From Rhodobacter sp. 24-YEA-8 (GTDB lineage Bacteria > Pseudomonadota > Alphaproteobacteria > Rhodobacterales > Rhodobacteraceae): a stretch of 64,000 bases of DNA. The stretch spans positions 204,001 to 268,000 of the forward strand of contig NZ_FNSK01000003.1 in assembly GCF_900105075.1 (NCBI RefSeq). Direction: 5' to 3'. This document shows positions 1 through 64,000 of this stretch, one piece after another; within the stretch, counting starts at the first letter, position 1, and the number at the start of each line of letters is the position of its first letter. Position numbers and translations under genes: made by a program. Below the pieces are notes generated by a model. That model ran no database searches. It was not told the origin of the DNA and saw nothing but the letters and a program-made list of their open reading frames with translations.

Positions 1-1
1 G

Positions 2-694
2 GAGATCTCGCAGAAATTCCTGGCGGATGAGGTGCCTGACCCGGTGCTGCGTGCCCATCTGACCCCAGATCATGCGCTCGGCTGTAAACGCCCGGTTATC
101 AGTGACAATTACTATCGCTCACTTGGAAATCCGAATGTCACGCTGGTGCCGGAAGGAGTCACCCGGATCGAAGACGGCAGACTTGTGACCGCCAGTGGCA
201 GGGAGTTCGAGGTCGATACCATCGTCCTGGCCACCGGCTTCTATTTCGGCGGGCATATCCTTGATCTGGTTCAACGGCGCGATGGTCAGAGTGTCGGGAG
301 CTTCCAGGCAGGGCACCCCCGCGCCTATAAGGCAATCTCGGTTGCGGGCTGCCCCAACCTCTACCTGGTTGGTGGCCCGGCTCCGAATGGTCAGATCTGG
401 AATGGACTTTACCCCGGCGAGGGCGTTGCAGCCTATGTGATCAGGGTGATGGAATATCTGCAAGCACACGACCTGCGCGCTGTCGAGGTCACCCATGAAG
501 CAGAGATCGCCTGGAAGGCCGCAACTGATGAGATCCTCGACAAGTCGCCCGTGGTGGCGGGGGGCTGCGTGAACTATGCGCAGGACAGCAAGGGACATAA
601 TAAGGCCACCTGGCCTGGCAACCTGGCATCAATGACCATGGCGATGTCCCATTTCGAGGCCTCGGATTACCATGCGATCCGAGGCCTGCCCTGA
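2..694 (+). CDS. Flavin-containing monooxygenase, C-terminal part (5' partial)
   Basis: The reading frame is open from the window edge to the TGA at 692-694, so the N-terminus with the first FAD-binding GxGxxG lies upstream. What remains has the family's late motif VLATGFYFGG (the ATG-containing second nucleotide-binding strand) and then NLYLVGGPAPNGQ, typical of Baeyer-Villiger/cyclohexanone-monooxygenase-like flavoproteins, which use FAD and NADPH to oxygenate ketones or heteroatoms. The substrate cannot be inferred. The gene is followed within 35 bp by insertion-sequence debris, so it marks the edge of an unstable region. The family is clear, but subfamily assignment needs the missing half. 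Confidence 0.8.
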   Translation, partial: EISQKFLADEVPDPVLRAHLTPDHALGCKRPVISDNYYRSLGNPNVTLVPEGVTRIEDGRLVTASGREFEVDTIVLATGFYFGGHILDLVQRRDGQSVGSFQAGHPRAYKAISVAGCPNLYLVGGPAPNGQIWNGLYPGEGVAAYVIRVMEYLQAHDLRAVEVTHEAEIAWKAATDEILDKSPVVAGGCVNYAQDSKGHNKATWPGNLASMTMAMSHFEASDYHAIRGLP

Positions 695-725
695 CGTTGC
701 TCGCTGCGGCTGGTCCAGTCTGACG

Positions 726-875
726 GGCTCTGTTGCACAAATCCCGTGCTGGATTCATCTTGTGAATCCAGCGTGGTAGCTGGGCTGGATAAGCAGAGCG
801 AACACACCGACCTGCAAGACGCTGACCTGGCCCGCATATAACAAGGCGCTCAGGCGTCGCGGTTCGTTGTAAGCG
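726..875 (+). pseudogene. Remnant of an IS5-type element: left end plus transposase N-terminus
   Basis: The stretch begins with GGCTCTGTTGCACAAA, a common terminal repeat of IS5-type elements. On the plus strand the following DNA encodes pieces of a transposase N-terminus in two frames, including YNKALRRRGSL around 838-870, the hallmark 'YN.ALR.RGSL' of these proteins. The frame is broken between the pieces, and the similarity stops near 875 where IS66-like sequence begins. It is a dead fragment. Confidence 0.55.
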
Positions 876-902
876 GTCGCTGTGCCGCACCTGCGCCCGC
901 CT

Positions 903-1170
903 TCAGGCTTTGAAATTCCAGGGCAGATGGTCGCCGAGCCTGCTCTGCGGATGCCCACCGGCGATCCCGGTCAGTGTTGTGCTGAGATAGACGAAGGGCT
1001 CGACGCCGTTGATATTGCAGGTCCCGATCAGCGACGCGAGGCGGCCCCAGGCGATGCCACCCTCATCATGGCCGGCGAAGAGCGCATTCTTGCGGCTCAG
1101 GACGATGGGTCACATCAGGTTTCCACGCGGTTGCTGTCGATCTCGACGCGGCCGGCTGTGAGGAAGGTCT
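903..1170 (-). pseudogene. IS66-family TnpC transposase, C-terminal remnant
   Basis: Read on the minus strand, the region encodes RKNALFAGHDEGGIAWGRL, then SLIGTCNINGVEPFVYLSTT and GDHLPWNFKA followed by a stop at 903-905. This is the conserved C-terminus of IS66 TnpC. Just upstream the frame is interrupted by a stop and a shift; AGRVEIDSN is in another frame. Only about 90 codons survive, so the gene is inactive. Confidence 0.75.
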
Positions 1171-1375
1171 GTCACCCCTCCCAGTGGTTATGGATACAGG
1201 TGAGCTTCTCCCCCAAACGTGACTTAGCCGAGATCCTGCGACGTTTCTCGTGCAGCGCTGTGACCCCCGATGCTCATCCAGTTGAGGCCAGAGCCGACGG
1301 CTGAATTTGGCGCGGTTGCGCCGACGGAGCAATGGGCGCCCCGCGCAGCGGTTCACATCCGCGAAGCTGATAGCC

Positions 1376-1432
1376 CATTGCGGTGAGTTGGGCGAACGTG
1401 CGGTGCGGCTGGTCTTCGATAACGAGGGTCAG
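1376..1432 (+). pseudogene. Tiny IS3-family OrfA fragment
   Basis: About 18 codons read GELGERAVRLVFDNEG, resembling the start of IS3-family OrfA proteins (consensus near 'EFGERAVRLVFD'). Nothing else of that element is visible here. It lies between IS66 debris and a serine-recombinase fragment. The short length limits confidence. Confidence 0.35.
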
Positions 1433-1505
1433 CAGGGCCCGCACCGGCAGGGGACCCGCGCGGACGGACATGCCGAACGGCGCCCCGCGCTGGACCCGAT
1501 GATGC

Positions 1506-2129
1506 GTGGAGCGCCTCATGGATCCGGAGCTGGTGAAGGTGTTCGCGGCGGAATACATCGCCGAGCGCAACCGCCTCGCCGCGACCCATGTCGATGACAC
1601 GGCGGCGAAGAAACAGGAACTGGCCAAGGTGATCCGGGATCAGGACATCCTGGTGAACGCGCTCCTTGCTGGGACCCCGGCGGAACGGATCAAGGCGAAG
1701 ATGGAACAGCTCGAGACGCGCCAGAAACTGCTGGAGAAAGACCTGGCCACCTCCCCTGCCCCCGGCTCTACGATCCGCATCCACCCTAAGATGGCGGACA
1801 CCTATCACGACCGCATCCGCAGCCTGATCACGGGCCTGACGGAGCCCTTCGGCAAATCCGAGGCGCGGGAGGCAATCCGGGGTCTGATCACGAAGATAGT
1901 GGCGACGCCTGTTCCGACCAAAGGCAAGCGGTTCACGCTCGATTTGACGCTTCACGGCGATCTTGCGGGCATTCTAGCCTTGAGCCTGAATGCGGATCTG
2001 GCGTCCGGACAGCAAAAAACCTCCCTGTTACAGGAGGTTGATGTAAGTGTAGGATTTCTGGTTGCGGGGGCGTGCAACCAACGATACTTGCGATTGGTCG
2101 AGCGCCAGATCCCCAAGCTCGCCGCTTAG
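1506..2129 (+). pseudogene. Large serine recombinase, C-terminal fragment
   Basis: About 200 codons remain. They begin near LMDPELV, the segment that in large serine recombinases lies between the zinc ribbon and the coiled coil. They continue through a charged helical stretch and end with IRGLITKIV and LHGDLAGILALS, a typical C-terminal signature of recombinases from phage-like and Tn4451-like mobile elements. The resolvase catalytic domain with its serine, the recombinase domain and the zinc ribbon are absent. The upstream neighbour is unrelated IS debris, so this is a truncated leftover of an integrated element that cannot recombine DNA. Confidence 0.7.
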
Positions 2130-2185
2130 CGTAACCCATTATTGTGTATTGGGAAACCCCGCTCCCAAGTCCACTCGCCCCGCAT

Positions 2186-3445
2186 TCATGCCCAGAGGCA
2201 GGACAAGGGGGCCGCGACGAAACGATCCCCAAACGGAACGACGTCCGCGCTATCGTAGAGTACGACACCGCAGGCAAAGCGGTCGCCACAAGCATCAGCC
2301 AAAGCCCGGAGGCCGCCAAAGTCACCGGACTTCACTGTGGCGCTTGCCTTGACCTCGATCCCCACGATCATTCCGTCGTCACGCTCCAGCACGATGTCAA
2401 CTTCGCGCATCTGGCCATCGCGGAAGTGATAGGGGTTGAGCCGCAATTCGGAAGCCGACATCAGCTTCATAACCTCGGCGAAGACGAAGTTCTCCAGCAT
2501 GGCACCGAAAGCGCCGCGATCGGCCTTCACTCGCTCGATGGTCATCCCGCGCACGGCGGCGAGAAGACCGGAATCCAGAAAGTGCAGCTTTGGCGTCTTG
2601 ACGATGCGTTTCAGCGCGTTGGTGAACCAGGGCTGTAGCGTCGTGACCAGGAAAACCTGCTCCAGCAGGCCGACATAGCGCTGACCCGTTTTGTGCGTGA
2701 CATTGATGGCGGCCCCAAACTGGGAGTAGTTGACCAACTGCCCGGCATGCTCGGCCAGCAGCCGGACAAACTTTGGCAGTTCAGTCAGCTTCTCGAGATC
2801 GGCGATATCCCTGAGATCGCGCGTCAGGATCGAGGTAAGATAGGCTCGCGCCCAATCCTGCCTCCGCCGCTCGCTCTCGCGGCTGATCACCTCCGGGTAG
2901 CCGCCTCGAAGCACCAGCCTGACAAGATCCTCGCCAAGGATCGGACTTTGGCACTTTGGCAGCTTGCCGTCGAACAACTGCTCCAGGAACGTCGGCGCCC
3001 TGCCCTCGATCTCGGCCTGGGCCAGCGGCAACATGCGGATGGTCTCCATCCGCCCCGCAAGGCTGTCGGCCACGCGAGGCAGCGTCAGGACATTGGCAGA
3101 GCCGGTCAGTAGGAACCGCCCGGGGCGATAGTCCTCGTCGACGGATTTCTTGATCGCCAGCAGCAGGTCGGGCGCGCGCTGTATCTCGTCGATGATCGCA
3201 AGGTCAAGGCCACGAATGAAGCCTGTAGGATCTGTCCGGGCCGCCTCCAAAACGGTCTGGTCATCGAGTGTAATGTACCTGCGCCCGACCTCGCCCATCT
3301 TGCGTACCAGCGTGGTCTTGCCGGCCCGCCGTGGCCCGACGATGAGGACCACCGGGGTATCGGTCAGCACCTCTTCCACGCGCTGCGTAACGAACCGCTC
3401 GTACATGCCCACTCCCGATCCTTGCAGATTGGAACTATCACTCAT
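2186..3445 (-). CDS. AAA_14 / DUF4143 family ATP-binding protein
   Basis: This 419-residue protein has a Walker A motif GPRRAGKTTL near residue 37 and a Walker B-like LAIIDEIQ near residue 82. It also has the sensor-type FLLTGSAN and the C-terminal DUF4143 nuclease-like region, with GIEVKAS near residue 365. This architecture is widespread in bacteria and often linked to accessory DNA. Some members are suspected antitoxin or defence components, but no function is established. The neighbours are mobile-element remnants on one side and a broken transglutaminase on the other, with no partner gene. The true start may be the ATG at codon 14 (MYERFVTQR), which matches the usual family start better. 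Confidence 0.85.
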   Translation of the reverse strand: MSDSSNLQGSGVGMYERFVTQRVEEVLTDTPVVLIVGPRRAGKTTLVRKMGEVGRRYITLDDQTVLEAARTDPTGFIRGLDLAIIDEIQRAPDLLLAIKKSVDEDYRPGRFLLTGSANVLTLPRVADSLAGRMETIRMLPLAQAEIEGRAPTFLEQLFDGKLPKCQSPILGEDLVRLVLRGGYPEVISRESERRRQDWARAYLTSILTRDLRDIADLEKLTELPKFVRLLAEHAGQLVNYSQFGAAINVTHKTGQRYVGLLEQVFLVTTLQPWFTNALKRIVKTPKLHFLDSGLLAAVRGMTIERVKADRGAFGAMLENFVFAEVMKLMSASELRLNPYHFRDGQMREVDIVLERDDGMIVGIEVKASATVKSGDFGGLRALADACGDRFACGVVLYDSADVVPFGDRFVAAPLSCLWA

Positions 3446-3677
3446 GTTAATTGGGAGTCAACGTCATGACATCTGGGAGTGATGTGTTTCCAGTGGACTT
3501 TCCATAAGCAAGACGTATGCAACTACAACCTGTGTCCAGTCGCCGAGCCGCTCGCAACAAAGATCGGCCCTTACCTGCCGCTCGGCCTCTATTGATGCTG
3601 CATTGCCGCCTTCCTCGAAGCGGTCACTCGACTCATGCCGCAGCGGAATTTTATCCAGGACGGTGGCGATATTTCTT

Positions 3678-4487
3678 TCACTGTGCCACCTCGTAGGTCC
3701 AGACCCGGAAGGATTTCAGGACATGGGGGCCGAATGAATTGATCAGGGGAACATCGGTTGCGTCACGCCCCCGCGCCACCACGATCCGGCCGATCCGCGG
3801 TTTGTTGTTGCGCGGATCGAACGTGTGCCACGCCCCATCAAGCCAGACTTCCATCCATGCGCTGAAATCCATCGGATCGACCACCGGCACGCCAATATCG
3901 CCCAGATGTCCGTTGACGTAGCGGGCGGGAATATTGAGGCACCTGCAAAGCGTCACCGCAAGATGCGCAAAATCGCGGCACACGCCGATGCGCTCCTGCC
4001 AGGCCTCGAATGCCGTCCGTGTAGCGCGGGCCTGCATTTAGTCGAACTGGATATGTCCGTTCACATAGTCGCAGATCGCCTGAACCCGCCCCCAGCCGGG
4101 CGCGACTGCACCGAAGAGATCCCAGGCCGTCTGGCTGAGCCGGTCGGTTTCGCAATAGCAGCTGCCCATCAGGTAGACCAGGCAATGATCAGGAAGATCA
4201 ACCACCGATACCTCCCGCGCTTCGGGCAGGACGCGGTCAGGCAGACCACTGTCGGCGATGGTGGCATCACCCCAGATCGTCAGATCCCCGGCGGGCGCGG
4301 TCAGCCTGCGACAACGGTTCCCATAGAGGTCAAGGTAGGTCGAATTCGTCAGCCCGGCAGGGGTCGTGAAGAAGGTTTCGGGTTTGCGCAGATCTGCCGC
4401 ACGATCTTCGTGCACCTCGAGCAGGCAGACCAGCGGTGTGGGCTGTGAGCAGGTGAGGGCGATTTCGTAACCATAGCGTATCAGCAT
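3678..4487 (-). pseudogene. Transglutaminase-like protein, split by an in-frame TAA
   Basis: Two directly abutting open segments in the same frame together give about 269 codons, the normal length for bacterial transglutaminase-like proteins (COG1305). The first (149 codons from 4487) holds the beta-sandwich N-terminal domain. The second (119 codons) holds the core with GVCRDFAHLA (catalytic cysteine) and WHTFDPRNN (aspartate). They are separated only by a TAA at 4038-4040, directly followed by ATG, where a tyrosine-like codon would be expected. Either this is a nonsense mutation or the second half is re-initiated. The residue where many relatives carry the catalytic histidine (F-H-A-W) reads FSAW. 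An intact paralogue lies at 16.9 kb. Confidence 0.75.
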
Positions 4488-4637
4488 CGAGTCTCCGGTT
4501 TATGAGCGTGTAACGACATCCGGGCCCTGGGCAGAGGGCGCGGAGCGATCGGATATGCGGTTGCGGCAGAGCGTACCCCGCGCCCGGAAACACTATGTCG
4601 ACTGCAGAGACGAATGTGCTGATTGCGCCTTCGGAAG

Positions 4638-4663
4638 AACGGGCGTGATCGCGGGCGAGTTCC
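4638..4663 (-). promoter_or_regulatory. Candidate EcfG-type promoter upstream of the transglutaminase pseudogene
   Basis: On the minus strand GGAAC (4663-4659) is followed after 17 bases by CGTT (4641-4638), the alphaproteobacterial general-stress consensus. It lies about 150 bp upstream of the pseudogene start in the right orientation. Sequence match only. Confidence 0.4.
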
Positions 4664-4687
4664 ATAGAGGTTGGGCGTCGGCGGCGC

Positions 4688-5053
4688 GGCGGTCAAGAAC
4701 ATTCATAAAGTTTGCGATCGGCTGGGCTGCCGATTGTAGTTTGCATGCCGAGATCCGATGTCGACGGAACCGACACGCAACCTTGCGTGGAGAAAAGCGC
4801 CGTCCTGCTTCCCGGATTCACCTGCCAGACGCGGCGCCAGATCAGGCTGGCGAAGCCGGAAACTGCGGCAAGGAGGGCGAAAGCGGCGGTTTGCCGACTG
4901 TGCGCACCGCAGTTCGCACTGCATTGGAGGTTGAAAACCCCGCCTCTGCCCGTTAACCGGATGGGGCCTGAACAGACCGCTGACATAATGGCTTTTTGCC
5001 AGGGCCGGAGAACTCTCTCCTCACGTTGCCGGAGAGAAGATGTGTAGGCACAG
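4688..5053. other. Intergenic region upstream of the desaturase, no gene seen
   Basis: About 370 bp between the divergent transglutaminase pseudogene leader and the desaturase. The open frames here have no recognisable family, and I see no clear ribosome site for them. It presumably holds the desaturase promoter. Confidence 0.4.
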
Positions 5054-6079
5054 ATGACAAATCAAACAGGTCGGCCTGCCCCGGCGCTTCCCCGCACTGC
5101 GCGCGCATGGCTCAGCGTCCTTGCGCGGTACCGCGAACCGACGATGGCGCGCAGCCTGTTCGAACTGGCAGTAACGCTTGTGCCGTTCGTCGCGCTTTGG
5201 GTGCTGGCCTGGGCGGCGCTTTCTGTGAGTGCCTGGCTGGCGCTGGCTGTGGCGCTTCTGAATGGTGCGTTCCTTGTCAGGATCTTCGTCATTCAGCATG
5301 ACTGCGGGCATGGCGCGTTTCTGTCGAACAGGAAAGCACAGGACTGGCTCGGTCGCAGCCTTGGCGTTCTGACCCTGACACCCTATGCCGTTTGGAAACG
5401 CACCCACGCGATCCATCACGCGCATCATGGTGACCTTGACCACCGCGGAATCGGTGATGTTCTGACCCTGACCGTCGAAGAATACCGGGCCCGCCCGGCT
5501 TTCGGCCGCCTCATGTATCGTATGTATCGCCATCCGATTGTGCTGTTCCTGCTGGGACCCGGCTACCTGTTCATCCTACAAAACCGGTTGCCTTTCGGCT
5601 TGATGAAATCGGGCTGGCGATACTGGACCTCGGCCATGGGCACCAATGCGATGATCGGGATCGCCCTGGCCCTGATGATATGGTTCGGCGGCCTGATGCC
5701 GGTTCTGATGATCTTCATGCCCACCTCTGTCGTGGCGGCGACAATCGGGGTCTGGCTGTTCTACGTTCAGCACCAGTTCGAAGAGACCCACTGGTCCCGC
5801 GGAAAGCACTGGCAACTCTACCATGCGGCGCTCGAGGGCAGTTCACATTACGTGCTTCCGCAGCCGCTGCGCTGGCTGTCCGGAAATATCGGCATCCACC
5901 ATGTGCATCACCTGTATTCCCGGATTCCATTCTACCGGCTGCCAGAGGTCATCCGGGATCACCGCGAACTGGCAGAGGCTCAACGGCTCACCATCAGCGA
6001 GAGCATTGCTGCGGTTCGGCTGCATCTCTGGGACGAGGAAGAGGGCAGGCTTGTGACCTTTGCCGAGGCTCGCGCGTAG
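5054..6079 (+). CDS. Fatty acid desaturase (membrane-bound, DesA type)
   Basis: This 341-residue integral membrane protein has the three histidine boxes of acyl-lipid desaturases: HDCGHG near residue 82, HAIHHAHHGD near 118 and HHVHH near 281, plus HQFEETHW near 240. These ligate the di-iron centre that introduces a double bond into membrane acyl chains using O2. Hydrophobic segments around residues 35-75 and 185-235 fit the usual two helical hairpins. Homologues of this length act on omega-6 or delta-12 positions, but the regiospecificity cannot be read from sequence. The gene stands alone and is convergent with the DUF982 gene. Confidence 0.9.
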   Translation: MTNQTGRPAPALPRTARAWLSVLARYREPTMARSLFELAVTLVPFVALWVLAWAALSVSAWLALAVALLNGAFLVRIFVIQHDCGHGAFLSNRKAQDWLGRSLGVLTLTPYAVWKRTHAIHHAHHGDLDHRGIGDVLTLTVEEYRARPAFGRLMYRMYRHPIVLFLLGPGYLFILQNRLPFGLMKSGWRYWTSAMGTNAMIGIALALMIWFGGLMPVLMIFMPTSVVAATIGVWLFYVQHQFEETHWSRGKHWQLYHAALEGSSHYVLPQPLRWLSGNIGIHHVHHLYSRIPFYRLPEVIRDHRELAEAQRLTISESIAAVRLHLWDEEEGRLVTFAEARA

Positions 6080-6190
6080 TCCGGCCCGAAAACATGACCT
6101 GTGCCATGAGGCCCATATTCAGGTGCCGTCCGTCGGGAGCCAGGCCGATCTGGCGGCACCAGGACCGGACCGGTGCGTACAGACCGTTAT

Positions 6191-6427
6191 TCAGGCGGCC
6201 TGACGGCTGGACAGGGCAATGAGATCTTCAGGAACGAAGCCCGCAGTGCGGGTCGCAGCGATGAACGCGCGCCGCGCAGTTCCGACCGAACCCATGCAGT
6301 GCATGGCCGCATCAACATGACGCAGCGCCCGTTCGTGGGCGATATCCGACACGGGCCACTTTCTGGACAGCCAGTATTGTGCCTGCTCTATAGTATTGAA
6401 TTTCTGCATATCGCCATCTGGCGACAT
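6191..6427 (-). CDS. DUF982 domain protein
   Basis: This 78-residue protein carries the DUF982 pattern: W near residue 24, then ERALRHVDAAMHCMG and ARRAFIAATRTAGF in the C-terminal half. DUF982 proteins are small, of unknown function, and common in Rhizobiales and Rhodobacterales, often on replicons with many stress genes. A second ATG at codon 7 (MQKFNTIEQ) is an equally possible start. Confidence 0.75.
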   Translation of the reverse strand: MSPDGDMQKFNTIEQAQYWLSRKWPVSDIAHERALRHVDAAMHCMGSVGTARRAFIAATRTAGFVPEDLIALSSRQAA

Positions 6428-6581
6428 GACAAAGGACAGGGGGTTCCCCCCAGTGGATTTCTATCAAGTCAAATCTTTCAGGGAGATGGAGAACCGGTAC
6501 ATTCGTGATGTAGGGACGGTTCAGGAAGGCGGGCAGGTCCGGACAGCGCCGATCCCGCCTGTGGTGTCAGAGCGCCTGAAC

Positions 6582-6821
6582 TCAGGCGAGCGTAAGGTTC
6601 GTCGCCGATTCACGGCCATTGCGGTCACGCTCGATGTCGAACGAGACGGCCTGACCGTCATCAAGACCGCGCAGCCCGGCACGCTCCAGAGCGGTGACAC
6701 GGACGAAGATGTCCTTGACCCCACCTTCGGGAGCGATGAAAACAAAACCTTTGGTGGAGTTGAACCATTTCACGGTGCCATGGCCATCGTGATATTCCTT
6801 TTCAATATGCTGCCCACACAA
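6582..6821 (-). CDS. Cold-shock domain protein with an altered N-terminus
   Basis: GTVKWFNSTKGFVFI and GGVKDIFVRVTALERAG define a cold-shock domain of about 65 residues, a single-stranded nucleic-acid-binding RNA chaperone. The expected start would be an ATG preceded by AAGGA and encoding M-A-x-G-T-V-K-W. Here the ATG in that position is one base out of frame, so the open frame begins further upstream with an unusual leader (MCGQHIEKEYHDGHG). In the RNP1 motif the usual GFGFI is GFVFI, and FVHV/FVHI is FVRV. The gene may be drifting toward a pseudogene or use the alternative start. Confidence 0.7.
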   Translation of the reverse strand: MCGQHIEKEYHDGHGTVKWFNSTKGFVFIAPEGGVKDIFVRVTALERAGLRGLDDGQAVSFDIERDRNGRESATNLTLA

Positions 6822-7344
6822 CGTAGCAGCCCGGCAAAGCTGAAGATCGAATGCTGAGCCGAAAGGAACAGGTCCGAAAAAACATATGCTGGTTACTTAT
6901 AGGGCAAGGAGCATGTAATTGCGAGCTCTATCTGATCAGCCCCGACAATCAACTCCAACCCGTTGTGCAGGTTAGTCATTTTTCGGGTTGTTTCGATCAC
7001 CCGGTTCTTCCTTCAAATGTTCCTCCGAATCAGTGCCGAGGTCTGGAATTTTCCCAGCGGTCGGCTGGATGCCGCCCTTTTTCCCAAAACTGGTTTCCGG
7101 TATGATCGAGGGGCAGCTTTTTGGCTGAGAAATTCGGCCAGATTGAAAGGCACCTTCGGCGAGGAGTATCCCATATATCTTCCCCTGATTTGCAAAGCAA
7201 AGCGGCGGAGCAGGCTCCGCCGCTTTACCTTCCCGGCTACTCTTTTATGACAGGTGCGGACGAGCCGTAACTTGACGTCGCCTTGTCTTGCCAATTCACA
7301 CGGGAACCATGACTGCCCAAAAGAGGCAGCGTTCTATTCCTGGA
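6822..7344. other. Intergenic region, no convincing gene
   Basis: Open frames are present on both strands (for example minus 7013-7294) but show no family signature. The only clear structure is the hairpin at 7200-7225. Confidence 0.4.
7200..7225. terminator. Strong hairpin, probable terminator
   Basis: AAGCGGCGGAG, a CAGG loop and CTCCGCCGCTT form a perfect 11-bp stem. Each side is flanked by T/A-rich ends, with AA on the left arm and TT on the right, so it could terminate in either direction. Confidence 0.55.
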
Positions 7345-7509
7345 TCAGTTTGTGTAGCCGGACATAAGGCGTATCGCGATCCCGACGGTGGCCCCGACCT
7401 TCATCTGATTTTCATCATGCGCTGCACCAGCCTCAGCGTGTATCGTCCTGCCAACGCCGCCAATAGAGTGCGCAGGCATTGGCTCACAGCGCTTGTCCGA
7501 TTTTATCAT
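7345..7509 (-). CDS. Hypothetical small protein
   Basis: A 54-codon frame starts at an ATG preceded by AAGGAAATTTC, a good ribosome site. I do not recognise the product. It has no membrane segment and is of mixed charge. Weakly supported by the ribosome site only. Confidence 0.35.
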   Translation of the reverse strand: MIKSDKRCEPMPAHSIGGVGRTIHAEAGAAHDENQMKVGATVGIAIRLMSGYTN

Positions 7510-7576
7510 GAAATTTCCTTCTATTTTCAGTGATGCCTTGCTTCTGATGAGGCCCGGCACGAATTATGAAAGCTTA

Positions 7577-7783
7577 TTATCGACGAGACTTACTCTTCGG
7601 AGGAGGGTTCGAGGACAATTCCTCCTCTTTTGCCAAACGAGCCGCACGAAGTGACAGAGTCAATTCATGGCGTTTTCGGGCTTCCGCTTCGACAATATCT
7701 CGTGCAGCAACGGTGGTGCGATCCATGATGCTTTCTCTCGGTGACGATCGAAGGACCTCTTGCTTCTTTTTCCTGTCAGCCAA
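7577..7783 (-). CDS. Hypothetical small charged helical protein
   Basis: The frame encodes a highly charged helix with IMDRTTVAARDIVEAEARKR and then SLRAARLAKEEE, ending with a basic tail KSKSRR. The heptad-like charge pattern suggests a soluble coiled-coil or helical protein. The start is uncertain: I chose the TTG at 7783 with GGGGA upstream, but the frame extends to 7885 and an internal ATG exists at 7726. Function unknown. Confidence 0.45.
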   Translation of the reverse strand: MADRKKKQEVLRSSPRESIMDRTTVAARDIVEAEARKRHELTLSLRAARLAKEEELSSNPPPKSKSRR

Positions 7784-7885
7784 ATCAATCCCCGCTTCGT
7801 GGCATGCCTGCAGATCAGGCAGCAACAACCACACCGGCAAAAGCCGATGTGGAAATAAGAGAATTTTACGGATATTTCTCACCAA

Positions 7886-8301
7886 GGAGACAAATCACGC
7901 ATTCGCCCAGCCTCCCGGCCAGACAAATTCTGCTTTTATTCCAAGTAAGCTATAACTCTCAAAAATCAAGGTGCAACGATCAGGTTCCTCTCAAATATGA
8001 TCTGAAGGCGACCCAACTACATGATATGATACAACCTTATGGGCGCCCTGCGAGACAGCTGCAACACCGCCAAATTTGAGGGATTGCTTTTTGTGGCCTT
8101 TTCCATCATTCTCGTGCCAGAGGTCGATCTGGTGTCGAGAACGCTCCGCCAGGCACTTCTGTCTTTCTATCCAAAAATTGTCACCACTCCTTCATGGGGT
8201 GAATACAATGGCTGGTTCGAACCCTTCTCAGCATCTTCGTATCCCACGAGGACCGTATATTCACGTTCGACTTTGCGGTCGAACAGCTAAAGGACGATTT
8301 G
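7886..8301. other. Intergenic region upstream of the ndvB unit
   Basis: AT-richer than its surroundings, with no recognisable gene. It probably carries the promoter of the small-protein/ndvB unit. Confidence 0.35.
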
Positions 8302-8436
8302 ATGGCCAAGGGAAACAAACGCGGAAATCGTGAGGCGAAGAAGCCCAAACAGGTCAAGCCCGCACCTGTGGCGACGCCTTTGTTCGAAAAAGGCACGCTT
8401 GCAGCCGCGGCAACACCGAAGAAGAAAAAGGGTTGA
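8302..8436 (+). CDS. Small basic protein upstream of ndvB
   Basis: A 44-codon frame encodes MAKGNKRGNREAKKPK, a Pro/Ala linker (KPAPVATPLFEKG) and a KKKKG tail. It is lysine-rich, disordered-looking and nucleic-acid-binding in character. I recall similar short basic proteins as recurrent hypotheticals in Rhodobacterales. Its TGA (8434-8436) overlaps the TTG at 8433 that opens the long ndvB frame (TTGA), so the two may be co-transcribed and translationally coupled. Function unknown. Confidence 0.6.
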   Translation: MAKGNKRGNREAKKPKQVKPAPVATPLFEKGTLAAAATPKKKKG

Positions 8437-8495
8437 GCGGCGGCCTCGGAGTGGCTTTCAAACATATTCCTGGCAGAATAGCGAAGTCCTGGCAG

Positions 8496-11400
8496 ATGAC
8501 GACCAGCAATATTGTGCCGGGCCAGCCCTGGACGGATACGGCACCTGTTCGTGCGGAACTCTTCAGCGCCGAGCGGCTTGAGCAGCACGCGATCTCTCTG
8601 GCGTCTGAGCAGCCGGTGGCTGTCAGGACGAAAAGGGTCCGGACATTGCGCCGTCGGCTGGACGACAATGCAAGGGTGTTGCTTGCGGCGTGGCGCGCCA
8701 GCGCCAGCGAAGTGGCAGCCGGGCGCGAAGTGGTGCCCGCCGCGACCTGGCTTCTGGACAATTACCACCTCGTTGAGGCGCAGATACGCGAAGTGCGCAC
8801 CGATCTGCCTGATGGATACTATCGTCTTTTGCCAAAACTCGCAGATGGACCATTCGCAGGCTACCCACGCGTCTTTGGCCTGACATGGGCATACGTGGCC
8901 CATAGCGACAGCCATTTCGATCAGGACACCCTGCGCCGTTACCTCACCGCCTATCAAACGGTGCAGCCGCTGACGATCGGGGAGCTCTGGGCCGTAGCCA
9001 TCACCCTGCGCATCGTTCTGATCGAGAACCTGCGCCGCCTGGCGGATCAGATGACGATGGGTCGTGCCGACCGGCTGGACGCTGACAGCCTTGCCGATCG
9101 TATCTGCGCCCCGGGCGCGGCGCATTCGGCCCTGTTGCCAGAGGTGGAACGTCGGGCAAGGGAACCTCTGTCCGAGGTTTTTGCCGCCCAGCTTGCCCGT
9201 CGGCTGCGGGACCGCGATCCGCGCACCAATCCCGCGCCAGGCTGGCTTGAGGAGAGACTGGCGGCCCAGGATACGACCATCGACACTGTCGTCCGTCACG
9301 CACAGGAGCGACAAGGTGCCTCGAATGTCACTCTGCGCAATGTCATCACCGCGATGCGCAGAATTTCTGCGACCGACTGGTCCGATCTGTTTGAAAGCGT
9401 GAGCTTGGTTGAGGCAGACCTGCGCGCCTATCCGGGCTATGCAGCCATGGATTTTCCCAGCCGCAATCTTTACCGTAGCGGGGTAGAGGATCTCGCGCGC
9501 GGCGCGGCGCTAAGCGAGGGAGACGTCGTCGCTTTGGCATGCGGGCGGGCATCGGCAGCGCCTGCGGGGACGATGCAGGCGGATCCGGGCTGGTCGTTGA
9601 TCGCGGCAGGGAGACCGGCCTTTGAACAAGAGATCGGCTTTCGTCCCCCTGTCCACCTGCGGGTTCACAGATGGGGCATCGCGGCGGGCTTGGGTGGCTA
9701 TCTTGGCGCAATTGCGGTTCTGACGCTGGCGTTGCTGTCGCTTTGCGGGATGTGGATCGCGGGCGGAGTTGTGGGCACGCTCTGGCTTCTGGCCATGATG
9801 TTGCCGGCCAGCGGTGTTGCGGTGATGCTGGTTGACCGCATCGTGGGCGCAGGTGTCGGGGCAACCTTGTTGCCGGGCCTCGACCTGCGGGCAGGTGTAC
9901 CCTCTGAATTTCGCACTGTTGTCGCGGTGCCGGTGCTGGTCTCCGGTGAAGAGGATCTTCGCGCGCAGATCGAGGCGCTGGAGGTTCATCATCTTTCCGG
10001 TGCGGGCGGTGATCTCACCTTCATGCTTCTGACGGACAATGTCGACGCCACGCAGGAGGTCATGCCCGGTGATGCGGCACTGCTGGCCCTGGCCGCCGCA
10101 GGCATTGCAGAGCTGAACCGCCGCCATCCGCCTGGCCCGGCCGGCCCGCGTTTCCTGCATCTGCACCGCTCCCGGCAGTTCAATGCCTCCGAGGGCGTCT
10201 GGATGGGGTGGGAACGCAAACGCGGCAAGCTGCACGAACTGAACCGCCTGCTGCGTGGTGCAACGGATACCGGGTTCCGCGATGCTGATGGACGAGTGCC
10301 CGTCGTTCCTGCCCGCGTGCGCTATGTCATCACGCTGGATGCCGATACGCGGATGCCGCGCGACACTGCGGCGCGCCTGATCGGCAAGATTGCTCACCCG
10401 CTGAACCGCCCGGCATTCGAACCGGGCTCAGGCCGTGTGACCAGCGGCTATGGTATTCTGCAACCGCGTATCACCCCATCCCTGGAGCCGGGCTCGCCTG
10501 CGACGCTCTACCAACAGGCGACCGCCGGGCCTGGCGGGATGGATCCCTATGCATCGGCGGCCTCGGATCTGTGGCAGGATCTGTTCGGCGAAGGGTCGTT
10601 CACCGGCAAGGGCATTTATGACATCGACGCCTTCGAGGCGGCGATGAAGGGGCGGGTTCCCGACAATACCCTGCTGAGCCATGACCTGCTTGAGGGCATT
10701 TTCGCCCGCGCGGGTCTGGCCTCGGATGTGGAACTGGTTGAGACCTTTCCCGGCCGTTTTGACGTTGCCGTCCGTCGCCAGCATCGCTGGACAAGGGGTG
10801 ACTGGCAACTCCTGCGCTGGCTCTTCGCATCCGGTGTGCCGGTGCTGGGCCGGGTCAAGATGGCCGATACGCTGCGCCGCTCGCTGATCGCACCGTCGAT
10901 GCTCGCCGCCCTGACGCTGGGTTGGCTGCTGCCGGGGGGGGCTGCGCTGAGCGCAACGCTGCTGCTCATGGCCGCGCTGGCAGTGCCGGTGGTCTGGCCG
11001 GCGATCCTGGGGCTGATCCCGCGCCGGTCCGGGCTGGATCTTGCCAGCCAGCTGCGCCAGTCGGTGGGCGATCTGGTCCTCGCCGGTCTGCGGGTCGGGC
11101 TGGCGGTGACCTTCCTGGCCGATACGGCCTGGCGGATGATGGATGCGGTGTTTCGCACCCTCTGGCGGACCGGTTTCTCGCATCGTCATCTGCTGGAATG
11201 GACCACGGCGGCACAGGCCGCGCGCCGGACGCGCGCCGGGTTATGGGACATGTCACGCTTCATGGCGGGCGGGATGGTGCTGGGTGTTTTTCTGGTGGCG
11301 GGCGCCGTGACGCTGGCCCCCGCTTCAGCCGCGCTGGCGCTGCCTTTCGCCGCTCTGTGGCTCTGTGCGCCGTTCATCGCACTGCGGATCAGCCGTCCAT

Positions 11401-14400
11401 CCACCCGCGCGCTTGAGGACTCCCTCTCTACCGATGCCGCGCGTGAGCTGCGGCTGATCGCCCGTGCGACCTGGCGCTACTTTGAGGCCTTCGTGACCGC
11501 GGGACACAGCCATCTGCCACCGGACAACCATCAGGAAACCCCGGTGCCGCTGACTGCCGCTCGCACCTCGCCCACCAATATGGGTCTCTATCTGCTGTCC
11601 TGCGTGGCCGCCCGGAACTTCGGCTGGATCGGAACTGTCGAGGCGACAGAGAGATTGGAGGCGACTCTTGCCACGATGCAGGCACTGCCGAAGCATCGGG
11701 GGCACTTCTACAACTGGTATGGGACGGCGGATGGTCGGGTGCTCAACCCGGCCTATGTCTCATCGGTCGACAGCGGAAATCTGGCGGGGCATCTGATCGC
11801 CCTGGCAAACGCTTGCGAAAGCTGGGCAAGGGACGAAGGCTGGCCGGACAGCAACACGCAGCGCGCGGGCCTTGTCGATACACTTCAACTTGCGCGGCAG
11901 TCACGTAGTGGTGGCAGAGTGCCGATGAGCGGCCTCCTGGACGGGTTGGAGGCCGCAATCCTCATGCCCGGGGAAAGCGTTGCCTGGCCCGCCATCCTTC
12001 GTCTCGCCATAAAGGCTAAAGGGGCATTGGCGAACGAACCGTTGGCCGATGATCTTGACGGCTGGTTGCAGGCCCTGAGCGATCAATGCGCGCGCAATGC
12101 CCACCCCTATGATCCCGCCGCGCTGCCGCCGCGCCTGCAGGCATTGGCAGCGCAGGCACGTGCCATGGCTCTGGCGATGGATTTCGCCTTCCTGTTCGAT
12201 CCGGACCGCAAACTTCTGTCGATCGGCTGGTCGCGCGACGACAATGTCCTTGACGAGAGTTGCTATGATCTTCTGGCCTCCGAGGCGCGGCTGGCCAGTC
12301 TCTTCGCCATTGCCAAGGGTGATGTGCCGGTGCGCCACTGGTTCCGCCTGGGTCGCTCAGCGACGCCCGCGCGCGGCGGATCGGTTCTGGTATCATGGTC
12401 CGGCTCGATGTTCGAATATCTGATGCCGTCACTGGTGATGGAGGAGCCTGCGGGTAGCCTGCTTGATCAAACCAACCGGCAGGTGGTGGCGGGGCAGCGC
12501 GCCTATGCACACCGGCGTGGGGTCCCTTGGGGCATTTCGGAATCCGGCTTCAACGCTCGTGATCTGGACATGAACTACCAGTATTCCACCTTCGGTATCC
12601 CGGGAATGGGGCTTAAGCGCGGCCTTGCGACCGACCTCGTCGTGGCACCCTATGCGACCGGGCTTGCCGCGATGTTCGCCCCGGCAGAGGCGCGCCGAAA
12701 CTACGCTGCGCTGGAGGCGGCCGGGGGCCGTGGTCGCTACGGATTTTATGAGGCGCTGGATTTCACGCCATCGCGACTACCCGAAGGCGAAACAGTTGCT
12801 GTGGTTCACAGCTATATGGCGCATCATCAGGGCATGACCATCGTCGCCATCGCGAATGTTCTGCAGTCTGGCCGTATGCGGGCGCATTTCCATGCCGAGC
12901 CGATGATCCGCGCGACCGAGCTTGTCTTGCAGGAACGCATCCCGCGCGACATTCCGGCCGTGAAGCCGCTTCCCGAAGCCGTTGCGGTGCCCGACAGCCC
13001 AAGCGCGCTGGATATGCAGCGCATGGCGCTGATCGAAGGCGCCCCACAAGGTCCGCCGGTCAGCCACATCCTGTCGAACGGCAATTATGCGGTCATGCTG
13101 ACCGCAACAGGTGGCGGCTACAGCCGCTGGGGCGACATCGCCCTGACGCGCTGGCAGGCCGATCCCACCCGCGATACCGGCGCCACTCAGATCTGGCTGC
13201 GCGACTTGTCGGATGGCCGCCTTTCCCCGGTCGGCGCGCCTGCGGGCGCGGATAAGCGCGAGGTGCATTTCTTTGAAGACCGCGCCGCGATCACCCACCG
13301 CAAAGGCACACTGTCCACGGCGATGGATGTGCTGGTCTCTGGCGAGGATGACGCGGAGGTGCGCCTTGTTTCGATCAGTTCCACGTCTCGCCGTCCGCGC
13401 GAGGTGGAACTGACGTCCTATGCCGAACTGGCCCTGACCACACCGGCGGCGGATGCGGCGCATCCAGCCTTTGCCCGGATGTTCGTGCAGACCGAATACC
13501 TGCCAGAATTCGGTGCAGTCATCGCAACGCGCAGACCGCGTTCCCCCGATGAACCGGCGGTCTGGGCGGCGCATTTTCTGGTGGTGGAGGGTGAACTCTC
13601 CGCTGCGATGGAATTCGAAACCGACCGCGCGGCCTTTATCGGGCGCGACAACGACCTGTCCTCGGCGCAGGCGCTGGCGGCAGGGAACAGGCTGGAGGGC
13701 GGGGTCGGAACCGTGCTTGATCCGGTTTTCGCCCTGCGCCAGCGCGTCACGATACCAGCAGGCGGCACTGTGAAGCTGGCGTTCTGGATGGTCGTTGCGC
13801 AGACGCGTTCCGAACTGCTTGATCTGATCGATCGTCATCATGACCGCAACGCCTTTGATCGGGCAAAAACGCTCGCTTGGACTCAGGCACAGGTCCAGTT
13901 ACGCCACCTCGCGGTCAAGCCAGCACAGGCGGCCGGTTTCCAGCGCCTCATCGCGCCGATCCTTTATTCTGACAGGCGTTTCCGCGCCCGGCCCGACCAG
14001 ATTGCTCAAGGGGCTGGCAAGCAGTCGGCACTTTGGCCCATGGGGATTTCGGGCGACCTGCCCATCGTGCTTTTGCGCATCGATGATATGGCAGACATGG
14101 CGCAGGTCCATGAGATGCTGCTGGCCCAGGAATACTGGCGCGGCAAACGGCTGGCGGTGGATCTTGTGATCCTGAACGAGCATCCGGCATCTTATGTCCA
14201 AGGCCTTCAATCTGGGATCGAGTCCGCGCTGCGCGGCAGCCACACCCCCGATTCAAACAACGGGCAAGGGAAAACCTATGCACTGCGCGCAGATATCATC
14301 CCGGCAGAGGCGCGGGCACTCCTGATGGCCGTAGCGCGCGTCGTGCTGGTCGCACGGCGCGGTACGCTGGCGGAGCAGATCGCTCTGCTCTTGCGCGATG

Positions 14401-16886
14401 AGGCGGCATCAGACACACGATCGACGCCAGAATCAGCACCCCTTACAAGGGCGATACCTGTAGACGCTTACCCGACGCAGGATCTGGAGTTCTTCAACGG
14501 CATTGGCGGCTTTGCCAAAGGTGGACGCGAATATGTGACCATCCTTGAAAAGGGCAAACCCACACCCGCTCCATGGATCAATGTCATCGCCAATGATGAT
14601 TTCGGTTTCCATGTCTCGTCCACCGGCAGCAGCAGCACCTGGGCAGAGAACAGCCGGGAGAACCGGCTGACGCCCTGGTCGAACGATCCGGTGTCCGATC
14701 CGACCGGGGAGGCCTTCTATATCCGCGACGATGAGACGGGCGAAGTGTTCGCACCGACAGCCCGCCCCCTGCACCGCCCCGGGCCGCATATTGCGCGACA
14801 TGGCTTCGGCTACAGCCGGTTCGCGCACAAGGCGGACGGGATTGAGTCTGAATTGTTGCAATTCGTGCCGCTGGTCGATCCGGTCAAGATCTCGCGGCTG
14901 AGCCTGCACAATCTCTCGGGTCGCCCCCGGCGCCTGACGGTAGTCAGCTATACCGAGCCGGTGATGGGTATATCACGCGCCGCCGCCTCGCCTTTCCTTA
15001 TCACCGAATGCGATGCCGAAACCGGTGCCCTCTTCGCGCGCAACCCTTGGAACATGGCATTTCCTGACCGCGTCGCATTTGCCGATCTTGCCGGCACGCA
15101 GACCAGGTGCACCACCGACAGGACCAGGTTTGTGGGCTGGGGCGGTAATCTGGCCGCACCAGCAGCAGTGGCGCGGGGAGTAGCACTGTCGGGAACAACC
15201 TGCACCGGACATGACCCCTGCCTGGCCTTGTCGCGGAAGATCGATCTGGCACCCGGGGCAAGTATCACCATTGATCACTTCCTCGGCCAGACCGACTCGT
15301 CCGAAACCGCGCGAACCCTGATCGCCAGACTCCGCACTGCTGACCTCGACGCAGTGCTGGCCGAGGTCGAAGCCCATTGGGAGACGGTGCTCGGAACGGT
15401 TCAGGTGGAGACGCCGGACCGGTCGATGGATATCATGGTCAATGGCTGGCTGCAGTACCAGACACTGGCCTGCCGCGTTCAGGCGCGTGCCGGCTTCTAT
15501 CAGGCAAGCGGGGCTTATGGATTCCGTGACCAGTTGCAGGACGGCATGGCGCTGACACTGCCGCAGCCCCACCGCATTCGCAGCCATTTGTTGCGCGCCG
15601 CCGGGCGGCAATTCCCCGAGGGCGACGTGCAGCACTGGTGGTTGCCGCATTCGGGCCAGGGCGTGCGCACCCGGATATCGGACGATTGCGTCTGGCTGGC
15701 CTATTCCGTCGCTGACTATGTTTCGGTGACCGGCGACATTGCGGTTCTCGAAGAGCGGGTGCCCTTCATCGAGGGGCCGTTGCTGGCACAGGGCCAGCAT
15801 GATGCATTCTTTCTGCCCCAGCCATCGGGGGGCGATGCGACGCTCTGGCAGCATTGCATATATGGCCTCGACCGGGTCATCGCTCTGACCGGCACATTGG
15901 GGCTGCCGCTGATCGGAACCGGCGACTGGAACGACGGCATGAATCGGGTTGGTGAGGCGGGGCGCGGCGAAAGCGTCTGGCTGGGCTGGTTTCTGCTTGA
16001 CACGCTGAACCGCTTCATCCCCCTGGCCGAAGTCCGCGATCCGGCGCATGCCCTGCGCTGGCAGGCCCATGCTGACGGCCTGCGCAAGGCACTGGAGGGC
16101 GAAGCCTGGGACGGCGAATGGTATCGTCGCGCCACCTTCGACGATGGAACCTGGCTAGGCTCGGCCGCTGGAACCGCGTGCCGGATCGACTCCATCGCGC
16201 AAAGCTGGGCAGTCTTGTCAGGTCAGGCTGATCCGGCCCGCGCCGCCACGGCCCTGGCCTCGGTCGAACGGCATCTGATCCGCCCCGATCCGGGTATTGC
16301 TCTGCTGTTCACCCCGCCTTTTGACAATGCGGCCGTCGGCTTCGGCCCCGATCCCGGATATATCGCCGGCTACCCCCCTGGTCTGCGTGAAAATGGTGGG
16401 CAATACAGCCATGCCGCGATGTGGGCGGTACTGGCACGGGCGAAGCTTGGCGACGGTGACGGCGCAGTGCGCCTGTTCGCGATGCTGAATCCGATCAATC
16501 ATGCGCTGACAGCGGAAGACGCCGGACGATACAAGGTCGAGCCTTATGTCGTGGCGGCGGATGTCTATTCAGTCGGCCCGCATGAGGGACGGGGCGGCTG
16601 GACATGGTATACCGGGTCTGCGGGATGGATGTATCGCGCTGCGGTCGAGGGCATTCTGGGTATCCGGCGCGAGGGTGACCACCTGCGGATCGCGCCGTGC
16701 TTGCCTGCACATTGGCCTGGCTTCTCCGCAAAGGTGCAGGTGGCTGGCACCGCCATCGATATCCGGGTGAAGCAGGGCGACATTGCGCCAGACGGTTTCA
16801 TAAATGTGGAGGATAACGACACAAGGGTGCTGCTGGACGGGGCAAGGCAGCTGGTTCGTTTGCACATTCCGCTTCACTCCGTGTGA
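8496..16886 (+). CDS. ndvB: Cyclic beta-1,2-glucan synthase
   Basis: About 2796 residues, the usual giant size of NdvB/Cgs. It has an N-terminal GT84-type region with several membrane segments (about residues 405-465 and 790-940). It includes a GT2-like core with LDADTRMPRD near residue 615 and QHRWTRGDW near 763, and two long carbohydrate-processing modules. The C-terminal glycoside-phosphorylase-like (GH94) domain has GTGDWNDGMNRVGEAG near 2476. It polymerises UDP-glucose into beta-1,2 chains, trims and cyclises them for export to the periplasm (osmoadaptation, host interaction). The frame also opens at TTG 8433, overlapping the stop of the upstream small gene. I prefer ATG 8496 (MTTSNIVPG). 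It converges with a transglutaminase-like gene 40 bp away. Confidence 0.92.
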   Translation: MTTSNIVPGQPWTDTAPVRAELFSAERLEQHAISLASEQPVAVRTKRVRTLRRRLDDNARVLLAAWRASASEVAAGREVVPAATWLLDNYHLVEAQIREVRTDLPDGYYRLLPKLADGPFAGYPRVFGLTWAYVAHSDSHFDQDTLRRYLTAYQTVQPLTIGELWAVAITLRIVLIENLRRLADQMTMGRADRLDADSLADRICAPGAAHSALLPEVERRAREPLSEVFAAQLARRLRDRDPRTNPAPGWLEERLAAQDTTIDTVVRHAQERQGASNVTLRNVITAMRRISATDWSDLFESVSLVEADLRAYPGYAAMDFPSRNLYRSGVEDLARGAALSEGDVVALACGRASAAPAGTMQADPGWSLIAAGRPAFEQEIGFRPPVHLRVHRWGIAAGLGGYLGAIAVLTLALLSLCGMWIAGGVVGTLWLLAMMLPASGVAVMLVDRIVGAGVGATLLPGLDLRAGVPSEFRTVVAVPVLVSGEEDLRAQIEALEVHHLSGAGGDLTFMLLTDNVDATQEVMPGDAALLALAAAGIAELNRRHPPGPAGPRFLHLHRSRQFNASEGVWMGWERKRGKLHELNRLLRGATDTGFRDADGRVPVVPARVRYVITLDADTRMPRDTAARLIGKIAHPLNRPAFEPGSGRVTSGYGILQPRITPSLEPGSPATLYQQATAGPGGMDPYASAASDLWQDLFGEGSFTGKGIYDIDAFEAAMKGRVPDNTLLSHDLLEGIFARAGLASDVELVETFPGRFDVAVRRQHRWTRGDWQLLRWLFASGVPVLGRVKMADTLRRSLIAPSMLAALTLGWLLPGGAALSATLLLMAALAVPVVWPAILGLIPRRSGLDLASQLRQSVGDLVLAGLRVGLAVTFLADTAWRMMDAVFRTLWRTGFSHRHLLEWTTAAQAARRTRAGLWDMSRFMAGGMVLGVFLVAGAVTLAPASAALALPFAALWLCAPFIALRISRPSTRALEDSLSTDAARELRLIARATWRYFEAFVTAGHSHLPPDNHQETPVPLTAARTSPTNMGLYLLSCVAARNFGWIGTVEATERLEATLATMQALPKHRGHFYNWYGTADGRVLNPAYVSSVDSGNLAGHLIALANACESWARDEGWPDSNTQRAGLVDTLQLARQSRSGGRVPMSGLLDGLEAAILMPGESVAWPAILRLAIKAKGALANEPLADDLDGWLQALSDQCARNAHPYDPAALPPRLQALAAQARAMALAMDFAFLFDPDRKLLSIGWSRDDNVLDESCYDLLASEARLASLFAIAKGDVPVRHWFRLGRSATPARGGSVLVSWSGSMFEYLMPSLVMEEPAGSLLDQTNRQVVAGQRAYAHRRGVPWGISESGFNARDLDMNYQYSTFGIPGMGLKRGLATDLVVAPYATGLAAMFAPAEARRNYAALEAAGGRGRYGFYEALDFTPSRLPEGETVAVVHSYMAHHQGMTIVAIANVLQSGRMRAHFHAEPMIRATELVLQERIPRDIPAVKPLPEAVAVPDSPSALDMQRMALIEGAPQGPPVSHILSNGNYAVMLTATGGGYSRWGDIALTRWQADPTRDTGATQIWLRDLSDGRLSPVGAPAGADKREVHFFEDRAAITHRKGTLSTAMDVLVSGEDDAEVRLVSISSTSRRPREVELTSYAELALTTPAADAAHPAFARMFVQTEYLPEFGAVIATRRPRSPDEPAVWAAHFLVVEGELSAAMEFETDRAAFIGRDNDLSSAQALAAGNRLEGGVGTVLDPVFALRQRVTIPAGGTVKLAFWMVVAQTRSELLDLIDRHHDRNAFDRAKTLAWTQAQVQLRHLAVKPAQAAGFQRLIAPILYSDRRFRARPDQIAQGAGKQSALWPMGISGDLPIVLLRIDDMADMAQVHEMLLAQEYWRGKRLAVDLVILNEHPASYVQGLQSGIESALRGSHTPDSNNGQGKTYALRADIIPAEARALLMAVARVVLVARRGTLAEQIALLLRDEAASDTRSTPESAPLTRAIPVDAYPTQDLEFFNGIGGFAKGGREYVTILEKGKPTPAPWINVIANDDFGFHVSSTGSSSTWAENSRENRLTPWSNDPVSDPTGEAFYIRDDETGEVFAPTARPLHRPGPHIARHGFGYSRFAHKADGIESELLQFVPLVDPVKISRLSLHNLSGRPRRLTVVSYTEPVMGISRAAASPFLITECDAETGALFARNPWNMAFPDRVAFADLAGTQTRCTTDRTRFVGWGGNLAAPAAVARGVALSGTTCTGHDPCLALSRKIDLAPGASITIDHFLGQTDSSETARTLIARLRTADLDAVLAEVEAHWETVLGTVQVETPDRSMDIMVNGWLQYQTLACRVQARAGFYQASGAYGFRDQLQDGMALTLPQPHRIRSHLLRAAGRQFPEGDVQHWWLPHSGQGVRTRISDDCVWLAYSVADYVSVTGDIAVLEERVPFIEGPLLAQGQHDAFFLPQPSGGDATLWQHCIYGLDRVIALTGTLGLPLIGTGDWNDGMNRVGEAGRGESVWLGWFLLDTLNRFIPLAEVRDPAHALRWQAHADGLRKALEGEAWDGEWYRRATFDDGTWLGSAAGTACRIDSIAQSWAVLSGQADPARAATALASVERHLIRPDPGIALLFTPPFDNAAVGFGPDPGYIAGYPPGLRENGGQYSHAAMWAVLARAKLGDGDGAVRLFAMLNPINHALTAEDAGRYKVEPYVVAADVYSVGPHEGRGGWTWYTGSAGWMYRAAVEGILGIRREGDHLRIAPCLPAHWPGFSAKVQVAGTAIDIRVKQGDIAPDGFINVEDNDTRVLLDGARQLVRLHIPLHSV

Positions 16887-16925
16887 TGGTCGACAACTCG
16901 GTCCGGGCAGTCGCGCAGAGTCTCT

Positions 16926-17813
16926 TTACGATGATGCCTGCTGGAAGTTTCCTGCAGTCACGGTGACACTGACGGCCATCTCGACGAGGGCATCACTGTT
17001 GCCGATGAAACTGCCCGAAACCGGGGCGATCTGGCGCACATCCCGAGCCACGGCCACCGGAATCAGATTCCTTGCGCCCACACTTCGATTGGTCGGATCG
17101 AACGTAATCCAGCCCGCGCCGGGGACATAGATTTCGGTCCAAGCATGGGTCGAACCCGGTCCGGTGGACCCGACAAGATTATCGCGAGGATCGAACAGAT
17201 ACCCGGATACGATACGGGCGCCGAACTTGAGTATCCTCGCGGCTTCCGCCAGCATGACTGCGAAATCCCTGCATGAACCCCAGCCACGGTGGAGGGTTTC
17301 GAGCGGCGATTGTGTGCCTTCGGTCTCCCGGCTCTGATAGGAAACACGATCAGATATTCCGTCACTTATATCCATGAGCAGGGATAGCGTATCCGTGCGC
17401 CAGCCGTAGACAAAGCCCTCCACCCAGCGAGAGAAGTGGCCTTCCGGGTCCGGGTATTGCGGCATGGCCAGAGCGCCGAGATCAGTCCAGTCGTCACCGG
17501 AGTAGAGGAAGGGCCATCGCATGGCAGACGGCGCAATGGAAAACCCTGGTGAAGGCGATGCCGTTAACTCGATCCGTGCACGGCTCTCGATCTGCAAGCA
17601 GGCTGTCGGCTGCAGGAATATGGCCGTGGTAATCACATTGCCCGAAACATCATTCGCCCATGACAGTTCCGCCGCCGGAGACAGGGAGACGTCATGGGAG
17701 AGAAGGCGCAAGTCTCGCGACTCGCGCGGTCGAAGCATCATGCGGTGCGGTCCGAGGGATACCTCGCTTCGATATCGGTATTTGGTCGTGTGAACCGTTT
17801 CCAGAACAAACAC
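16926..17813 (-). CDS. Transglutaminase-like protein (intact)
   Basis: 295 residues. The beta-sandwich N-domain is followed by a papain-like core with all three catalytic positions visible: GWGSCRDFA (Cys), STHAWTEIY (His) and [12 protein letters not shown] (Asp). Such COG1305 proteins are predicted cysteine proteases or peptide-modifying enzymes. The frame extends upstream to 18026, but that part overlaps the zinc-ribbon gene. The GTG at 17813 has AGGA five bases before it and begins at the normal family start ([12 protein letters not shown]). It may form an operon with the three small genes upstream (18.6-17.9 kb). Confidence 0.85.
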
Positions 17814-17859
17814 ATGTATCCTGCTTTTCTCTGTAACTATACTCGCAGATAATGAGTTT

Positions 17860-18054
17860 TCAGCGCTTCCGCGACGAGCCCTGAGGAACGGGAACGGCAT
17901 CCTTCCACGAATGTGAGCCCTTGCAGCGTTTGCATATGCGCTCGCCGAACCCCTCGCTCCAGAACATCGTCTGGCAGCGCAGGCAGGTTCGTTCCTTCGG
18001 CGCATCCGCCCGGGCTGGTTGCACAAAGGTATCTTCTGGCGGGAAATTATTCAT
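17860..18054 (-). CDS. Small zinc-ribbon protein
   Basis: 64 residues with a two-CxxC knuckle, [21 protein letters not shown], typical of a treble-clef or zinc-ribbon fold that binds nucleic acid or protein. Its ATG overlaps the end of the preceding gene by 8 bp, so the three genes 18633-17860 are translationally coupled. Function unknown. Confidence 0.65.
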
Positions 18055-18361
18055 GTTTTTTGGGCTCGCCCTCGATCAACCGCGCAAGATCTCCAAGGGC
18101 GCGTTGGATCAGTTTCTGCTTCCGGGCGTCCCGTGCTTCGGTGGTCTCTGCGTAGCGGCGGATCAGGTATTGGGCCTTCACGGCTGCCGCGAGCCAGGTC
18201 ACCGATGGCTCGGCGAGAAGTTGCGCTTCAAGTTCATCCTGACGTTTGCGCAAGGCCTGCTGATCGGCTTCGAACTCCCTCAGGGCATGACGGCGGAAAT
18301 CTGTGGCCATCTGGCCCTCGGTGCTGCGCCGGTCATCAAGGTTCACCGGATCTTCGCTCAC
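18047..18361 (-). CDS. Hypothetical helical protein, middle gene of a coupled trio
   Basis: 104 residues, strongly helical and charged ([19 protein letters not shown] suggests a coiled coil at residues 29-50), with no signal peptide. It overlaps the upstream gene by an ATGA and the downstream zinc-ribbon gene by 8 bp. I do not recognise the family. Confidence 0.6.
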
Positions 18362-18633
18362 TCTGCGGCCCCCCTCAGAGGGGGTGCTGCAAGGTCGCGT
18401 CCTATAATGGCGTCGAGATCCTTCTGCGTAATCGGACGCATCTCGACCCGACCGGCCTGTCCGGTGATCATCATACAGGTCGAGGTCCTGCGGTAAGCCT
18501 CAAAGCTCAAACCTTGCAGAAGTTCTTCCTCGACAAGGACATCATAGCTCCCCGCGGGCAGCAGGTCGGCATAGCCGGGCAAGGTGAAGGGATGGGTGAA
18601 AGTTACCTTCTTCGTGGATGACCGAATGTTCAT
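18358..18633 (-). CDS. Hypothetical protein, first gene of a coupled trio
   Basis: 91 residues. The N-terminal part (FTLPGYADLLPAGSYDVLVE) looks like a small beta domain, and the tail is alanine/proline-rich. It overlaps the next gene by ATGA (18358-18361), indicating co-translation. Family unknown. Confidence 0.6.
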   Translation of the reverse strand: MNIRSSTKKVTFTHPFTLPGYADLLPAGSYDVLVEEELLQGLSFEAYRRTSTCMMITGQAGRVEMRPITQKDLDAIIGRDLAAPPLRGAAE

Positions 18634-19044
18634 CTGTAGCTCCCGATCAGGTCTGAAAACCTCGTCCGTGCGTCACGCCTTCCCTTCGGGTACGGTGCCA
18701 CACGGAACGTTCCGACTATACGGCCATCTGCCGACACAGAGGCTGATCGGTGTTAGCATCTGATCTGAATCAGGCCAGTAACAAAGCGGCCGGCCATAGT
18801 CGGACCTCCCTGCGCCGCAGAAGCGGATGTCTCCGTGTATATCGAGCCCACGCAAACCTGGATCAGTCCGGTCCCCCACTTCACCGATATACTGCAAGAC
18901 GCTGTCGGTGCATTCCATCGGCAGGTTTTAACAAGTTCCAGCGAGGCTGCGGAGCTCACAACCGGCAGATTCCGGTGTGCGGGCTGCGTAGCCTCGCTTG
19001 TCGGGTCGACCGCGCACCCGCAATCGGTCTTTGCAGGCAGGCCA
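18634..19044. other. Intergenic region
   Basis: About 410 bp upstream of the trio and downstream of the Crp/Fnr gene. Frames exist but without family signature or ribosome site. It contains the small palindrome CGGAACGTTCCG near 18709-18720. Confidence 0.35.
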
Positions 19045-19779
19045 TCAGCGCAGCAGCGGACCCTCATGGTCCATATAGGCGGTATCGAAGCCTGCGAGGC
19101 TCTGCAGCCGATCGAAGTCGCCGAAGGCAACCCTGCCCTTTTGGAACGTGACCAGCCCGTCCTCTCGCAGTTGCCGCAGCACCCGGTTGACGTGAATGGC
19201 GCTCAGGCCAAGCGCATCAGCCAGATGATACTGGGTCAGAGGACAGGAGTATCCAGTCCTGTCGCCAGCACCCACGAGGTTTAGCCGTGCTCCGAGTTCC
19301 ATGAGAAGATGCGCCATCCGCTCCACCGCCGAGCGCCGGCCGAGATTGACCAGATGCTCGACCATCATCGCCTCGTCCCGGGATGAGGCCCAAAGGACAG
19401 CAGTGGCAAGTCGGGGCGCGTGGGCAAAGGCGCCAAGGATATCCGGCGCGAAGACCTCGGAGGCTTCTATACTCGTCAGAGCCTCGAGACTCAGGTCCGA
19501 GGTTCGGAACAGGATGCCGCGCAAGCCCAGAAAATCGCCGGGAATCTGGAAGTTGACGACCTGTCGCCCGCCGTCGGGCAGCATCTTGTAGGAACAGGCC
19601 CAGCCTTCGGCCAGAATGTAGGCAGAGGCGTTCGACTGGCCCTCGTGCATCATCTCATGACCTGCGAGGAAAGTTCTGCGCCGCCGGTGAAAACCCGCAA
19701 GAGTCTCCAGATCGACATCGGACAAGGCGACGAAGGCCGATAGTTTCCGGGTCAACGGACTGCTTGCGATAGGGGTCAA
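19045..19779 (-). CDS. Crp/Fnr family transcriptional regulator
   Basis: 244 residues. The cyclic-nucleotide-binding-like N-domain (residues 20-130, with GDFLGLRG) lacks the N-terminal cysteine cluster of FNR, so oxygen sensing through an iron-sulphur cluster is unlikely. The C-terminal winged helix contains TQYHLADALGLSAIHVNRVL, the usual Crp-type recognition helix. It is divergent from the 19.9 kb gene. Targets cannot be told from the sequence. Confidence 0.85.
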   Translation of the reverse strand: MTPIASSPLTRKLSAFVALSDVDLETLAGFHRRRRTFLAGHEMMHEGQSNASAYILAEGWACSYKMLPDGGRQVVNFQIPGDFLGLRGILFRTSDLSLEALTSIEASEVFAPDILGAFAHAPRLATAVLWASSRDEAMMVEHLVNLGRRSAVERMAHLLMELGARLNLVGAGDRTGYSCPLTQYHLADALGLSAIHVNRVLRQLREDGLVTFQKGRVAFGDFDRLQSLAGFDTAYMDHEGPLLR

Positions 19780-19930
19780 CGGCGTCTCCCGGTTAATGCG
19801 GAATTCACGACAGGGATGCGGGCAGACTGCTCTGGATCAGTCCAGCCGACAGAACTTCCTGTCAGGATGAGGCAGTTCATCGGGATTCTGTCGTGTCCTG
19901 ATCCCTTCTACACCAAAAGGACGTTGCGCG

Positions 19931-20167
19931 ATGCCCGGTCAGACAGATCACGCAGGAATGGCTGCTCTTTCCATTTGCGAGGCGCTCCTGCTTGCCATGA
20001 ACGACCACAACCTCTTGCCTGAGCGCGAGATCACCGGGGTGCTCCGCGATGCGGCCGCTGCGCATGAGAATGCCATGGGCGATGCCGGAGAGATCGCAAT
20101 GCATCAAAGCGTTGCCGGCCTGATCAACGTGATCAGGGCTGGGATAAGCCGATCTGGAAGGCCTTAG
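19931..20167 (+). CDS. Hypothetical small protein
   Basis: 78 residues, helical, with ICEALLLAMNDHNLLPEREI and GVLRDAAAAHENA. This pattern is seen in short conserved hypotheticals of Rhodobacterales. An internal ATG at codon 10 (MAALSICEALL) is an alternative start. It lies between the divergent Crp/Fnr gene and groEL and may be transcribed with groEL. Confidence 0.55.
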   Translation: MPGQTDHAGMAALSICEALLLAMNDHNLLPEREITGVLRDAAAAHENAMGDAGEIAMHQSVAGLINVIRAGISRSGRP

Positions 20168-20300
20168 CGCTGTGTTCATTCAGGCGGGCAAGATCCGCAG
20201 GTAGCACTTTCCCCAGAGGTAAGCACCCGAGGGGCGTCATGCATACTTTCGCAGGGCTATTGTTCTTCTTCCACATTTCCAACTTTCAGGAGCGACCGAC

Positions 20301-21881
20301 ATGTCTGCGAAAGACGTTATCTTCGGCACCGAGGCCCGCGGTCGGATGGTGAAAGGCATCGATATCCTCGCCAATACTGTCAGGGTTACCCTCGGCCCGC
20401 GGGGACGCAATGTCATCCTGGCCCGGGACTATGGTGTTCCACGGATCACCAAGGACGGCGTGACCGTTGCGCAAGAGGTAGAGCTTTCGGACAGGTTCGA
20501 AAATATGGGTGCCCGACTGGTTCGGGAAGTCGCAACCCGCACCAATGACGAGGCCGGAGACGGTACGACGACTGCCACGGTCCTTGCGCAGGCAATTGTC
20601 AGGGAAGGCATGAAGGCGGTGGCAGCCGGCTTGAACCCGATGGATCTGAAACGCGGCATCGACAGCGCTGTCAGAGCTGCGGTCAAAACTATCACAGGCA
20701 TGTCGCGGCCGGTTCGTGACAGTGACGAGATCGCACGGGTCGGAACAATCTCGGCCAATGGTGATGCTGCCATCGGTCGACAGATCGCAGATGCGATGGA
20801 GCGGGTTGGCAAAGATGGCATCATCACCGTCGAAGACGCCAAAGGCATGGAGACGACGACCGAACTGGTTGAAGGTATGCAATTCGATCGCGGCTATCTG
20901 AGCCCCCATTTCATCACCGATCCTCAGAAAATGGCTGTGGAACTCGAAGACTGTGTCGTCCTGCTGCTCGACAGCAAGCTTTCAGCCCTCAAACCGATGC
21001 TGTCGCTGCTCGAGGAGGTTCTGGAGGCTGACAAAGGGCTTCTGATCGTTACCGAAGACATCGAGAGCGAGGCGCTTGCGATGCTCGTGGTCAACAAACT
21101 TCGCGCCAGACTGAAAGTTGTCGCGGTGAAGACCCCGGGCTTTGGAGAGAGCCGAAAGGCTATGCTGGAAGATCTCGCCATTCTGACGGGGGGCGAGGTG
21201 ATCTCGGCCGATCTGGGAACGCGACTAGAAGATGTCACGATGACACGCCTGGGCACCGCAACGAAAATCCTCGTCGGCAAGGTCACCACGACCTTGATCG
21301 GCGGACAGGGTGACAAGCTGGCAATCGCTTCCCGTGTCGACCATATCCGGGCACTGATCGAAGATGAAACCTCTGACTATGAAAAAGAAAAGCTTCAGCA
21401 GAGGCTGGCGCGTCTTGCCGGAGGCGTTGCCGTGATCCGCGTCGGTGGTGCTACCAAAACCGAGGTGGCCGAACGCAAGGACAGGATTGACGACGCGCTT
21501 CATGCGACACGCGCAGCCGTCGAAGAGGGCGTAGTCCCGGGCGGAGGGGTCGCGCACCTCCTCGCGGGGAAGCTGTTGAATGATTTGAAAAGCGACAATG
21601 CCGATCAGGAGGCCGGGATCAGGATCATCCGCAGGGCGCTACAGGCACCGTTGCGGCAGATCGCCGAAAACGCCGGACTCGACGGCGCCGTCATCGCGGG
21701 AAAAATCTCCGACTCCGCGAGTCGCAGCTTCGGATTCGATGCGCAGACATTAAGCTTCGTAGACATGTTCGAGGCCGGTGTCGTGGATCCGACAAAGGTA
21801 GTGCGTATCGCGCTCGAAGATGCCGCATCGATTGCGGGCCTTCTGATCACGACCGAGGTCATGATCGCCGAACTCCGGTGA
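20301..21881 (+). CDS. groEL: Orphan GroEL-type chaperonin without GGM tail
   Basis: 526 residues with the Hsp60 signatures [11 protein letters not shown] at the N-terminus, [17 protein letters not shown] and the ATPase motif [12 protein letters not shown] near residue 86, plus [11 protein letters not shown]. No groES precedes it; upstream is a short hypothetical gene, and no CIRCE element is apparent in the 130 bp leader. It ends at [13 protein letters not shown] without the flexible Gly-Gly-Met tail of housekeeping GroELs, and its sequence is clearly diverged (for example LARDYGVPR). It is probably a secondary chaperonin for specialised clients. A good ribosome site (CAGGAG) precedes the ATG. 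Confidence 0.88.
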
Positions 21882-22091
21882 GACGTAGGAGAAAAAATAG
21901 CGTGAGCGGTCTCGTCATAGCCGTCGGTCTCGCACTGCGTAGCACCGAAAGCCGGGAATTCCCGAGGAAATCCGGAACCTGGGTGTTGATTTGCACTCGG
22001 AACTGACCCGGGCATGGAGTGAACCCCATCGGCTGGACCACGGGAGCCTGAAGAACTGATACGCTGAGCTGGCCTTAATGGGAGAAGGCTC

Positions 22092-22457
22092 ATGTCATCA
22101 CGCGGTCCCTACCGGCGACATTCGGCGCCGTTCAAGCTGCAGCTGTGCCAGGATATCCGCGCCGGGGTGATCGGTCGGCGCGACGCGCAGCGCACGCATC
22201 ATATCTCGGCCAACCTCATCCACATGTGGCTGACGCAGTTCGACCGGGGAGAGCTGACCAGCGAAGAGGCCGAGGCGAGCGTCATTGCCGAATACGAGGC
22301 GAAGATCGCGGCGCTGGAGCGCAAGGTCGGACAACTGACGATGGAGCTGGATCTTGTCAAAAAAACACCGCGCCCGCCACACGGTGCCAGCAGCGGGAGA
22401 TCCTCCATCGTCACCGGCCCGGGGGGTGCTCTGTCAGACTGGGGTGCAAAGCTATGA
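22092..22457 (+). CDS. IS3-family OrfA (HTH subunit)
   Basis: 121 residues. The N-terminal helix-turn-helix (HSAPFKLQLCQDIRAG ... ISANLIHMWL) binds the IS ends, followed by a leucine-zipper-like helix (IAALERKVGQLTMELDLV). Its frame is followed by the A7 run at 22359-22365 where ribosomes can slip -1 into OrfB to make the OrfAB transposase. Stop and OrfB start overlap (ATGA). Confidence 0.88.
   Translation: MSSRGPYRRHSAPFKLQLCQDIRAGVIGRRDAQRTHHISANLIHMWLTQFDRGELTSEEAEASVIAEYEAKIAALERKVGQLTMELDLVKKTPRPPHGASSGRSSIVTGPGGALSDWGAKL
22359..22365 (+). promoter_or_regulatory. Programmed -1 frameshift site (A7)
   Basis: Seven consecutive A in the overlap between OrfA (frame of 22092) and the OrfB frame, which is open upstream to this site. 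This is the classical slippery sequence for IS3-family OrfAB synthesis. Confidence 0.75.
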
Positions 22458-23248
22458 ACCTGCCGCGGAGCACGCTCTACTACCGCCCGACGACTTCGGA
22501 AGCTGGGCTCACCGATGCCGAGATCACCGCTATCGTCGAAGACATCCAGGACGAGTTCCCCGTCTACGGCTACAGGCGGGTGACGCATGAGCTGCGTCGC
22601 CGCGGACTTGTGGTGAACCACAAGAAAGTGGCGCGGATCATGCGGTTGGCGGGGCTCGGGATCAGACCGCGAAAGCGCTACGTGCGCACCACGGACAGTC
22701 GGCATGACAACCCGATCTACCCGAACCTCTATCGCAACACTATCCCACGCTGCCTCGATCAGGTTTGGGTCGCGGACTTCACCTACATTCGCGTCACGCA
22801 GGGCTTTTGCTACCTCGCGGTCATCCTCGATGCCTGCAGCCGGAAGGTTGTGGGTTACGCCCTGTCGCAGCGCCTGGACACGCCGCTCGCCCTGGCGGCG
22901 CTGGAATCCGCTGTCGCAAGCAGGCGGCCGCCGCCCGGCTGCATTCACCATACGGACCGCGGCGCCCAATACGCGTCTCAACTGTATCGCGAAGCGCTGG
23001 AGGCTGCCGGTCTGCGCGGATCAATGAGCAGCGTCGGCAATCCCTACCACAATGCTCAGGCGGAGAGCTTCATGAAGACGCTGAAGGTCGAGGAGGTCTA
23101 TCGCGCAGGTTACGAGACCTTCACCGACGTCGCCCAGCGATTGCCGATCTTCATCGAACAAATATACAATACCCGAAGACTGCACTCTGCCCTCGGCTAC
23201 CGTCCGCCAGAGGAATTCGAAACGCTAATCGCCCAGCAGGCGGCTTAG
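22454..23248 (+). CDS. IS3-family OrfB (DDE integrase subunit)
   Basis: 264 residues from the internal ATG, also fused to OrfA by -1 frameshifting. The rve integrase core shows VWVADFTYI (first D), HTDRGAQY (second D) and the downstream E in NAQAESFMKTLK. The C-terminal YNTRRLHSALGY is typical. Apparently intact. Confidence 0.9.
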   Translation: MNLPRSTLYYRPTTSEAGLTDAEITAIVEDIQDEFPVYGYRRVTHELRRRGLVVNHKKVARIMRLAGLGIRPRKRYVRTTDSRHDNPIYPNLYRNTIPRCLDQVWVADFTYIRVTQGFCYLAVILDACSRKVVGYALSQRLDTPLALAALESAVASRRPPPGCIHHTDRGAQYASQLYREALEAAGLRGSMSSVGNPYHNAQAESFMKTLKVEEVYRAGYETFTDVAQRLPIFIEQIYNTRRLHSALGYRPPEEFETLIAQQAA

Positions 23249-23375
23249 TTGGAAGGACCTTCGTGGTCCAGCCGATGGGGTTCACTCCAGCAGGCGTATA
23301 ACTTCCACCGTGATTTGACCCATGTGACCCTTCCCCTGAGCACTGTGAGCGACGGGGGGCATTGGAGTGATCCAC

Positions 23376-24896
23376 ATGGGACTTTTGAACGTCATTCGTC
23401 GTCTTGCGCTGCGAGAGAAGCTGCCGATCCGTGAGATCGCGCGGCGGACTGGGCTCTCTCGGAACACGATCAAGAAGTATCTGAAGTCGGGCGCGATCGA
23501 GCCGAAGTTCTCGGTGCCAGAGCGACCGAGCAAGCTCGATCCATTCGCGGACAAGCTGTCGGCCTGGCTGAAGACCGACAGCACGAAGTCGCGCAAGCAG
23601 CGCCGGCCGCTGACGCGATTGCATACCGATCTTGTCGCACTGGGGTTTACAGGCTCCTACAACCGGGTCGCGGCCTTCGCGCGGGAATGGCGCACGGCGC
23701 GGCAAACGGCTGATCGGGGCACCTTCGTGCCTCTGGCCTTCCGCCCCGGCGAGGCCTTCCAGTTCGATTGGAGCGAAGACTTTGCCGTGCTTGGCGGTGA
23801 GCGGACCAAGCTGCAGGTGGCGCATACGAAGCTGTCGCACAGCCGCGCTTTCGTGGTGCGCGCGTATCTGCTCCAGACCCATGAGATGCTGTTCGACGCC
23901 CACTGGCATGCCTTCCGCGTCTTTGGCGGCGTGCCTGAGCGGGGGATCTACGACAACATGAAGACTGCGGTCGGTCAGATTGGCCGTGGCAAGGAACGGC
24001 AGGTCAATCTGCGCTTCCTCGCCATGGCCAACCACTACGTCTTCGAACCTGACTTCTGCAATCCGGCTGCGGGTTGGGAGAAGGGTCAGGTCGAGAAGAA
24101 CGTGCAGGATGCCCGGCCACGGTTCTGGCAACCGATACCGAACTTCCCCGATCTGGCCGCCCTCAACGCCTGGCTGGAGCAGCGATGTGTCGAGCAATGG
24201 CGCGAGATCCCGCACGGCCATCTGGTCGGCAGCGTCGCCGATGTCTGGAGCGACGAGCAGCACGCGCTGATGCCCGTGCCGGCTCCCTTCGATGGCTTCG
24301 TCGAACAGAGCAATAGGGTCTCCCCGACCTGCCTGATCAACTTCGAGCGCAACCGCTACAGCGTCCCTGCATCTTTTGCGAACCGTCGGGTGAGCCTGCG
24401 CGTCTATCCGGAGCGGCTCGTGGTCGTCGCCGAGGGGCAGATCCTGTGCGAACATGTGCGGCGGATTGATCGGTCCCATCATCTGCCGCCGCGCACGATC
24501 TATGACTGGCGCCACTACCTGACGGTGATCCAGCGCAAACCCGGGGCGCTGCGCAACGGCGCACCATTCGTCGAGCTGCCGCCCGCCTTCCGGCAGTTGC
24601 AGGAGCAGATGCTGAAGCGCCCCGGCGGGGACCGGGAGATGGTCGATATCCTCGCCCTCGTCCTGCATCACGATGAGCAGGTGGTGCTGACCGCAGTCGA
24701 GCTTGCTTTGTCGGAGGGCATCGCCACCAAGACCCATGTTCTCAACACCCTGCACCGGCTGATCGATGGCAAGGCGATCAACGGCCCGACCGTCGACGCC
24801 CCGCAGGCGCTGCTCCTGCGCCACGAACCCAAGGCCGATGTCGGACGCTATGACAATCTGCGCGCCCGCAGCACCGGAGGCCGCCATGCGTCATGA
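23376..24896 (+). CDS. istA: IS21 transposase IstA
   Basis: About 506 residues. The N-terminal HTH ([19 protein letters not shown]) is followed by an rve core with FQFDWSED (first D), [10 protein letters not shown] (second D) and [13 protein letters not shown] (E region). The chosen ATG at 23376 has GGAG eight bases upstream. It overlaps istB by 11 bases. A fragment of a related IstA lies at 57.8 kb. Confidence 0.9.
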
Positions 24897-25680
24897 TCCC
24901 GCCAGTGGGGCCATCGTCATCATGCTGCGAAGCCTCAAGATGTATGGCATGGCCCAGGCCGTGACGGACCTGATCGAACAGGGCGCGCCCGCCTTCGATG
25001 CAGCTGTGCCGATCCTGACCCAGCTGCTGAAGGCAGAGGTTGCGGAGCGAGAGGTGCGCTCCATCGCCTATCATATGAAGTCGGCACGCTTCCCGGCCTA
25101 TAAGGATCTGACGGGCTTCGACTTCGCGGCCAGCGAGATGAACGAAGCCACCGTGCGCCAGCTGCATCGCTGCGAGTTCATCGATGGTGCGCAGAATGTC
25201 GTGATGATCGGCGGGCCGGGCACTGGCAAGACCCATGTCGCGACCGCCATCGGCACACAGGCCGTCGAGCATCATCGCCGCAAGGTCCGCTTCTTCTCCA
25301 CCATCGAACTCGTCAATACGCTCGAACAGGAGAAAGCCAAGGGCAAGGCCGGGCAGACGGCCGAAAACCTCGCACGCCTCGACCTCGTGATACTGGACGA
25401 GTTGGGCTACCTGCCGTTCAGCTCTTCAGGCGGTGCGCTGCTCTTCCATCTGCTGAGTAAGCTCTACGAACGCACCAGCGTTGTGATCACCACCAACCTC
25501 AGCTTCAGCGAATGGGCCAGCGTCTTCGGTGATGCCAAGATGACCACTGCGCTGCTCGATCGCCTTACCCACCGATGCCACATTCTGGAGACCGGAAACG
25601 ATAGCTTCCGCTTCAAAGCCAGCACCGCTGCCGCAACCCGAAAGAAGAAGGAAATCGCACATGCCTTGACCCAGCAATAA
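24886..25680 (+). CDS. istB: IS21 helper ATPase IstB
   Basis: 264 residues, DnaA/DnaC-like AAA+ ATPase. Walker A is [11 protein letters not shown] and Walker B is [12 protein letters not shown], with sensor TTNLSFSEW. It assists IstA in target selection. The start overlaps the istA stop, as usual in IS21. Confidence 0.9.
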
Positions 25681-25784
25681 CCTGGTTCGCATAACTGAGA
25701 GGTGGGTCACTTCTCGATGGAAAACCCGGGTCAGTTCCGAGTGCAAATCAACACCTGCAGTCGCTGACGCTTCTGCACGGGCTG

Positions 25785-27443
25785 ATGGCGCGGCACAAAC
25801 TGCCCGATGAGGCGGCGCGGCTTACGACCCTGCTTGACCGCACCCTGGGGTCGATGACCGAGATGCTGGACTCTCTGCTCGATGTGAACCGGATCGAATC
25901 CGGGATCATCCGGCCCGCCATCCGCCCGGTGCCGGTCGCGCCTCTGCTCGAGCGCATGGCGGAAGAATTCGGCCCGCTCTGCGATCACAAAGGCCTCAGG
26001 CTGCGAATGGTCCAAAGCTCCGCCTGGATCCGCACCGACCCGCAACTTCTGGTGCAGATGCTGCGCAACCTGCTGTCGAACGCGCTGAAATATACGCTTC
26101 GGGGGGGCATTCTGATCGGATGCCGGCCGAGGGACGGCGCGCTGCAACTCGTGGTTTGCGACAGCGGTATCGGCGTGGCGGAATCCGAACGCGATGCGGT
26201 ATTCGACCCCTATTATCAGGCGGGCAAGTCCATCTTGCAGCCCGGGCACGGGCTGGGCCTTGGCCTGTCCATTGTGCGACGACTCGGGAATTTGCTGGGG
26301 CATAGGGTTTCCCTCCGCTCGGCCCCGGGCAAGGGATCGGTATTCGCGATCACCTTGCAACGCGCGGAAGCCGTTCAAAACACTGCGCCTCCGGAGCCAC
26401 AATCCATCGGGGAAACGCCCTCCCGACAGGCCGGGACGATCCTTCTCGTCGAAGACGACGAGCCGCTCCGCGCACTGCTTTGCGAACTGCTTGAAACAGA
26501 GGGGCATACCGTCATCGCCCTGCAGGATGCGCGGCTTGCCCTGCTATGGGCGAGCGAAGGCAAAGTGAGCCCCGATCTGCTCCTGACAGATATGGACCTG
26601 CGCGGCGGGATGAATGGGCAGCAGCTTGCCAGCGAACTCAGTCGCCAGACCGGCCGCGAAATTCCCACGATCATTCTGACCGGCGACATTGCCGTTGCGC
26701 CCATGCGAAGTATCGCCACGACGCCCTTTCACCAGGTCTCCAAACCCGCCGCGCCGCAAGCCCTGCTGAGCCGCATTTCGGATATCTTGCGCAGCACCCG
26801 TTCCAATTCGATCAGTCAGCCTGCGGTGGCAGACGCATCGACGATCCATATCGTGGATGACGACCCGATGATCCTGGAAACGTTGCGCAGGCTCTTCGAA
26901 TCCGAAGGCTGGATCGCAGCCACCTGGCTGTCAGCCGAGGCATTTCTGGCGGCTCCGCGCCCCTCCCGGGGCGATTGCCTCATCGTGGACGGCCTGCTCC
27001 CCGGGCAGGGAGGCGTGGCACTGCTGGAAACCCTGCGTCGCCTGAACGTCGACATTCCCGCGATCGTCCTGACCGCTCACGGCGACGCGGCTATGGCTGT
27101 TGCAGCGATGAAGGCAGGGGCCTCCGACCTTATCGAGAAGCCGGCCAGCGCGAAAGATCTGCTCGCGAGTGTTGCGCTCGCAATCGCCGGTTCCACCAGC
27201 GACCAATCGAAGAGCGAGGGCCGCCGGTCGGCACAGGAAAGTTTCGCTTCCCTCACGCCGCGCGAGCACGATGTGCTGGTGCAGGTCCTCGCAGGCACCG
27301 CGAACAAGATCATCGCGCTCAGGCTCGCGATCAATCAGCGCACGGTGGAAAACCATCGCGCTGCCGTCATGCGGAAAACCGGCGCGGCATCGCTGCCGGC
27401 ACTGGTCCGGCTGGCGCTTGCCGCAGGCGTATCAGGCAGCTGA
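25785..27443 (+). pseudogene. Hybrid histidine kinase fused to FixJ-like regulator, N-terminus removed by IS21
   Basis: The surviving 552 codons hold the end of the dimerisation helix (LQSLTLLHGL ... MLDSLLDVNRIES) and a HATPase domain (N box LLSNALKY, G boxes CDSGIGV and GHGLGLGLSIV). Next come a receiver (LLVEDDEP ... LTDMDLRG, residues about 220-330), a second receiver (IHIVDDDP ... CLIVDGLLP, about 345-455) and a LuxR-type HTH (LTPREHDVLVQVL ... INQRTVENHR, about 480-545). The H box that carries the phospho-accepting histidine (expected H-D-L-R-Q-P just before LQSL) and all sensor domains are gone, cut at the IS21 end. Autokinase activity is therefore lost, although the receivers and DNA-binding part might still be made from the ATG at 25785. 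Confidence 0.85.
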
Positions 27444-27574
27444 ACTCCGGATGTGGCCGGTGTCCCACGCCGCGCCTTTCCTTTGTGACCGTTTGTGCCA
27501 GAGGGAGGCGGCTGGCACAGACCGGCGTCGCCCCGTCTGTCAGCATTCGGCAGAGTCCTTCCCCGGCCCGGCGC

Positions 27575-28945
27575 CTACTCTTCGCGAAAACTGCGTCTGA
27601 AGGTCGCGAGGATCGGCTCGAACAGATAGGCGGCCATTGTGCGGGTCGAGGTGACCAGCAAAACATCTGCGGGCATACCGGGAACGAGTTCGCTGTCTCC
27701 GATCAGAGCAAGGCTTTCGTCGGACACCTCGACCCGGGCGAGGAAATAGGCCTGGCCGGTGGCCGGATCGGTCATCCGATCACCCGAGACCGAGATCACC
27801 TTGCCCTTGATCTGCGGCAGCCGGAACGAGGCCAGCGCGGTCAGGTGAACCACTGTCTCCATGCCGCTATGCACGGAATCAATGTCCATGACGGAAATCC
27901 GCGCATCGATCAGCAGACGCTCCTGATCGGGCACGATCTCCATGATCGGCTCGGCCGGACGGATCACCCCGCCCGCCGACATGAAGCGCGAATTCACCAC
28001 CTTGCCACTGACCGGCGCGGTCAGGATGGTTCGGTCGAGGATGTCGGAGCTGACATTCAGCTGTTCGCTCACGGTGGCGAGTTTGGCGCGGGCCGTATCT
28101 GTCTCGCTGGCCAGCTCATCCGCGCGCGCCGCTTCAAGCGACAAAAGCTGCAGCGCGACTTCGGCGCGTTTGTCTCCCACTTCGGACATCAGCGCGCTCA
28201 GCCGACCGCTTTCCCCGCTCAGGGCCGTCTCCTGCCGCCGCAGTTCCAGCAGCTGCGGCATCGTCGCCAGCCCTGTATCAAACAGCGCCTGTTTCGATGC
28301 CATCTCTTCGGCATTCAGGGCCAGCTGGCGTTCAATGCTTTTGCCCTGAGCTTCCAGCGCGGCAACCTGGGCCACAAGCTGTTCATCACGCGACTGCAGA
28401 ATGCTCTTCTGCGCTGCGAGATAATCACGCTGCCGTTCAAAAATCGCGTTCTGGTCATGGATGACCGCCTGCGCGCCCGGCATATCCGTCACCAGCTCCG
28501 CCGGATAGGTGACGGTTTCGGCATGCAGGGTCTCGGCGCGAAGCCGCGCGACAATTGCAAGGGCGGTCTGGTACTCCGCCAGCACCGCATCATGGCTGGC
28601 CTTCGCCTGACGCCCCTCAAGCGCGATGACCGGCTGCCCCTGCGCGACCTCATCGCCATCGCGCACCAGGATCTCGGCAATGATGCCACCCTCATAATGC
28701 TGGATGATGCGGCGATTGCCGTCCGGGCTGATGACGCCTGAGGCAACGGCGCCCGAGGCGATCGGCACCAGCGCGGCCCAGGCCGAAAAGCCACCAAGGA
28801 AAATCACGATCAGAAGAAAGCCCGTCAGCGCCGGCCCGACGATGATCCGCCCGACCCCCGGCGAAGGTTGCACGGGCGCCGTCAAAACCAGCGGCGGGCG
28901 CCGAAAGTTCCCCGCGGGCAACCGGGACACATTGCTGGTGGTCAT
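27575..28945 (-). CDS. Type I secretion membrane fusion protein (HlyD family)
   Basis: 456 residues. A short cytoplasmic N-terminus, one membrane helix (residues 33-58) and a periplasmic part with the HlyD lipoyl-like half GGIIAEILVRDGDEVAQGQ, a long coiled coil (about 120-290) and the C-terminal barrel. It bridges the ABC exporter to an outer-membrane TolC. It overlaps the ABC gene by ATGA (28942-28945), so the two are co-translated. No tolC is in the window. Confidence 0.9.
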   Translation of the reverse strand: MTTSNVSRLPAGNFRRPPLVLTAPVQPSPGVGRIIVGPALTGFLLIVIFLGGFSAWAALVPIASGAVASGVISPDGNRRIIQHYEGGIIAEILVRDGDEVAQGQPVIALEGRQAKASHDAVLAEYQTALAIVARLRAETLHAETVTYPAELVTDMPGAQAVIHDQNAIFERQRDYLAAQKSILQSRDEQLVAQVAALEAQGKSIERQLALNAEEMASKQALFDTGLATMPQLLELRRQETALSGESGRLSALMSEVGDKRAEVALQLLSLEAARADELASETDTARAKLATVSEQLNVSSDILDRTILTAPVSGKVVNSRFMSAGGVIRPAEPIMEIVPDQERLLIDARISVMDIDSVHSGMETVVHLTALASFRLPQIKGKVISVSGDRMTDPATGQAYFLARVEVSDESLALIGDSELVPGMPADVLLVTSTRTMAAYLFEPILATFRRSFREE

Positions 28946-30750
28946 GACTGGAGCTCCCGTTCACTTCCCTGCGCGGCAGAGCGGTTCACGACCGTGCCGC
29001 CCTCGGCTGTGGCCTCCGTCGCGCGTGGCACGCTGGCCATCCCACCCGCCGCCGCAGAGCCGATGCGCAGCCGCGCCAGAATTTCGTCACGCGGGCCCTG
29101 CATCTCGATGCGCCCGTCGCGCAAAAAGACCAGATGATCGGCACAGGCCAGCGTCGAAGGCCGGTGCCCCACGATCACCATCGCCGACCCCGCGCTGCGC
29201 ATGTCACGGATCGCCGCTGACAAAGCCGCCTCACCCGCCTGATCCAGATTGGCATTCGGCTCATCGAGCACCACGAGGCAGGGCGTGCCGTAAAGCGCGC
29301 GGGCCAGGCCGATGCGCTGGCGCTGGCCGCCCGAGAGCCGGGCACCGCCCTCGCCGATCTGGGTATTGTAGCCATGCGGCAGTGACTGGATCAGTTCATG
29401 CGCATGGGCGAGCTGTGCCGCCTTGAGGACCGCCTCGTCGTCGATCCGGCCCATGCGGGCGATGTTCTCGCTGATGGTGCCCGAAAACAGCTCCACATCC
29501 TGCGGCAGGTAGCCAAAGGCGCGGCCAAGCTGCAACGGATCCCAGTGATGCAGCTCCGACCCGTCCAGCCGGATCTGGCCGCTGCCAGGCGCATTCAGGC
29601 CCAGAAGCACCCGGCACAGCGTGCTTTTGCCGCCGGCCGAGGGGCCAATCACCGCCGTCACCTCACCCGGGCGGATGGTCAGCGAGACCCCGTCCAGCAC
29701 CGGCGCACGCGCGCCTTGCGGAATGAAACTGACGCGGTTCATCGTGATGCGACCGGTGGGCGAGGGCAGCAAAAAACGCTCCGGTTCGGCCGGAATGGCG
29801 CCCAGCCTGGTTTTCAGCCGCCGGAAGGCGATGCGCGCGCCCATTAAGTTGCGCCAGGTCGACATCGCCGCCTCGACGGGGCCAAGCGCGCGGCCCAGCA
29901 GGATTGACGAGGCGATCATCACCCCCCCCGAGACATTGCCCCTGATCACCAGCCAGGCGCCAAGGCCAAGTATCGCCGATTGCACGAAAAGCCGCAGGAA
30001 TTTGGTCAGGCCGAGGATCAGCGCGCCACGCTCTGCCGCGCGTTGGGTGGCGGCAAGCGCGGCGTTATTGCTCTCCTCCCAACGGGCGCTGAGGGCGGGC
30101 AGCATGGCCATGGCGCGCACCACTTCGGCATTCCTGATGGTGGCATCGGCAGAGCCCTGCGCCGCCATGCCCGCCAGCGCCGCGTTGAGTGTCGCCTTTC
30201 GGGTCAGCCATTCGTTCAACAGGCTGAGCCCCAGCAACAGCACCGCCGCAGAGACGGCAACCATCCCCATCAGCGGATGCAAAAACCAGATCAGCAGCAG
30301 GAACACCGGCGTCCAGGGGGCATCGAAGAACATGATCAGCCCCTGCGAGGACACGAAACCCTGCACCTGGGCCAGATCGCGCAGCATCTGCCCGCCCGCC
30401 GTATCGCCAACGAGCCGCGCCCGCACCCCGCTTGCCAGCAAGACCGGCCCCAGCCGCGCATTCAGCCAGCAGCCGAACCGCACCATCATCATCGCCCGAA
30501 GCGCATCCAGCAGCCCCAGCACCAGCAGCGCCCCGGCGATCAGCAGGGTCAGCATGATCAGCGTCTCGACCCGGCCCGTCACCAGCACCCGGTCATAGAC
30601 CTGGAGCATATAGAGCGGCGAGGCCAGCATCAGCACATTGATCGCAAGGCTGAAGGCAAACATCACCCAGGCCGCAGACCGGCAGGCCCTGATGGCGCGG
30701 TCGAGTTCACCGCTCTGATTGCGTAGCGCAGCTGTCTTTTGACTGACCAT
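28942..30750 (-). CDS. Type I secretion ABC exporter (PrtD-like)
   Basis: 602 residues. Six-helix membrane domain in the first 300 residues (LAINVLMLASPLYMLQVYDR is a family hallmark), then an ATPase domain with Walker A GPSAGGKST, signature LSGGQRQRIGLARAL and Walker B CLVVLDEPNANLD. It lacks the N-terminal C39-like peptidase domain, so substrates should carry an uncleaved C-terminal signal, as RTX proteins do. It lies 68 bp downstream of the RTX gene, in the same orientation. Confidence 0.92.
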   Translation of the reverse strand: MVSQKTAALRNQSGELDRAIRACRSAAWVMFAFSLAINVLMLASPLYMLQVYDRVLVTGRVETLIMLTLLIAGALLVLGLLDALRAMMMVRFGCWLNARLGPVLLASGVRARLVGDTAGGQMLRDLAQVQGFVSSQGLIMFFDAPWTPVFLLLIWFLHPLMGMVAVSAAVLLLGLSLLNEWLTRKATLNAALAGMAAQGSADATIRNAEVVRAMAMLPALSARWEESNNAALAATQRAAERGALILGLTKFLRLFVQSAILGLGAWLVIRGNVSGGVMIASSILLGRALGPVEAAMSTWRNLMGARIAFRRLKTRLGAIPAEPERFLLPSPTGRITMNRVSFIPQGARAPVLDGVSLTIRPGEVTAVIGPSAGGKSTLCRVLLGLNAPGSGQIRLDGSELHHWDPLQLGRAFGYLPQDVELFSGTISENIARMGRIDDEAVLKAAQLAHAHELIQSLPHGYNTQIGEGGARLSGGQRQRIGLARALYGTPCLVVLDEPNANLDQAGEAALSAAIRDMRSAGSAMVIVGHRPSTLACADHLVFLRDGRIEMQGPRDEILARLRIGSAAAGGMASVPRATEATAEGGTVVNRSAAQGSERELQS

Positions 30751-30818
30751 GATCTGCTTTCCGTTGCTTTCCCGGTGCCGTTTCCGGCCATCCCGGGCCG
30801 TGGTAGAAGGGAATGGCC

Positions 30819-33800
30819 TCAGGCGATCAGGCCCGGGTCGACGGTCAGGTCGTTCTGGATCAGAAAGTTCAGCGCCGCAGAGGCGGCGGCCACATCGGCG
30901 TTGGTGCCGAGGATGACATAGGTGGTGTGGGTTGCACCGACAAAGCGCCCGGCCAGCAGCCCCCCGGCCAGTCCGACCAGCGAGATCCCTCCGGCATCAA
31001 GGCTGTTGAGCTGCAGATCCTCACCCGCCTGATAGTCGCGGATCGTATTGGTGCCGGCCAGAATGCGGAACGTGTCCATCCCGGCCACCGTGCCCGGACC
31101 GTCGCCGAATATATTGCGGGCGCCCGCGCCGCTGGCGACCAGCAGGTCCTCGCCGCCGCCGCCATAGATCAGATCATTGCCGGCACCGCTGACGATCCGG
31201 TTGTCCACCGCGCTGCCGACCAGCTGGTCATTGAATGCCGAACCGATCAGCGCCTCGATCCCGTTCAGAATATCGCCTTCGGCGTCGCCCCCGGCCCCCA
31301 GCGTGCTGCCGGTTGCGCTGAGGCCGACATTCACCCCGGCGGCCGAGGCGGAATAATCTGCCGTATCAAGCCCGGCGCCGCCGATCAGCGTATCCGCCCC
31401 GGCAAAGCCCACCAGCTGGTCATTTCCGGCACCGCCATCGAGGCGGTTGGCCTGTTCCGATCCGTGCAGCAGATCATTGAACGCCGAGCCGATGGCGTTT
31501 TCCATCTGCAAGAGCGCGTCACCCGCCGCGTCACCGCCCTGGCTGGCCGATCCGGTGGTGCCGGAATAGAGCCGCGCAAAGACCGCACCCGCCGAAAGCG
31601 AATAATCCGCCGTGTCGACCCCATCGCCGCCCAGCAGGACATCGGCCCCGAGCCCTGAGCGGAAAATATCGTCGCCCGCGCCGCCCTGCAGCTGGTTCGC
31701 AGCGGAATTGCCAACCAGCAGATCGCCATATGCCGAGCCGATCAGGTTCTCGATGGTGCTGAGCTGGTCGCCCGCCGCATCGCCGCCGATCCCGGTGCCA
31801 AAGCCGCTATCCGTCAGGGTAACAAAGACACCCGAGGCGGAATTGGCATAGCTGGCGGTATCGACCCCATCGCCGCCGATCAGCACATCCGCGCCGCCAT
31901 TGCCGCGCAAAAGATCGTTGCCCGCGCCGCCTTCCAGCCGGTTGGCGGCGGCCGATCCGATCAGCTGATCCGCCTGACCCGAGCCGATCAGGTTCTCGAT
32001 CCCGTTCAGCAGATCGCCCGCCGCATCGCCGCCCGCTGACAGGAATCCGCCATCGGCCGCATCGCTCAGAAGCGCGATCACCCCAAGCGCCGAGGTCGAA
32101 TAATCCGCCGTATCGATGCCGTCACCGCCCAGAAGCGTATCCGCGCCCGCGCCGCCGCGCAGAAGATCATTGCCCGCGCCGCCGGTCAGACGGTTGGCGC
32201 CCTCGTTTCCGGCGAGGAAATCGGCATGGGCAGATCCGATCAGGTTTTCGATGCCGTTCAGCACATCGCCTGCAGCATCGCCCCCGGCAGTGAGCGCACC
32301 GCCGCCGGTGGTCAGCTGCACCGAAACGCCCGCAGCCGAGGTTGAATATTCCGCCGTATCAATGCCGGCACCGCCCGTCAGCAGGTCTGCCCCGGCCCCG
32401 CCCATCAGGGTATCGTTCAGCTCTCCGCCGGTCAGCGTGTCATCGAAGGCGGATCCGATCAGCCGCTCAATCAGTTGCAGCCGGTCCCCTTCGGCATCGC
32501 CGCCCAGGCCGATCCCGACCGCAAGCGGGTCCGCGACTGTGGTGTTGAGGCTGACATTCACCGCCGCCGCCGAGGCGGAATAATCCGCCGTATCATTGCC
32601 GCCCTGGCCGATCAGCGTATCTGCCCCTGCCCCGCCGGTGAAGGTATTGGCCGAGGCGTCGCCGATCAGAATATCGCCAAAGCCCGAGCCGATCACCGAT
32701 TCAATGCTGATCAGCACGGATCCCGCAGCCGCGCCGCTGCCGGTGCCGGACCCCATGTCATAGCCGACCGCGCCCCCGGCCGAGAAATCGGCGGTGTCGA
32801 TGCCATCGCCGCCGTCAAGGATATTGGCGCCATTGCCGCCGACCAGCGTATCATCGCCGCTGCCGCCATAGAGGCTGTCATTGCCCTCATTGCCCTCGAT
32901 CCGGTCATTGCCGCCGCCACCCGTCAGGCTGTCATGACCACCATTGCCGATCAGCCGGTCATCGCCCTCGCCACCATCGGCCAGATCATTGCCATCCCCC
33001 GCGAGGATCTCATCCGTGCCGGCACCGCCATAAAGGCTGTCATTGCCGATCGAGCCGTTCACGAAATCATCGCCATCCCCGCCGCGCAGCAGATCATTGC
33101 CGAGGCTGCCCAGCAGCGAGTCATCTCCCGCGCCGCCATCCAGCACGTCATCTCCATCGCCGCCATTCAGCAGATCGGCACCGAACCCGCCAAAGACGGT
33201 GTCATGGCCAAAACCACCCTGCAGCGTGTCATCCCCGCCGCCACCATAAAGCCGGTCATTGCCGAAGCCGCCATCCAGCAGATCATCGCCGCCGGACGGA
33301 TCGGAATTGGTGCCATCAGGCAGGCCATCGCCGTCAAGATCATCGGCCACCCCGTCCAGATCGGCATCAGCGATGCTGTCGCCGAACAGGATGTCATTGC
33401 CATCCATCCCGCGCAGAATGTCGTCCCCGCCATTGCCGACAAGCTGATTGTCAAGCCGGTTGCCGCTCAGCAGATCGTCAAAGGCCGAGCCGGTCAGGTT
33501 CTCGATGCCAGAAAGCACATCACCTGTCGCGTGACCGCCATTGCCGCGTGCCGTTTTCGTCGGGTCTGCCGCGAGGATCACCGTGACCGCCGCGTCCGAA
33601 GCGGTGTAATCCGCCGTATCGACGCCCGCTCCGCCGTTCAGCACATCGCGCCCGGCACCGCCGACCAGAATATCGTCCGACCCGGCGCCGTTCAGCGTAT
33701 CGTCGCCGGCGCCACCATCCAGATAATCGCCGCCTGTGCTGTTCGGCGCGACCGTGATCACATCATTGCCGCCGAGCCCTTCAATCCGCAACCTGCCACT

Positions 33801-33968
33801 TTCCGACCGGATCAGAATGTCAGCCCCTTCGGTTCCTGTAATGACCGTATGGCCCGAGTCTGCAATAACAGCGGCCATTGCCATATCGGCAGACGGAGAG
33901 GCGATGATATGGGGATCTGAGATTTTGATCCGCGACGTCAACAGCCGTGTCGACTTGAGAGTGGTCAT
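30819..33968 (-). CDS. RTX repeat protein, type I secretion substrate
   Basis: About 1049 residues. The start chosen is ATG 33968 (MTTLKSTRLL), preceded by GGAG; the frame opens further upstream without a ribosome site. It contains many GGxGxDxLxG calcium-binding nonapeptides. Two zones exist: a dense RTX zone and a tandem array of about 90-100-residue modules. Each module ends in a variant of GGDAxGDxLxxIENLIGSA; I count eight such IGSA-type motifs. A DADLDGVADDLDGDGLPDGT segment resembles thrombospondin type-3 calcium loops. The acidic, hydrophobic tail fits an HlyBD-type signal. It is probably a surface or biofilm adhesin; no enzymatic domain is seen. Confidence 0.88.
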   Translation of the reverse strand: MTTLKSTRLLTSRIKISDPHIIASPSADMAMAAVIADSGHTVITGTEGADILIRSESGRLRIEGLGGNDVITVAPNSTGGDYLDGGAGDDTLNGAGSDDILVGGAGRDVLNGGAGVDTADYTASDAAVTVILAADPTKTARGNGGHATGDVLSGIENLTGSAFDDLLSGNRLDNQLVGNGGDDILRGMDGNDILFGDSIADADLDGVADDLDGDGLPDGTNSDPSGGDDLLDGGFGNDRLYGGGGDDTLQGGFGHDTVFGGFGADLLNGGDGDDVLDGGAGDDSLLGSLGNDLLRGGDGDDFVNGSIGNDSLYGGAGTDEILAGDGNDLADGGEGDDRLIGNGGHDSLTGGGGNDRIEGNEGNDSLYGGSGDDTLVGGNGANILDGGDGIDTADFSAGGAVGYDMGSGTGSGAAAGSVLISIESVIGSGFGDILIGDASANTFTGGAGADTLIGQGGNDTADYSASAAAVNVSLNTTVADPLAVGIGLGGDAEGDRLQLIERLIGSAFDDTLTGGELNDTLMGGAGADLLTGGAGIDTAEYSTSAAGVSVQLTTGGGALTAGGDAAGDVLNGIENLIGSAHADFLAGNEGANRLTGGAGNDLLRGGAGADTLLGGDGIDTADYSTSALGVIALLSDAADGGFLSAGGDAAGDLLNGIENLIGSGQADQLIGSAAANRLEGGAGNDLLRGNGGADVLIGGDGVDTASYANSASGVFVTLTDSGFGTGIGGDAAGDQLSTIENLIGSAYGDLLVGNSAANQLQGGAGDDIFRSGLGADVLLGGDGVDTADYSLSAGAVFARLYSGTTGSASQGGDAAGDALLQMENAIGSAFNDLLHGSEQANRLDGGAGNDQLVGFAGADTLIGGAGLDTADYSASAAGVNVGLSATGSTLGAGGDAEGDILNGIEALIGSAFNDQLVGSAVDNRIVSGAGNDLIYGGGGEDLLVASGAGARNIFGDGPGTVAGMDTFRILAGTNTIRDYQAGEDLQLNSLDAGGISLVGLAGGLLAGRFVGATHTTYVILGTNADVAAASAALNFLIQNDLTVDPGLIA

Positions 33969-34248
33969 ATCGCATCTCCGAATATCAGGGTTGAAATCGG
34001 ATCTTTCTCCGACGGGCAGACAGCAATCGCATTTCCGTCTGATCAAGATCCAGCTGAGCAGATCGATAATCTGGTGGGAATTTGAAAACACCCTGCTGTC
34101 TCAAATCATGATGTATCGGATTCGCGTCAGGACTGATTCATCTTTGATTGCGATCGCAACAAGGGTTCTCTCTGCGGGAATGAGGGTCTCGCGGATGCGA
34201 GACCCTTCTCGTTATACTCCGGTTGTCCCGAAGAAACGAAATCGCCGA
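33969..34248. other. Leader region of the RTX gene
   Basis: 280 bp between the 91-aa gene and the RTX gene. It holds the hairpin at 34183-34206 and presumably the RTX promoter. Confidence 0.4.
34183..34206. terminator. Hairpin, probable terminator of the 91-aa gene
   Basis: AGGGTCTCGC, loop GGAT, GCGAGACCCT form a perfect 10-bp stem 43 bp past the stop of the small gene. No long T tract follows on the minus strand, so an attenuator or mRNA-stabilising role is possible. Confidence 0.5.
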
Positions 34249-34524
34249 TCAGGCAACGGCGGCCCAGCCGGTTGCCGTGATGGTCGAGTAGTCATCATTG
34301 ACGAAGACGACAAGGTTCAGCTCGGTGGCGCTGTCATCGCCATAAGCCTGAATATCGATCGAGAACACAGCTTCGTTTCCGTCGATGCAGACATCGACAT
34401 TGTAGTCATGATTCACCGAGATGTCGCTGGTGAAATCGACGACAGTGCTGTAGTCGATGTCGACCGTTGCGGTGTAATCGTAGCTGGCGTCGAAGTTGAC
34501 GTCCGAATTGTTCCAGTTGGTCAT
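34249..34524 (-). CDS. Small acidic protein without Lys or Arg in the secretion locus
   Basis: 91 residues with a strong ribosome site (CAGGAG, seven bases before the ATG). Asp, Val, Thr, Ser and Tyr dominate. There is no lysine or arginine, a single cysteine and a strongly negative net charge. Residues 14-62 alternate polar/acidic and hydrophobic residues (DYTATVDIDYSTVVDFTSD), which predicts continuous beta strands. No Sec signal peptide and no RTX nonapeptides are seen. Position between two RTX genes and next to an HlyB/HlyD pair suggests it is also exported. I do not recognise the family. Confidence 0.7.
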   Translation of the reverse strand: MTNWNNSDVNFDASYDYTATVDIDYSTVVDFTSDISVNHDYNVDVCIDGNEAVFSIDIQAYGDDSATELNLVVFVNDDYSTITATGWAAVA

Positions 34525-34722
34525 TTCGCTCTCCTGTTGAATTTACAGACCCGGCAGATCCCGGTTATCGGGTATTAATTCATAGGACCGGATATTTCAA
34601 AGACGCGAAGGTTGCATAGTACTAAGGGCGTAGTCAGGGCTCAGAGTCCCGGATAATAAAAATGCCATATACGCCGGCGACCGGGTCACCGACGTATTGA
34701 AACTTCATTTCTTTATGTGGAA

Positions 34723-36189
34723 TTAACCGAGATCGCTGATCTGATTCCCGATCATCAGCAGATAAGACGGTGAATCGGCGTACACATCCAGGTCATCGCC
34801 AAATATATTCCGCATTAGCATTTCCGCTTGTGAGTCGCTGGCCACGCCCCTGATGGGAATTGCGGATCCGTAGCCTGGATTCAGCGTGAAGAATTCATCA
34901 AGTGTAAGAACCGAAGTTCGCCCGTCAAATCGGAAGGTGATTTCCAGATCGTCCCGGTCACAGGCGCTCCGACTGAAGGACAGCATGGTGCCATTTCGAA
35001 GCCCCATTATGGCCGGGTCGTCCCATCCCCCGCCGGGTCCCAGCAGCCGGTCGCCCTCGGCGATGCGGAAATCCTGGATCAGGTCATCATCGAAACGGCC
35101 GGTGATCAGCCACAGATCCGCGCCACTGCCGCCGCGGTAAATATCGTCGTCGTCACCCGCCCTGGTGCCCATGCGGAAGATATCATTGCCTGCACCGCCG
35201 AAGATCATGTCCCGGCCTGTTCCACCCTCGATCAGGTCATTCCCTGCGCCCCCGTCGATGCGGTCGCTCCCCGCACCGCCCAGCAGCAAATCCTCACCGG
35301 AACCGCCAAAGAGGCTGTCATCACCGCGCCCGCCGAAAAGCCAGTCGTCGCCATCCTCGCCCCAAAGACCATCTTCGCCCACACCGCCAAAGGCCGCATC
35401 ATTCCCCGCCCCCGCGAAGACGCTGTCTTTGCCGTCTTCTGCAAACAGCCAGTCATCGCCGGCACCCGCGCGGATCGTATCCTTTCCCGCCGCCGCCCAA
35501 ACCAGAGTGTCGCCAGTGACGGCATTGATCACATCGGCGCCGCGCGTCCCGGTCATCGTAATGAATTCAGTTGTTTCATAGGTTGCGGCCTGACCTGACA
35601 ACACGACCGAGGACATTTGCTCCTCTGCGGCAAAGGCCTCTGCCTGTAGCTCTGCAGAGCTGTTCGCGCCCTCTGCCGTGATGCTTGCCGTGAACGTGGC
35701 CAGGTTGCCGCTCAACTGATCGCCGTAAGATACCGACCCGGCAGATGCCTGCCCTGACGAGGTGAAAATGTTCATTTCAGGAAGTGCAAGAGTGACCGAG
35801 AGAAAGGTCACCCCGGCCGACATGCCCGCCGCGTCACCCTGGGCTGAGACCTGCATGTCCATCTGACTCAGGCCAGCAAGATCAATGCCGATATACCCTG
35901 AAACATAACCATTTTCACCATCGGGCCCGGTGGCCGCGCCCAGGATGCTGACCTGACCCCAGGCAAAACTCAGCAGCCCACGACTGACGACGTCGATATT
36001 GATGACGGCATTAGCGAGTGTCGCAGTGCCGTAGGCGTCTGCTGCCGCTGCTACCGAAACTGAAATTGCCGTGACAACCGTTTGACTGCCTGTTGTCACG
36101 GATTCTCGCGGCACAATGCAGGAAATCGCTCGAGGCGGCAGCCTTTCGCTACAATGATCCCGACCTGAATAGCCTGTTCGAAAGCCCAT
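34723..36189 (-). CDS. RTX calcium-binding protein with unique N-domain
   Basis: 488 residues, ATG 36189 preceded by AGGAG. The N-terminal half (about residues 35-215) is an Ala/Ser/Val-rich, beta-strand-like domain without known motif. The middle (about 220-340) holds roughly ten RTX units such as GGRGDDSLFGGSGEDLLLG. The C-terminal 140 residues form a mixed domain ending in LLMIGNQISDLG, a plausible uncleaved secretion signal. It is probably exported by the adjacent ABC/HlyD pair. Confidence 0.85.
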   Translation of the reverse strand: MGFRTGYSGRDHCSERLPPRAISCIVPRESVTTGSQTVVTAISVSVAAAADAYGTATLANAVINIDVVSRGLLSFAWGQVSILGAATGPDGENGYVSGYIGIDLAGLSQMDMQVSAQGDAAGMSAGVTFLSVTLALPEMNIFTSSGQASAGSVSYGDQLSGNLATFTASITAEGANSSAELQAEAFAAEEQMSSVVLSGQAATYETTEFITMTGTRGADVINAVTGDTLVWAAAGKDTIRAGAGDDWLFAEDGKDSVFAGAGNDAAFGGVGEDGLWGEDGDDWLFGGRGDDSLFGGSGEDLLLGGAGSDRIDGGAGNDLIEGGTGRDMIFGGAGNDIFRMGTRAGDDDDIYRGGSGADLWLITGRFDDDLIQDFRIAEGDRLLGPGGGWDDPAIMGLRNGTMLSFSRSACDRDDLEITFRFDGRTSVLTLDEFFTLNPGYGSAIPIRGVASDSQAEMLMRNIFGDDLDVYADSPSYLLMIGNQISDLG

Positions 36190-36381
36190 GGCGTTCTCCT
36201 CTTACGCTAAAGGAATAACGGGCTGTGAGTGGTCCAGCCATTGCAATTCCGTATATACTCCTTCAGAGGTATGCCCCTCAGCGGAACCAGGGCATTCCTG
36301 GACCAGCGTTACAGACAGATCCGACATGAGCAGGTATCGGGCCCGGCGAGAGGGCAGCACCCCTATGAGCGCCAACGGATT

Positions 36382-37071
36382 CTATTCCAGGGTCGTGTGG
36401 CCATTGACACTTCGCTCTGCGAGCAGCGCCAACTGCGTGCGGTTCACAGCACCGAATTTTCGCATGATCTGCCGTACATGCACCTTGACTGTGGATTCCT
36501 GCAGATCCAAATATCGTCCTATCAACTTGTTTGATCTGCCCTTGCAGAGGCACTCGAGCACCTCCTGCTGTCGCGGTGTCAAACCAGTCAAAGATCCCGG
36601 GATATCCTCCGTACAGCTCAGATCTGGTTGAATCCTGATCTTGTCCTCCACGATCGCTTCACGCGGGAAAGAAATTCCGTTCCCCAAAATGAATGTCAAA
36701 GTCCTGAATGCCAGTTCCGGATCCATGTCTGTCGAGATGAACCCTCTGAATCCGGCCTTTGCGGCAGCAGTCATCTCAACCGGATCATTCAAATCTGAGA
36801 TAACCAGACAAGGAACATTGGAAATCGCAAACTCTCCCAGGTCCGCAATACCCAACGCATTGCACTTCTGAAGCGCCATCCCTCCGACACTCAACACAGT
36901 CAACCCTGATTTGATCGCGTGAAGACAGCCTCCATCTGATGGATCTTCGTCGATCAGCTTCAACTTCAAGCTTTCTGCCCATGGGAGGAGAAAAGACACC
37001 AGGGCCGCGCGTCGCAGCTTTCTGGTATCCAGAACACGGACGACATCTCGGATCACACAACCACCCACCAT
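36382..37071 (-). CDS. LuxR/NarL-type transcriptional regulator
   Basis: About 229 residues from the ATG at 37071, which has GGAG seven bases upstream; an earlier ATG at 37089 lacks one. The N-terminal half resembles a receiver fold (CLVISDLNDPVEMTAAAKAG) but lacks a convincing phospho-acceptor Asp in the expected place, so it is likely phosphorylation-independent. The C-terminus has a typical NarL HTH: LTPRQQEVLECLCKG ... QESTVKVHVRQIM. It is transcribed in the same direction as the RTX genes and could control them. Confidence 0.82.
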   Translation of the reverse strand: MVGGCVIRDVVRVLDTRKLRRAALVSFLLPWAESLKLKLIDEDPSDGGCLHAIKSGLTVLSVGGMALQKCNALGIADLGEFAISNVPCLVISDLNDPVEMTAAAKAGFRGFISTDMDPELAFRTLTFILGNGISFPREAIVEDKIRIQPDLSCTEDIPGSLTGLTPRQQEVLECLCKGRSNKLIGRYLDLQESTVKVHVRQIMRKFGAVNRTQLALLAERSVNGHTTLE

Positions 37072-37719
37072 TGACAATCTCCGCTGCATTACAAGAACAG
37101 TGGTGCTTCAAGGCAGATCGCCCTGCTGGTTCACGACTTATCCAGTCAGGAGCACCTCATACCCGATCAGCAGTATATTCTCCCGTTGGACCGTCAAAGC
37201 CCACGGAAAAATTCAAGTCGGCTGCCTCATATCGATTGCCAGGTTTTCTTTCAGATCGAGCCCTGGAATAGCCTGGGCTTGGCTCGCATATGAACCTGCC
37301 CACCAAAAGCACTGCACGCATTCTTCATGCCTTCAGCTTCAGCGGAATTTCGGCCCTCCCGAGCGTCGTATATCGAACAGCCTGTACCAGGTGTCAGCAC
37401 ATGAGAGTATTCCTGATATCTGCGGACGAACAGGATCGGATTCTACCTAGCAACTTCTGTGGTTGCCGCCCGTTGTGCAAGGCCTCTTCTCCTGGGGCTG
37501 GTGATCGAGTGCGGTCTTCTGTCAGGCCTGTATGTGCGGCAATTTTCAGAAGCCGCTGGCCGGGATGGTGATCAGCGAAGCGGGTCCACATCTGTGTCTC
37601 GAGCTCGATTGCTCGCAGTTGCTATCTGGTTTTCCCGATCCGGATCATTTCGATCTTTTGCCCATGGGGTCGTCGGCTTCTTACACCTCTTCGCCCTGTG
37701 CGGAATGCGTGCGCTACGT
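37072..37719. other. Long region without recognisable gene
   Basis: About 650 bp between the LuxR gene and IS110. Plus-strand frames (for example from the ATG at 37399 and the frame 37459-37881) read like fragments of a longer protein in shifting frames. I could not match a family, and a decayed gene cut by IS110 is possible. Confidence 0.3.
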
Positions 37720-38751
37720 TCAGACCGTAGCGGCAGCAGGCACGGGGATCCTGTAATCCTGTTGTTTTGTCATCATGGCCCAGATGGCGCGCGCCATTTT
37801 GTTAGCCAGAGCGATCGCTACCAGCATGCGCGGCTTTCTTGCCAGCATTCGCTCCAGCCAGGAACCTTCCGGGATACGTGATCGTCCCAGCCAGTTAAGC
37901 CGCGACATCGCACCGATGATTAGGAGACGCCTGATATCCGCCTGACCTGCTTTTGTGATCCGTCCCAATCGCTCCTTCCCTCCGGAAGAGTGCTGACGCG
38001 GAACAAGTCCCAGCCAGGCGGCGAAGTCGCGACCCCGCCTGAAGGTTTTCATGTCTGGTGCGAAAGCGTCAAATGCCAGTGCTGTGATTGGGCCGACCCC
38101 CGGCAAGGTCTGCAGGCGCCTCGCCGTTTCGGCGCCATCCGCCAGCTGGTGTGCCTTCCGAGTTCTCTCGTCGATACGAGCCGTTTGCTCTGCGATCTGT
38201 TCCAGCAGGTCCCTGCATTCCTCGCGCACGAGCCGAGGGATAGCTCCTTCATCTGAGTCGAGAATAGCCTGCACGCGACCGATCTGCCTGAGGCCTGCCG
38301 GGAGGACGTAGCCGAACTCATAAAGAACAGCACGCAGCGCATTTACGAGCTCGGTTCTTTGGTGAACAAGGCGCTCTCTGGCTCGGAACAGCACAGCACG
38401 GGCCTGCTGTTGGTCAGTTTTCGGAGGCACAAAGCGCATCCCGGGCTGGCGGGCCGCAGTGACAATTGCCTCGGCATCGGTGGCGTCATTTTTCTGGCGC
38501 TTAACGAATGGGCGCACATACTGCGGAGGGACCATCAGAACCTGATGGTTGCGGCTGATCAACTCCCGCGCCCAAAAATGAGCGCTGCCGCAAGCTTCCA
38601 TGGCGATGATCGCCCCAGGATATGCAGCCAAAAAACGCAGAAACTGCTGGCGGGGCACTTTCTTGCGGAAAGCTGGCCTTCCATCGGCTGTGGCACCGTG
38701 AAGCTGGAACACACTTTTGGCCAGATCGACGCCGACTATCATATCATTCAT
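37720..38751 (-). CDS. IS110-family transposase
   Basis: 343 residues. The DEDD N-domain is MIVGVDLAKSVFQLHG (first Asp), with EACGSAHFWAREL and KNDATDAEAIV. The C-terminal transposase_20 domain has LQTLPGVGPITALA and GLVPRQHSSGGKERLG with the catalytic serine region. Length and motifs are complete, so it may be active. Confidence 0.9.
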   Translation of the reverse strand: MNDMIVGVDLAKSVFQLHGATADGRPAFRKKVPRQQFLRFLAAYPGAIIAMEACGSAHFWARELISRNHQVLMVPPQYVRPFVKRQKNDATDAEAIVTAARQPGMRFVPPKTDQQQARAVLFRARERLVHQRTELVNALRAVLYEFGYVLPAGLRQIGRVQAILDSDEGAIPRLVREECRDLLEQIAEQTARIDERTRKAHQLADGAETARRLQTLPGVGPITALAFDAFAPDMKTFRRGRDFAAWLGLVPRQHSSGGKERLGRITKAGQADIRRLLIIGAMSRLNWLGRSRIPEGSWLERMLARKPRMLVAIALANKMARAIWAMMTKQQDYRIPVPAAATV

Positions 38752-38844
38752 CTTACCGTCCTTTCCGTTCCGTGGAGGTCTGTGCTTCTAACGCTCGCAC
38801 ATTGCGATGCCGGTTGGGGAGGGCGGCAACCATCCCATCTGTGT

Positions 38845-39435
38845 TCATCTACTTGGCAGGGTCTGCCACGGGACGCCTGTTTTGAGGATGGCGTTTGCGA
38901 TTGTGACCAGCCTGCGGGCGATAGCGACGATGACCAGCTTGTGGGGTTTGCCGCGTATTTTGAGGGCCTGTGCGACTGGCTTCAAGACGGGGTTGTGACA
39001 GGCTGCAGCCAGTGCTGCCTGGAACAGGACATGTCTCAGTGCGCGCCGACCTCCGGCGATTGCCCGCTTGCCCCGCATTGCGCCACTGTCGTGCGGGATG
39101 GGAGCAAGGCCCGTCATCGCCGCAGCTTCACCGGATGTCATCCGCCCGAGTTCCGGCATTTCCGCGATCAGCATGGCCGCAGAGACGGGGCCAATCCCGG
39201 GGATGGACAGCAGAAGCCTTGCCGTTGCCGCCGACGTTTTCTCCTGCCCGATGACGCCTTTGATCCGCTGCTCAAGGTCACCGACCTGAGCGTCCAGCAT
39301 TGCCAGGAGGTTGGCATCCATACCCTCGAGATCGGCGGGGACTTGTTGTTTCCTGCGCGCCGCGATCTGTGCAGAAAGCCGTTTGCGCATCTCTACCACC
39401 TGCGCCCTGCGTGTTGTTAATGGTCTGCGGCGCAA
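38845..39435 (-). pseudogene. IS110-family transposase, C-terminal half of a second copy
   Basis: The 196 codons correspond to the C-terminal part only: ARLLLSIPGIGPVSAAMLIAE and MTGLAPIPHDSGAMRGKR. The DEDD N-domain is missing. The fragment's first codons overlap the 3' end of the EF-hand gene, marking a junction near 39420-39430. It differs clearly from the neighbouring IS110 copy, so it is a different element. Confidence 0.82.
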
Positions 39436-39737
39436 ACCGCAAGGAACTGGTCGCGTGTCAGCCCCTTAGCACCGATCGTCACGCGGTCAATCCCGGCGCG
39501 GGCGAAGTCACGTTCAGATTCCGACTGGCTGATAAAGCCATCGCCGTTGGTGTCGAACAAGCGGTGCTGCTCTTCGCAGTCGGGCACAGCGAGACCATCC
39601 GCCGTCTCGGCCTGCAGCTCCGGCGAGGTCTGTTCGGGCATGGTCTTAGGCGAGGCTGGAACATCCTCCTGGGCGAGTATGGCGGACGGGGCCGCCAGCG
39701 CGGCGATCATAATAAATGCAAATCCCTGGCGTTTCAT
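39417..39737 (-). CDS. Secreted EF-hand protein
   Basis: 106 residues with a cleavable signal peptide (MKRQGFAFIMIAALAAPSAILA) and one canonical EF-hand loop, DTNGDGFISQSE, near residues 62-73. A second, degenerate site follows (DRVTIGAKGLTRDQF). Probably a periplasmic calcium-binding protein. The stop codon and last residues coincide with the IS110 fragment junction, so the original C-terminus may have been slightly altered. Confidence 0.78.
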   Translation of the reverse strand: MKRQGFAFIMIAALAAPSAILAQEDVPASPKTMPEQTSPELQAETADGLAVPDCEEQHRLFDTNGDGFISQSESERDFARAGIDRVTIGAKGLTRDQFLAVCAADH

Positions 39738-39866
39738 GTCGTCCTCCTGGATATGCGGTCACTTCAGGTGATCCGGATCTGTCGGACCCGCAGGGACCAG
39801 GTGGATGCATGAACCAGCTGTTGCGCAGATTGTTCCCCATGTTGGCCAGAACGCCGCCCGTACCGC

Positions 39867-39892
39867 GGAACAATCCATAGATGTTCCCGGTT
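39867..39892 (+). promoter_or_regulatory. Candidate EcfG-type promoter of the BON gene
   Basis: GGAAC (39867-39871), 17 bases, GGTT (39889-39892), ending 61 bp before the ATG. It matches the GGAAC-N16/17-[C/G]GTT pattern found across this block. Confidence 0.6.
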
Positions 39893-39953
39893 TGAACAAA
39901 CTACAATGATCGGCGGATGCGCAGCCTGCCCTGTGACAAAAGGAGAAAATGAC

Positions 39954-40478
39954 ATGGAAAATAACTGGAAAGCGGTGCGATATCTCCGGCCCGGATTTTT
40001 CGGAGGGAGGCGATCAAACGATTTTCCGCCGACCTCCCTCGGCCACGAAGATCGTGCCGGCAATGGTGCTGCATCTATACCTGGCTTGCGGGAGTGGGAT
40101 CCTGACCAACGCCACCTTGGGCGCAGAGAATGGGATCCGGGAAATTATGGGGGACTTGACCGCGAGCGCGGGCCGGAAGGCCATTCCGAAGACGTTCCGG
40201 TTTCTCGGCGCGGGCCGTTCCGGGGCATGGGGCCGAAGAATTACGTCCGCTCGGATGGCCGCATCTGCGAAGATGTCTGTGAAAGACTGACCGAAGCGGA
40301 TGATATTGATGCCAGGGGTATCACGGTCAAAGCTCGATCCGGCGAGATCACGCTTGAGGGTTGCGTTGCCACGCTGAGTTCGAGATGCGCTGCAGAACAT
40401 CAGGCCCTGTCCTGCAGGGGGGTAACTGATGTCCGAAACAGGCTGGAGGTCAGGTCGGGGCACAAGACCACACGCTGA
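39954..40478 (+). CDS. BON domain protein 1
   Basis: 174 residues from ATG 39954 (AGGAG upstream). A low-complexity, Arg/Gly/Asp-rich first half is followed by RGMGPKNYVRSDGRICEDVC, which opens a BON domain (about residues 100-170) with ITVKARSGEITLEGCV and VTDVRNRLEV. BON domains bind membranes or phospholipid and occur in OsmY-type stress proteins. No signal peptide is seen. A paralogue lies at 51.5 kb with the same layout. Unusually cysteine-rich for a BON domain (five Cys in the last 75 residues). Confidence 0.78.
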   Translation: MENNWKAVRYLRPGFFGGRRSNDFPPTSLGHEDRAGNGAASIPGLREWDPDQRHLGRREWDPGNYGGLDRERGPEGHSEDVPVSRRGPFRGMGPKNYVRSDGRICEDVCERLTEADDIDARGITVKARSGEITLEGCVATLSSRCAAEHQALSCRGVTDVRNRLEVRSGHKTTR

Positions 40479-40625
40479 AATGGGCAGCTCCGCCGCTCGC
40501 ACAAGAGATACGGGGCAGTATAGCAACGGTTCCACACTGTTTCGGGAAATGGGAAATTCCGGCTGTTGTCAGAGGGGGGAACCCGGTAAACTTGCTTTCA
40601 GGGACTGGCATCATGGGTATTGACG

Positions 40626-40847
40626 ATGAGTAATTCCGTAATCCCTTTCCCCGGTCCTGATCTGGGACGGGCTTCTGACGAAGACGATCTGGTGGAGACT
40701 GCAGGTCAGGAGCTGCTCTCGGCAGTGATGGCCCAGCCTGTTCCTGACCGGCTGCATGCGCTTGCCGCCGAACTGGGAAAGGCGCTTGATCGGCGTATGG
40801 CTGACTTTTCAACGGGCCAGAGCGAAGGATCAACCGATCCGGACTGA
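40626..40847 (+). CDS. NepR-like anti-sigma factor candidate
   Basis: 73 residues immediately upstream of the sigma gene. The core GQELLSAVMAQPVPDRLHAL resembles the NepR helix (consensus around 'L...Y..v..E.VPDRl..Ll..L'), which clamps EcfG sigma factors. Flanks are acidic and disordered. Gene order nepR-ecfG is classical in Alphaproteobacteria. The match is short, so this is a candidate. Confidence 0.55.
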   Translation: MSNSVIPFPGPDLGRASDEDDLVETAGQELLSAVMAQPVPDRLHALAAELGKALDRRMADFSTGQSEGSTDPD

Positions 40848-40885
40848 GCATGGCGGCGGATTACCGCCACTGTCACAGGCACTGC

Positions 40886-40910
40886 GGAACTTAATACCCC
40901 CCGATCCGTT
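40886..40910 (+). promoter_or_regulatory. EcfG-type promoter of the sigma gene (autoregulation)
   Basis: GGAAC (40886-40890), 16 bases, CGTT (40907-40910), 34 bp before the sigma-factor ATG. Exact match to the general-stress sigma consensus. Confidence 0.75.
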
Positions 40911-40943
40911 TCCCTTACAATCAGAAGTGGAGGGAGACACATT

Positions 40944-41498
40944 ATGGCCACCTCGAAGCAAATCATACCGCAGGACCCAAAGCCTCAGGACGGATCAGCT
41001 TCGGGCAAAGTGGTCGAAATGATCCCGTTCCTGCGTATCTATGCCCGAAATCTGACACGCGGCGGAACTGAGGCGGATGACCTCGTCCAGGAAACGCTCG
41101 TCAAGGCAATTGCGAATATAGACCGCTTCCAGCCGGGCACCAATCTGAGGGCCTGGCTTTTTACGATCATGCGCAACAGCTTCCTGACCGGGATCATGAA
41201 AAGATCGCGTGAGCCGGTTGGAAATCAGGATTGTGTTTCTGCTCAGGTGATCAGCTTTCCCGTCCATGACTCGCATATGGCATGCAATCGGGTGATGCAG
41301 GCGATCAGGCGACTGCCGGCCCAGTACAGAGAAGCGCTGGTGCTCGTATTCCTGGTGGGAGAGAGCTATCAGGATGTAGCGCGGATCTGCGATTGTGCCA
41401 TCGGAACAGTGAAAAGCCGGATCAGCCGTGGGCGGCAAATGCTGATGGATGATCTGCAGGTTACCACTGTGCGCGACCTGATTGCCGTCAATTACTGA
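40944..41498 (+). CDS. ecfG: EcfG-type RNA polymerase sigma factor (general stress response)
   Basis: 184 residues. Region 2: FLRIYARNLTRGGTEADDLV ... NLRAWLFTIMRNSF. Region 4: AIRRLPAQYREALVLVFLVG with SYQDVARICDCAIGTVKSRI. This matches the ECF15/EcfG group that pairs with NepR and PhyR in Alphaproteobacteria. The ATG has GGAGGGAG upstream. Its own promoter carries the consensus it should recognise. The NepR-like gene lies 96 bp upstream, and a kinase and receivers lie convergently downstream. Confidence 0.88.
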   Translation: MATSKQIIPQDPKPQDGSASGKVVEMIPFLRIYARNLTRGGTEADDLVQETLVKAIANIDRFQPGTNLRAWLFTIMRNSFLTGIMKRSREPVGNQDCVSAQVISFPVHDSHMACNRVMQAIRRLPAQYREALVLVFLVGESYQDVARICDCAIGTVKSRISRGRQMLMDDLQVTTVRDLIAVNY

Positions 41499-41725
41499 GA
41501 CAATGCCCCCGCGCGCCCCGCGGGCTGTCCCGATTTGAACATCTGCGCGGCCCGGCTGCTTCTCTCAGAGTTTCGGCTCGGGATGCCGGTTTTGTGCTCC
41601 TCCTTATTGAGCTGATCTTCAGCCCTCTTTTTCTATTGGGCTGCTCGTCCGGCGCGCCGTTTTCAGAAACCATATCCCACTCCCCACCCCATCGCGCAGC
41701 CAAATCCGTTGCAGGCCAGCGAAGG

Positions 41726-44700
41726 TCAGATCGGAAGTGAGATCGTGCAGAAGACCCCATCCGATTCAACGCGGAAGGAAGTCGCTGCGTCCAGCTGGTA
41801 GGGCAATGCGCGCTCGATCAGCTCGCGCCCCTGCCCCCAGCCAGGTTCAGCCTCGGGCATGACGACACCTGTTTCACGCCAGGTAATATGGAGGCGGCGC
41901 CTGTCCTCGCCCTCAATCCGCCAACCAATATGCAGATGCCCGGTCGCACCGTTCAACGCGCCATGTTTCACCGCGTTGGTGGCCAGTTCATGCAAAGCCA
42001 TGGCCAGGAGCTGCACGGTTAAAGGCCCAAGAGGAACATCTGAGGGACCATCAAGTATCAGGCGTTCCCCGGGATCGGTCCCGACGGCAGAAAGCGCGGT
42101 CCTGACGAGCGCGTCGAAGCTGAGCCTTGAGTTTTCGTCGAGACCCGAGAGCAGTCCCTGAACCCGCGCCAGCATTTCAAGCCGGTCGCGGAATCGTTGA
42201 CCGAAATCCGTCATATCCCGTGCGGATTGCAGGGTGCGCTGTGCGACCTGACGCACCACCGACAAGAGATTGCGTGTCCGGTGCTGAAGCTCTCCCACCA
42301 GCACGCGCTGCCGTTCCTGCAGGCTTAACAATTCGTCCATATCTGTCGAGGCACACAGCCATTCGATGATCCGCCCTCCTGCGTTGCGCACCGGAGTGGC
42401 ACGGGTCTGAAACCAGCGCCACTGGCCTGTCGATACATCCATCAATCGGAAATCGGCTTCGAACCCTGCGGTTTCCACGACCGCCCATGCACTCTGTGCC
42501 GTTTCGCGATCATCGGGATGAACCTGTTCCAGCCAGCCCGCCCCCTGCGCCTTTTCTACCGACTGGCCGGTATAAGTGGCCCATTGCGGGCTGGCCCAGG
42601 TCCAGGATCCGCCAGGATCGGCACGCCATATCAACTGTGGCAGACCATCGATCAGAACATGCAGCCGCTTTTCGCTGTCTTGCAATGCCCGCTCGGCATG
42701 GTGCGTCGCGGTCATATCGGTGAAAGTCAGAACGGTGCCGCCGATGAAATTGTCGATGCTTCGATAGGGCAGCACCCGCACGGCATAGTCGCGGTCCCGG
42801 GTTCTGTCGCTAACCATGCGGTCAATCGGGATCAGGCTTTGCAGCACCTGCCGCACATCCTCATGGATCTCGGGATAGCTGATCCGTGCCACTATATGAT
42901 CAAGCGGGCGACCGACATCGGTTTCGAGCAGGTGGAACACCTCGGTCGCCGAGGCGGTGAAATTGCGGAGCCTGAAATCATTGTCGAGGAAGATGGTCGC
43001 AATCTGGCTGGCTTCCAGCAGGTTCTTGATGTCCGAATTGCTGCGCCCCAGTTCATGGATCTGATGGCCAAGCTCCAGATTGACGGTCTGAAGCTCTTCG
43101 TTCAGCGATTGCAGTTCCTCTTTTGAGGTTTCCAGCTCTTCGTTGGTGGATTGCAGCTCTTCATTGATCGACTGGTATTCCTCATTCGAGGATCGCAATT
43201 CCTCATTGGTGGATTCCAGCTCTTCAATGGTCGCCTGAAGACGCCCGCGCGTCAGCCGCAGCTCGTTTTCAATGCGCTGCACATGATCGTCGGCGCCCGA
43301 AGGTGCTGGCCTTTCAGCTTCGTCGCTGGCGGGGCCGACATGCTGAAAGACAACCACGAGCGAAGTTATATGTTCACGGCTGAGCGGTTCGATGATGATA
43401 TTCACACAAGAGGCCTGTTCCTCGTGTTTGATCACCTGGCGCAGCAGTTCGACTTTCTTCGCCTCGGCAAGGGCGCGATAGAGTGCGGCCCTAAGCTCGC
43501 CGCGCAGATCGGGATGAACGAGGCTGATCAGGCTTAGGGAGGCAGCCCCTGCCAGCGGTTCCAGAAACCGCCCGATCCTTCCAGAAAAATGCAGCACCTC
43601 GAATTGCGTGTCGATCACAACATAGCCGGGGGCAAAGCGTTCCGCGACGGCGTCCGCCTGGCGGCCGATGCTGTCCGACAGTCGTGGCAGTTGCACCGCC
43701 AGAGGATCCGGCGATGCTATGGTCACGGATGGGCCGGATTGAACGCGCAGGGATGGCGGGAAATCCGGGATGACCCGGGTGGCTGTATCCAGACGGCGGA
43801 ACAGGCGGTTCTTGCGGTCAACGGGCGCGAAAAGTGTCTGATGGCGGGTGACGTTTTCTGACGAGCCCAGCATCAGAATCCAACGCCCCCGCAGCGCGAA
43901 ATGGAACAGGGGAATGGTGCGATCCTGCACCTCTATATTCAGATATATCAGCAAATTCCGGCAAGAGAGCAGGTCAATCCGAGAGAAAGGTGCGTCCCGG
44001 ACCAGATTATGGGGGGAGAAGATACAGATCTCGCGCAATTCTTTGACGACGTTGTAGGTATCGCCTTCGCGTGTGAACCAGCGCTCCAGACGATCCGGGC
44101 GGATATGATCCGCGATGGTCGGCGCATATCGCGCGGCACGCGCCAGCCCGAGGGCCCGCGCATCAAGGTCGGTGGCGAAAATCTGGATGCGCGGCGGAAC
44201 CTCCAGCGTGGCGGCATATTCTTTCAGCAGCATCGCGATGGAATAGGCCTCTTCGCCCGTGGCACAGCCCAGCACCCAGACGCGGACCATATCCCCTTCG
44301 CGCTTGCCTTCAAAAAGCGACGGAATTTCGCGCTCCAGCAGGTCGAACTCCAGAGGATCCCGAAAGAACTGTGTGACGCCGATCAGAAGATCCTGGAAAA
44401 GGCGCTGCACCTCTTCACGATTTTCACGCAACAGTTCTACATAGGCGGCAATGTCTGGCATTTGCAGCACCTTAAGACGCCGCTGCACCCGGCGCACGAA
44501 GGTGCCACGCTTATAGCCGTGGAAATCATTGCCCGTTACCTTCCGAAGCGCGCTGACGATCCCGGCGATTTTCGTTTCCACCTCTTCGGCGGTGATGCGG
44601 ATGCTCTCTTCGTGAAGCACCGCGATATTGCCAATGTAGAGATCAATTTCCGCAGCGATGCGGCTTGGCGTGCCCCGGATGTCAAGAACGCCGGATGGCC

Positions 44701-45235
44701 CGGCCCTCTCTGATCCGTCGGCATCGCCCGGATCCCATTCCCCTATCGTCAGGCCCCCGCACTCCTTCGCGGCGCGCAATCCAACCGCACCTTCCGCATG
44801 CAGCCCGTTCAGAATGACGGCAACGGAATGGCGCCCGGCATTACGCGCGATGGAGTCCAGCATCGTATCGACAGCGCCGGCTCTCTCGCCGGCAGGCTGG
44901 TCGCGCACAGAAATGCGGCCAGCGTCCAAGGTCAGCAGCCGATCGGCGCCGGCAATATAGACATGTTCCGGCAGGAGCGGCGCACCATCCTCGGCCATCA
45001 TCACTGTAAATGATGAGACTGCCGTCGCTTCAGACAGTAAGTCTTCCTCCGACGGGCGATCTTTGCCGCCAATTGCGACCAGATATGCGCCGCCAAGACC
45101 CGGTTCTGTCGAGGACAGAATTTCGAGAAATGAGCCCAGCGATTTTGCAGAGACGCCAATGCCGATAACCGCCGCAACATCAGGAGGAAGATTTTCCGGA
45201 TCTTTCACCGGATCTGTCTCATGGGTGTCATTCAT
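41726..45235 (-). CDS. CheB/CheR-PAS-HWE sensor histidine kinase
   Basis: About 1169 residues. It has a CheB-like domain (about 20-210) with a degenerate active site (GIGVSAKS retained, but NGLHAEGAVGL where CheB has the Ser-Asp-Gly of GSDG). A CheR methyltransferase follows (about 230-480: VWVLGCATGEEAYSIAML, SCRNLLIYL). Then come a coiled coil of repeated E-L-x-S-x-N-E-E units (about 655-730), PAS domains (about 735-975) and an HWE kinase (H box ELQHRTRN near 983, N box ELATNAVKHG, WRETG). Start at ATG 45235 (AGGA upstream) rather than 45274. Such kinases feed general-stress receivers. Confidence 0.88.
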   Translation of the reverse strand: MNDTHETDPVKDPENLPPDVAAVIGIGVSAKSLGSFLEILSSTEPGLGGAYLVAIGGKDRPSEEDLLSEATAVSSFTVMMAEDGAPLLPEHVYIAGADRLLTLDAGRISVRDQPAGERAGAVDTMLDSIARNAGRHSVAVILNGLHAEGAVGLRAAKECGGLTIGEWDPGDADGSERAGPSGVLDIRGTPSRIAAEIDLYIGNIAVLHEESIRITAEEVETKIAGIVSALRKVTGNDFHGYKRGTFVRRVQRRLKVLQMPDIAAYVELLRENREEVQRLFQDLLIGVTQFFRDPLEFDLLEREIPSLFEGKREGDMVRVWVLGCATGEEAYSIAMLLKEYAATLEVPPRIQIFATDLDARALGLARAARYAPTIADHIRPDRLERWFTREGDTYNVVKELREICIFSPHNLVRDAPFSRIDLLSCRNLLIYLNIEVQDRTIPLFHFALRGRWILMLGSSENVTRHQTLFAPVDRKNRLFRRLDTATRVIPDFPPSLRVQSGPSVTIASPDPLAVQLPRLSDSIGRQADAVAERFAPGYVVIDTQFEVLHFSGRIGRFLEPLAGAASLSLISLVHPDLRGELRAALYRALAEAKKVELLRQVIKHEEQASCVNIIIEPLSREHITSLVVVFQHVGPASDEAERPAPSGADDHVQRIENELRLTRGRLQATIEELESTNEELRSSNEEYQSINEELQSTNEELETSKEELQSLNEELQTVNLELGHQIHELGRSNSDIKNLLEASQIATIFLDNDFRLRNFTASATEVFHLLETDVGRPLDHIVARISYPEIHEDVRQVLQSLIPIDRMVSDRTRDRDYAVRVLPYRSIDNFIGGTVLTFTDMTATHHAERALQDSEKRLHVLIDGLPQLIWRADPGGSWTWASPQWATYTGQSVEKAQGAGWLEQVHPDDRETAQSAWAVVETAGFEADFRLMDVSTGQWRWFQTRATPVRNAGGRIIEWLCASTDMDELLSLQERQRVLVGELQHRTRNLLSVVRQVAQRTLQSARDMTDFGQRFRDRLEMLARVQGLLSGLDENSRLSFDALVRTALSAVGTDPGERLILDGPSDVPLGPLTVQLLAMALHELATNAVKHGALNGATGHLHIGWRIEGEDRRRLHITWRETGVVMPEAEPGWGQGRELIERALPYQLDAATSFRVESDGVFCTISLPI

Positions 45236-45282
45236 TGGGTATCCTGGGCGTCTCGGGCATGGCGTGTGAAACACATGTCTGA

Positions 45283-45307
45283 AGCGTCATGCAACGACAA
45301 AGGTTCC
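45283..45307 (-). promoter_or_regulatory. Near-match EcfG-type promoter of the CheB/CheR kinase
   Basis: Minus strand GGAAC (45307-45303), 16 bases, CGCT (45286-45283); one mismatch to CGTT. 47 bp upstream of the preferred ATG. Confidence 0.4.
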
Positions 45308-45320
45308 CGCTGAAAGTGGA

Positions 45321-45884
45321 TCAGTGCAGCAGATCGCGCCCACGCTCTGCCAGAGCACGTTCCATCAGGTGTTGCAGCCATTTTTCCAGAGGTGGCAGCG
45401 TTTGCAGGCCCGACTGCTCCTCTATCGCAAGCAACAAGGTCGCTTCGACCAGCCGGTCGGCAGCTGCGGGGTCGGTCAGGATCAGCCGGGCCGACAGCCT
45501 CAGCTTTGGCAGGAGCGCCATCAGCGTTTGCGTATGGATCTGGTTACGCAGCAGCTCTACGGTCGCGCGGGCTTCATAGGGCTTCGGCAACCGGGCAACA
45601 CGGGCAAACCGACGCGGTATCTTCGTGACCTCATGCGCCGAGTAAAAAACGAAAGGGACAGCGGCCCCCATCAGTAGATCGGCCAGCAGATAGACCTCCT
45701 GGTCCCTCAGATTTACATCGAGCACCGCAAGGTCTGCATCCTCGACATAATCAGTTGCCTCAACAACCGAAGGAAAAGGCCCGAGCACTTTGGCCTTTGC
45801 CGCGCGGAAATGATCCGCCAGTTCGCAGGCAAGGTAGTAGTCATCCTCGACTATCATGATCGTGCGACCGGAAAGGGTTTGCAT
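45321..45884 (-). CDS. Receiver protein with a C-terminal sigma-region-2-like domain
   Basis: 187 residues. Residues 1-120 form a receiver: MIVEDDYYLA (acid pocket), AVLDVNLRD (phospho-acceptor Asp near 56), FVFYSAHE and LPKPYE (Lys). Residues 125-185 (LPKLRLSARLILTDPAAADR, then LVEATLLLAI and LEKWLQHLMERAL) line up with region 2 of the EcfG in this window (PFLRIYARNLTRGGTEADDL, LVQETLVKAI, LRAWLFTIMRN). PhyR, the known partner-switching regulator, has a sigma-like domain followed by a receiver; here the order is reversed and region 4 is absent. Located beside the HWE kinase. A mimic of sigma that titrates NepR is possible but inferred. Confidence 0.75.
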   Translation of the reverse strand: MQTLSGRTIMIVEDDYYLACELADHFRAAKAKVLGPFPSVVEATDYVEDADLAVLDVNLRDQEVYLLADLLMGAAVPFVFYSAHEVTKIPRRFARVARLPKPYEARATVELLRNQIHTQTLMALLPKLRLSARLILTDPAAADRLVEATLLLAIEEQSGLQTLPPLEKWLQHLMERALAERGRDLLH

Positions 45885-46425
45885 CTTTAATCCGTCTCGC
45901 GGCTGGTTCGGTTGTTCCGATGCAGCGGGCCCGGCGCGGATCGGACTATGCTTGTATCACTATGAAGCAAGTTGAGATTGAAGCAACCTCTGCGGTGAAT
46001 CTCAATACATCATATTTATCAAAGGCTTGACTTACATTCATTCCGAATCTGCGGATATCCGCCTGCCGGAATCTCCTCTTCAGGCCACTCAAAGGTTGAT
46101 AGGCTTCTCCAGACGCGGGATTGCAGCATATGCCTGGGGCAACAAAGCCGTGTCGTAACCTGTGATAAAAATGAAGGGGATCGCCGCCGCGACGAGGTGA
46201 TCGGCCAGGGGAAAGACCATCTCCCCCCGGAGATTTACGTCAAGCATCGCAAAATCCGGGGTGACACCGGTCCGCAGACCTTCAAGGGCCTCGCGGACTG
46301 TCGGGAACGGGCCGATCACCCTGGCGCCCGCACGCTGCAGAAATTTTGTAAGATCGGCCGCCAGAAGATATTCATCTTCAGCAACCAGCACCGCTTTTCC
46401 GAGCAGGGTCGTCAGGAGTGAACTA

Positions 46426-47276
46426 GGTCATGTTGACAAATGGCGGATCCATAGCCTGATGCAGGCAATGTCTATGACACCTAGGAAGCTGTCTGCGGTC
46501 TTGTCGTAGCGGGTTGCCAGCCTGCGACTGTTCTTAAGCTTGTTGAAGCACCGCTCGACCATGTTGCGTAGCGTGTAGATCGTCATGTCGACCGCCTTGC
46601 GCAGCTTGCGGTTCTTTCGCATCGGTATCATCGGAAGAGCATTGCGGCTCTCGATGTCTTCCCGAATTTTATCAGAGTCATAGCCCCTGTCCGCGACAAG
46701 AACGGCGGGCTGTGGCAGATTGTCAGCCATCACCAGATCGTAGCCGGTGTAGTCTGAATCCTGTCCGGGCGTGATTTCGGTTCTCATGGGGAGGCCAGCG
46801 CCGTTGACGCGGAGGTGGATCTTGGTCGAGAACCCACCTCTTGAACGGCCAAAAGCCTCTTTCGGAGTCCCCCTTTTGCGCCCGCCGCATGATGATGGGC
46901 ACGGATCACGGTGCTGTCGACCATCTGCAGTTTGTCTGGCGCAATCCCCGCGTGGTTCAGCGCGTCCAGGATATCCTCCCACAGTCCGGCCAGAGTCCAG
47001 CGCCGGAACTGGCGATAGACCGAGGACCACTTGCCGAACTCTTCAGGCAGATCCCGCCACGGCGCGCCTGTTCGCGCTATCCAGAAAATTCCATTCAGAA
47101 CAATACGATGATTGGATGGCTTGCGCCCATTCGGGTGTCGGACGGCACAAATGAACCCCTCGAAGAAGGCCCACTCATCATCGGATATCAGGTTGCGTGC
47201 CAAGTTCATCTCCCACGTAGAGATGAGCTTGAATCACAGGGCATCGATCAGTGGAATCCCTTTTGTCAACACGTCC
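46426..47276 (-). mobile_element. IS5-family (IS427-like) element inside a receiver gene
   Basis: About 851 bp with imperfect ends GGTCATGTTGACAAA and, inverted, GGACGTGTTGACAAA (13 of 15 identical). It is flanked by TA on both sides (46424-46425 and 47277-47278), the short target typical of this group. It carries a two-frame transposase. Confidence 0.85.
46428..47209 (-). CDS. IS5-family transposase in two overlapping frames
   Basis: The first frame (46784-47209) begins MNLARNLISDDEWAFFEGF and holds GIFWIARTGAPWRDLP and the first catalytic Asp (QMVDSTVIRAHHHAAG). The second frame (46428-47030) continues with RSRGGFSTKIHLR, VLVADRGYDSDKIR (second Asp) and LRNMVERCFNKLKNSRR (Glu). This two-frame layout is normal for IS427-type elements, which make the full enzyme by frameshifting, so it may be functional. 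Confidence 0.85.
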
Positions 47277-47454
47277 TAAGGTCTGCATTCCGCATTTGTG
47301 ACTATCCTCCCGGGGACCAGGATCAACTACATCAGGCGCTGCTGCCATAGCCGAATGCAGCAATCGCGCGAGGCCTCCGAATTTGCAACGGGCCGGTCCC
47401 TGAAGGGACTGGTCTTGGCAGGAACTCCCCACGGGTGTCCCCTCCGCCAGACAA

Positions 47455-47479
47455 AACGGGCGAAAGCCATGCATGTTCC
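47455..47479 (-). promoter_or_regulatory. EcfG-type promoter of the interrupted receiver
   Basis: Minus strand GGAAC (47479-47475), 16 bases, CGTT (47458-47455). Exact consensus, 160 bp upstream of the receiver's original ATG (47295). Confidence 0.6.
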
Positions 47480-47510
47480 TGACCCCAAGGCGGTCCGGCG
47501 TATGCGCGCT

Positions 47511-47535
47511 GGAACAACGGCCCGCGATCCTTGTT
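47511..47535 (+). promoter_or_regulatory. Near-match EcfG-type promoter of the SDR gene
   Basis: GGAAC (47511-47515), 16 bases, TGTT (47532-47535), 32 bp before the ATG at 47568. First base of the -10 differs from C/G. Confidence 0.45.
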
Positions 47536-47567
47536 CAGCAGAGCATCAGCATAGCGGAGGCCGTGAC

Positions 47568-48527
47568 ATGAGCCATTCATCTGACGAAAACGAGACCCCC
47601 ACAATAATCGCCAATGCGCCCGGGCATGACAAAATCAACGTCGGAAACGATGTCAGGCAAGCGGGCAATGGGTTTGACTACCCCAGACCGCCCTTCCCCG
47701 AACAAACCCAGGACCTGCCCGGGAGTTTTCGCAAGATGCAACCTCGACCTGATCATGGTGAGGAAAGCTGGGTCGGTGCGGGACGGCTTGCAGGGAAGGT
47801 TGCGGTCATCACCGGCGCAGACAGCGGCATCGGCCGGGCCGTTGCTATTGCCTACGCACGGGAAGGCGCTGATGTGGTCCTGGCCTATCTGAGCGAGACC
47901 GGGGATGCGGAAGACACCGCACAACTGATCCGCAACAGCGGGCAGCGTTGTGTGACAATCGCTGGCGACATCGCCGACGCTGCGCATTGTCGTGCGATTG
48001 TCGGAAAGGCGGTCGCGGAATTTGGTCGGATCGACATCCTTGTGAACAACGCGGCGCATCAGGACACTTTCGATGCGCTTTCTGAAATAACAGATGAGGA
48101 ATGGGAGCGAACCTTCGCCGTCAACATCCATGCGATCTTCCGGCTGACAAAGGCCGCAGTGCCGCATATGGGACGCGGCAGTGCCATCATCAACACAGCC
48201 TCCATCAATGCCGACATGCCGAACCCGACGCTTCTCGCCTATGCGACCACCAAGGGTGCGATCCAGAATTTTACCGGCGGTCTGGCGCAGCTTCTTGCCG
48301 AACAGGGGATTAGGGTAAACTGCGTGGCGCCCGGCCCGGTATGGACTCCCCTGATACCGGCCAGCATGTCCGGTGACAAAGTGGCCAGATTTGGAGCGAA
48401 TTACCCGATGAAGCGCCCCGCACAGCCGGTTGAACTGGCTTCGGCCTTTGTCATGCTGGCTGAGCCGATGTCGAGCTATATCTCGGGCGCGACAGTGGCG
48501 GTGACCGGAGGAAAGCCGCTGATCTGA
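47568..48527 (+). CDS. SDR oxidoreductase of the GSP39/YghA type
   Basis: 319 residues. The N-terminal extension (PRPPFPEQTQDLPG ... RPDHGEESW) is characteristic of the GSP39/YghA subgroup. A Rossmann fold follows with ITGADSGIGRAVAIAYAREG, LVNNAAHQ and the catalytic Y-A-T-T-K (AYATTKGAI). Uses NAD(P)H on an unknown carbonyl. Bacillus relatives are general stress proteins, which fits this island. The 3' end overlaps the convergent HWE kinase by 52 bp. Confidence 0.88.
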   Translation: MSHSSDENETPTIIANAPGHDKINVGNDVRQAGNGFDYPRPPFPEQTQDLPGSFRKMQPRPDHGEESWVGAGRLAGKVAVITGADSGIGRAVAIAYAREGADVVLAYLSETGDAEDTAQLIRNSGQRCVTIAGDIADAAHCRAIVGKAVAEFGRIDILVNNAAHQDTFDALSEITDEEWERTFAVNIHAIFRLTKAAVPHMGRGSAIINTASINADMPNPTLLAYATTKGAIQNFTGGLAQLLAEQGIRVNCVAPGPVWTPLIPASMSGDKVARFGANYPMKRPAQPVELASAFVMLAEPMSSYISGATVAVTGGKPLI

Positions 48528-49570
48528 TCCGGCGGCGGCGCGAGGCCAGAGGATCGGAGCGTGAAAACGACCCCATCGGGCTCGAATTTCAGAACCGCTT
48601 CGCCTCTGAATTCATGCCGCAGAGCCTCCTCGATCAGCTCACGTCCAAAGCCGCTGGTTTCAGGCTCGGTCACCGGCGGACCGCCCTCTTCCCGCCAGGT
48701 CAGTTCGAACTGGCCACGCCGCTGGGTCCATTCAATCTGAACCCGCCCATCGTCATTCGACCAGGCCCCGTATTTTTGCGCATTTGTTGCGAGCTCACCG
48801 AGTGCAAGGCTCAGCGCAAAAACCTGATCAGCCTCGATCATGACCGGGCGGCCCCGCATGATCAGACGGTTTTCCGGCAGGCTGCCCGCAAGCGCATCGG
48901 CGATCAGCGTGCGGATATCGAGAGTACCATCGATATCCGCGAGAAGCGCGCGCTGTGCCTGATCAAGCTGGCAAAGGCGTCTGACCACTGCCTCCTGTGC
49001 CACTTCGGCCGAGTTGGCCTGGCGAAAAGTCAGCCGCACGATTGCGATGGCTTTCGCATAGGCATTCTTGATCCTGTGTTGCAACTCGCCGTTCAGGATA
49101 CTGCTGCGACGGGCGGTTATCACCTCACCCGTGGTCTCTATCACAGTGTTCAGGAAACCGGCGATGCTGCCGTTCTCATCGATTATCGGGCTGTAGCAGA
49201 AGGTGAACCAGCCATATTCGGGGCCATTGCCCCTCTCGATCTGCAGTTCAAAATTACGGATAAAGGTCGAGTCCCCCTGCAGGGCCTTCCTGGCTATCGG
49301 ACCGATCTCATGCCAGGCTTCGGCCCAGATCTGACTGAAGGATTGCCCGAGACATGGTGTCTTCTGACCGAGGATCGGCACGAAGGCGTCATTGTAGATC
49401 GTGATCATCTCTGGCCCCCAGCACAGACATTTGGGGAAATCTGACCGCAAAATCAGGTCAGAGGTGATGCGCAGAGCGACAGGCCAGCCTGAGCGGGGGC
49501 CAAGTGGTGTCTGGCCCCAGTCAAAATCACGAACCTGCCCGCTCATGGCCAGATTGATTCTGCGATCCAT
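48476..49570 (-). CDS. PAS-HWE sensor histidine kinase
   Basis: About 364 residues from ATG 49570 (MDRRINLAMSG). A PAS domain (about 20-155, CLCWGPEMITIYNDAF) is followed by an HWE kinase: H box LNGELQHRIKNAYAKA, N box LGELATNAQKYGAWS, WREEGG, and GFGRELIEEAL. No membrane segment, so it is a soluble sensor. The frame runs upstream to 49768 without a clear ribosome site. The candidate promoter at 49605-49630 supports the shorter form. Convergent overlap with the SDR gene. Confidence 0.85.
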   Translation of the reverse strand: MDRRINLAMSGQVRDFDWGQTPLGPRSGWPVALRITSDLILRSDFPKCLCWGPEMITIYNDAFVPILGQKTPCLGQSFSQIWAEAWHEIGPIARKALQGDSTFIRNFELQIERGNGPEYGWFTFCYSPIIDENGSIAGFLNTVIETTGEVITARRSSILNGELQHRIKNAYAKAIAIVRLTFRQANSAEVAQEAVVRRLCQLDQAQRALLADIDGTLDIRTLIADALAGSLPENRLIMRGRPVMIEADQVFALSLALGELATNAQKYGAWSNDDGRVQIEWTQRRGQFELTWREEGGPPVTEPETSGFGRELIEEALRHEFRGEAVLKFEPDGVVFTLRSSGLAPPPDQISGFPPVTATVAPEI

Positions 49571-49604
49571 AGAGGTGAACCCGCGCTTGAAGTCAGCCTT
49601 AAAT

Positions 49605-49630
49605 GTCGTTTGTGTCGAAATAATTGTTCC
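49605..49630 (-). promoter_or_regulatory. Near-match EcfG-type promoter of the HWE kinase
   Basis: Minus strand GGAAC (49630-49626), 17 bases, CGAC (49608-49605), 35 bp upstream of ATG 49570. The -10 is off consensus in its last two bases. Confidence 0.3.
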
Positions 49631-49771
49631 CTTGCGCAGATGAATCAAGATTAAAAATCGGGTCACGGTGCGGCGCTGAAAAGGCTCGCGCTGACGATTG
49701 TTCAGCGCCGCACTGCACGGGGTGGGAACTGCGGCCCGGCACGTCGTAAGCCGGACCCCGGAACGCATCTG

Positions 49772-49948
49772 TTAATCCTCGGGGGTCGGTATCGGCTTTG
49801 GATTCCTGGGCCCGGGCTTTGCTTCGCCCATGTCGTCGGGCTCTGAGCGTGCGTCTTCCATATCGGCGGGATAAGTCTCGTCATCATCGATCGATGGTTT
49901 GGCTTCACGGCGTGACAACACGCCCTTGTTGCGGGTTTTGACAGGCAT
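49772..49948 (-). CDS. Small acidic, proline-rich hypothetical protein
   Basis: 58 residues beginning MPVKTRNKGVLSRREAKPS, then a run of acidic residues (DDDETYPADMEDARSEPDD) and a Pro-rich tail (KPGPRNPKPIPTPED). Predicted disordered. AGAGAGGATCG precedes the ATG. It resembles short disordered stress-associated proteins, but I do not recognise a named family. Confidence 0.5.
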   Translation of the reverse strand: MPVKTRNKGVLSRREAKPSIDDDETYPADMEDARSEPDDMGEAKPGPRNPKPIPTPED

Positions 49949-50184
49949 GGACGATCCTCTCTCCGATGATCTGTTGTATTCGTGCCCGTAGCCGCTCCAC
50001 AGTTTCCGTTAATAGGCACGCCGGATGCACTGAACTCTGTGACCCCAAAGCCGTGTGGCGCCAGAGCGGTTCCCACGCCCGGTTGCAGCGAGGATCGGCT
50101 ACGGCTTTTCGTGGGCCGGTCTCCGCACCCGGCGGAGGCCAGCGCTACTTTTCCTGCAGCCGTCAGGGAGCGGCGACGGCGGTC

Positions 50185-50682
50185 TCAGGCGGCGGCAAGC
50201 GCGGCCTTGTTGACATAACCATCGGCAAGCTCCGTCAGGGTGCTGTCGGTGGCCTCTTCTTCGGTCAGCGTGTTTTGCAGGATCTTTGCAATCTCATCCT
50301 GTCCGAGCAGTTCGGCCCAGTTCCGCAATGTGCCGTAGCGGGCCATTTCATAATGCTCGACCGCCTGCGCCGCAGCGATCAATCCCGCATCAAGCGCCGG
50401 CGAGCCTTTAAAGCTTTCGATCACCTCTTCGCCTTCATCAAGGATCCCTTCGATTGCCGGACAGGTCTTGCCACGGGCGGGCTTACCCAGAATTTCGAAC
50501 ACCTGCTGGAGCCGCTCGACATGGATCTGGGTTTCGTCATGGTGCTTTTCAAATGCGGTTCCTAGCTCTGCCGACTGCGCCGCCCGCGCCATTTTAGGCA
50601 AGGCTTTCAGCACCTTGCGCTCGGCGTAGTAGACGTCTTTAAGAAGATCGAGGAACAGATCATCTAGTGTCTTCGCTTTCAT
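50185..50682 (-). CDS. DUF892 (YciE/YciF-like) ferritin-like protein
   Basis: About 165 residues; start at ATG 50682 (MKAKTLDDLFLD) with AGGAG upstream. The four-helix bundle shows DVYYAERKVLKALPKMA, AFEKHHDETQIHVERLQQVF and AVEHYEMARYGTLR, with Glu/His pairs of the ferritin-like metal site. YciE/YciF-type proteins accumulate under osmotic and general stress. A candidate EcfG-type promoter lies 41 bp upstream. Confidence 0.88.
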   Translation of the reverse strand: MKAKTLDDLFLDLLKDVYYAERKVLKALPKMARAAQSAELGTAFEKHHDETQIHVERLQQVFEILGKPARGKTCPAIEGILDEGEEVIESFKGSPALDAGLIAAAQAVEHYEMARYGTLRNWAELLGQDEIAKILQNTLTEEEATDSTLTELADGYVNKAALAAA

Positions 50683-50687
50683 CGGTC

Positions 50688-50837
50688 TCACTCCTGTTCA
50701 GTTTGATCGGGATCAACCTCAGGAACAGATGGCGAGACAGATTGTTCCGGCGCTTCCCCATCATCCGCAACTGGTGGCGGAGGATTGCCGTTCAGATGGA
50801 TCACCGTACTTTCGCCGCTGCGCAGATTTATCCTCAT
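50688..50837 (-). CDS. Possible small protein
   Basis: 49 codons from ATG 50837 (MRINLRSGESTVIHLNG) ending in an acidic, Pro/Glu-rich tail. The frame runs on upstream to 50978 without a ribosome site. It overlaps the promoter-like element of the DUF892 gene, which weakens the call. Confidence 0.35.
   Translation of the reverse strand: MRINLRSGESTVIHLNGNPPPPVADDGEAPEQSVSPSVPEVDPDQTEQE
50724..50748 (-). promoter_or_regulatory. Near-match EcfG-type promoter of the DUF892 gene
   Basis: Minus strand GGAAC (50748-50744), 16 bases, TGTT (50727-50724). The same segment reads GGAAC-N16-TGTT on the plus strand, so it is a palindromic pair. Confidence 0.4.
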
Positions 50838-50904
50838 GGCGCCGCCGTGAGGTTCGCGCGGCAGTATCCCGCAAGGCGAGTTACGGCCCATGCTGTCCTT
50901 TATG

Positions 50905-50929
50905 GGAACATTGCGGCCTCTGTTCCGAT
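50905..50929 (+). promoter_or_regulatory. Near-match EcfG-type promoter of the TM protein
   Basis: GGAAC (50905-50909), 16 bases, CGAT (50926-50929), 36 bp before ATG 50966; third -10 base differs. Confidence 0.4.
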
Positions 50930-50965
50930 TGTAACGCCAGAGATCTGAACAGGAAGGAGAAGGCC

Positions 50966-51280
50966 ATGTCCGCGCCACATACCAATCTCGAGAAGCAAAG
51001 AAAGCGTCACTGGGCTCCGCTGCTGGGGATCGCTGCCGCCACTCTGTTTGGTGTCCTGCTTATCGTATACTGGATCGCCGAAGAGGTTGTCGAAGCCGAT
51101 CCGGAAACCCCTGCCGGAATCGAGTCCGGAACGGTAAACGAGCCAGCGCAGTCGGCTATACCTGCCGAGGCCATCGAGCCAGGCGCTCAGCCGGGGGAGA
51201 CCGGAAGCACGGTGAACCCGCCGACCACCCGCGAAAGCCCGCCCCTGCCCAATGCACCCGAAGAGCTGACAACCGAATAG
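50966..51280 (+). CDS. Small single-pass membrane protein
   Basis: 104 residues. The basic N-terminus (EKQRKRHW) precedes one membrane helix (PLLGIAAATLFGVLLIVYWI, residues 18-37), then an acidic, Pro/Glu-rich tail predicted disordered and periplasmic. GAAGGAGA precedes the ATG. Family unknown. Confidence 0.65.
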   Translation: MSAPHTNLEKQRKRHWAPLLGIAAATLFGVLLIVYWIAEEVVEADPETPAGIESGTVNEPAQSAIPAEAIEPGAQPGETGSTVNPPTTRESPPLPNAPEELTTE

Positions 51281-51471
51281 TCATCGCCCGGGCCTGTGGG
51301 AAGGTGCTGCATCATGTCGGCCAGAGATTTTCGGCGGAATCTTCGATCCCTAAGGGCACCCGGCTGAAGCTGACACACCCGTGTATCGAAGTCTGCGGCC
51401 TGCTTCTCAGCGGGCCGCAGTGCAAAGCAGTGAAGAGCAGATGGGCGTCAGGCGCCTTTTATGCGTGTCGT

Positions 51472-52233
51472 TCAGCTATCAACCCCACTGGCGCTCGTCG
51501 CGCCTGTTTCATCACCGGTGTCACGAATACGAAGGTTGTTCTGGACATGCCTTATCCCTGAACATTGCTCGACGGTGTCTTCTGCGGCGCGTTTCGCATA
51601 TCGCGAGGATACCTGCCCGCTGAGGGTGACTTCTCCATTCGCAACATCAACGGAAATGCCACGCGCATCCACGGCATCCGCGTCGGCCAGCCGATCGCAG
51701 ACATCATCCCGGATCCGCTCATCGCTGCGCTTGTAATCCTTGGGGCCATGACCGCGAAATCCCCTCTCTGCCGGCTCATCCCGGCCCTGCCCCTGGAACG
51801 CAGAATAGATTCCGGGATCATAGCTTCGGGGAGGAAAGCCGGCGACATAGGGGGGATAACCGGCGCTTTCCCGGAAGCTGCCCGCAGCCTCCCGATCACG
51901 GCGTGCCTCATCACGCCAGTTCCGGCCATCCTCATCGTATCTGCGTTCGTGACGGGCGAAGCCGAAGGCGTGGCCGTAATCCTGCTGACCGTAATCCTGG
52001 CTCCCGTAGTCATCATGCGCCCTGCCGGGCGCCCGAACATAATCACGCCGGTCCTGATCCCATTGCGAACCGGCGCGAAAACGGGTCTCGGCCGCATCTT
52101 CACGTACATGTGGCTGATCATATGCGCGGGGCCGCCAGGGCGTCGTGTGCTCATCGCGGCCGCCACCGTCTCTCTCATAGCGGGCCCGGTTGCGCTGATC
52201 GTCCTGGCTCTCATCATAGCGCCGATTTGCCAT
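51472..52233 (-). CDS. BON domain protein 2 (long disordered N-terminus)
   Basis: 253 residues. The first 150 are rich in Arg, Asp, Tyr and Gln (for example DYGSQDYGQQDYGHAFGFAR) and look disordered. Then RGHGPKDYKRSDERIRDDVC opens a BON domain ending VQNNLRI near 240. The BON core is collinear with BON protein 1 at 40 kb (KDYKRSDERIRDDVCDRL against KNYVRSDGRICEDVCERL), so they are paralogues. AGGAGGAATG precedes the ATG. A GGAAC-N16-GGTT element lies 83 bp upstream. Confidence 0.82.
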   Translation of the reverse strand: MANRRYDESQDDQRNRARYERDGGGRDEHTTPWRPRAYDQPHVREDAAETRFRAGSQWDQDRRDYVRAPGRAHDDYGSQDYGQQDYGHAFGFARHERRYDEDGRNWRDEARRDREAAGSFRESAGYPPYVAGFPPRSYDPGIYSAFQGQGRDEPAERGFRGHGPKDYKRSDERIRDDVCDRLADADAVDARGISVDVANGEVTLSGQVSSRYAKRAAEDTVEQCSGIRHVQNNLRIRDTGDETGATSASGVDS

Positions 52234-52315
52234 TCGTCATTCCTCCTGTGTTGTGCGGCACTGGGCCGGTTTCTGAGGCCTTTGCGCAGATGGCGATCTC
52301 TGCGCGCATCCGATG

Positions 52316-52340
52316 AACCTCAGGGCTTGCGATTTGTTCC
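52316..52340 (-). promoter_or_regulatory. EcfG-type promoter of BON gene 2
   Basis: Minus strand GGAAC (52340-52336), 16 bases, GGTT (52319-52316), in the gap between sodC and the BON gene. Confidence 0.6.
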
Positions 52341-52355
52341 TGTCCGGAGCGCGGC

Positions 52356-52886
52356 CTATTCGATAACCGCACAGGCCAGGCGGTCGCCTGCATTTCCACT
52401 GGGTTGACTGCGGTGATCATCGGCGCCGGCATGCACCATGAGCGCCCGCCCCCTGATCGAGTTTTCACCAGCGCCAAGAGACACATACGGGTTGAAAACC
52501 TGCACCCGGGCGACGCCGTCTGCATCGGTATGGATATTCGGCATATCCCCCGCATGAGGGCCTGTTTCCGACAACACACCATGCGCCAGATTGGTGGGAT
52601 TGAAATGGCCGCCGGCGGATTCATGGGCGCTGTGGGGATCGCATGTGCCGGTCTCATGCACATGAAACCCCAGCCAGGCATTGGCGGGAAGGCCGCCAAG
52701 GTCGAGGTCGATCAGAACGCCGCCCCTGGTGCCGGTGAGGGTCGCAGTGCCGGTCTCTGTGCCCTCGGTGTTGATAAATGCCGCACGGCTTTCTTCGGCC
52801 TTCGTTTGCGGGGCTTCTGTCTGAGCGAATACTGCCAGCGGCAGAGCAAAAGCCGTGCAAAGCAGAGTGAGGGCAATGGGTTTCAT
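52356..52886 (-). CDS. sodC: Periplasmic Cu-Zn superoxide dismutase
   Basis: 176 residues from ATG 52886 (MKPIALTLL, GGAGGAACG upstream). Signal peptide to about residue 21, then the SodC fold with GFHVHETGTC (Cu ligands), SAHESAGGHFNP, NIHTDADGVA and HAGADDHRSQPSGNAGDRLA. It dismutates superoxide in the periplasm. The GGAAC-N16-GGTT element 29 bp upstream suggests general-stress control. Confidence 0.93.
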   Translation of the reverse strand: MKPIALTLLCTAFALPLAVFAQTEAPQTKAEESRAAFINTEGTETGTATLTGTRGGVLIDLDLGGLPANAWLGFHVHETGTCDPHSAHESAGGHFNPTNLAHGVLSETGPHAGDMPNIHTDADGVARVQVFNPYVSLGAGENSIRGRALMVHAGADDHRSQPSGNAGDRLACAVIE

Positions 52887-52914
52887 AGGACGTTCCTCCA
52901 TGTGACAGAGAAGC

Positions 52915-52939
52915 AACCTGCCGCCAGTGAGGTTGTTCC
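52915..52939 (-). promoter_or_regulatory. EcfG-type promoter of sodC
   Basis: Minus strand GGAAC (52939-52935), 16 bases, GGTT (52918-52915), 29 bp before the sodC ATG. Confidence 0.65.
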
Positions 52940-52947
52940 CTCACCGG

Positions 52948-54333
52948 TCAGTCTGAGATGGCTGCATCCTCCTGAGGCGCGGCGGGCCGCTCATTTGCGC
53001 GGATATCCGCAACCTCGGCGGCAGTTACCGGTCCGGCCTCGTTGCCCCATGCCTGCCTCAGAAAGCTGGTCAGGGCGGCGATGTCGTCATCACTCAACCG
53101 CGCGTCATAGCCCTGCATCACCAAAGGCATCGGTCGCTGCGCCGTTCCCTCCATCGTGGCACCCCAGAGGATGATCGAGACCAGAGGGGTGATCTCATCG
53201 GACAGCACCAGCGTATTGCCCTGAAGCGCGGGGAAGATTTCCGGCGAGCCGCGCCCGGTGACAAAATGGCATTGGGCGCAATTGTCCATGAAGACCCTCG
53301 CGCCGAGAGGCATATCGGGGGTGGCTTCGGTGAGCATCAGCGCTGTGGCCTCGCCGCGCGTGTCTGCCTCAGGGGCCGGTAAGGAAAGTGGCCCCTGAGG
53401 CACTGCCATCTCGGGCGGGTCATGCGGCTGGCCGTCCAGCGCTTTCAGAAAGCGCGCCATGGCGATGATATCCTCATCCGTCAGATATTGCAGGGAATGC
53501 TCAACCACGAGGCCCATCTCGCCATTCGCGGCAGAGGCGAAATTGCGCCCGGTGGCAAGGAAGGCTGTCAGCTCGTCCATCGGCCAGTCGCGGATCACAC
53601 TTCCCGGACCGCGCAAGGCGGGGGCTTCCTGCCCATCGATATAGCCGCCAGTCAGGAAGGCTGGCTCATCCGCCGTGATCCCGTCCTGTCCCATATAGAC
53701 CGTGCGGGGGCTGTGGCAGGCCGCGCAGTGCCCAGGTCCTTCGACCAGATACTGGCCACGGTCCAGTTCCGGCGCACCCATCATGCCGGTGAAACCGCTC
53801 TCATGGTTCAGGGTCAGCCAGTTCAGCGCGCGGATACCCCAACGCTGGTTGAAGGGGAATGGCAGCTCTGGCTCGGGCACGTCGTTGCGGACCGGCTCCA
53901 CCTCTTCCATGAAATAGCTGTAGAGCGCGCGGATGTCGTGTTCCGTCAGAAGCCTGTAATTCTCATTGGGCATGGCGGGGTAAAGATGGCTGCCATCGGC
54001 GCTCAGCCCATCGACCAGCGCGCCCCGGAACTGATCGAGCGTCCAGCCGCCAATCCCGGTTTCAGGATCCGGTGTGATGTTCGCAGTGTAGATCGTGCCA
54101 AGCGGGCTGTGGATCGGCCGCCCGCCCGCGAAATCCGCACCATCCTCAGTCGTATGGCAGGCCATGCAATCGCCCGCCCGCATGGCGTATTCGCCCTCCC
54201 CCGGTTCAGGAGCCCAATCTTCAGGCAAAGCCTCGGAGGCGGGTGAGCGGCTGACGGGGATCCATATGATCGCCGCGACGCCAAGCATGCCGACCACTGC
54301 GAAGGCCACGAATAGGCGAAGGACGGTTTTCAT
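52948..54333 (-). CDS. Tri-haem cytochrome c subunit of a membrane dehydrogenase
   Basis: About 461 residues from ATG 54333 (MKTVLRLFVAF). An N-terminal membrane anchor or signal helix is followed by three haem c sites: CMACH, CAACH and CAQCH (about residues 54, 204 and 347). This matches the cytochrome subunit of gluconate/alcohol/fructose-type dehydrogenases, passing electrons from the flavin subunit to ubiquinone. It is the third gene of the operon, 11 bp after the flavoprotein gene. Confidence 0.9.
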   Translation of the reverse strand: MKTVLRLFVAFAVVGMLGVAAIIWIPVSRSPASEALPEDWAPEPGEGEYAMRAGDCMACHTTEDGADFAGGRPIHSPLGTIYTANITPDPETGIGGWTLDQFRGALVDGLSADGSHLYPAMPNENYRLLTEHDIRALYSYFMEEVEPVRNDVPEPELPFPFNQRWGIRALNWLTLNHESGFTGMMGAPELDRGQYLVEGPGHCAACHSPRTVYMGQDGITADEPAFLTGGYIDGQEAPALRGPGSVIRDWPMDELTAFLATGRNFASAANGEMGLVVEHSLQYLTDEDIIAMARFLKALDGQPHDPPEMAVPQGPLSLPAPEADTRGEATALMLTEATPDMPLGARVFMDNCAQCHFVTGRGSPEIFPALQGNTLVLSDEITPLVSIILWGATMEGTAQRPMPLVMQGYDARLSDDDIAALTSFLRQAWGNEAGPVTAAEVADIRANERPAAPQEDAAISD

Positions 54334-54344
54334 CTCATCCCCCC

Positions 54345-56114
54345 TCAGACCAGCGGACCGGGATTGCGCAGATAATGGCGCCGGATCGCATCCGCCGCCC
54401 AATAGGCAAGCCCGCCGACCAGACCGGTCGGGTTGTATTGGGTGTTCTGCACGAAAGCCCCCGCCCCGGTCACAAAGACATTGTGCTTGTCCCAGGCCTG
54501 GAGATAGCGGTTCAGCGGACCGCTCTCGGGCGTGTCCGACAGGATCGCCCCGCCGGTGTTATGTGTGGTCTGATAGGGCCGCACGTCATAACGGCTGTCG
54601 AAATCCTTGTAGCTGGATTTCATCAGGTCGGGCTGCATCGAGCGCGCCAGATCCTCGATCTTCTGCTGCAAAAAGGCATTCAGCCGCAGCTCATTCGGGT
54701 GCCAGTCAAAGGTGATCCGCATCAGGGGGCGGCCATGGCGATCCTTATAGGTCGGGTCCAAATCGCAATAATGCCCGCGGTAAGACATCACCGAGGCATG
54801 ATGCGAGATGCTCATCTCATGCCCATACCATTCAGCGATGGCCGATTTCCAACCGCCCCCCCATTCCGGCGTATCCTCGGGCAGTGGCATCGAGCGGATC
54901 GGCTGGCCATTGGTCTGGGCGGAAGAGATATAGGCGCCGCCGATGAACCCTTCGACCCCGAAATCAATCGCATTCATGCCGAAATCATCAATGCACATGC
55001 CATTGATGCCGGCACCGACAAAGGGGTTGAAATGCTCGTCTTTGAAGAACATCGAGGTCGAGCCGGTGATCTGATAGCCGTAATTCCTGCCCGTCACGCC
55101 TTCGCCCGTGGCCGGGTCATAGGGCTGGCCGATGCCCGAGATCAGCATCAGCCTGACATTTTCGATCTGATATGCGGCGAGGATGACGATATCGGCGGGC
55201 TGGAACACCTCTTCGCCGCTGTCCTCGTCAAAGTATGTCACGCCGGTTGCGGTCTGGCCGTCAGGAGCCATCTCGACGCGCAAGACCTCGGCCCCGGTGC
55301 GGTAGCTGAAATTCGGTTTGCGGAAGAGCGCGGCGAGGATCGTCGTCTGAGGTGATGATTTCGAGTATTGGTAACAGCCGTAGCGCTCACAAAAGCCGCA
55401 AAAATTGCAGGCCCCCATCTGCATCCCGTATTCGTTGACATATGAGGTGGAGGCATTGCCGCCGGGGCGCGGAAACGGGTGATAGCCCATGGCACGCGCG
55501 GCCTCGGCGAATTTCGCGCCATTATATGTCTCGGGCAAAGCCGGCATCGGATAGTCGCGCGACCGCCAGCCCTCGAACGGATTGCCGCCTTCGCGGATCT
55601 CGCCATTCACATTGCCGGCGTTCCCGGAAATACCTGCCACATATTCGAAACGATCAAAAAACGGCTCCAGCTCGTCATAGGTGACGGGGTAGTCGCCAAC
55701 GGTCATATCCTCGGGGATGATGCCGTCGCCCCAGCGATCAGCGATATAGCTGCGAAGTCCCATTTCGACCGGCTGCGGCCGCCAGTTCTGACCGTTCCAA
55801 TGCACGCCCGAGCCGCCGACACCATTCCCGAGCAGAAACGAGCCCCATTTGCGCATTGGCAGCGCGGTTTCATTCAGGTCGCGGCGGATGGTGATCGTGG
55901 ATTGCGAGGGGCGCTGCATCATCTTGTGACGCTCGCCCTGCGCCAGTTCGTCGATCATCCCGGGATATTTCATTTCCGGCACGGTGCGGCGGTCGGGGCC
56001 GCGCTCCAGCGCCACAATCTCCAACCCCTCCTGGACCAGTTCCATCCCCATGATTGCGCCCGTCCACCCAAGGCCGACAATCACCACATCCTTTTTCGGG
56101 TCCTGCCTCGCCAT
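54345..56114 (-). CDS. GMC-family flavoprotein dehydrogenase subunit (gluconate-2-dehydrogenase-like)
   Basis: 589 residues. FAD-binding VVIVGLGWTGAIMGMEL at the N-terminus, GSGVHWNG near 113, a Cys-rich segment GACNFCGFCERYGC near 240 that may hold an Fe-S cluster, and the C-terminal GMC pattern HNTGGAILSD ... VTGAGAFVQNTQYNPTG. Similar subunits oxidise gluconate, sorbitol or fructose in the periplasm. The exact sugar is unknown. It lies between subunit 3 (3-bp gap) and the cytochrome. Confidence 0.88.
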   Translation of the reverse strand: MARQDPKKDVVIVGLGWTGAIMGMELVQEGLEIVALERGPDRRTVPEMKYPGMIDELAQGERHKMMQRPSQSTITIRRDLNETALPMRKWGSFLLGNGVGGSGVHWNGQNWRPQPVEMGLRSYIADRWGDGIIPEDMTVGDYPVTYDELEPFFDRFEYVAGISGNAGNVNGEIREGGNPFEGWRSRDYPMPALPETYNGAKFAEAARAMGYHPFPRPGGNASTSYVNEYGMQMGACNFCGFCERYGCYQYSKSSPQTTILAALFRKPNFSYRTGAEVLRVEMAPDGQTATGVTYFDEDSGEEVFQPADIVILAAYQIENVRLMLISGIGQPYDPATGEGVTGRNYGYQITGSTSMFFKDEHFNPFVGAGINGMCIDDFGMNAIDFGVEGFIGGAYISSAQTNGQPIRSMPLPEDTPEWGGGWKSAIAEWYGHEMSISHHASVMSYRGHYCDLDPTYKDRHGRPLMRITFDWHPNELRLNAFLQQKIEDLARSMQPDLMKSSYKDFDSRYDVRPYQTTHNTGGAILSDTPESGPLNRYLQAWDKHNVFVTGAGAFVQNTQYNPTGLVGGLAYWAADAIRRHYLRNPGPLV

Positions 56115-56117
56115 AAC

Positions 56118-56867
56118 TCAGGCCCTCTCGCCCGAGATCGACACCGGGCCGAGCGGATAAGGGATATTGTGCCGCTCGACCCATTCCCTGAAATGCGCCC
56201 GCGCACCGGGAAAGCCGATATGGACCCAGGCCGCCATGCCGTGATTGCCGCCATGGATGGGGTCGGAAAAATAACCCTCTTTGGTATTAGCGAGCAGGAT
56301 GTCAAAGAAATCGCGCAGTTCCGGCGGCAGCGGCACATCGCCGTCTTCAAGCGCGGCAAGGGCTTCGTCCTGCGCCTCTGCGGTGAGATCCGCGAAACCC
56401 GCGCCCTGACTGCTGACACACCATTCATCGAAGAGCGGAATGCCAGCGCGATAGATTTCGGCTGGCGACATGGGAGACTGCCAGCCGAGTTCGGGCGGTG
56501 CATCAGGCTGATGCGGTCCCTCCATATACCAATCCTTGGCGGTGCCAAAATCCCCGGCCAGTTCGCGATCAATAAAGACCGGCACCCGCGCCTCGATCGC
56601 ACCAGGTCCATCACCGTCGGATGGGATCAGCCGCGCGACCGCCGAAAGGACGAACGCCCATTCGGTTTCATTGAAATAAACGCGGGGGTGTTCTGCGAGG
56701 GGCGGAAGGGCTTGCGCTTTTGCCGCATTGGAGCGCCAGAGCCCTGCTGCCGCCAGGCTGGCGGCGGAAACTCTCAGAAACTGGCGGCGTCCCGGATGAC
56801 TGAGCGGGTAGCTGGTCGGATCATTGGCGATACGGTCTGGCGGTGAACCTTGTGGTGGGGCGGTCAT
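56118..56867 (-). CDS. Gluconate-2-dehydrogenase subunit 3 (Tat-exported)
   Basis: 249 residues. The twin-arginine signal GRRQFLRVSAASLAAAGLW lies near residue 25, so the complex is folded before export and the flavin subunit rides along. The rest matches the gluconate-2-dehydrogenase subunit-3 family (WAFVLSAVARLIPSDGDGPG, GYFSDPIHGGNHG). First gene of the operon; a GGAAC-N16-GGTT element lies 61 bp upstream. Confidence 0.88.
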   Translation of the reverse strand: MTAPPQGSPPDRIANDPTSYPLSHPGRRQFLRVSAASLAAAGLWRSNAAKAQALPPLAEHPRVYFNETEWAFVLSAVARLIPSDGDGPGAIEARVPVFIDRELAGDFGTAKDWYMEGPHQPDAPPELGWQSPMSPAEIYRAGIPLFDEWCVSSQGAGFADLTAEAQDEALAALEDGDVPLPPELRDFFDILLANTKEGYFSDPIHGGNHGMAAWVHIGFPGARAHFREWVERHNIPYPLGPVSISGERA

Positions 56868-56927
56868 GTCGTTTCCCTGGCTGTGAACTGGGCTGGAAGC
56901 GGCATCCGGGATGCTCTGGGAACCCTG

Positions 56928-56952
56928 AACCGGGGATAGTGCAGATTGTTCC
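56928..56952 (-). promoter_or_regulatory. EcfG-type promoter of the dehydrogenase operon
   Basis: Minus strand GGAAC (56952-56948), 16 bases, GGTT (56931-56928). Its -35 lies only nine bases from that of the divergent exoD promoter. Confidence 0.62.
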
Positions 56953-56961
56953 GGGAATTCC

Positions 56962-56986
56962 GGAACAGTCTTGTCGTGAACGGGTT
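56962..56986 (+). promoter_or_regulatory. EcfG-type promoter of the exoD-like gene
   Basis: GGAAC (56962-56966), 16 bases, GGTT (56983-56986), 36 bp before the ATG at 57023. Back-to-back with the dehydrogenase promoter in a near-palindrome centred at about 56957. Confidence 0.62.
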
Positions 56987-57022
56987 TCCCCTCACTTGAA
57001 CAGGAAGGGGACCGGCCAGGCT

Positions 57023-57613
57023 ATGTCAGAAAACGATGATGTTCTGAGCGCAGTTCTGGATCAGCTCGATACGGCGGCCGAGGCGGAGACTGTGAGCGTC
57101 GGCACGGTGGTCGAGGCCTCGGGCACGCGCTCCTTCGCAACCCTCATGCTGGTTTTCGCACTGATCGCGGTCTCTCCGGCCAGCATCGTGCCCGGCGTGA
57201 CAACCGTGGTTGCACTGCTGGAATTCCTGCTCGTGACGCAGATGATTGCCGGTCGGCGTCACCTCTGGTTGCCGGTCATCATTTCAGAGCGCGCCATCAC
57301 CGGCGAGCGCCTGAGGTCAGCGGTTTCATGGCTGCGCAAGCCCATTGCCGTTATAGACCACATCCTGCAACCACGGCTGAGTTTCCTCACCGAAAAGCCT
57401 TACCTCTACCTATGGCTTTTTCTGATCCTCGGCCTCACCCTCGTCATGCCATTCATGGAACTGGTACGCGGCACCGGAACCGTTGCATCCTGTTTCATTG
57501 CCCTCGTGGCGGCGGCAGTTCTGACGAGGGATGGAGCGCTGCTTCTTCTGGCGGGCCTTTGTCTTGCTGCGTTGGTATGGGTGGCTCAATGGCTCGGAGG
57601 GGCGCTGCTTTGA
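57023..57613 (+). CDS. ExoD-like exopolysaccharide synthesis protein
   Basis: 196 residues with four or more membrane segments (about 38-55, 60-76, 130-147, 150-190). Motifs SFATLMLVFALIAVSPASIVPG and LWLPVIISER are typical of the ExoD family, named for a Sinorhizobium gene needed for exopolysaccharide production and alkaline tolerance. The start ATG 57023 gives MSENDDVLSAVLDQL, the family N-terminus. Molecular activity unknown. Confidence 0.88.
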   Translation: MSENDDVLSAVLDQLDTAAEAETVSVGTVVEASGTRSFATLMLVFALIAVSPASIVPGVTTVVALLEFLLVTQMIAGRRHLWLPVIISERAITGERLRSAVSWLRKPIAVIDHILQPRLSFLTEKPYLYLWLFLILGLTLVMPFMELVRGTGTVASCFIALVAAAVLTRDGALLLLAGLCLAALVWVAQWLGGALL

Positions 57614-57739
57614 GACGCCTGACCTGAGTCCAAATACAGGTGGAAGCCACTTTCTCCGTGAGCCATATCCGGTTTCCGGGTCTTTTGCGGCGTCCCTGGT
57701 CGGGGTATCTACGATATCGAGCCATGAGCCGCCACTGAT

Positions 57740-58059
57740 TCAAGGCCATGGCGAGGGAAAACGGCGGTGGATCGTATTGGTCGCGGCAATGAGCGGCAGA
57801 TCAGCATTCGCTTCCTGGCGATGACGAGGCATTTCGTCTATCAACCCGAGTTCTGCAATCCAGCGGCCGGGTGGGAGAAGGGGCAAGTCGAGAAGAACTG
57901 TCGGGATTCCCGCCACCAGATGTTGCAGGCCAGCGCTTCGACAGCATCCAGCACGCAAGCCGGGCAATCGGTGACTGGAGCAGCTTCTACAACAACCGCC
58001 GCCCTCATCAGGCGCTTGCAATGCGCTCGCCGGCAGAGGCATTCAGAATAGCGGCTTAA
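57740..58059 (+). pseudogene. Chimeric IS debris: IstA fragment joined to IS3 OrfB C-terminus
   Basis: 57767-57910 encodes RIGRGNERQISIRFLAMTRH and [14 protein letters not shown], matching IstA (as at 24.0 kb). 57940-58059, in another frame, encodes GDWSSFYNNRRPHQALAMRS, the C-terminus of an IS3-type transposase. The two unrelated pieces are joined with a frame change, so both are dead. Confidence 0.72.
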
Positions 58060-58145
58060 CCTGAGCAGATTCAGCTGGGTCGATACAGGACTGCACTTTC
58101 CCGAATCCTCATCCAGGCGCAGGCTGATGGAAGGAGGAATGTATC

Positions 58146-58334
58146 GTGATACACTATATGAAAGCGCCACGTGAGAAGGCAGCACGCGCACTGTGCAATC
58201 TCGATGGCCACCCACCTGACATTCAATTCGAAGGGTATCCGATGTGGAAGAGCTACCTTCCGCAGGTGGACGCAGTGCTGCGCGTTGCACTCGGGTCGGA
58301 GGCGTGGCAGGCGATGGTCGAAGCGGAGCGCTGA
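58146..58334 (+). CDS. Hypothetical small protein
   Basis: 62 residues from GTG with AAGGAGG upstream, the strongest ribosome site in this part. Sequence KAPREKAARALCNLDGHP ... YPMWKSYLPQVDAVLRVALG reads as a compact globular domain. I do not recognise a named family. Confidence 0.6.
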   Translation: MIHYMKAPREKAARALCNLDGHPPDIQFEGYPMWKSYLPQVDAVLRVALGSEAWQAMVEAER

Positions 58335-58828
58335 CTTTTGGGCAATCAGACCACCCCCACCTGCGGGCTTCTTCATTCACCGCGTTCGGTCACCGGCTTC
58401 AAAAGCACAATGCGCTCAATCTCCTGAATCAACTCTCTATAGCCTGCCTGAGGAAACTCACGGTTCAGTCGCCGAAACAGGGCCTGCACAACACGGGCGG
58501 AACTGATGTGATACCATCGCGCCCACCCTGGGCCACCCATCAGAAAGCGGTTTTCGCCGACCGTGTAGGCAACCCGGATTGACAAGGGCTGTGTCTAAGA
58601 TGGGGTAACGGGTGACTGGTACACAGGAGGCATGATCAACTTATACCCCTATGTACGGGGCAATGCCAGATACCGGGGCCTCCGGTCTCCCACCCCTGCC
58701 GACAGATACCGGGATAGCCGTCAGCTGCTCCAGTTGGTCGCCACAAACCAAGCAGCGAAATCTCACAATGGCCAGTCACGAGATCAGCCTGACATCCGAC
58801 GAATGCGCTCAATCGTGCCGTTCCGCCG
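58335..58828. other. Region without a convincing gene
   Basis: A minus-strand frame at 58373-58585 (LNREFPQAGYRELIQEIERI) could encode a short protein from a TTG or internal ATG, but I see no good ribosome site. Otherwise nothing recognisable. Confidence 0.3.
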
Positions 58829-59032
58829 TTACATAGAATCCTTGTGCGCGGCTTCGAGCGCGGCCGGTGCCTCTTGGGCTTCCGCATCAGCTTCCGAAAT
58901 CCCCTTTTTGAATGCCGAGATCCCCTTGCCGACTTCTCCCATCAGCGAGGAAACCTTGCCCTTGCCAAAAAGGACAAGCGCCACGACTGCAATGACCAGG
59001 ATGTGGGGGAGCGTTAGAGCGTTAGAGAGCAT
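58829..59032 (-). CDS. tatA: TatA/E-type twin-arginine translocase subunit (orphan)
   Basis: 67 residues: a short N-terminus, a membrane helix (HILVIAVVALVLFGKGKV with the FGxGK hinge), then an amphipathic helix (MGEVGKGISAFKKGI) and an acidic tail. It forms part of the Tat pore that exports folded proteins. No tatB or tatC is nearby, so it is an extra copy, possibly serving the Tat-exported dehydrogenase at 56 kb. Confidence 0.85.
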   Translation of the reverse strand: MLSNALTLPHILVIAVVALVLFGKGKVSSLMGEVGKGISAFKKGISEADAEAQEAPAALEAAHKDSM

Positions 59033-59099
59033 GATGGCGTCCTCAGATATGCCAGTGTTGCGGCAACTTCGATCTGCCTGAGCGACAGATTCCGCAAAT

Positions 59100-59310
59100 C
59101 ACGATTTCGAGCGGAGCCAGAGGCGCCGGAATTCCTCATCTGCTAGCCGGCAAACCCCGCATCGATCAGCGCGATCAGCCGCGCACCGCTCACGCCAGGC
59201 ATAAATCTGCTGGCGCGTCACCTCATGGCGCTACGCCGACTGCCAGAACGATCCCGAGCTTCTCCTCGTCATCCCAACGCCGTCGCCGTTCCACCCAAAG
59301 GACATCGCCA
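59100..59310 (-). pseudogene. IS66-type OrfA/TnpA (HTH) remnant
   Basis: The minus strand encodes ERRRRWDDEEKLGIVL, then, after a stop or deletion, EVTRQQIYAWRER and ADEEFRRLWLRSKS. These are pieces of the helix-turn-helix accessory protein of IS66-like elements, with the middle lost. Dead. Confidence 0.5.
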
Positions 59311-59352
59311 CGCATCCACAACCCCGCATAAGACACGTCGCTAACGACGTCG

Positions 59353-59553
59353 TTATGCACGTCCCATAACGGATCGGCCCAAACTCAGGCAGGTGTTGGC
59401 AATCGGCCGGTCACGACGTTTTCGCCATTTCGCAACGGTCTTGGGGTTAATACCCAGTTCACGGCTCAGCGCCGCGGTCGAAGCCTCCGATCGCTGTATT
59501 GCTGCTCGGATCGCGTGCGTGGTCGTGGCGCTTCCGTGACGAACTTGTCCCAT
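59353..59553 (-). pseudogene. IS481-type transposase N-terminal fragment
   Basis: MGQVRHGSATTTHAIRAAIQ and LSRELGINPKTVAKWRKR form the N-terminal HTH of IS481-family transposases. After about 48 residues the similarity ends and the frame runs out; the DDE core is missing. Confidence 0.68.
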
Positions 59554-59822
59554 AGGGCATCCTTCCATTCCAAAGAAATGATCGCACCAGCAAACCGTGG
59601 AATCAAACACCAAGCACCCGCATACTTGAAGAGAACAAAAATTCTGCAGATGTATATGTGAATGACCAAAGCAGCGCGTCCGAGCACCACTCCCACCCGG
59701 GGACGCAATGCAGCATGCGCATATCCAAGGCAAACGGGCCGGTTTGCGAGAATCTCTCTACATGGCACTGCGGCTTCCGGCCTGATATGATACGCAGAGG
59801 AAACGATCGCCAAATGTAGCGC

Positions 59823-60788
59823 ATGCCGAAAAAATCTCTTCATGATTTCGCATCCGGCTGCCTGGAGGCAGCCATTGATGGTGGCATTCTTCCGGCCGGT
59901 ACTGTGATGATCGAGGGACCGATCGCGCAGCATTTCGGCATAAGCCGTGTGCCTGTGCGTCAGGCCATCGCCCGACTGGAGAGGAAGGGCAAGGCGTATC
60001 GCTTCAACGGCAGGGGTCTGGTGGTCGGGCCACCCGGAACGCCGCCAAGACGCGAGCTATTGGAAAAAGTCCTGCCCAGCCTGATCCTTGAAGAGCGGCC
60101 GCCCCCCCTGGCCTGGCAGACATTTGGCAACGAACTGGAAGCGATTATCGTCCATCAGGCTTTCTTCGGGGCTGTGCGGCTGAGCGAGGCGGAACTGGCG
60201 CGCCACTTCAATGTCGGGCGCAGCGTTGCACGAGATGCGCTCCAGCATCTTGAACCGCTCGGGTTGATAGGCAAGGATTCCAGCCAACGCTGGCTGGTGG
60301 TCCCGCTGGACGATCAAAGGATTCATGAGCTCTATCAACTGCGCCTGCAGCTGGAGCCGCACACCCTTGCAGAGGCGACCCCCTTTATTCCCCGGGATCT
60401 GCTCTCCGACATGATCACGCGCCATGAGCACGCGCTAAGACACTATACTTCGCTCAGCGCTGAAGATCTGTATGCGCTTGAACTTGATCTGCATGTGACC
60501 TGCCTGGGCTATTGTCCGAATGGGACTTTCGTTTCCGTGCTCCGCCGCACACAGTGCCTCCTTTTGCTCAGCCGCCAAGTCCTGGGTCGCAGGCTGGAAA
60601 TGCCGCAGTCAGAACCATTCCTGGCCGAGCATCTGACCGTGCTCCGCGCTATGGCAGCAGGAGATGCGACTGCGGCCAGAGAAGCCATGGCACTTCATCT
60701 GTCGAATTCGGTAGCGAAGGTTGCAGCGCGCGCCGCCGCCATGCGCAACCGCTATCAACCGACGCCGCAGCCCTTCTTCCGGTCCTGA
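59823..60788 (+). CDS. GntR-family regulator with two winged-helix domains and FCD-like tail
   Basis: 321 residues, longer than usual (about 230-250). Residues 10-70 form a GntR wHTH (IAQHFGISRVPVRQAIARLE). A second wHTH follows at about 110-165 (LARHFNVGRSVARDALQHLE), then an all-helical FCD-like ligand domain (about 175-300). The duplication is unusual. Divergent from the uxaA-like gene across IS-free DNA, it probably senses a sugar acid and regulates the downstream enzymes. Confidence 0.82.
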   Translation: MPKKSLHDFASGCLEAAIDGGILPAGTVMIEGPIAQHFGISRVPVRQAIARLERKGKAYRFNGRGLVVGPPGTPPRRELLEKVLPSLILEERPPPLAWQTFGNELEAIIVHQAFFGAVRLSEAELARHFNVGRSVARDALQHLEPLGLIGKDSSQRWLVVPLDDQRIHELYQLRLQLEPHTLAEATPFIPRDLLSDMITRHEHALRHYTSLSAEDLYALELDLHVTCLGYCPNGTFVSVLRRTQCLLLLSRQVLGRRLEMPQSEPFLAEHLTVLRAMAAGDATAAREAMALHLSNSVAKVAARAAAMRNRYQPTPQPFFRS

Positions 60789-60831
60789 AACTCCGGGCGC
60801 CCCCGGCGAGATCCAGCGAACAGTCTCAGGA

Positions 60832-62358
60832 TCAGGTCACCGCCCCGACCTGCCAGGGCACAAATTCATTGTTGCCATAGTCGAACTGCTCAGAAAGCGT
60901 CCGCTCGCCCGAGGCGACGGCAAGGACCAGATCATAGATCCGCTTCCCGGCCGCCTCAATCGTATCAGTTCCACGGGCAATATCACCGCAATTGATGTCC
61001 ATATCCTCCTTCATATGGTCATACATCACGGTATTGGTGGCGATCTTGATGGTCGGGCTGGGCTTCCAGCCCGAAACCGAGCCGCGCCCGGTGGTGAAGC
61101 AGACCATATTGCAGCCGCCCGCCACCTGACCGGTCACCGCCACTGGGTCATATCCGGGCGTGTCCATGAAAACGAACCCTTGCTCGGTAATCTTTTCGGC
61201 ATAGTGATAGACCGCGTTCAGCGGCATCGATCCGCCCTTCGCCACCGCGCCCAGCGACTTTTCAAGAATGGTGGTCAGCCCACCTTCCTTATTGCCATGC
61301 GAGGGGTTGTTGTTCAGTTCTGCCCCGTTGCGGCTGGTGTAGCCGCGCCACCATTCAATCCGCTCCAGCAGCCGTTCGGCCACTTCCGGGCTGCGGGCGC
61401 GCCGGGTCAGCAAATGCTCGGCGCCGTAGATTTCCGGTGTCTCCGCCAGCACCGTCGTCGCGCCGTTGCGCACCAGAAGATCCGAAGCGTAGCCGAGCGC
61501 TGGATTGGCGGTGATCCCGGAATAGCCATCCGATCCGCCGCATTCGAGCGCCACTTTCAGATGTGAAAGCGGCTGACGGCTGCGCTTCACCGCATTCACC
61601 CCGGGCAGCATTTCGCGGATCATCCCGCAGGCGGCTTCGATGGTTTTGCGGGTGCCGCCAAACTGCTGGATCGTCATGGTACGGAAGCGGTTGCCCTCAT
61701 CCAGCTTGTAATGCTCCAGGATCGGGCGGATCTGATTGGTCTCACAGCCCAGGCCGATCATCAGGATGCCGCCGAAATTCGGATGCGTGGCATAGCCACT
61801 GATGACGCGGGTCAGATATTCATAGCCCTCGCCATTGGTGTTGATCGCGCAACCACCGCCATGCGTCAGCGGCACGACGCCATGTATATTGTCATAGCCA
61901 TCCAGCCCGCCGGAGCGGTTGAAATGCTCGGCGATGTAATGCGATACCGTGGCCGAGCAGTTCACCGTCGAGACGATGCCGATATAGTTGCGGGTGCCGA
62001 CGCCGCCATAGCCACGATCATAGCCCATGAAGGTCGCGCGCTCAGCCTCGGGCAGCAGCCCCGGCCATTGCGTCTCGGTGGAGAACTGATGACGCACCGC
62101 GCTGTCGGTCATCGAAAGATTGTGCAGATGGACATGCTGACCGGCCGCAATGCCGGTGCTGGCAATGCCGATGACCTGGCCGAATTTGCGCACCTCTGTC
62201 CCGGCCGGAATGTCCTGAAGCGCGACCTTATGGCCGCGCGGCAGCAGATCCGTGGCGCTCATGCCGGCAATCCCGAGCGGTTCACCGATCTTCAGCATCC
62301 GGCGCAGCACACCGACACTGTCGGCCGGGTTAAGCTGGATAACAGGGGCCTGCTGCAT
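60832..62358 (-). CDS. Altronate/galactarate dehydratase family enzyme (UxaA/GarD)
   Basis: About 508 residues. An N-terminal SAF domain (HKVALQDIPAGTEVRKFGQV, residues 45-65) is followed by the GarD core with FMGYDRGYGGVGTRNYIGI, HGGGCAINTNGEGYEYL (Fe/metal-site region), GLGCETNQI, LECGGSDGYSGITANPA and CNMVCFTTGRGS. It removes water from a hexarate or hexonate to a 2-keto-3-deoxy acid. Three in-frame ATGs exist; M1 lies in the Shine-Dalgarno, so M4 or M5 (62358, six bases after GGAG) is preferred. Confidence 0.9.
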   Translation of the reverse strand: MQQAPVIQLNPADSVGVLRRMLKIGEPLGIAGMSATDLLPRGHKVALQDIPAGTEVRKFGQVIGIASTGIAAGQHVHLHNLSMTDSAVRHQFSTETQWPGLLPEAERATFMGYDRGYGGVGTRNYIGIVSTVNCSATVSHYIAEHFNRSGGLDGYDNIHGVVPLTHGGGCAINTNGEGYEYLTRVISGYATHPNFGGILMIGLGCETNQIRPILEHYKLDEGNRFRTMTIQQFGGTRKTIEAACGMIREMLPGVNAVKRSRQPLSHLKVALECGGSDGYSGITANPALGYASDLLVRNGATTVLAETPEIYGAEHLLTRRARSPEVAERLLERIEWWRGYTSRNGAELNNNPSHGNKEGGLTTILEKSLGAVAKGGSMPLNAVYHYAEKITEQGFVFMDTPGYDPVAVTGQVAGGCNMVCFTTGRGSVSGWKPSPTIKIATNTVMYDHMKEDMDINCGDIARGTDTIEAAGKRIYDLVLAVASGERTLSEQFDYGNNEFVPWQVGAVT

Positions 62359-62368
62359 CATTCGCTCC

Positions 62369-62400
62369 ATTAATGGCTAATGCTGGCAATATACATTAAT
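62369..62400. promoter_or_regulatory. Inverted repeat upstream of the dehydratase, possible GntR operator
   Basis: ATTAATG (62369-62375) and CATTAAT (62394-62400) form a 7-bp inverted repeat around the gene start. The GntR-type regulator 1.6 kb away is the obvious candidate to bind it, but this is inference. Confidence 0.4.
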
Positions 62401-62442
62401 AGGGCAGTGCAGGGTCAAGAGGCAGAATGCACCCGATAAGAA

Positions 62443-62475
62443 AAAGCCGGCCACCCGGAAACGGGGGCCGGCTTT
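62443..62475 (-). terminator. Rho-independent terminator of the FAD enzyme gene
   Basis: AAAGCCGGCC ... GGCCGGCTTT makes a strong stem, and on the minus strand it is followed by TTTTTCTT. It lies 20 bp past the stop at 62495. Confidence 0.8.
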
Positions 62476-62494
62476 GCCGCTCTGCGTTGTCAGA

Positions 62495-64000
62495 TCAGAG
62501 CGAAGAGAGCGTGGCGCGGAAAAAACCTTCCGGGCGATTGCGGTCAAAGATGATGCTGGTTTCCTGGCCCGGATCTGCGGCAGGAAAATCCTCACGGTAA
62601 TGACCGCCGCGGCTTTCGGCGCGCTCTTGCGCCGCGCGCGCCATCAGGCAGCCGGTTTCCAGCAGATTCTCAGTTTCCAGCACGAAGCGCAGCGCCGCCG
62701 GGCTGTCGGCCGGCACCCGCGCCAGCCTGTCGCGCAGCGCCTCTGCCCCCGACAGGAAGGCCGCAAGCCCCGCACCATCGCGCACGACCAGCAAATGCCG
62801 CGTCGCCAATGCCTGCAGATCAAGCCGGATCGCCCCGGCGCTTTCCTCACCCTTGCGGGCCATGACCGCGCTGAGCTTCGCCTGTTCCGCTGCGCAGCGA
62901 TCCGGCAGAGGGCGCCGCCCCTCGGCCAGCGCAAGTGCTGCCGCGGCGCGCCCTGCCCTTGCGCCGAACACCTGACAAGTCATCGCCATATTGCCGCCAA
63001 GCCGGTCGGCGCCATGCGGGCCGGCGGCAGTCTCTCCGGCGGCAAAAAGCCCGCGGATATTCGAGCCGGCATCGGCATTGATGCGCAGGCCACCGTTGAT
63101 CGCATGGCCGGAACAGGTGATCTGCACCCGGTCCTTGTAGAGATCGACGCCCTTCGACAAATACCAGTCATAGGTCAGCGGCCACATATGCGCGATAGAG
63201 CGGCTGCTGTCGCCCAGCACCTTGTCGAAATTGGTATCGCGGAAATCCATCCAGACCCCGCCCTCGGGCGTGCCTTTGCCGCTGTTGATGGTCTTCTGGA
63301 TCGAAATCTCGACATAGCGCGAGACGCCGCGCGCGCTGAAGGGGAAGTGGTTCTCCTTGGCATCCAGCACCGCATCACGGGTCACACCTTCCGGCAGGAA
63401 GGGCTGGATCACCGGCTGACCCTCGGCATCGGTAAGGTTGGGACGCGCATCCCAGAGGTAATTGCCAAAGAGATTCACGAAAGGCGACAGGATGCTGACC
63501 CCGGCCTGCATGAATTCCATATTGGTCAGATGCGCTCCGGCCCGCCAGGCCATGGCATAGCCATCACCGGTGATATCGGCCGGATAGAGGTTTTTCGAGA
63601 AGAGCTGGCTTGCACCGCCCGTCGTCATGATCGTCGCACCGGCACGCAACAGGATCGGCGCGCCCTCGCGGTCAATCGCAAGCGCGCCAAGACAGATACC
63701 GTCGCGCACGACCAGATCGACCACCATCAGCTGATCGAGCCCCCGGATGCCTTTCGCCGTCACCTCACTGCCAAGGGCGCGCATGATCGGCTTGAAATGG
63801 TCGCGGATCACATGCGAGCGCGGCCGGCTGGAAAAGCAGGCCCGAAAGGTCAGATAGCCGCCCTGTTCGGTCTTCTCGAACGGCACGCCCTTGCCTTCCA
63901 GGTAATGAAGCGCCTCTTCCGCCTCTTCGGTCAGGATCTCAACCAGCCGCGGGTCGGCCATGCCCTGGGCGGCATGCAGAATATCGCCGGCATGGACGCC
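62495..64000 (-). CDS. FAD-dependent fumarate reductase/succinate dehydrogenase-like flavoprotein (5' partial)
   Basis: The frame is open to the window edge, so the N-terminal FAD-binding GxGxxG lies outside. Visible are GATIMTTGGASQLF, GDGYAMAWRAGAHLTNMEFMQ, HFPFSARGVSRYVE (catalytic Arg region), the HAINGGLRINADAGSNIRGL catalytic His/GGL signature and GLFAAGETAAGPHGADRLGG. This family includes FrdA/SdhA, aspartate oxidase and adenylylsulfate-reductase-type enzymes. In context with the dehydratase a role in organic-acid oxidation is likely, but the substrate is unknown. Confidence 0.85.
   Translation of the reverse strand, partial: GVHAGDILHAAQGMADPRLVEILTEEAEEALHYLEGKGVPFEKTEQGGYLTFRACFSSRPRSHVIRDHFKPIMRALGSEVTAKGIRGLDQLMVVDLVVRDGICLGALAIDREGAPILLRAGATIMTTGGASQLFSKNLYPADITGDGYAMAWRAGAHLTNMEFMQAGVSILSPFVNLFGNYLWDARPNLTDAEGQPVIQPFLPEGVTRDAVLDAKENHFPFSARGVSRYVEISIQKTINSGKGTPEGGVWMDFRDTNFDKVLGDSSRSIAHMWPLTYDWYLSKGVDLYKDRVQITCSGHAINGGLRINADAGSNIRGLFAAGETAAGPHGADRLGGNMAMTCQVFGARAGRAAAALALAEGRRPLPDRCAAEQAKLSAVMARKGEESAGAIRLDLQALATRHLLVVRDGAGLAAFLSGAEALRDRLARVPADSPAALRFVLETENLLETGCLMARAAQERAESRGGHYREDFPAADPGQETSIIFDRNRPEGFFRATLSSL

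Follow-up and report, generated by a model that had tools for sequence, protein, structure and literature searches.

A cluster of EcfG-type promoters and a receiver–sigma-2 protein in a probable second general-stress-response module of Rhodobacter sp. 24-YEA-8

The 64-kb stretch of Rhodobacter sp. 24-YEA-8 DNA analysed here (the window) carries a dense group of EcfG-type promoter sites around an ecfG gene, together with the gene of a protein, called REC-sigma2 below, in which an N-terminal receiver is followed by an EcfG-type sigma-2 domain. As a whole, the locus is probably explained by a second general-stress-response module, whose promoters would be read by EcfG, with a NepR-like protein as restraint and REC-sigma2 as decoy. 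The promoter part is that of the general stress response already known from Alphaproteobacteria; what is new in the module, and of main interest at the locus, is REC-sigma2. The cluster would provide an additional stress sigma factor with a ready-made regulon, and connects this factor with a sugar-dehydrogenase operon of periplasmic type and with the SodC, BON and ExoD proteins.

Genes and promoter sites of the module

The first-pass annotation of the window had reported seven sites of the form GGAAC-N16/17-[C/G]GTT within 17 kb. Each was recovered with its coordinates and strand, and an eighth, which had been overlooked, lies at 39812–39836 (−). This last site (GGAAC-N16-GGTT; 18.4 bits in a position matrix) lies upstream of a gene for a small EF-hand protein (39417–39737), at 74 nt from its ATG. 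A promoter with N17 and GGTT (39867–39892, +), recognized by motif and matrix, precedes BON1, which encodes a BON-domain protein (39954–40478, +; the frame is open from 39906 and the start at 39954 was judged by eye). There follow the small, divergent NepR-like gene (40626–40847, +), directly before ecfG, and the promoter of ecfG itself (CGTT; 40886–40910, +), 33 nt before the ATG of the sigma factor gene (40944–41498, +). The window EcfG has sigma-2 and sigma-4.2 domains and is closest to EcfG-type relatives, as expected of an EcfG (ECF15) sigma factor; it is nearest to the proteins of Szabonella and Xinfangfangia, and its relatives are at most 68% identical to it.

Beyond ecfG lie the genes of a CheB-CheR-PAS-HWE histidine kinase (41726–45274, −) and of REC-sigma2 (45321–45884, −), then the remaining piece of an SdrG-type single-receiver gene (46135–46422, −), cut by an IS5-family insertion element (46424–47278, −; transposase frames 46428–47030 and 46784–47209). 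The element has parted an EcfG-type consensus match at 47455–47479 (−) from the receiver, REC-sigma2 and kinase genes. The split receiver was considered as a candidate PhyR and ruled out: what is left of the gene encodes a single receiver, and PhyR sits on the main contig. Relatives of the IS5-family element occur on Paracoccus plasmids, and IS110-family transposase frames (37720–39435) adjoin the cluster, so that the module is both flanked and interrupted by insertion elements. The cluster matched 23 plasmid records; among the 20 listed, 17 correspond to the IS5 element, one to the kinase region and two to the GMC gene, none of them with a query cover of at least 80%.

On the far side of the element, a TGTT promoter variant (47511–47535, +) precedes the gene of a short-chain dehydrogenase (SDR; 47568–48527, +; scanned as frame 47298–48527), which is followed by that of a second HWE histidine kinase (HWE2; 48476–49768, −). 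A second TGTT variant (50724–50748, −) stands before the gene of a DUF892/YciF-like protein (50185–50691, −), and a CGAT variant (50905–50929, +) before that of a small membrane (TM) protein (50966–51280, +; frame listed from 50729). BON2 (51472–52233, −) and sodC, encoding a Cu/Zn superoxide dismutase (52356–52886, −; frame from 52916), have their promoters at 52316–52340 (−) and 52915–52939 (−). The dehydrogenase operon (52948–56867, −) comprises genes for gluconate_2-dh3 (56118–56867), a GMC oxidoreductase (54345–56114) and a cytochrome c (52948–54402), all on the minus strand. Its promoter (56928–56952, −) and that of exoD (56962–56986, +) complete the cluster, exoD itself being at 57024–57613 (+; frame from 56843). 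Elsewhere in the window, an open reading frame of 2817 codons occupies 8433–16886 (+).

The window belongs to contig C3 (281 kb), which is apart from the main 3.43-Mb contig C1 and on which RepC was not found. A second copy of the module is present on contig C5 (246 kb), which carries a RepC gene, at C5:192700–201760 (L117). Identity between the C3 and C5 proteins is 70% for the EF-hand protein, 67% for the NepR-like protein, 87% for EcfG, 77% for REC-sigma2, 83% for HWE2 and 77% for ExoD. In the C5 module the receiver is unsplit, genes for an SDR and a small TM protein are also present, and the CheB kinase is without the CheR part that the window's copy has. The sites of the EF-hand gene, the BON1 side, ecfG, the TM protein, the SDR and exoD are all kept in C5. 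At the SDR the site is TGTT in both copies; at the TM protein the CGAT of the window is replaced by CGGTT, i.e. by the full consensus. The promoter of the dehydrogenase operon has lost its −35 element in C5, and neither the operon nor BON1 was found there by tblastn. The BON1-side promoter, kept without BON1 (L117:1000–1320), may drive the NepR-like gene and ecfG, which lie behind it.

These comparisons sort the less certain sites. The near-matches that the first-pass annotation had proposed before the SDR and DUF892 genes hold up, with scores (20.1 and 18.5 bits) like those of exact sites, and the CGAT site before the TM-protein gene is a full consensus in the paralogue. Those proposed before both HWE kinases are poorly supported: the best candidates score low, and in C5 the HWE2 near-match has lost its −35 and the HWE1 near-match its −10. 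The match at 47479 (−), taken as the promoter of the interrupted receiver, is present in the window but is lost in C5. Neither the NepR-like gene nor REC-sigma2 figures in the text of the first-pass annotation.

Conservation extends to other genomes. In Szabonella alba (L031), the exact motif is found 29–59 nt before an ATG of the homologues of the dehydrogenase operon (59 nt; same gene order), BON2 (52 nt), ecfG, DUF892 (40 nt before the start) and the SDR; the site before ecfG scores less than 14 bits in the position matrix. Two sodC homologues near ecfG have the motif 84 nt (L091) and 31 nt (L097) before an ATG. The sites, the paralogue and the footprints in relatives together tie the BON proteins, SodC, the GMC/gluconate-dehydrogenase operon and ExoD to ecfG, as had been claimed.

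The genome also has a canonical locus, on C1, with phyR (−), nepR–ecfG (+) and two overlapping divergent EcfG motifs between them; by Pfam, the order of domains in this PhyR is sigma-2, sigma-4-like, receiver. The sites of the cluster could then be true EcfG targets controlled by PhyR, NepR and EcfG of C1, the module's own EcfG, NepR-like protein and REC-sigma2 being redundant or decaying. The C1 locus could indeed govern everything without REC-sigma2, and the IS5 element that splits the receiver gene of the C3 copy fits with decay. However, EcfG, REC-sigma2 and HWE2 are all open frames that have kept the identities given above between C3 and C5, which suggests maintained function. We regard control from C1 as possible, although on the unlikely side, and prefer the reading of the locus as a second module with a switch of its own.

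The REC-sigma2 protein and the proposed switch

By Pfam, the receiver of REC-sigma2 spans approximately residues 1–115 and a PhyR_sigma2 (PF22029) match covers residues 122–170, with an E-value of 0.00097 and 19.6 bits, under the Pfam cut-off of 27. A database search with the protein gave 182 matches, with a query cover of 91–100% among the 120 listed. In a family alignment built from 35 of these 120, PhyR_sigma2 was matched by 34 of the 35 members at E ≤ 0.01, and Response_reg by 16. Profile comparison with hhalign aligned the C-terminus with 57 EcfG proteins at 97.5% probability (E 6.3e-12) over 66 columns of sigma-2, and with eight PhyR-like rows, three of which represent one locus, at 42.7% (E 2.5e-4). 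No sigma-4-like match was found in REC-sigma2 by Pfam and profile searches, and on PhyR-like ORFs the family profile aligns in two separate segments. The AlphaFold model (mean pLDDT 82.9; stretch 104–118 poorly defined) has three C-terminal helices, at 121–135, 139–157 and 166–185. Among PDB structures, the receiver is nearest to SdrG. The 50 rows listed from each of Foldseek and VIA-align, both run with the whole REC-sigma2 model, contained neither PhyR nor ECF sigma chains; these matches are dominated by the receiver and barely test the C-terminal part, the sigma-2 assignment of which rests on sequence profiles.

REC-sigma2 thus unites a receiver and an EcfG-like sigma-2 domain in one protein, as PhyR does, but does not have the N-terminal sigma-2/sigma-4-like part and C-terminal receiver by which PhyR is recognized. 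Nor is it a single-domain receiver of the general stress response (SdrG/MrrA type), having a sigma-2 domain after its receiver. A receiver-first protein of this kind was not found in the titles and abstract openings listed for a subset of the open-access literature.

In the available text of several studies, phosphorylated PhyR lures NepR off EcfG (PMC8103513, PMC12148442, PMC4814048, PMC3892343). We infer a comparable course of events for the module. EcfG with RNA polymerase would read GGAAC-N16/17-[C/G/T]GTT promoters upstream of ecfG itself and of the nearby genes for two BON proteins, SodC, the GMC/cytochrome-c dehydrogenase operon, the SDR, DUF892, the EF-hand protein and ExoD. In the absence of stress, EcfG would be held by the NepR-like protein, whose gene immediately precedes ecfG. 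Upon stress, the HWE kinases would phosphorylate receivers, with REC-sigma2 as the presumed substrate of the co-located HWE kinase, the gene of which directly follows that of REC-sigma2 in both C3 and C5 as a CheB-(CheR)-PAS-HWE kinase gene. The sigma-2 decoy of REC-sigma2 would then draw the NepR-like protein off EcfG, alone or perhaps with the PhyR of C1. The NepR-like proteins fall short of the NepR model PF18557, with values of 0.085 in the window (12.9 bits, against a cut-off of 25.7) and 0.075 in C5; the role is suggested by the place before ecfG and by the weak similarity.

Alternatively, the sigma-2 domain of REC-sigma2 may be put to another use, for instance if the protein is a phosphate sink or acts as a brake by binding to EcfG or RNA polymerase, and not as an anti-anti-sigma factor. 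Such a role would be in line with the lack of a sigma-4 part and with a receiver nearest to that of SdrG, a single-domain general-stress receiver. Against this, the sigma-2 part is clearly EcfG-type and recurs in nearly all family members scanned, as expected of a NepR decoy; we consider the other uses conceivable but rather doubtful. We propose REC-sigma2 as a minimal anti-anti-sigma factor. More tentatively, it might represent an unrecognized class of phospho-regulated anti-anti-sigma factors, which drives a second, exchangeable switch and replaces PhyR where EcfG-type sigma factors occur without canonical PhyR or NepR. If REC-sigma2 indeed acts as an anti-anti-sigma factor, this would imply that partner switching needs neither the sigma-4 part nor the domain order of PhyR, and would point to a means by which EcfG-type sigma factors are regulated in genomes that have neither PhyR nor NepR.

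The distribution of the protein bears on this wider proposal. Matches spanning both domains were found in 3 of 150 genomes of the family and in 4 of 387 genomes of the class, this genome being included in each count and part of each genome's candidates being scored. Among the five other loci thus found, the REC-sigma2 gene is convergent with ecfG and directly beside it in one (L123), has ecfG on one side and an HWE kinase gene on the other in a second (L175) and adjoins an HWE kinase gene in two more (L176, L177); in L124, neither ecfG nor an HWE kinase gene was found by it within the 3.6 kb of the locus. In three of the five other genomes (G162, G175 and G365; two of one genus), both EcfG-type sigma factors and REC-sigma2 are present, and the NepR model gave no match at E ≤ 0.001. 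No canonical PhyR was found among the 10 PhyR_sigma2 matches in these three genomes: six are sigma factors with region 4 (Pfam), and the others are the ecfG and REC-sigma2 products of L175 and two long frames in G162. The PhyR_sigma-like matches there are frames of 192–208 aa, too short for PhyR. Both PhyR and NepR are present in the other two genomes (G017 and G046). At E ≤ 0.001, PF22029 finds the REC-sigma2 of G162 and misses those of G017, G046, G175 and G365, which rest on the family profile. The two long frames of G162 (L182:1965–3614, −, 550 aa; L183:943–2460, +, 506 aa) have a C-terminal EcfG-type sigma-2 part and no other Pfam match; a decoy sigma-2 domain may accordingly be fused to other proteins too.

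Frequency and spacing of the promoter motif

GGAAC-N16/17-[C/G]GTT matches the window 10 times, compared with a mean of 1.59 in 100 dinucleotide shuffles, none of which reached 10. Eight of the matches fall within 39812–56986; an exact match outside the cluster, at 4638–4663 (−), has a P(non-coding) of 0.95. When the spacer was varied, seven sites were found at 16 and three at 17, as compared with 0–2 at each of 13–15 and 18–21. The density of the cluster (8 in 17.2 kb) is approximately 18 times that of C1 (89 among the matches listed, in 3.43 Mb). At this C1 rate of listed matches, 0.45 sites would be expected in 17.2 kb, and the Poisson P for eight is 2.6e-8, or approximately 5e-6 once multiplied by the number of such windows with the control rate, the limits of the cluster being defined by the sites themselves.

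The same spacing prevails at ecfG loci elsewhere. Across 80 such loci in other genomes, 1.53 Mb in all, GGAAC-N-SGTT was counted 290 times at spacer 16 and 134 times at spacer 17, compared with 11–37 times at every other spacer between 10 and 25; as many of these loci are from related genera, the counts are interdependent. Spacer 16 also shows an excess of AGTT (78), TGTT (69) and CATT (45) in these loci, over background means of 5.7, 6.9 and 7.9, and a weak one of CGAT and CGAC (51 and 55, with a background of about 30 and 32). EcfG-type sites are generally dense at ecfG loci, and this spacer peak, together with the conservation in the paralogue, bears out the earlier claim that EcfG-type promoters adjoin ecfG in the window. 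The available text of the literature gives GAAC-N16,17-C/GGTT as the consensus (PMC4814048) and the near-identical GGAAC-N17-20-GTT as the regulon motif of Sphingomonas melonis (PMC6599016); in the main text of the latter, the words gluconate, superoxide, BON domain, DUF892 and ExoD do not occur.

Genome-wide, the loose motif gives 139 matches, barely more than the 123 of a reversed control, which counts against the first-pass annotation. A tighter form, which requires A/C then A/T after GGAAC according to the position matrix of the external ecfG loci and was picked after the cluster had been seen, gives 52 matches against 13 in the control, a 4-fold excess that points to a genome-wide regulon. 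Just 6 of these 52 lie in the window cluster, and 8 are on C5. The cluster is accordingly one dense patch of a genome-wide regulon, and not the local regulon that the first-pass annotation had seen in it.

A home-made coding HMM, for which 73 long ORFs of the Rhodobacter sp. 24-YEA-8 genome served as the training set, gave P(non-coding) > 0.5 at 7 of the 8 cluster sites, the one at 39836 having 0.44. The corresponding figures for sampled C1/C2 sites were 11 of 30 for tight matches, a set that contains one leader twice (L159, L160), and 1 of 15 for others, and 33 of the 45 matches lie in DNA called coding. Since most sampled matches outside the cluster are called coding, the motif string alone is not proof of a promoter. 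This result bears on the refuting condition named in the first-pass annotation, an equal frequency of the motif in coding DNA throughout the genome. Chance matches in a GC-rich genome, to which the near-control frequency of the loose pattern and these coding calls would point, are a very improbable source of the cluster in view of its density relative to C1, the spacer peak in the 80 loci and the conservation in C5 and Szabonella, and for the whole set of sites they are ruled out by the shuffles, the spacer scan, the reversed controls and the paralogue footprints. Single sites, such as that at 47479 and the kinase near-matches, may be due to chance.

Comparison with known systems

The module resembles the alphaproteobacterial PhyR–NepR–EcfG system in its EcfG-type sigma factor, in the small gene before ecfG, in the nearby HWE kinases and in the GAAC-N16,17-C/GGTT promoters, one of which precedes ecfG itself. 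It differs from that system in being without a canonical PhyR, in the strong divergence of its NepR-like protein and in the presence of REC-sigma2. The plasmid-borne EcfG2 of Rhizobium etli is likewise an extra EcfG apart from the chromosomal one; according to the available text of the studies concerned, one of the 19 units with lowered expression in an ecfG2 mutant has a match to the EcfG1 motif, and the single NepR identified is encoded on the chromosome (PMC3892343, PMC8103513). The window ecfG, in contrast, is preceded by a NepR-like gene and surrounded by consensus sites. Two general-stress-response loci per genome, one of them with an HWE-family kinase, are also described for Rubellimicrobium thermophilum, where both loci, in the text available, encode ordinary PhyR proteins (PMC12148442).

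At the protein level, the closest solved receiver to that of REC-sigma2 is SdrG of Sphingomonas (PDB 5ieb), the chain of which is a receiver alone (130 residues), without a sigma-2 part. With PhyR, REC-sigma2 shares the fusion of a receiver to an EcfG-like sigma-2 domain, but in reversed order, with the receiver first and the sigma-4-like part absent.
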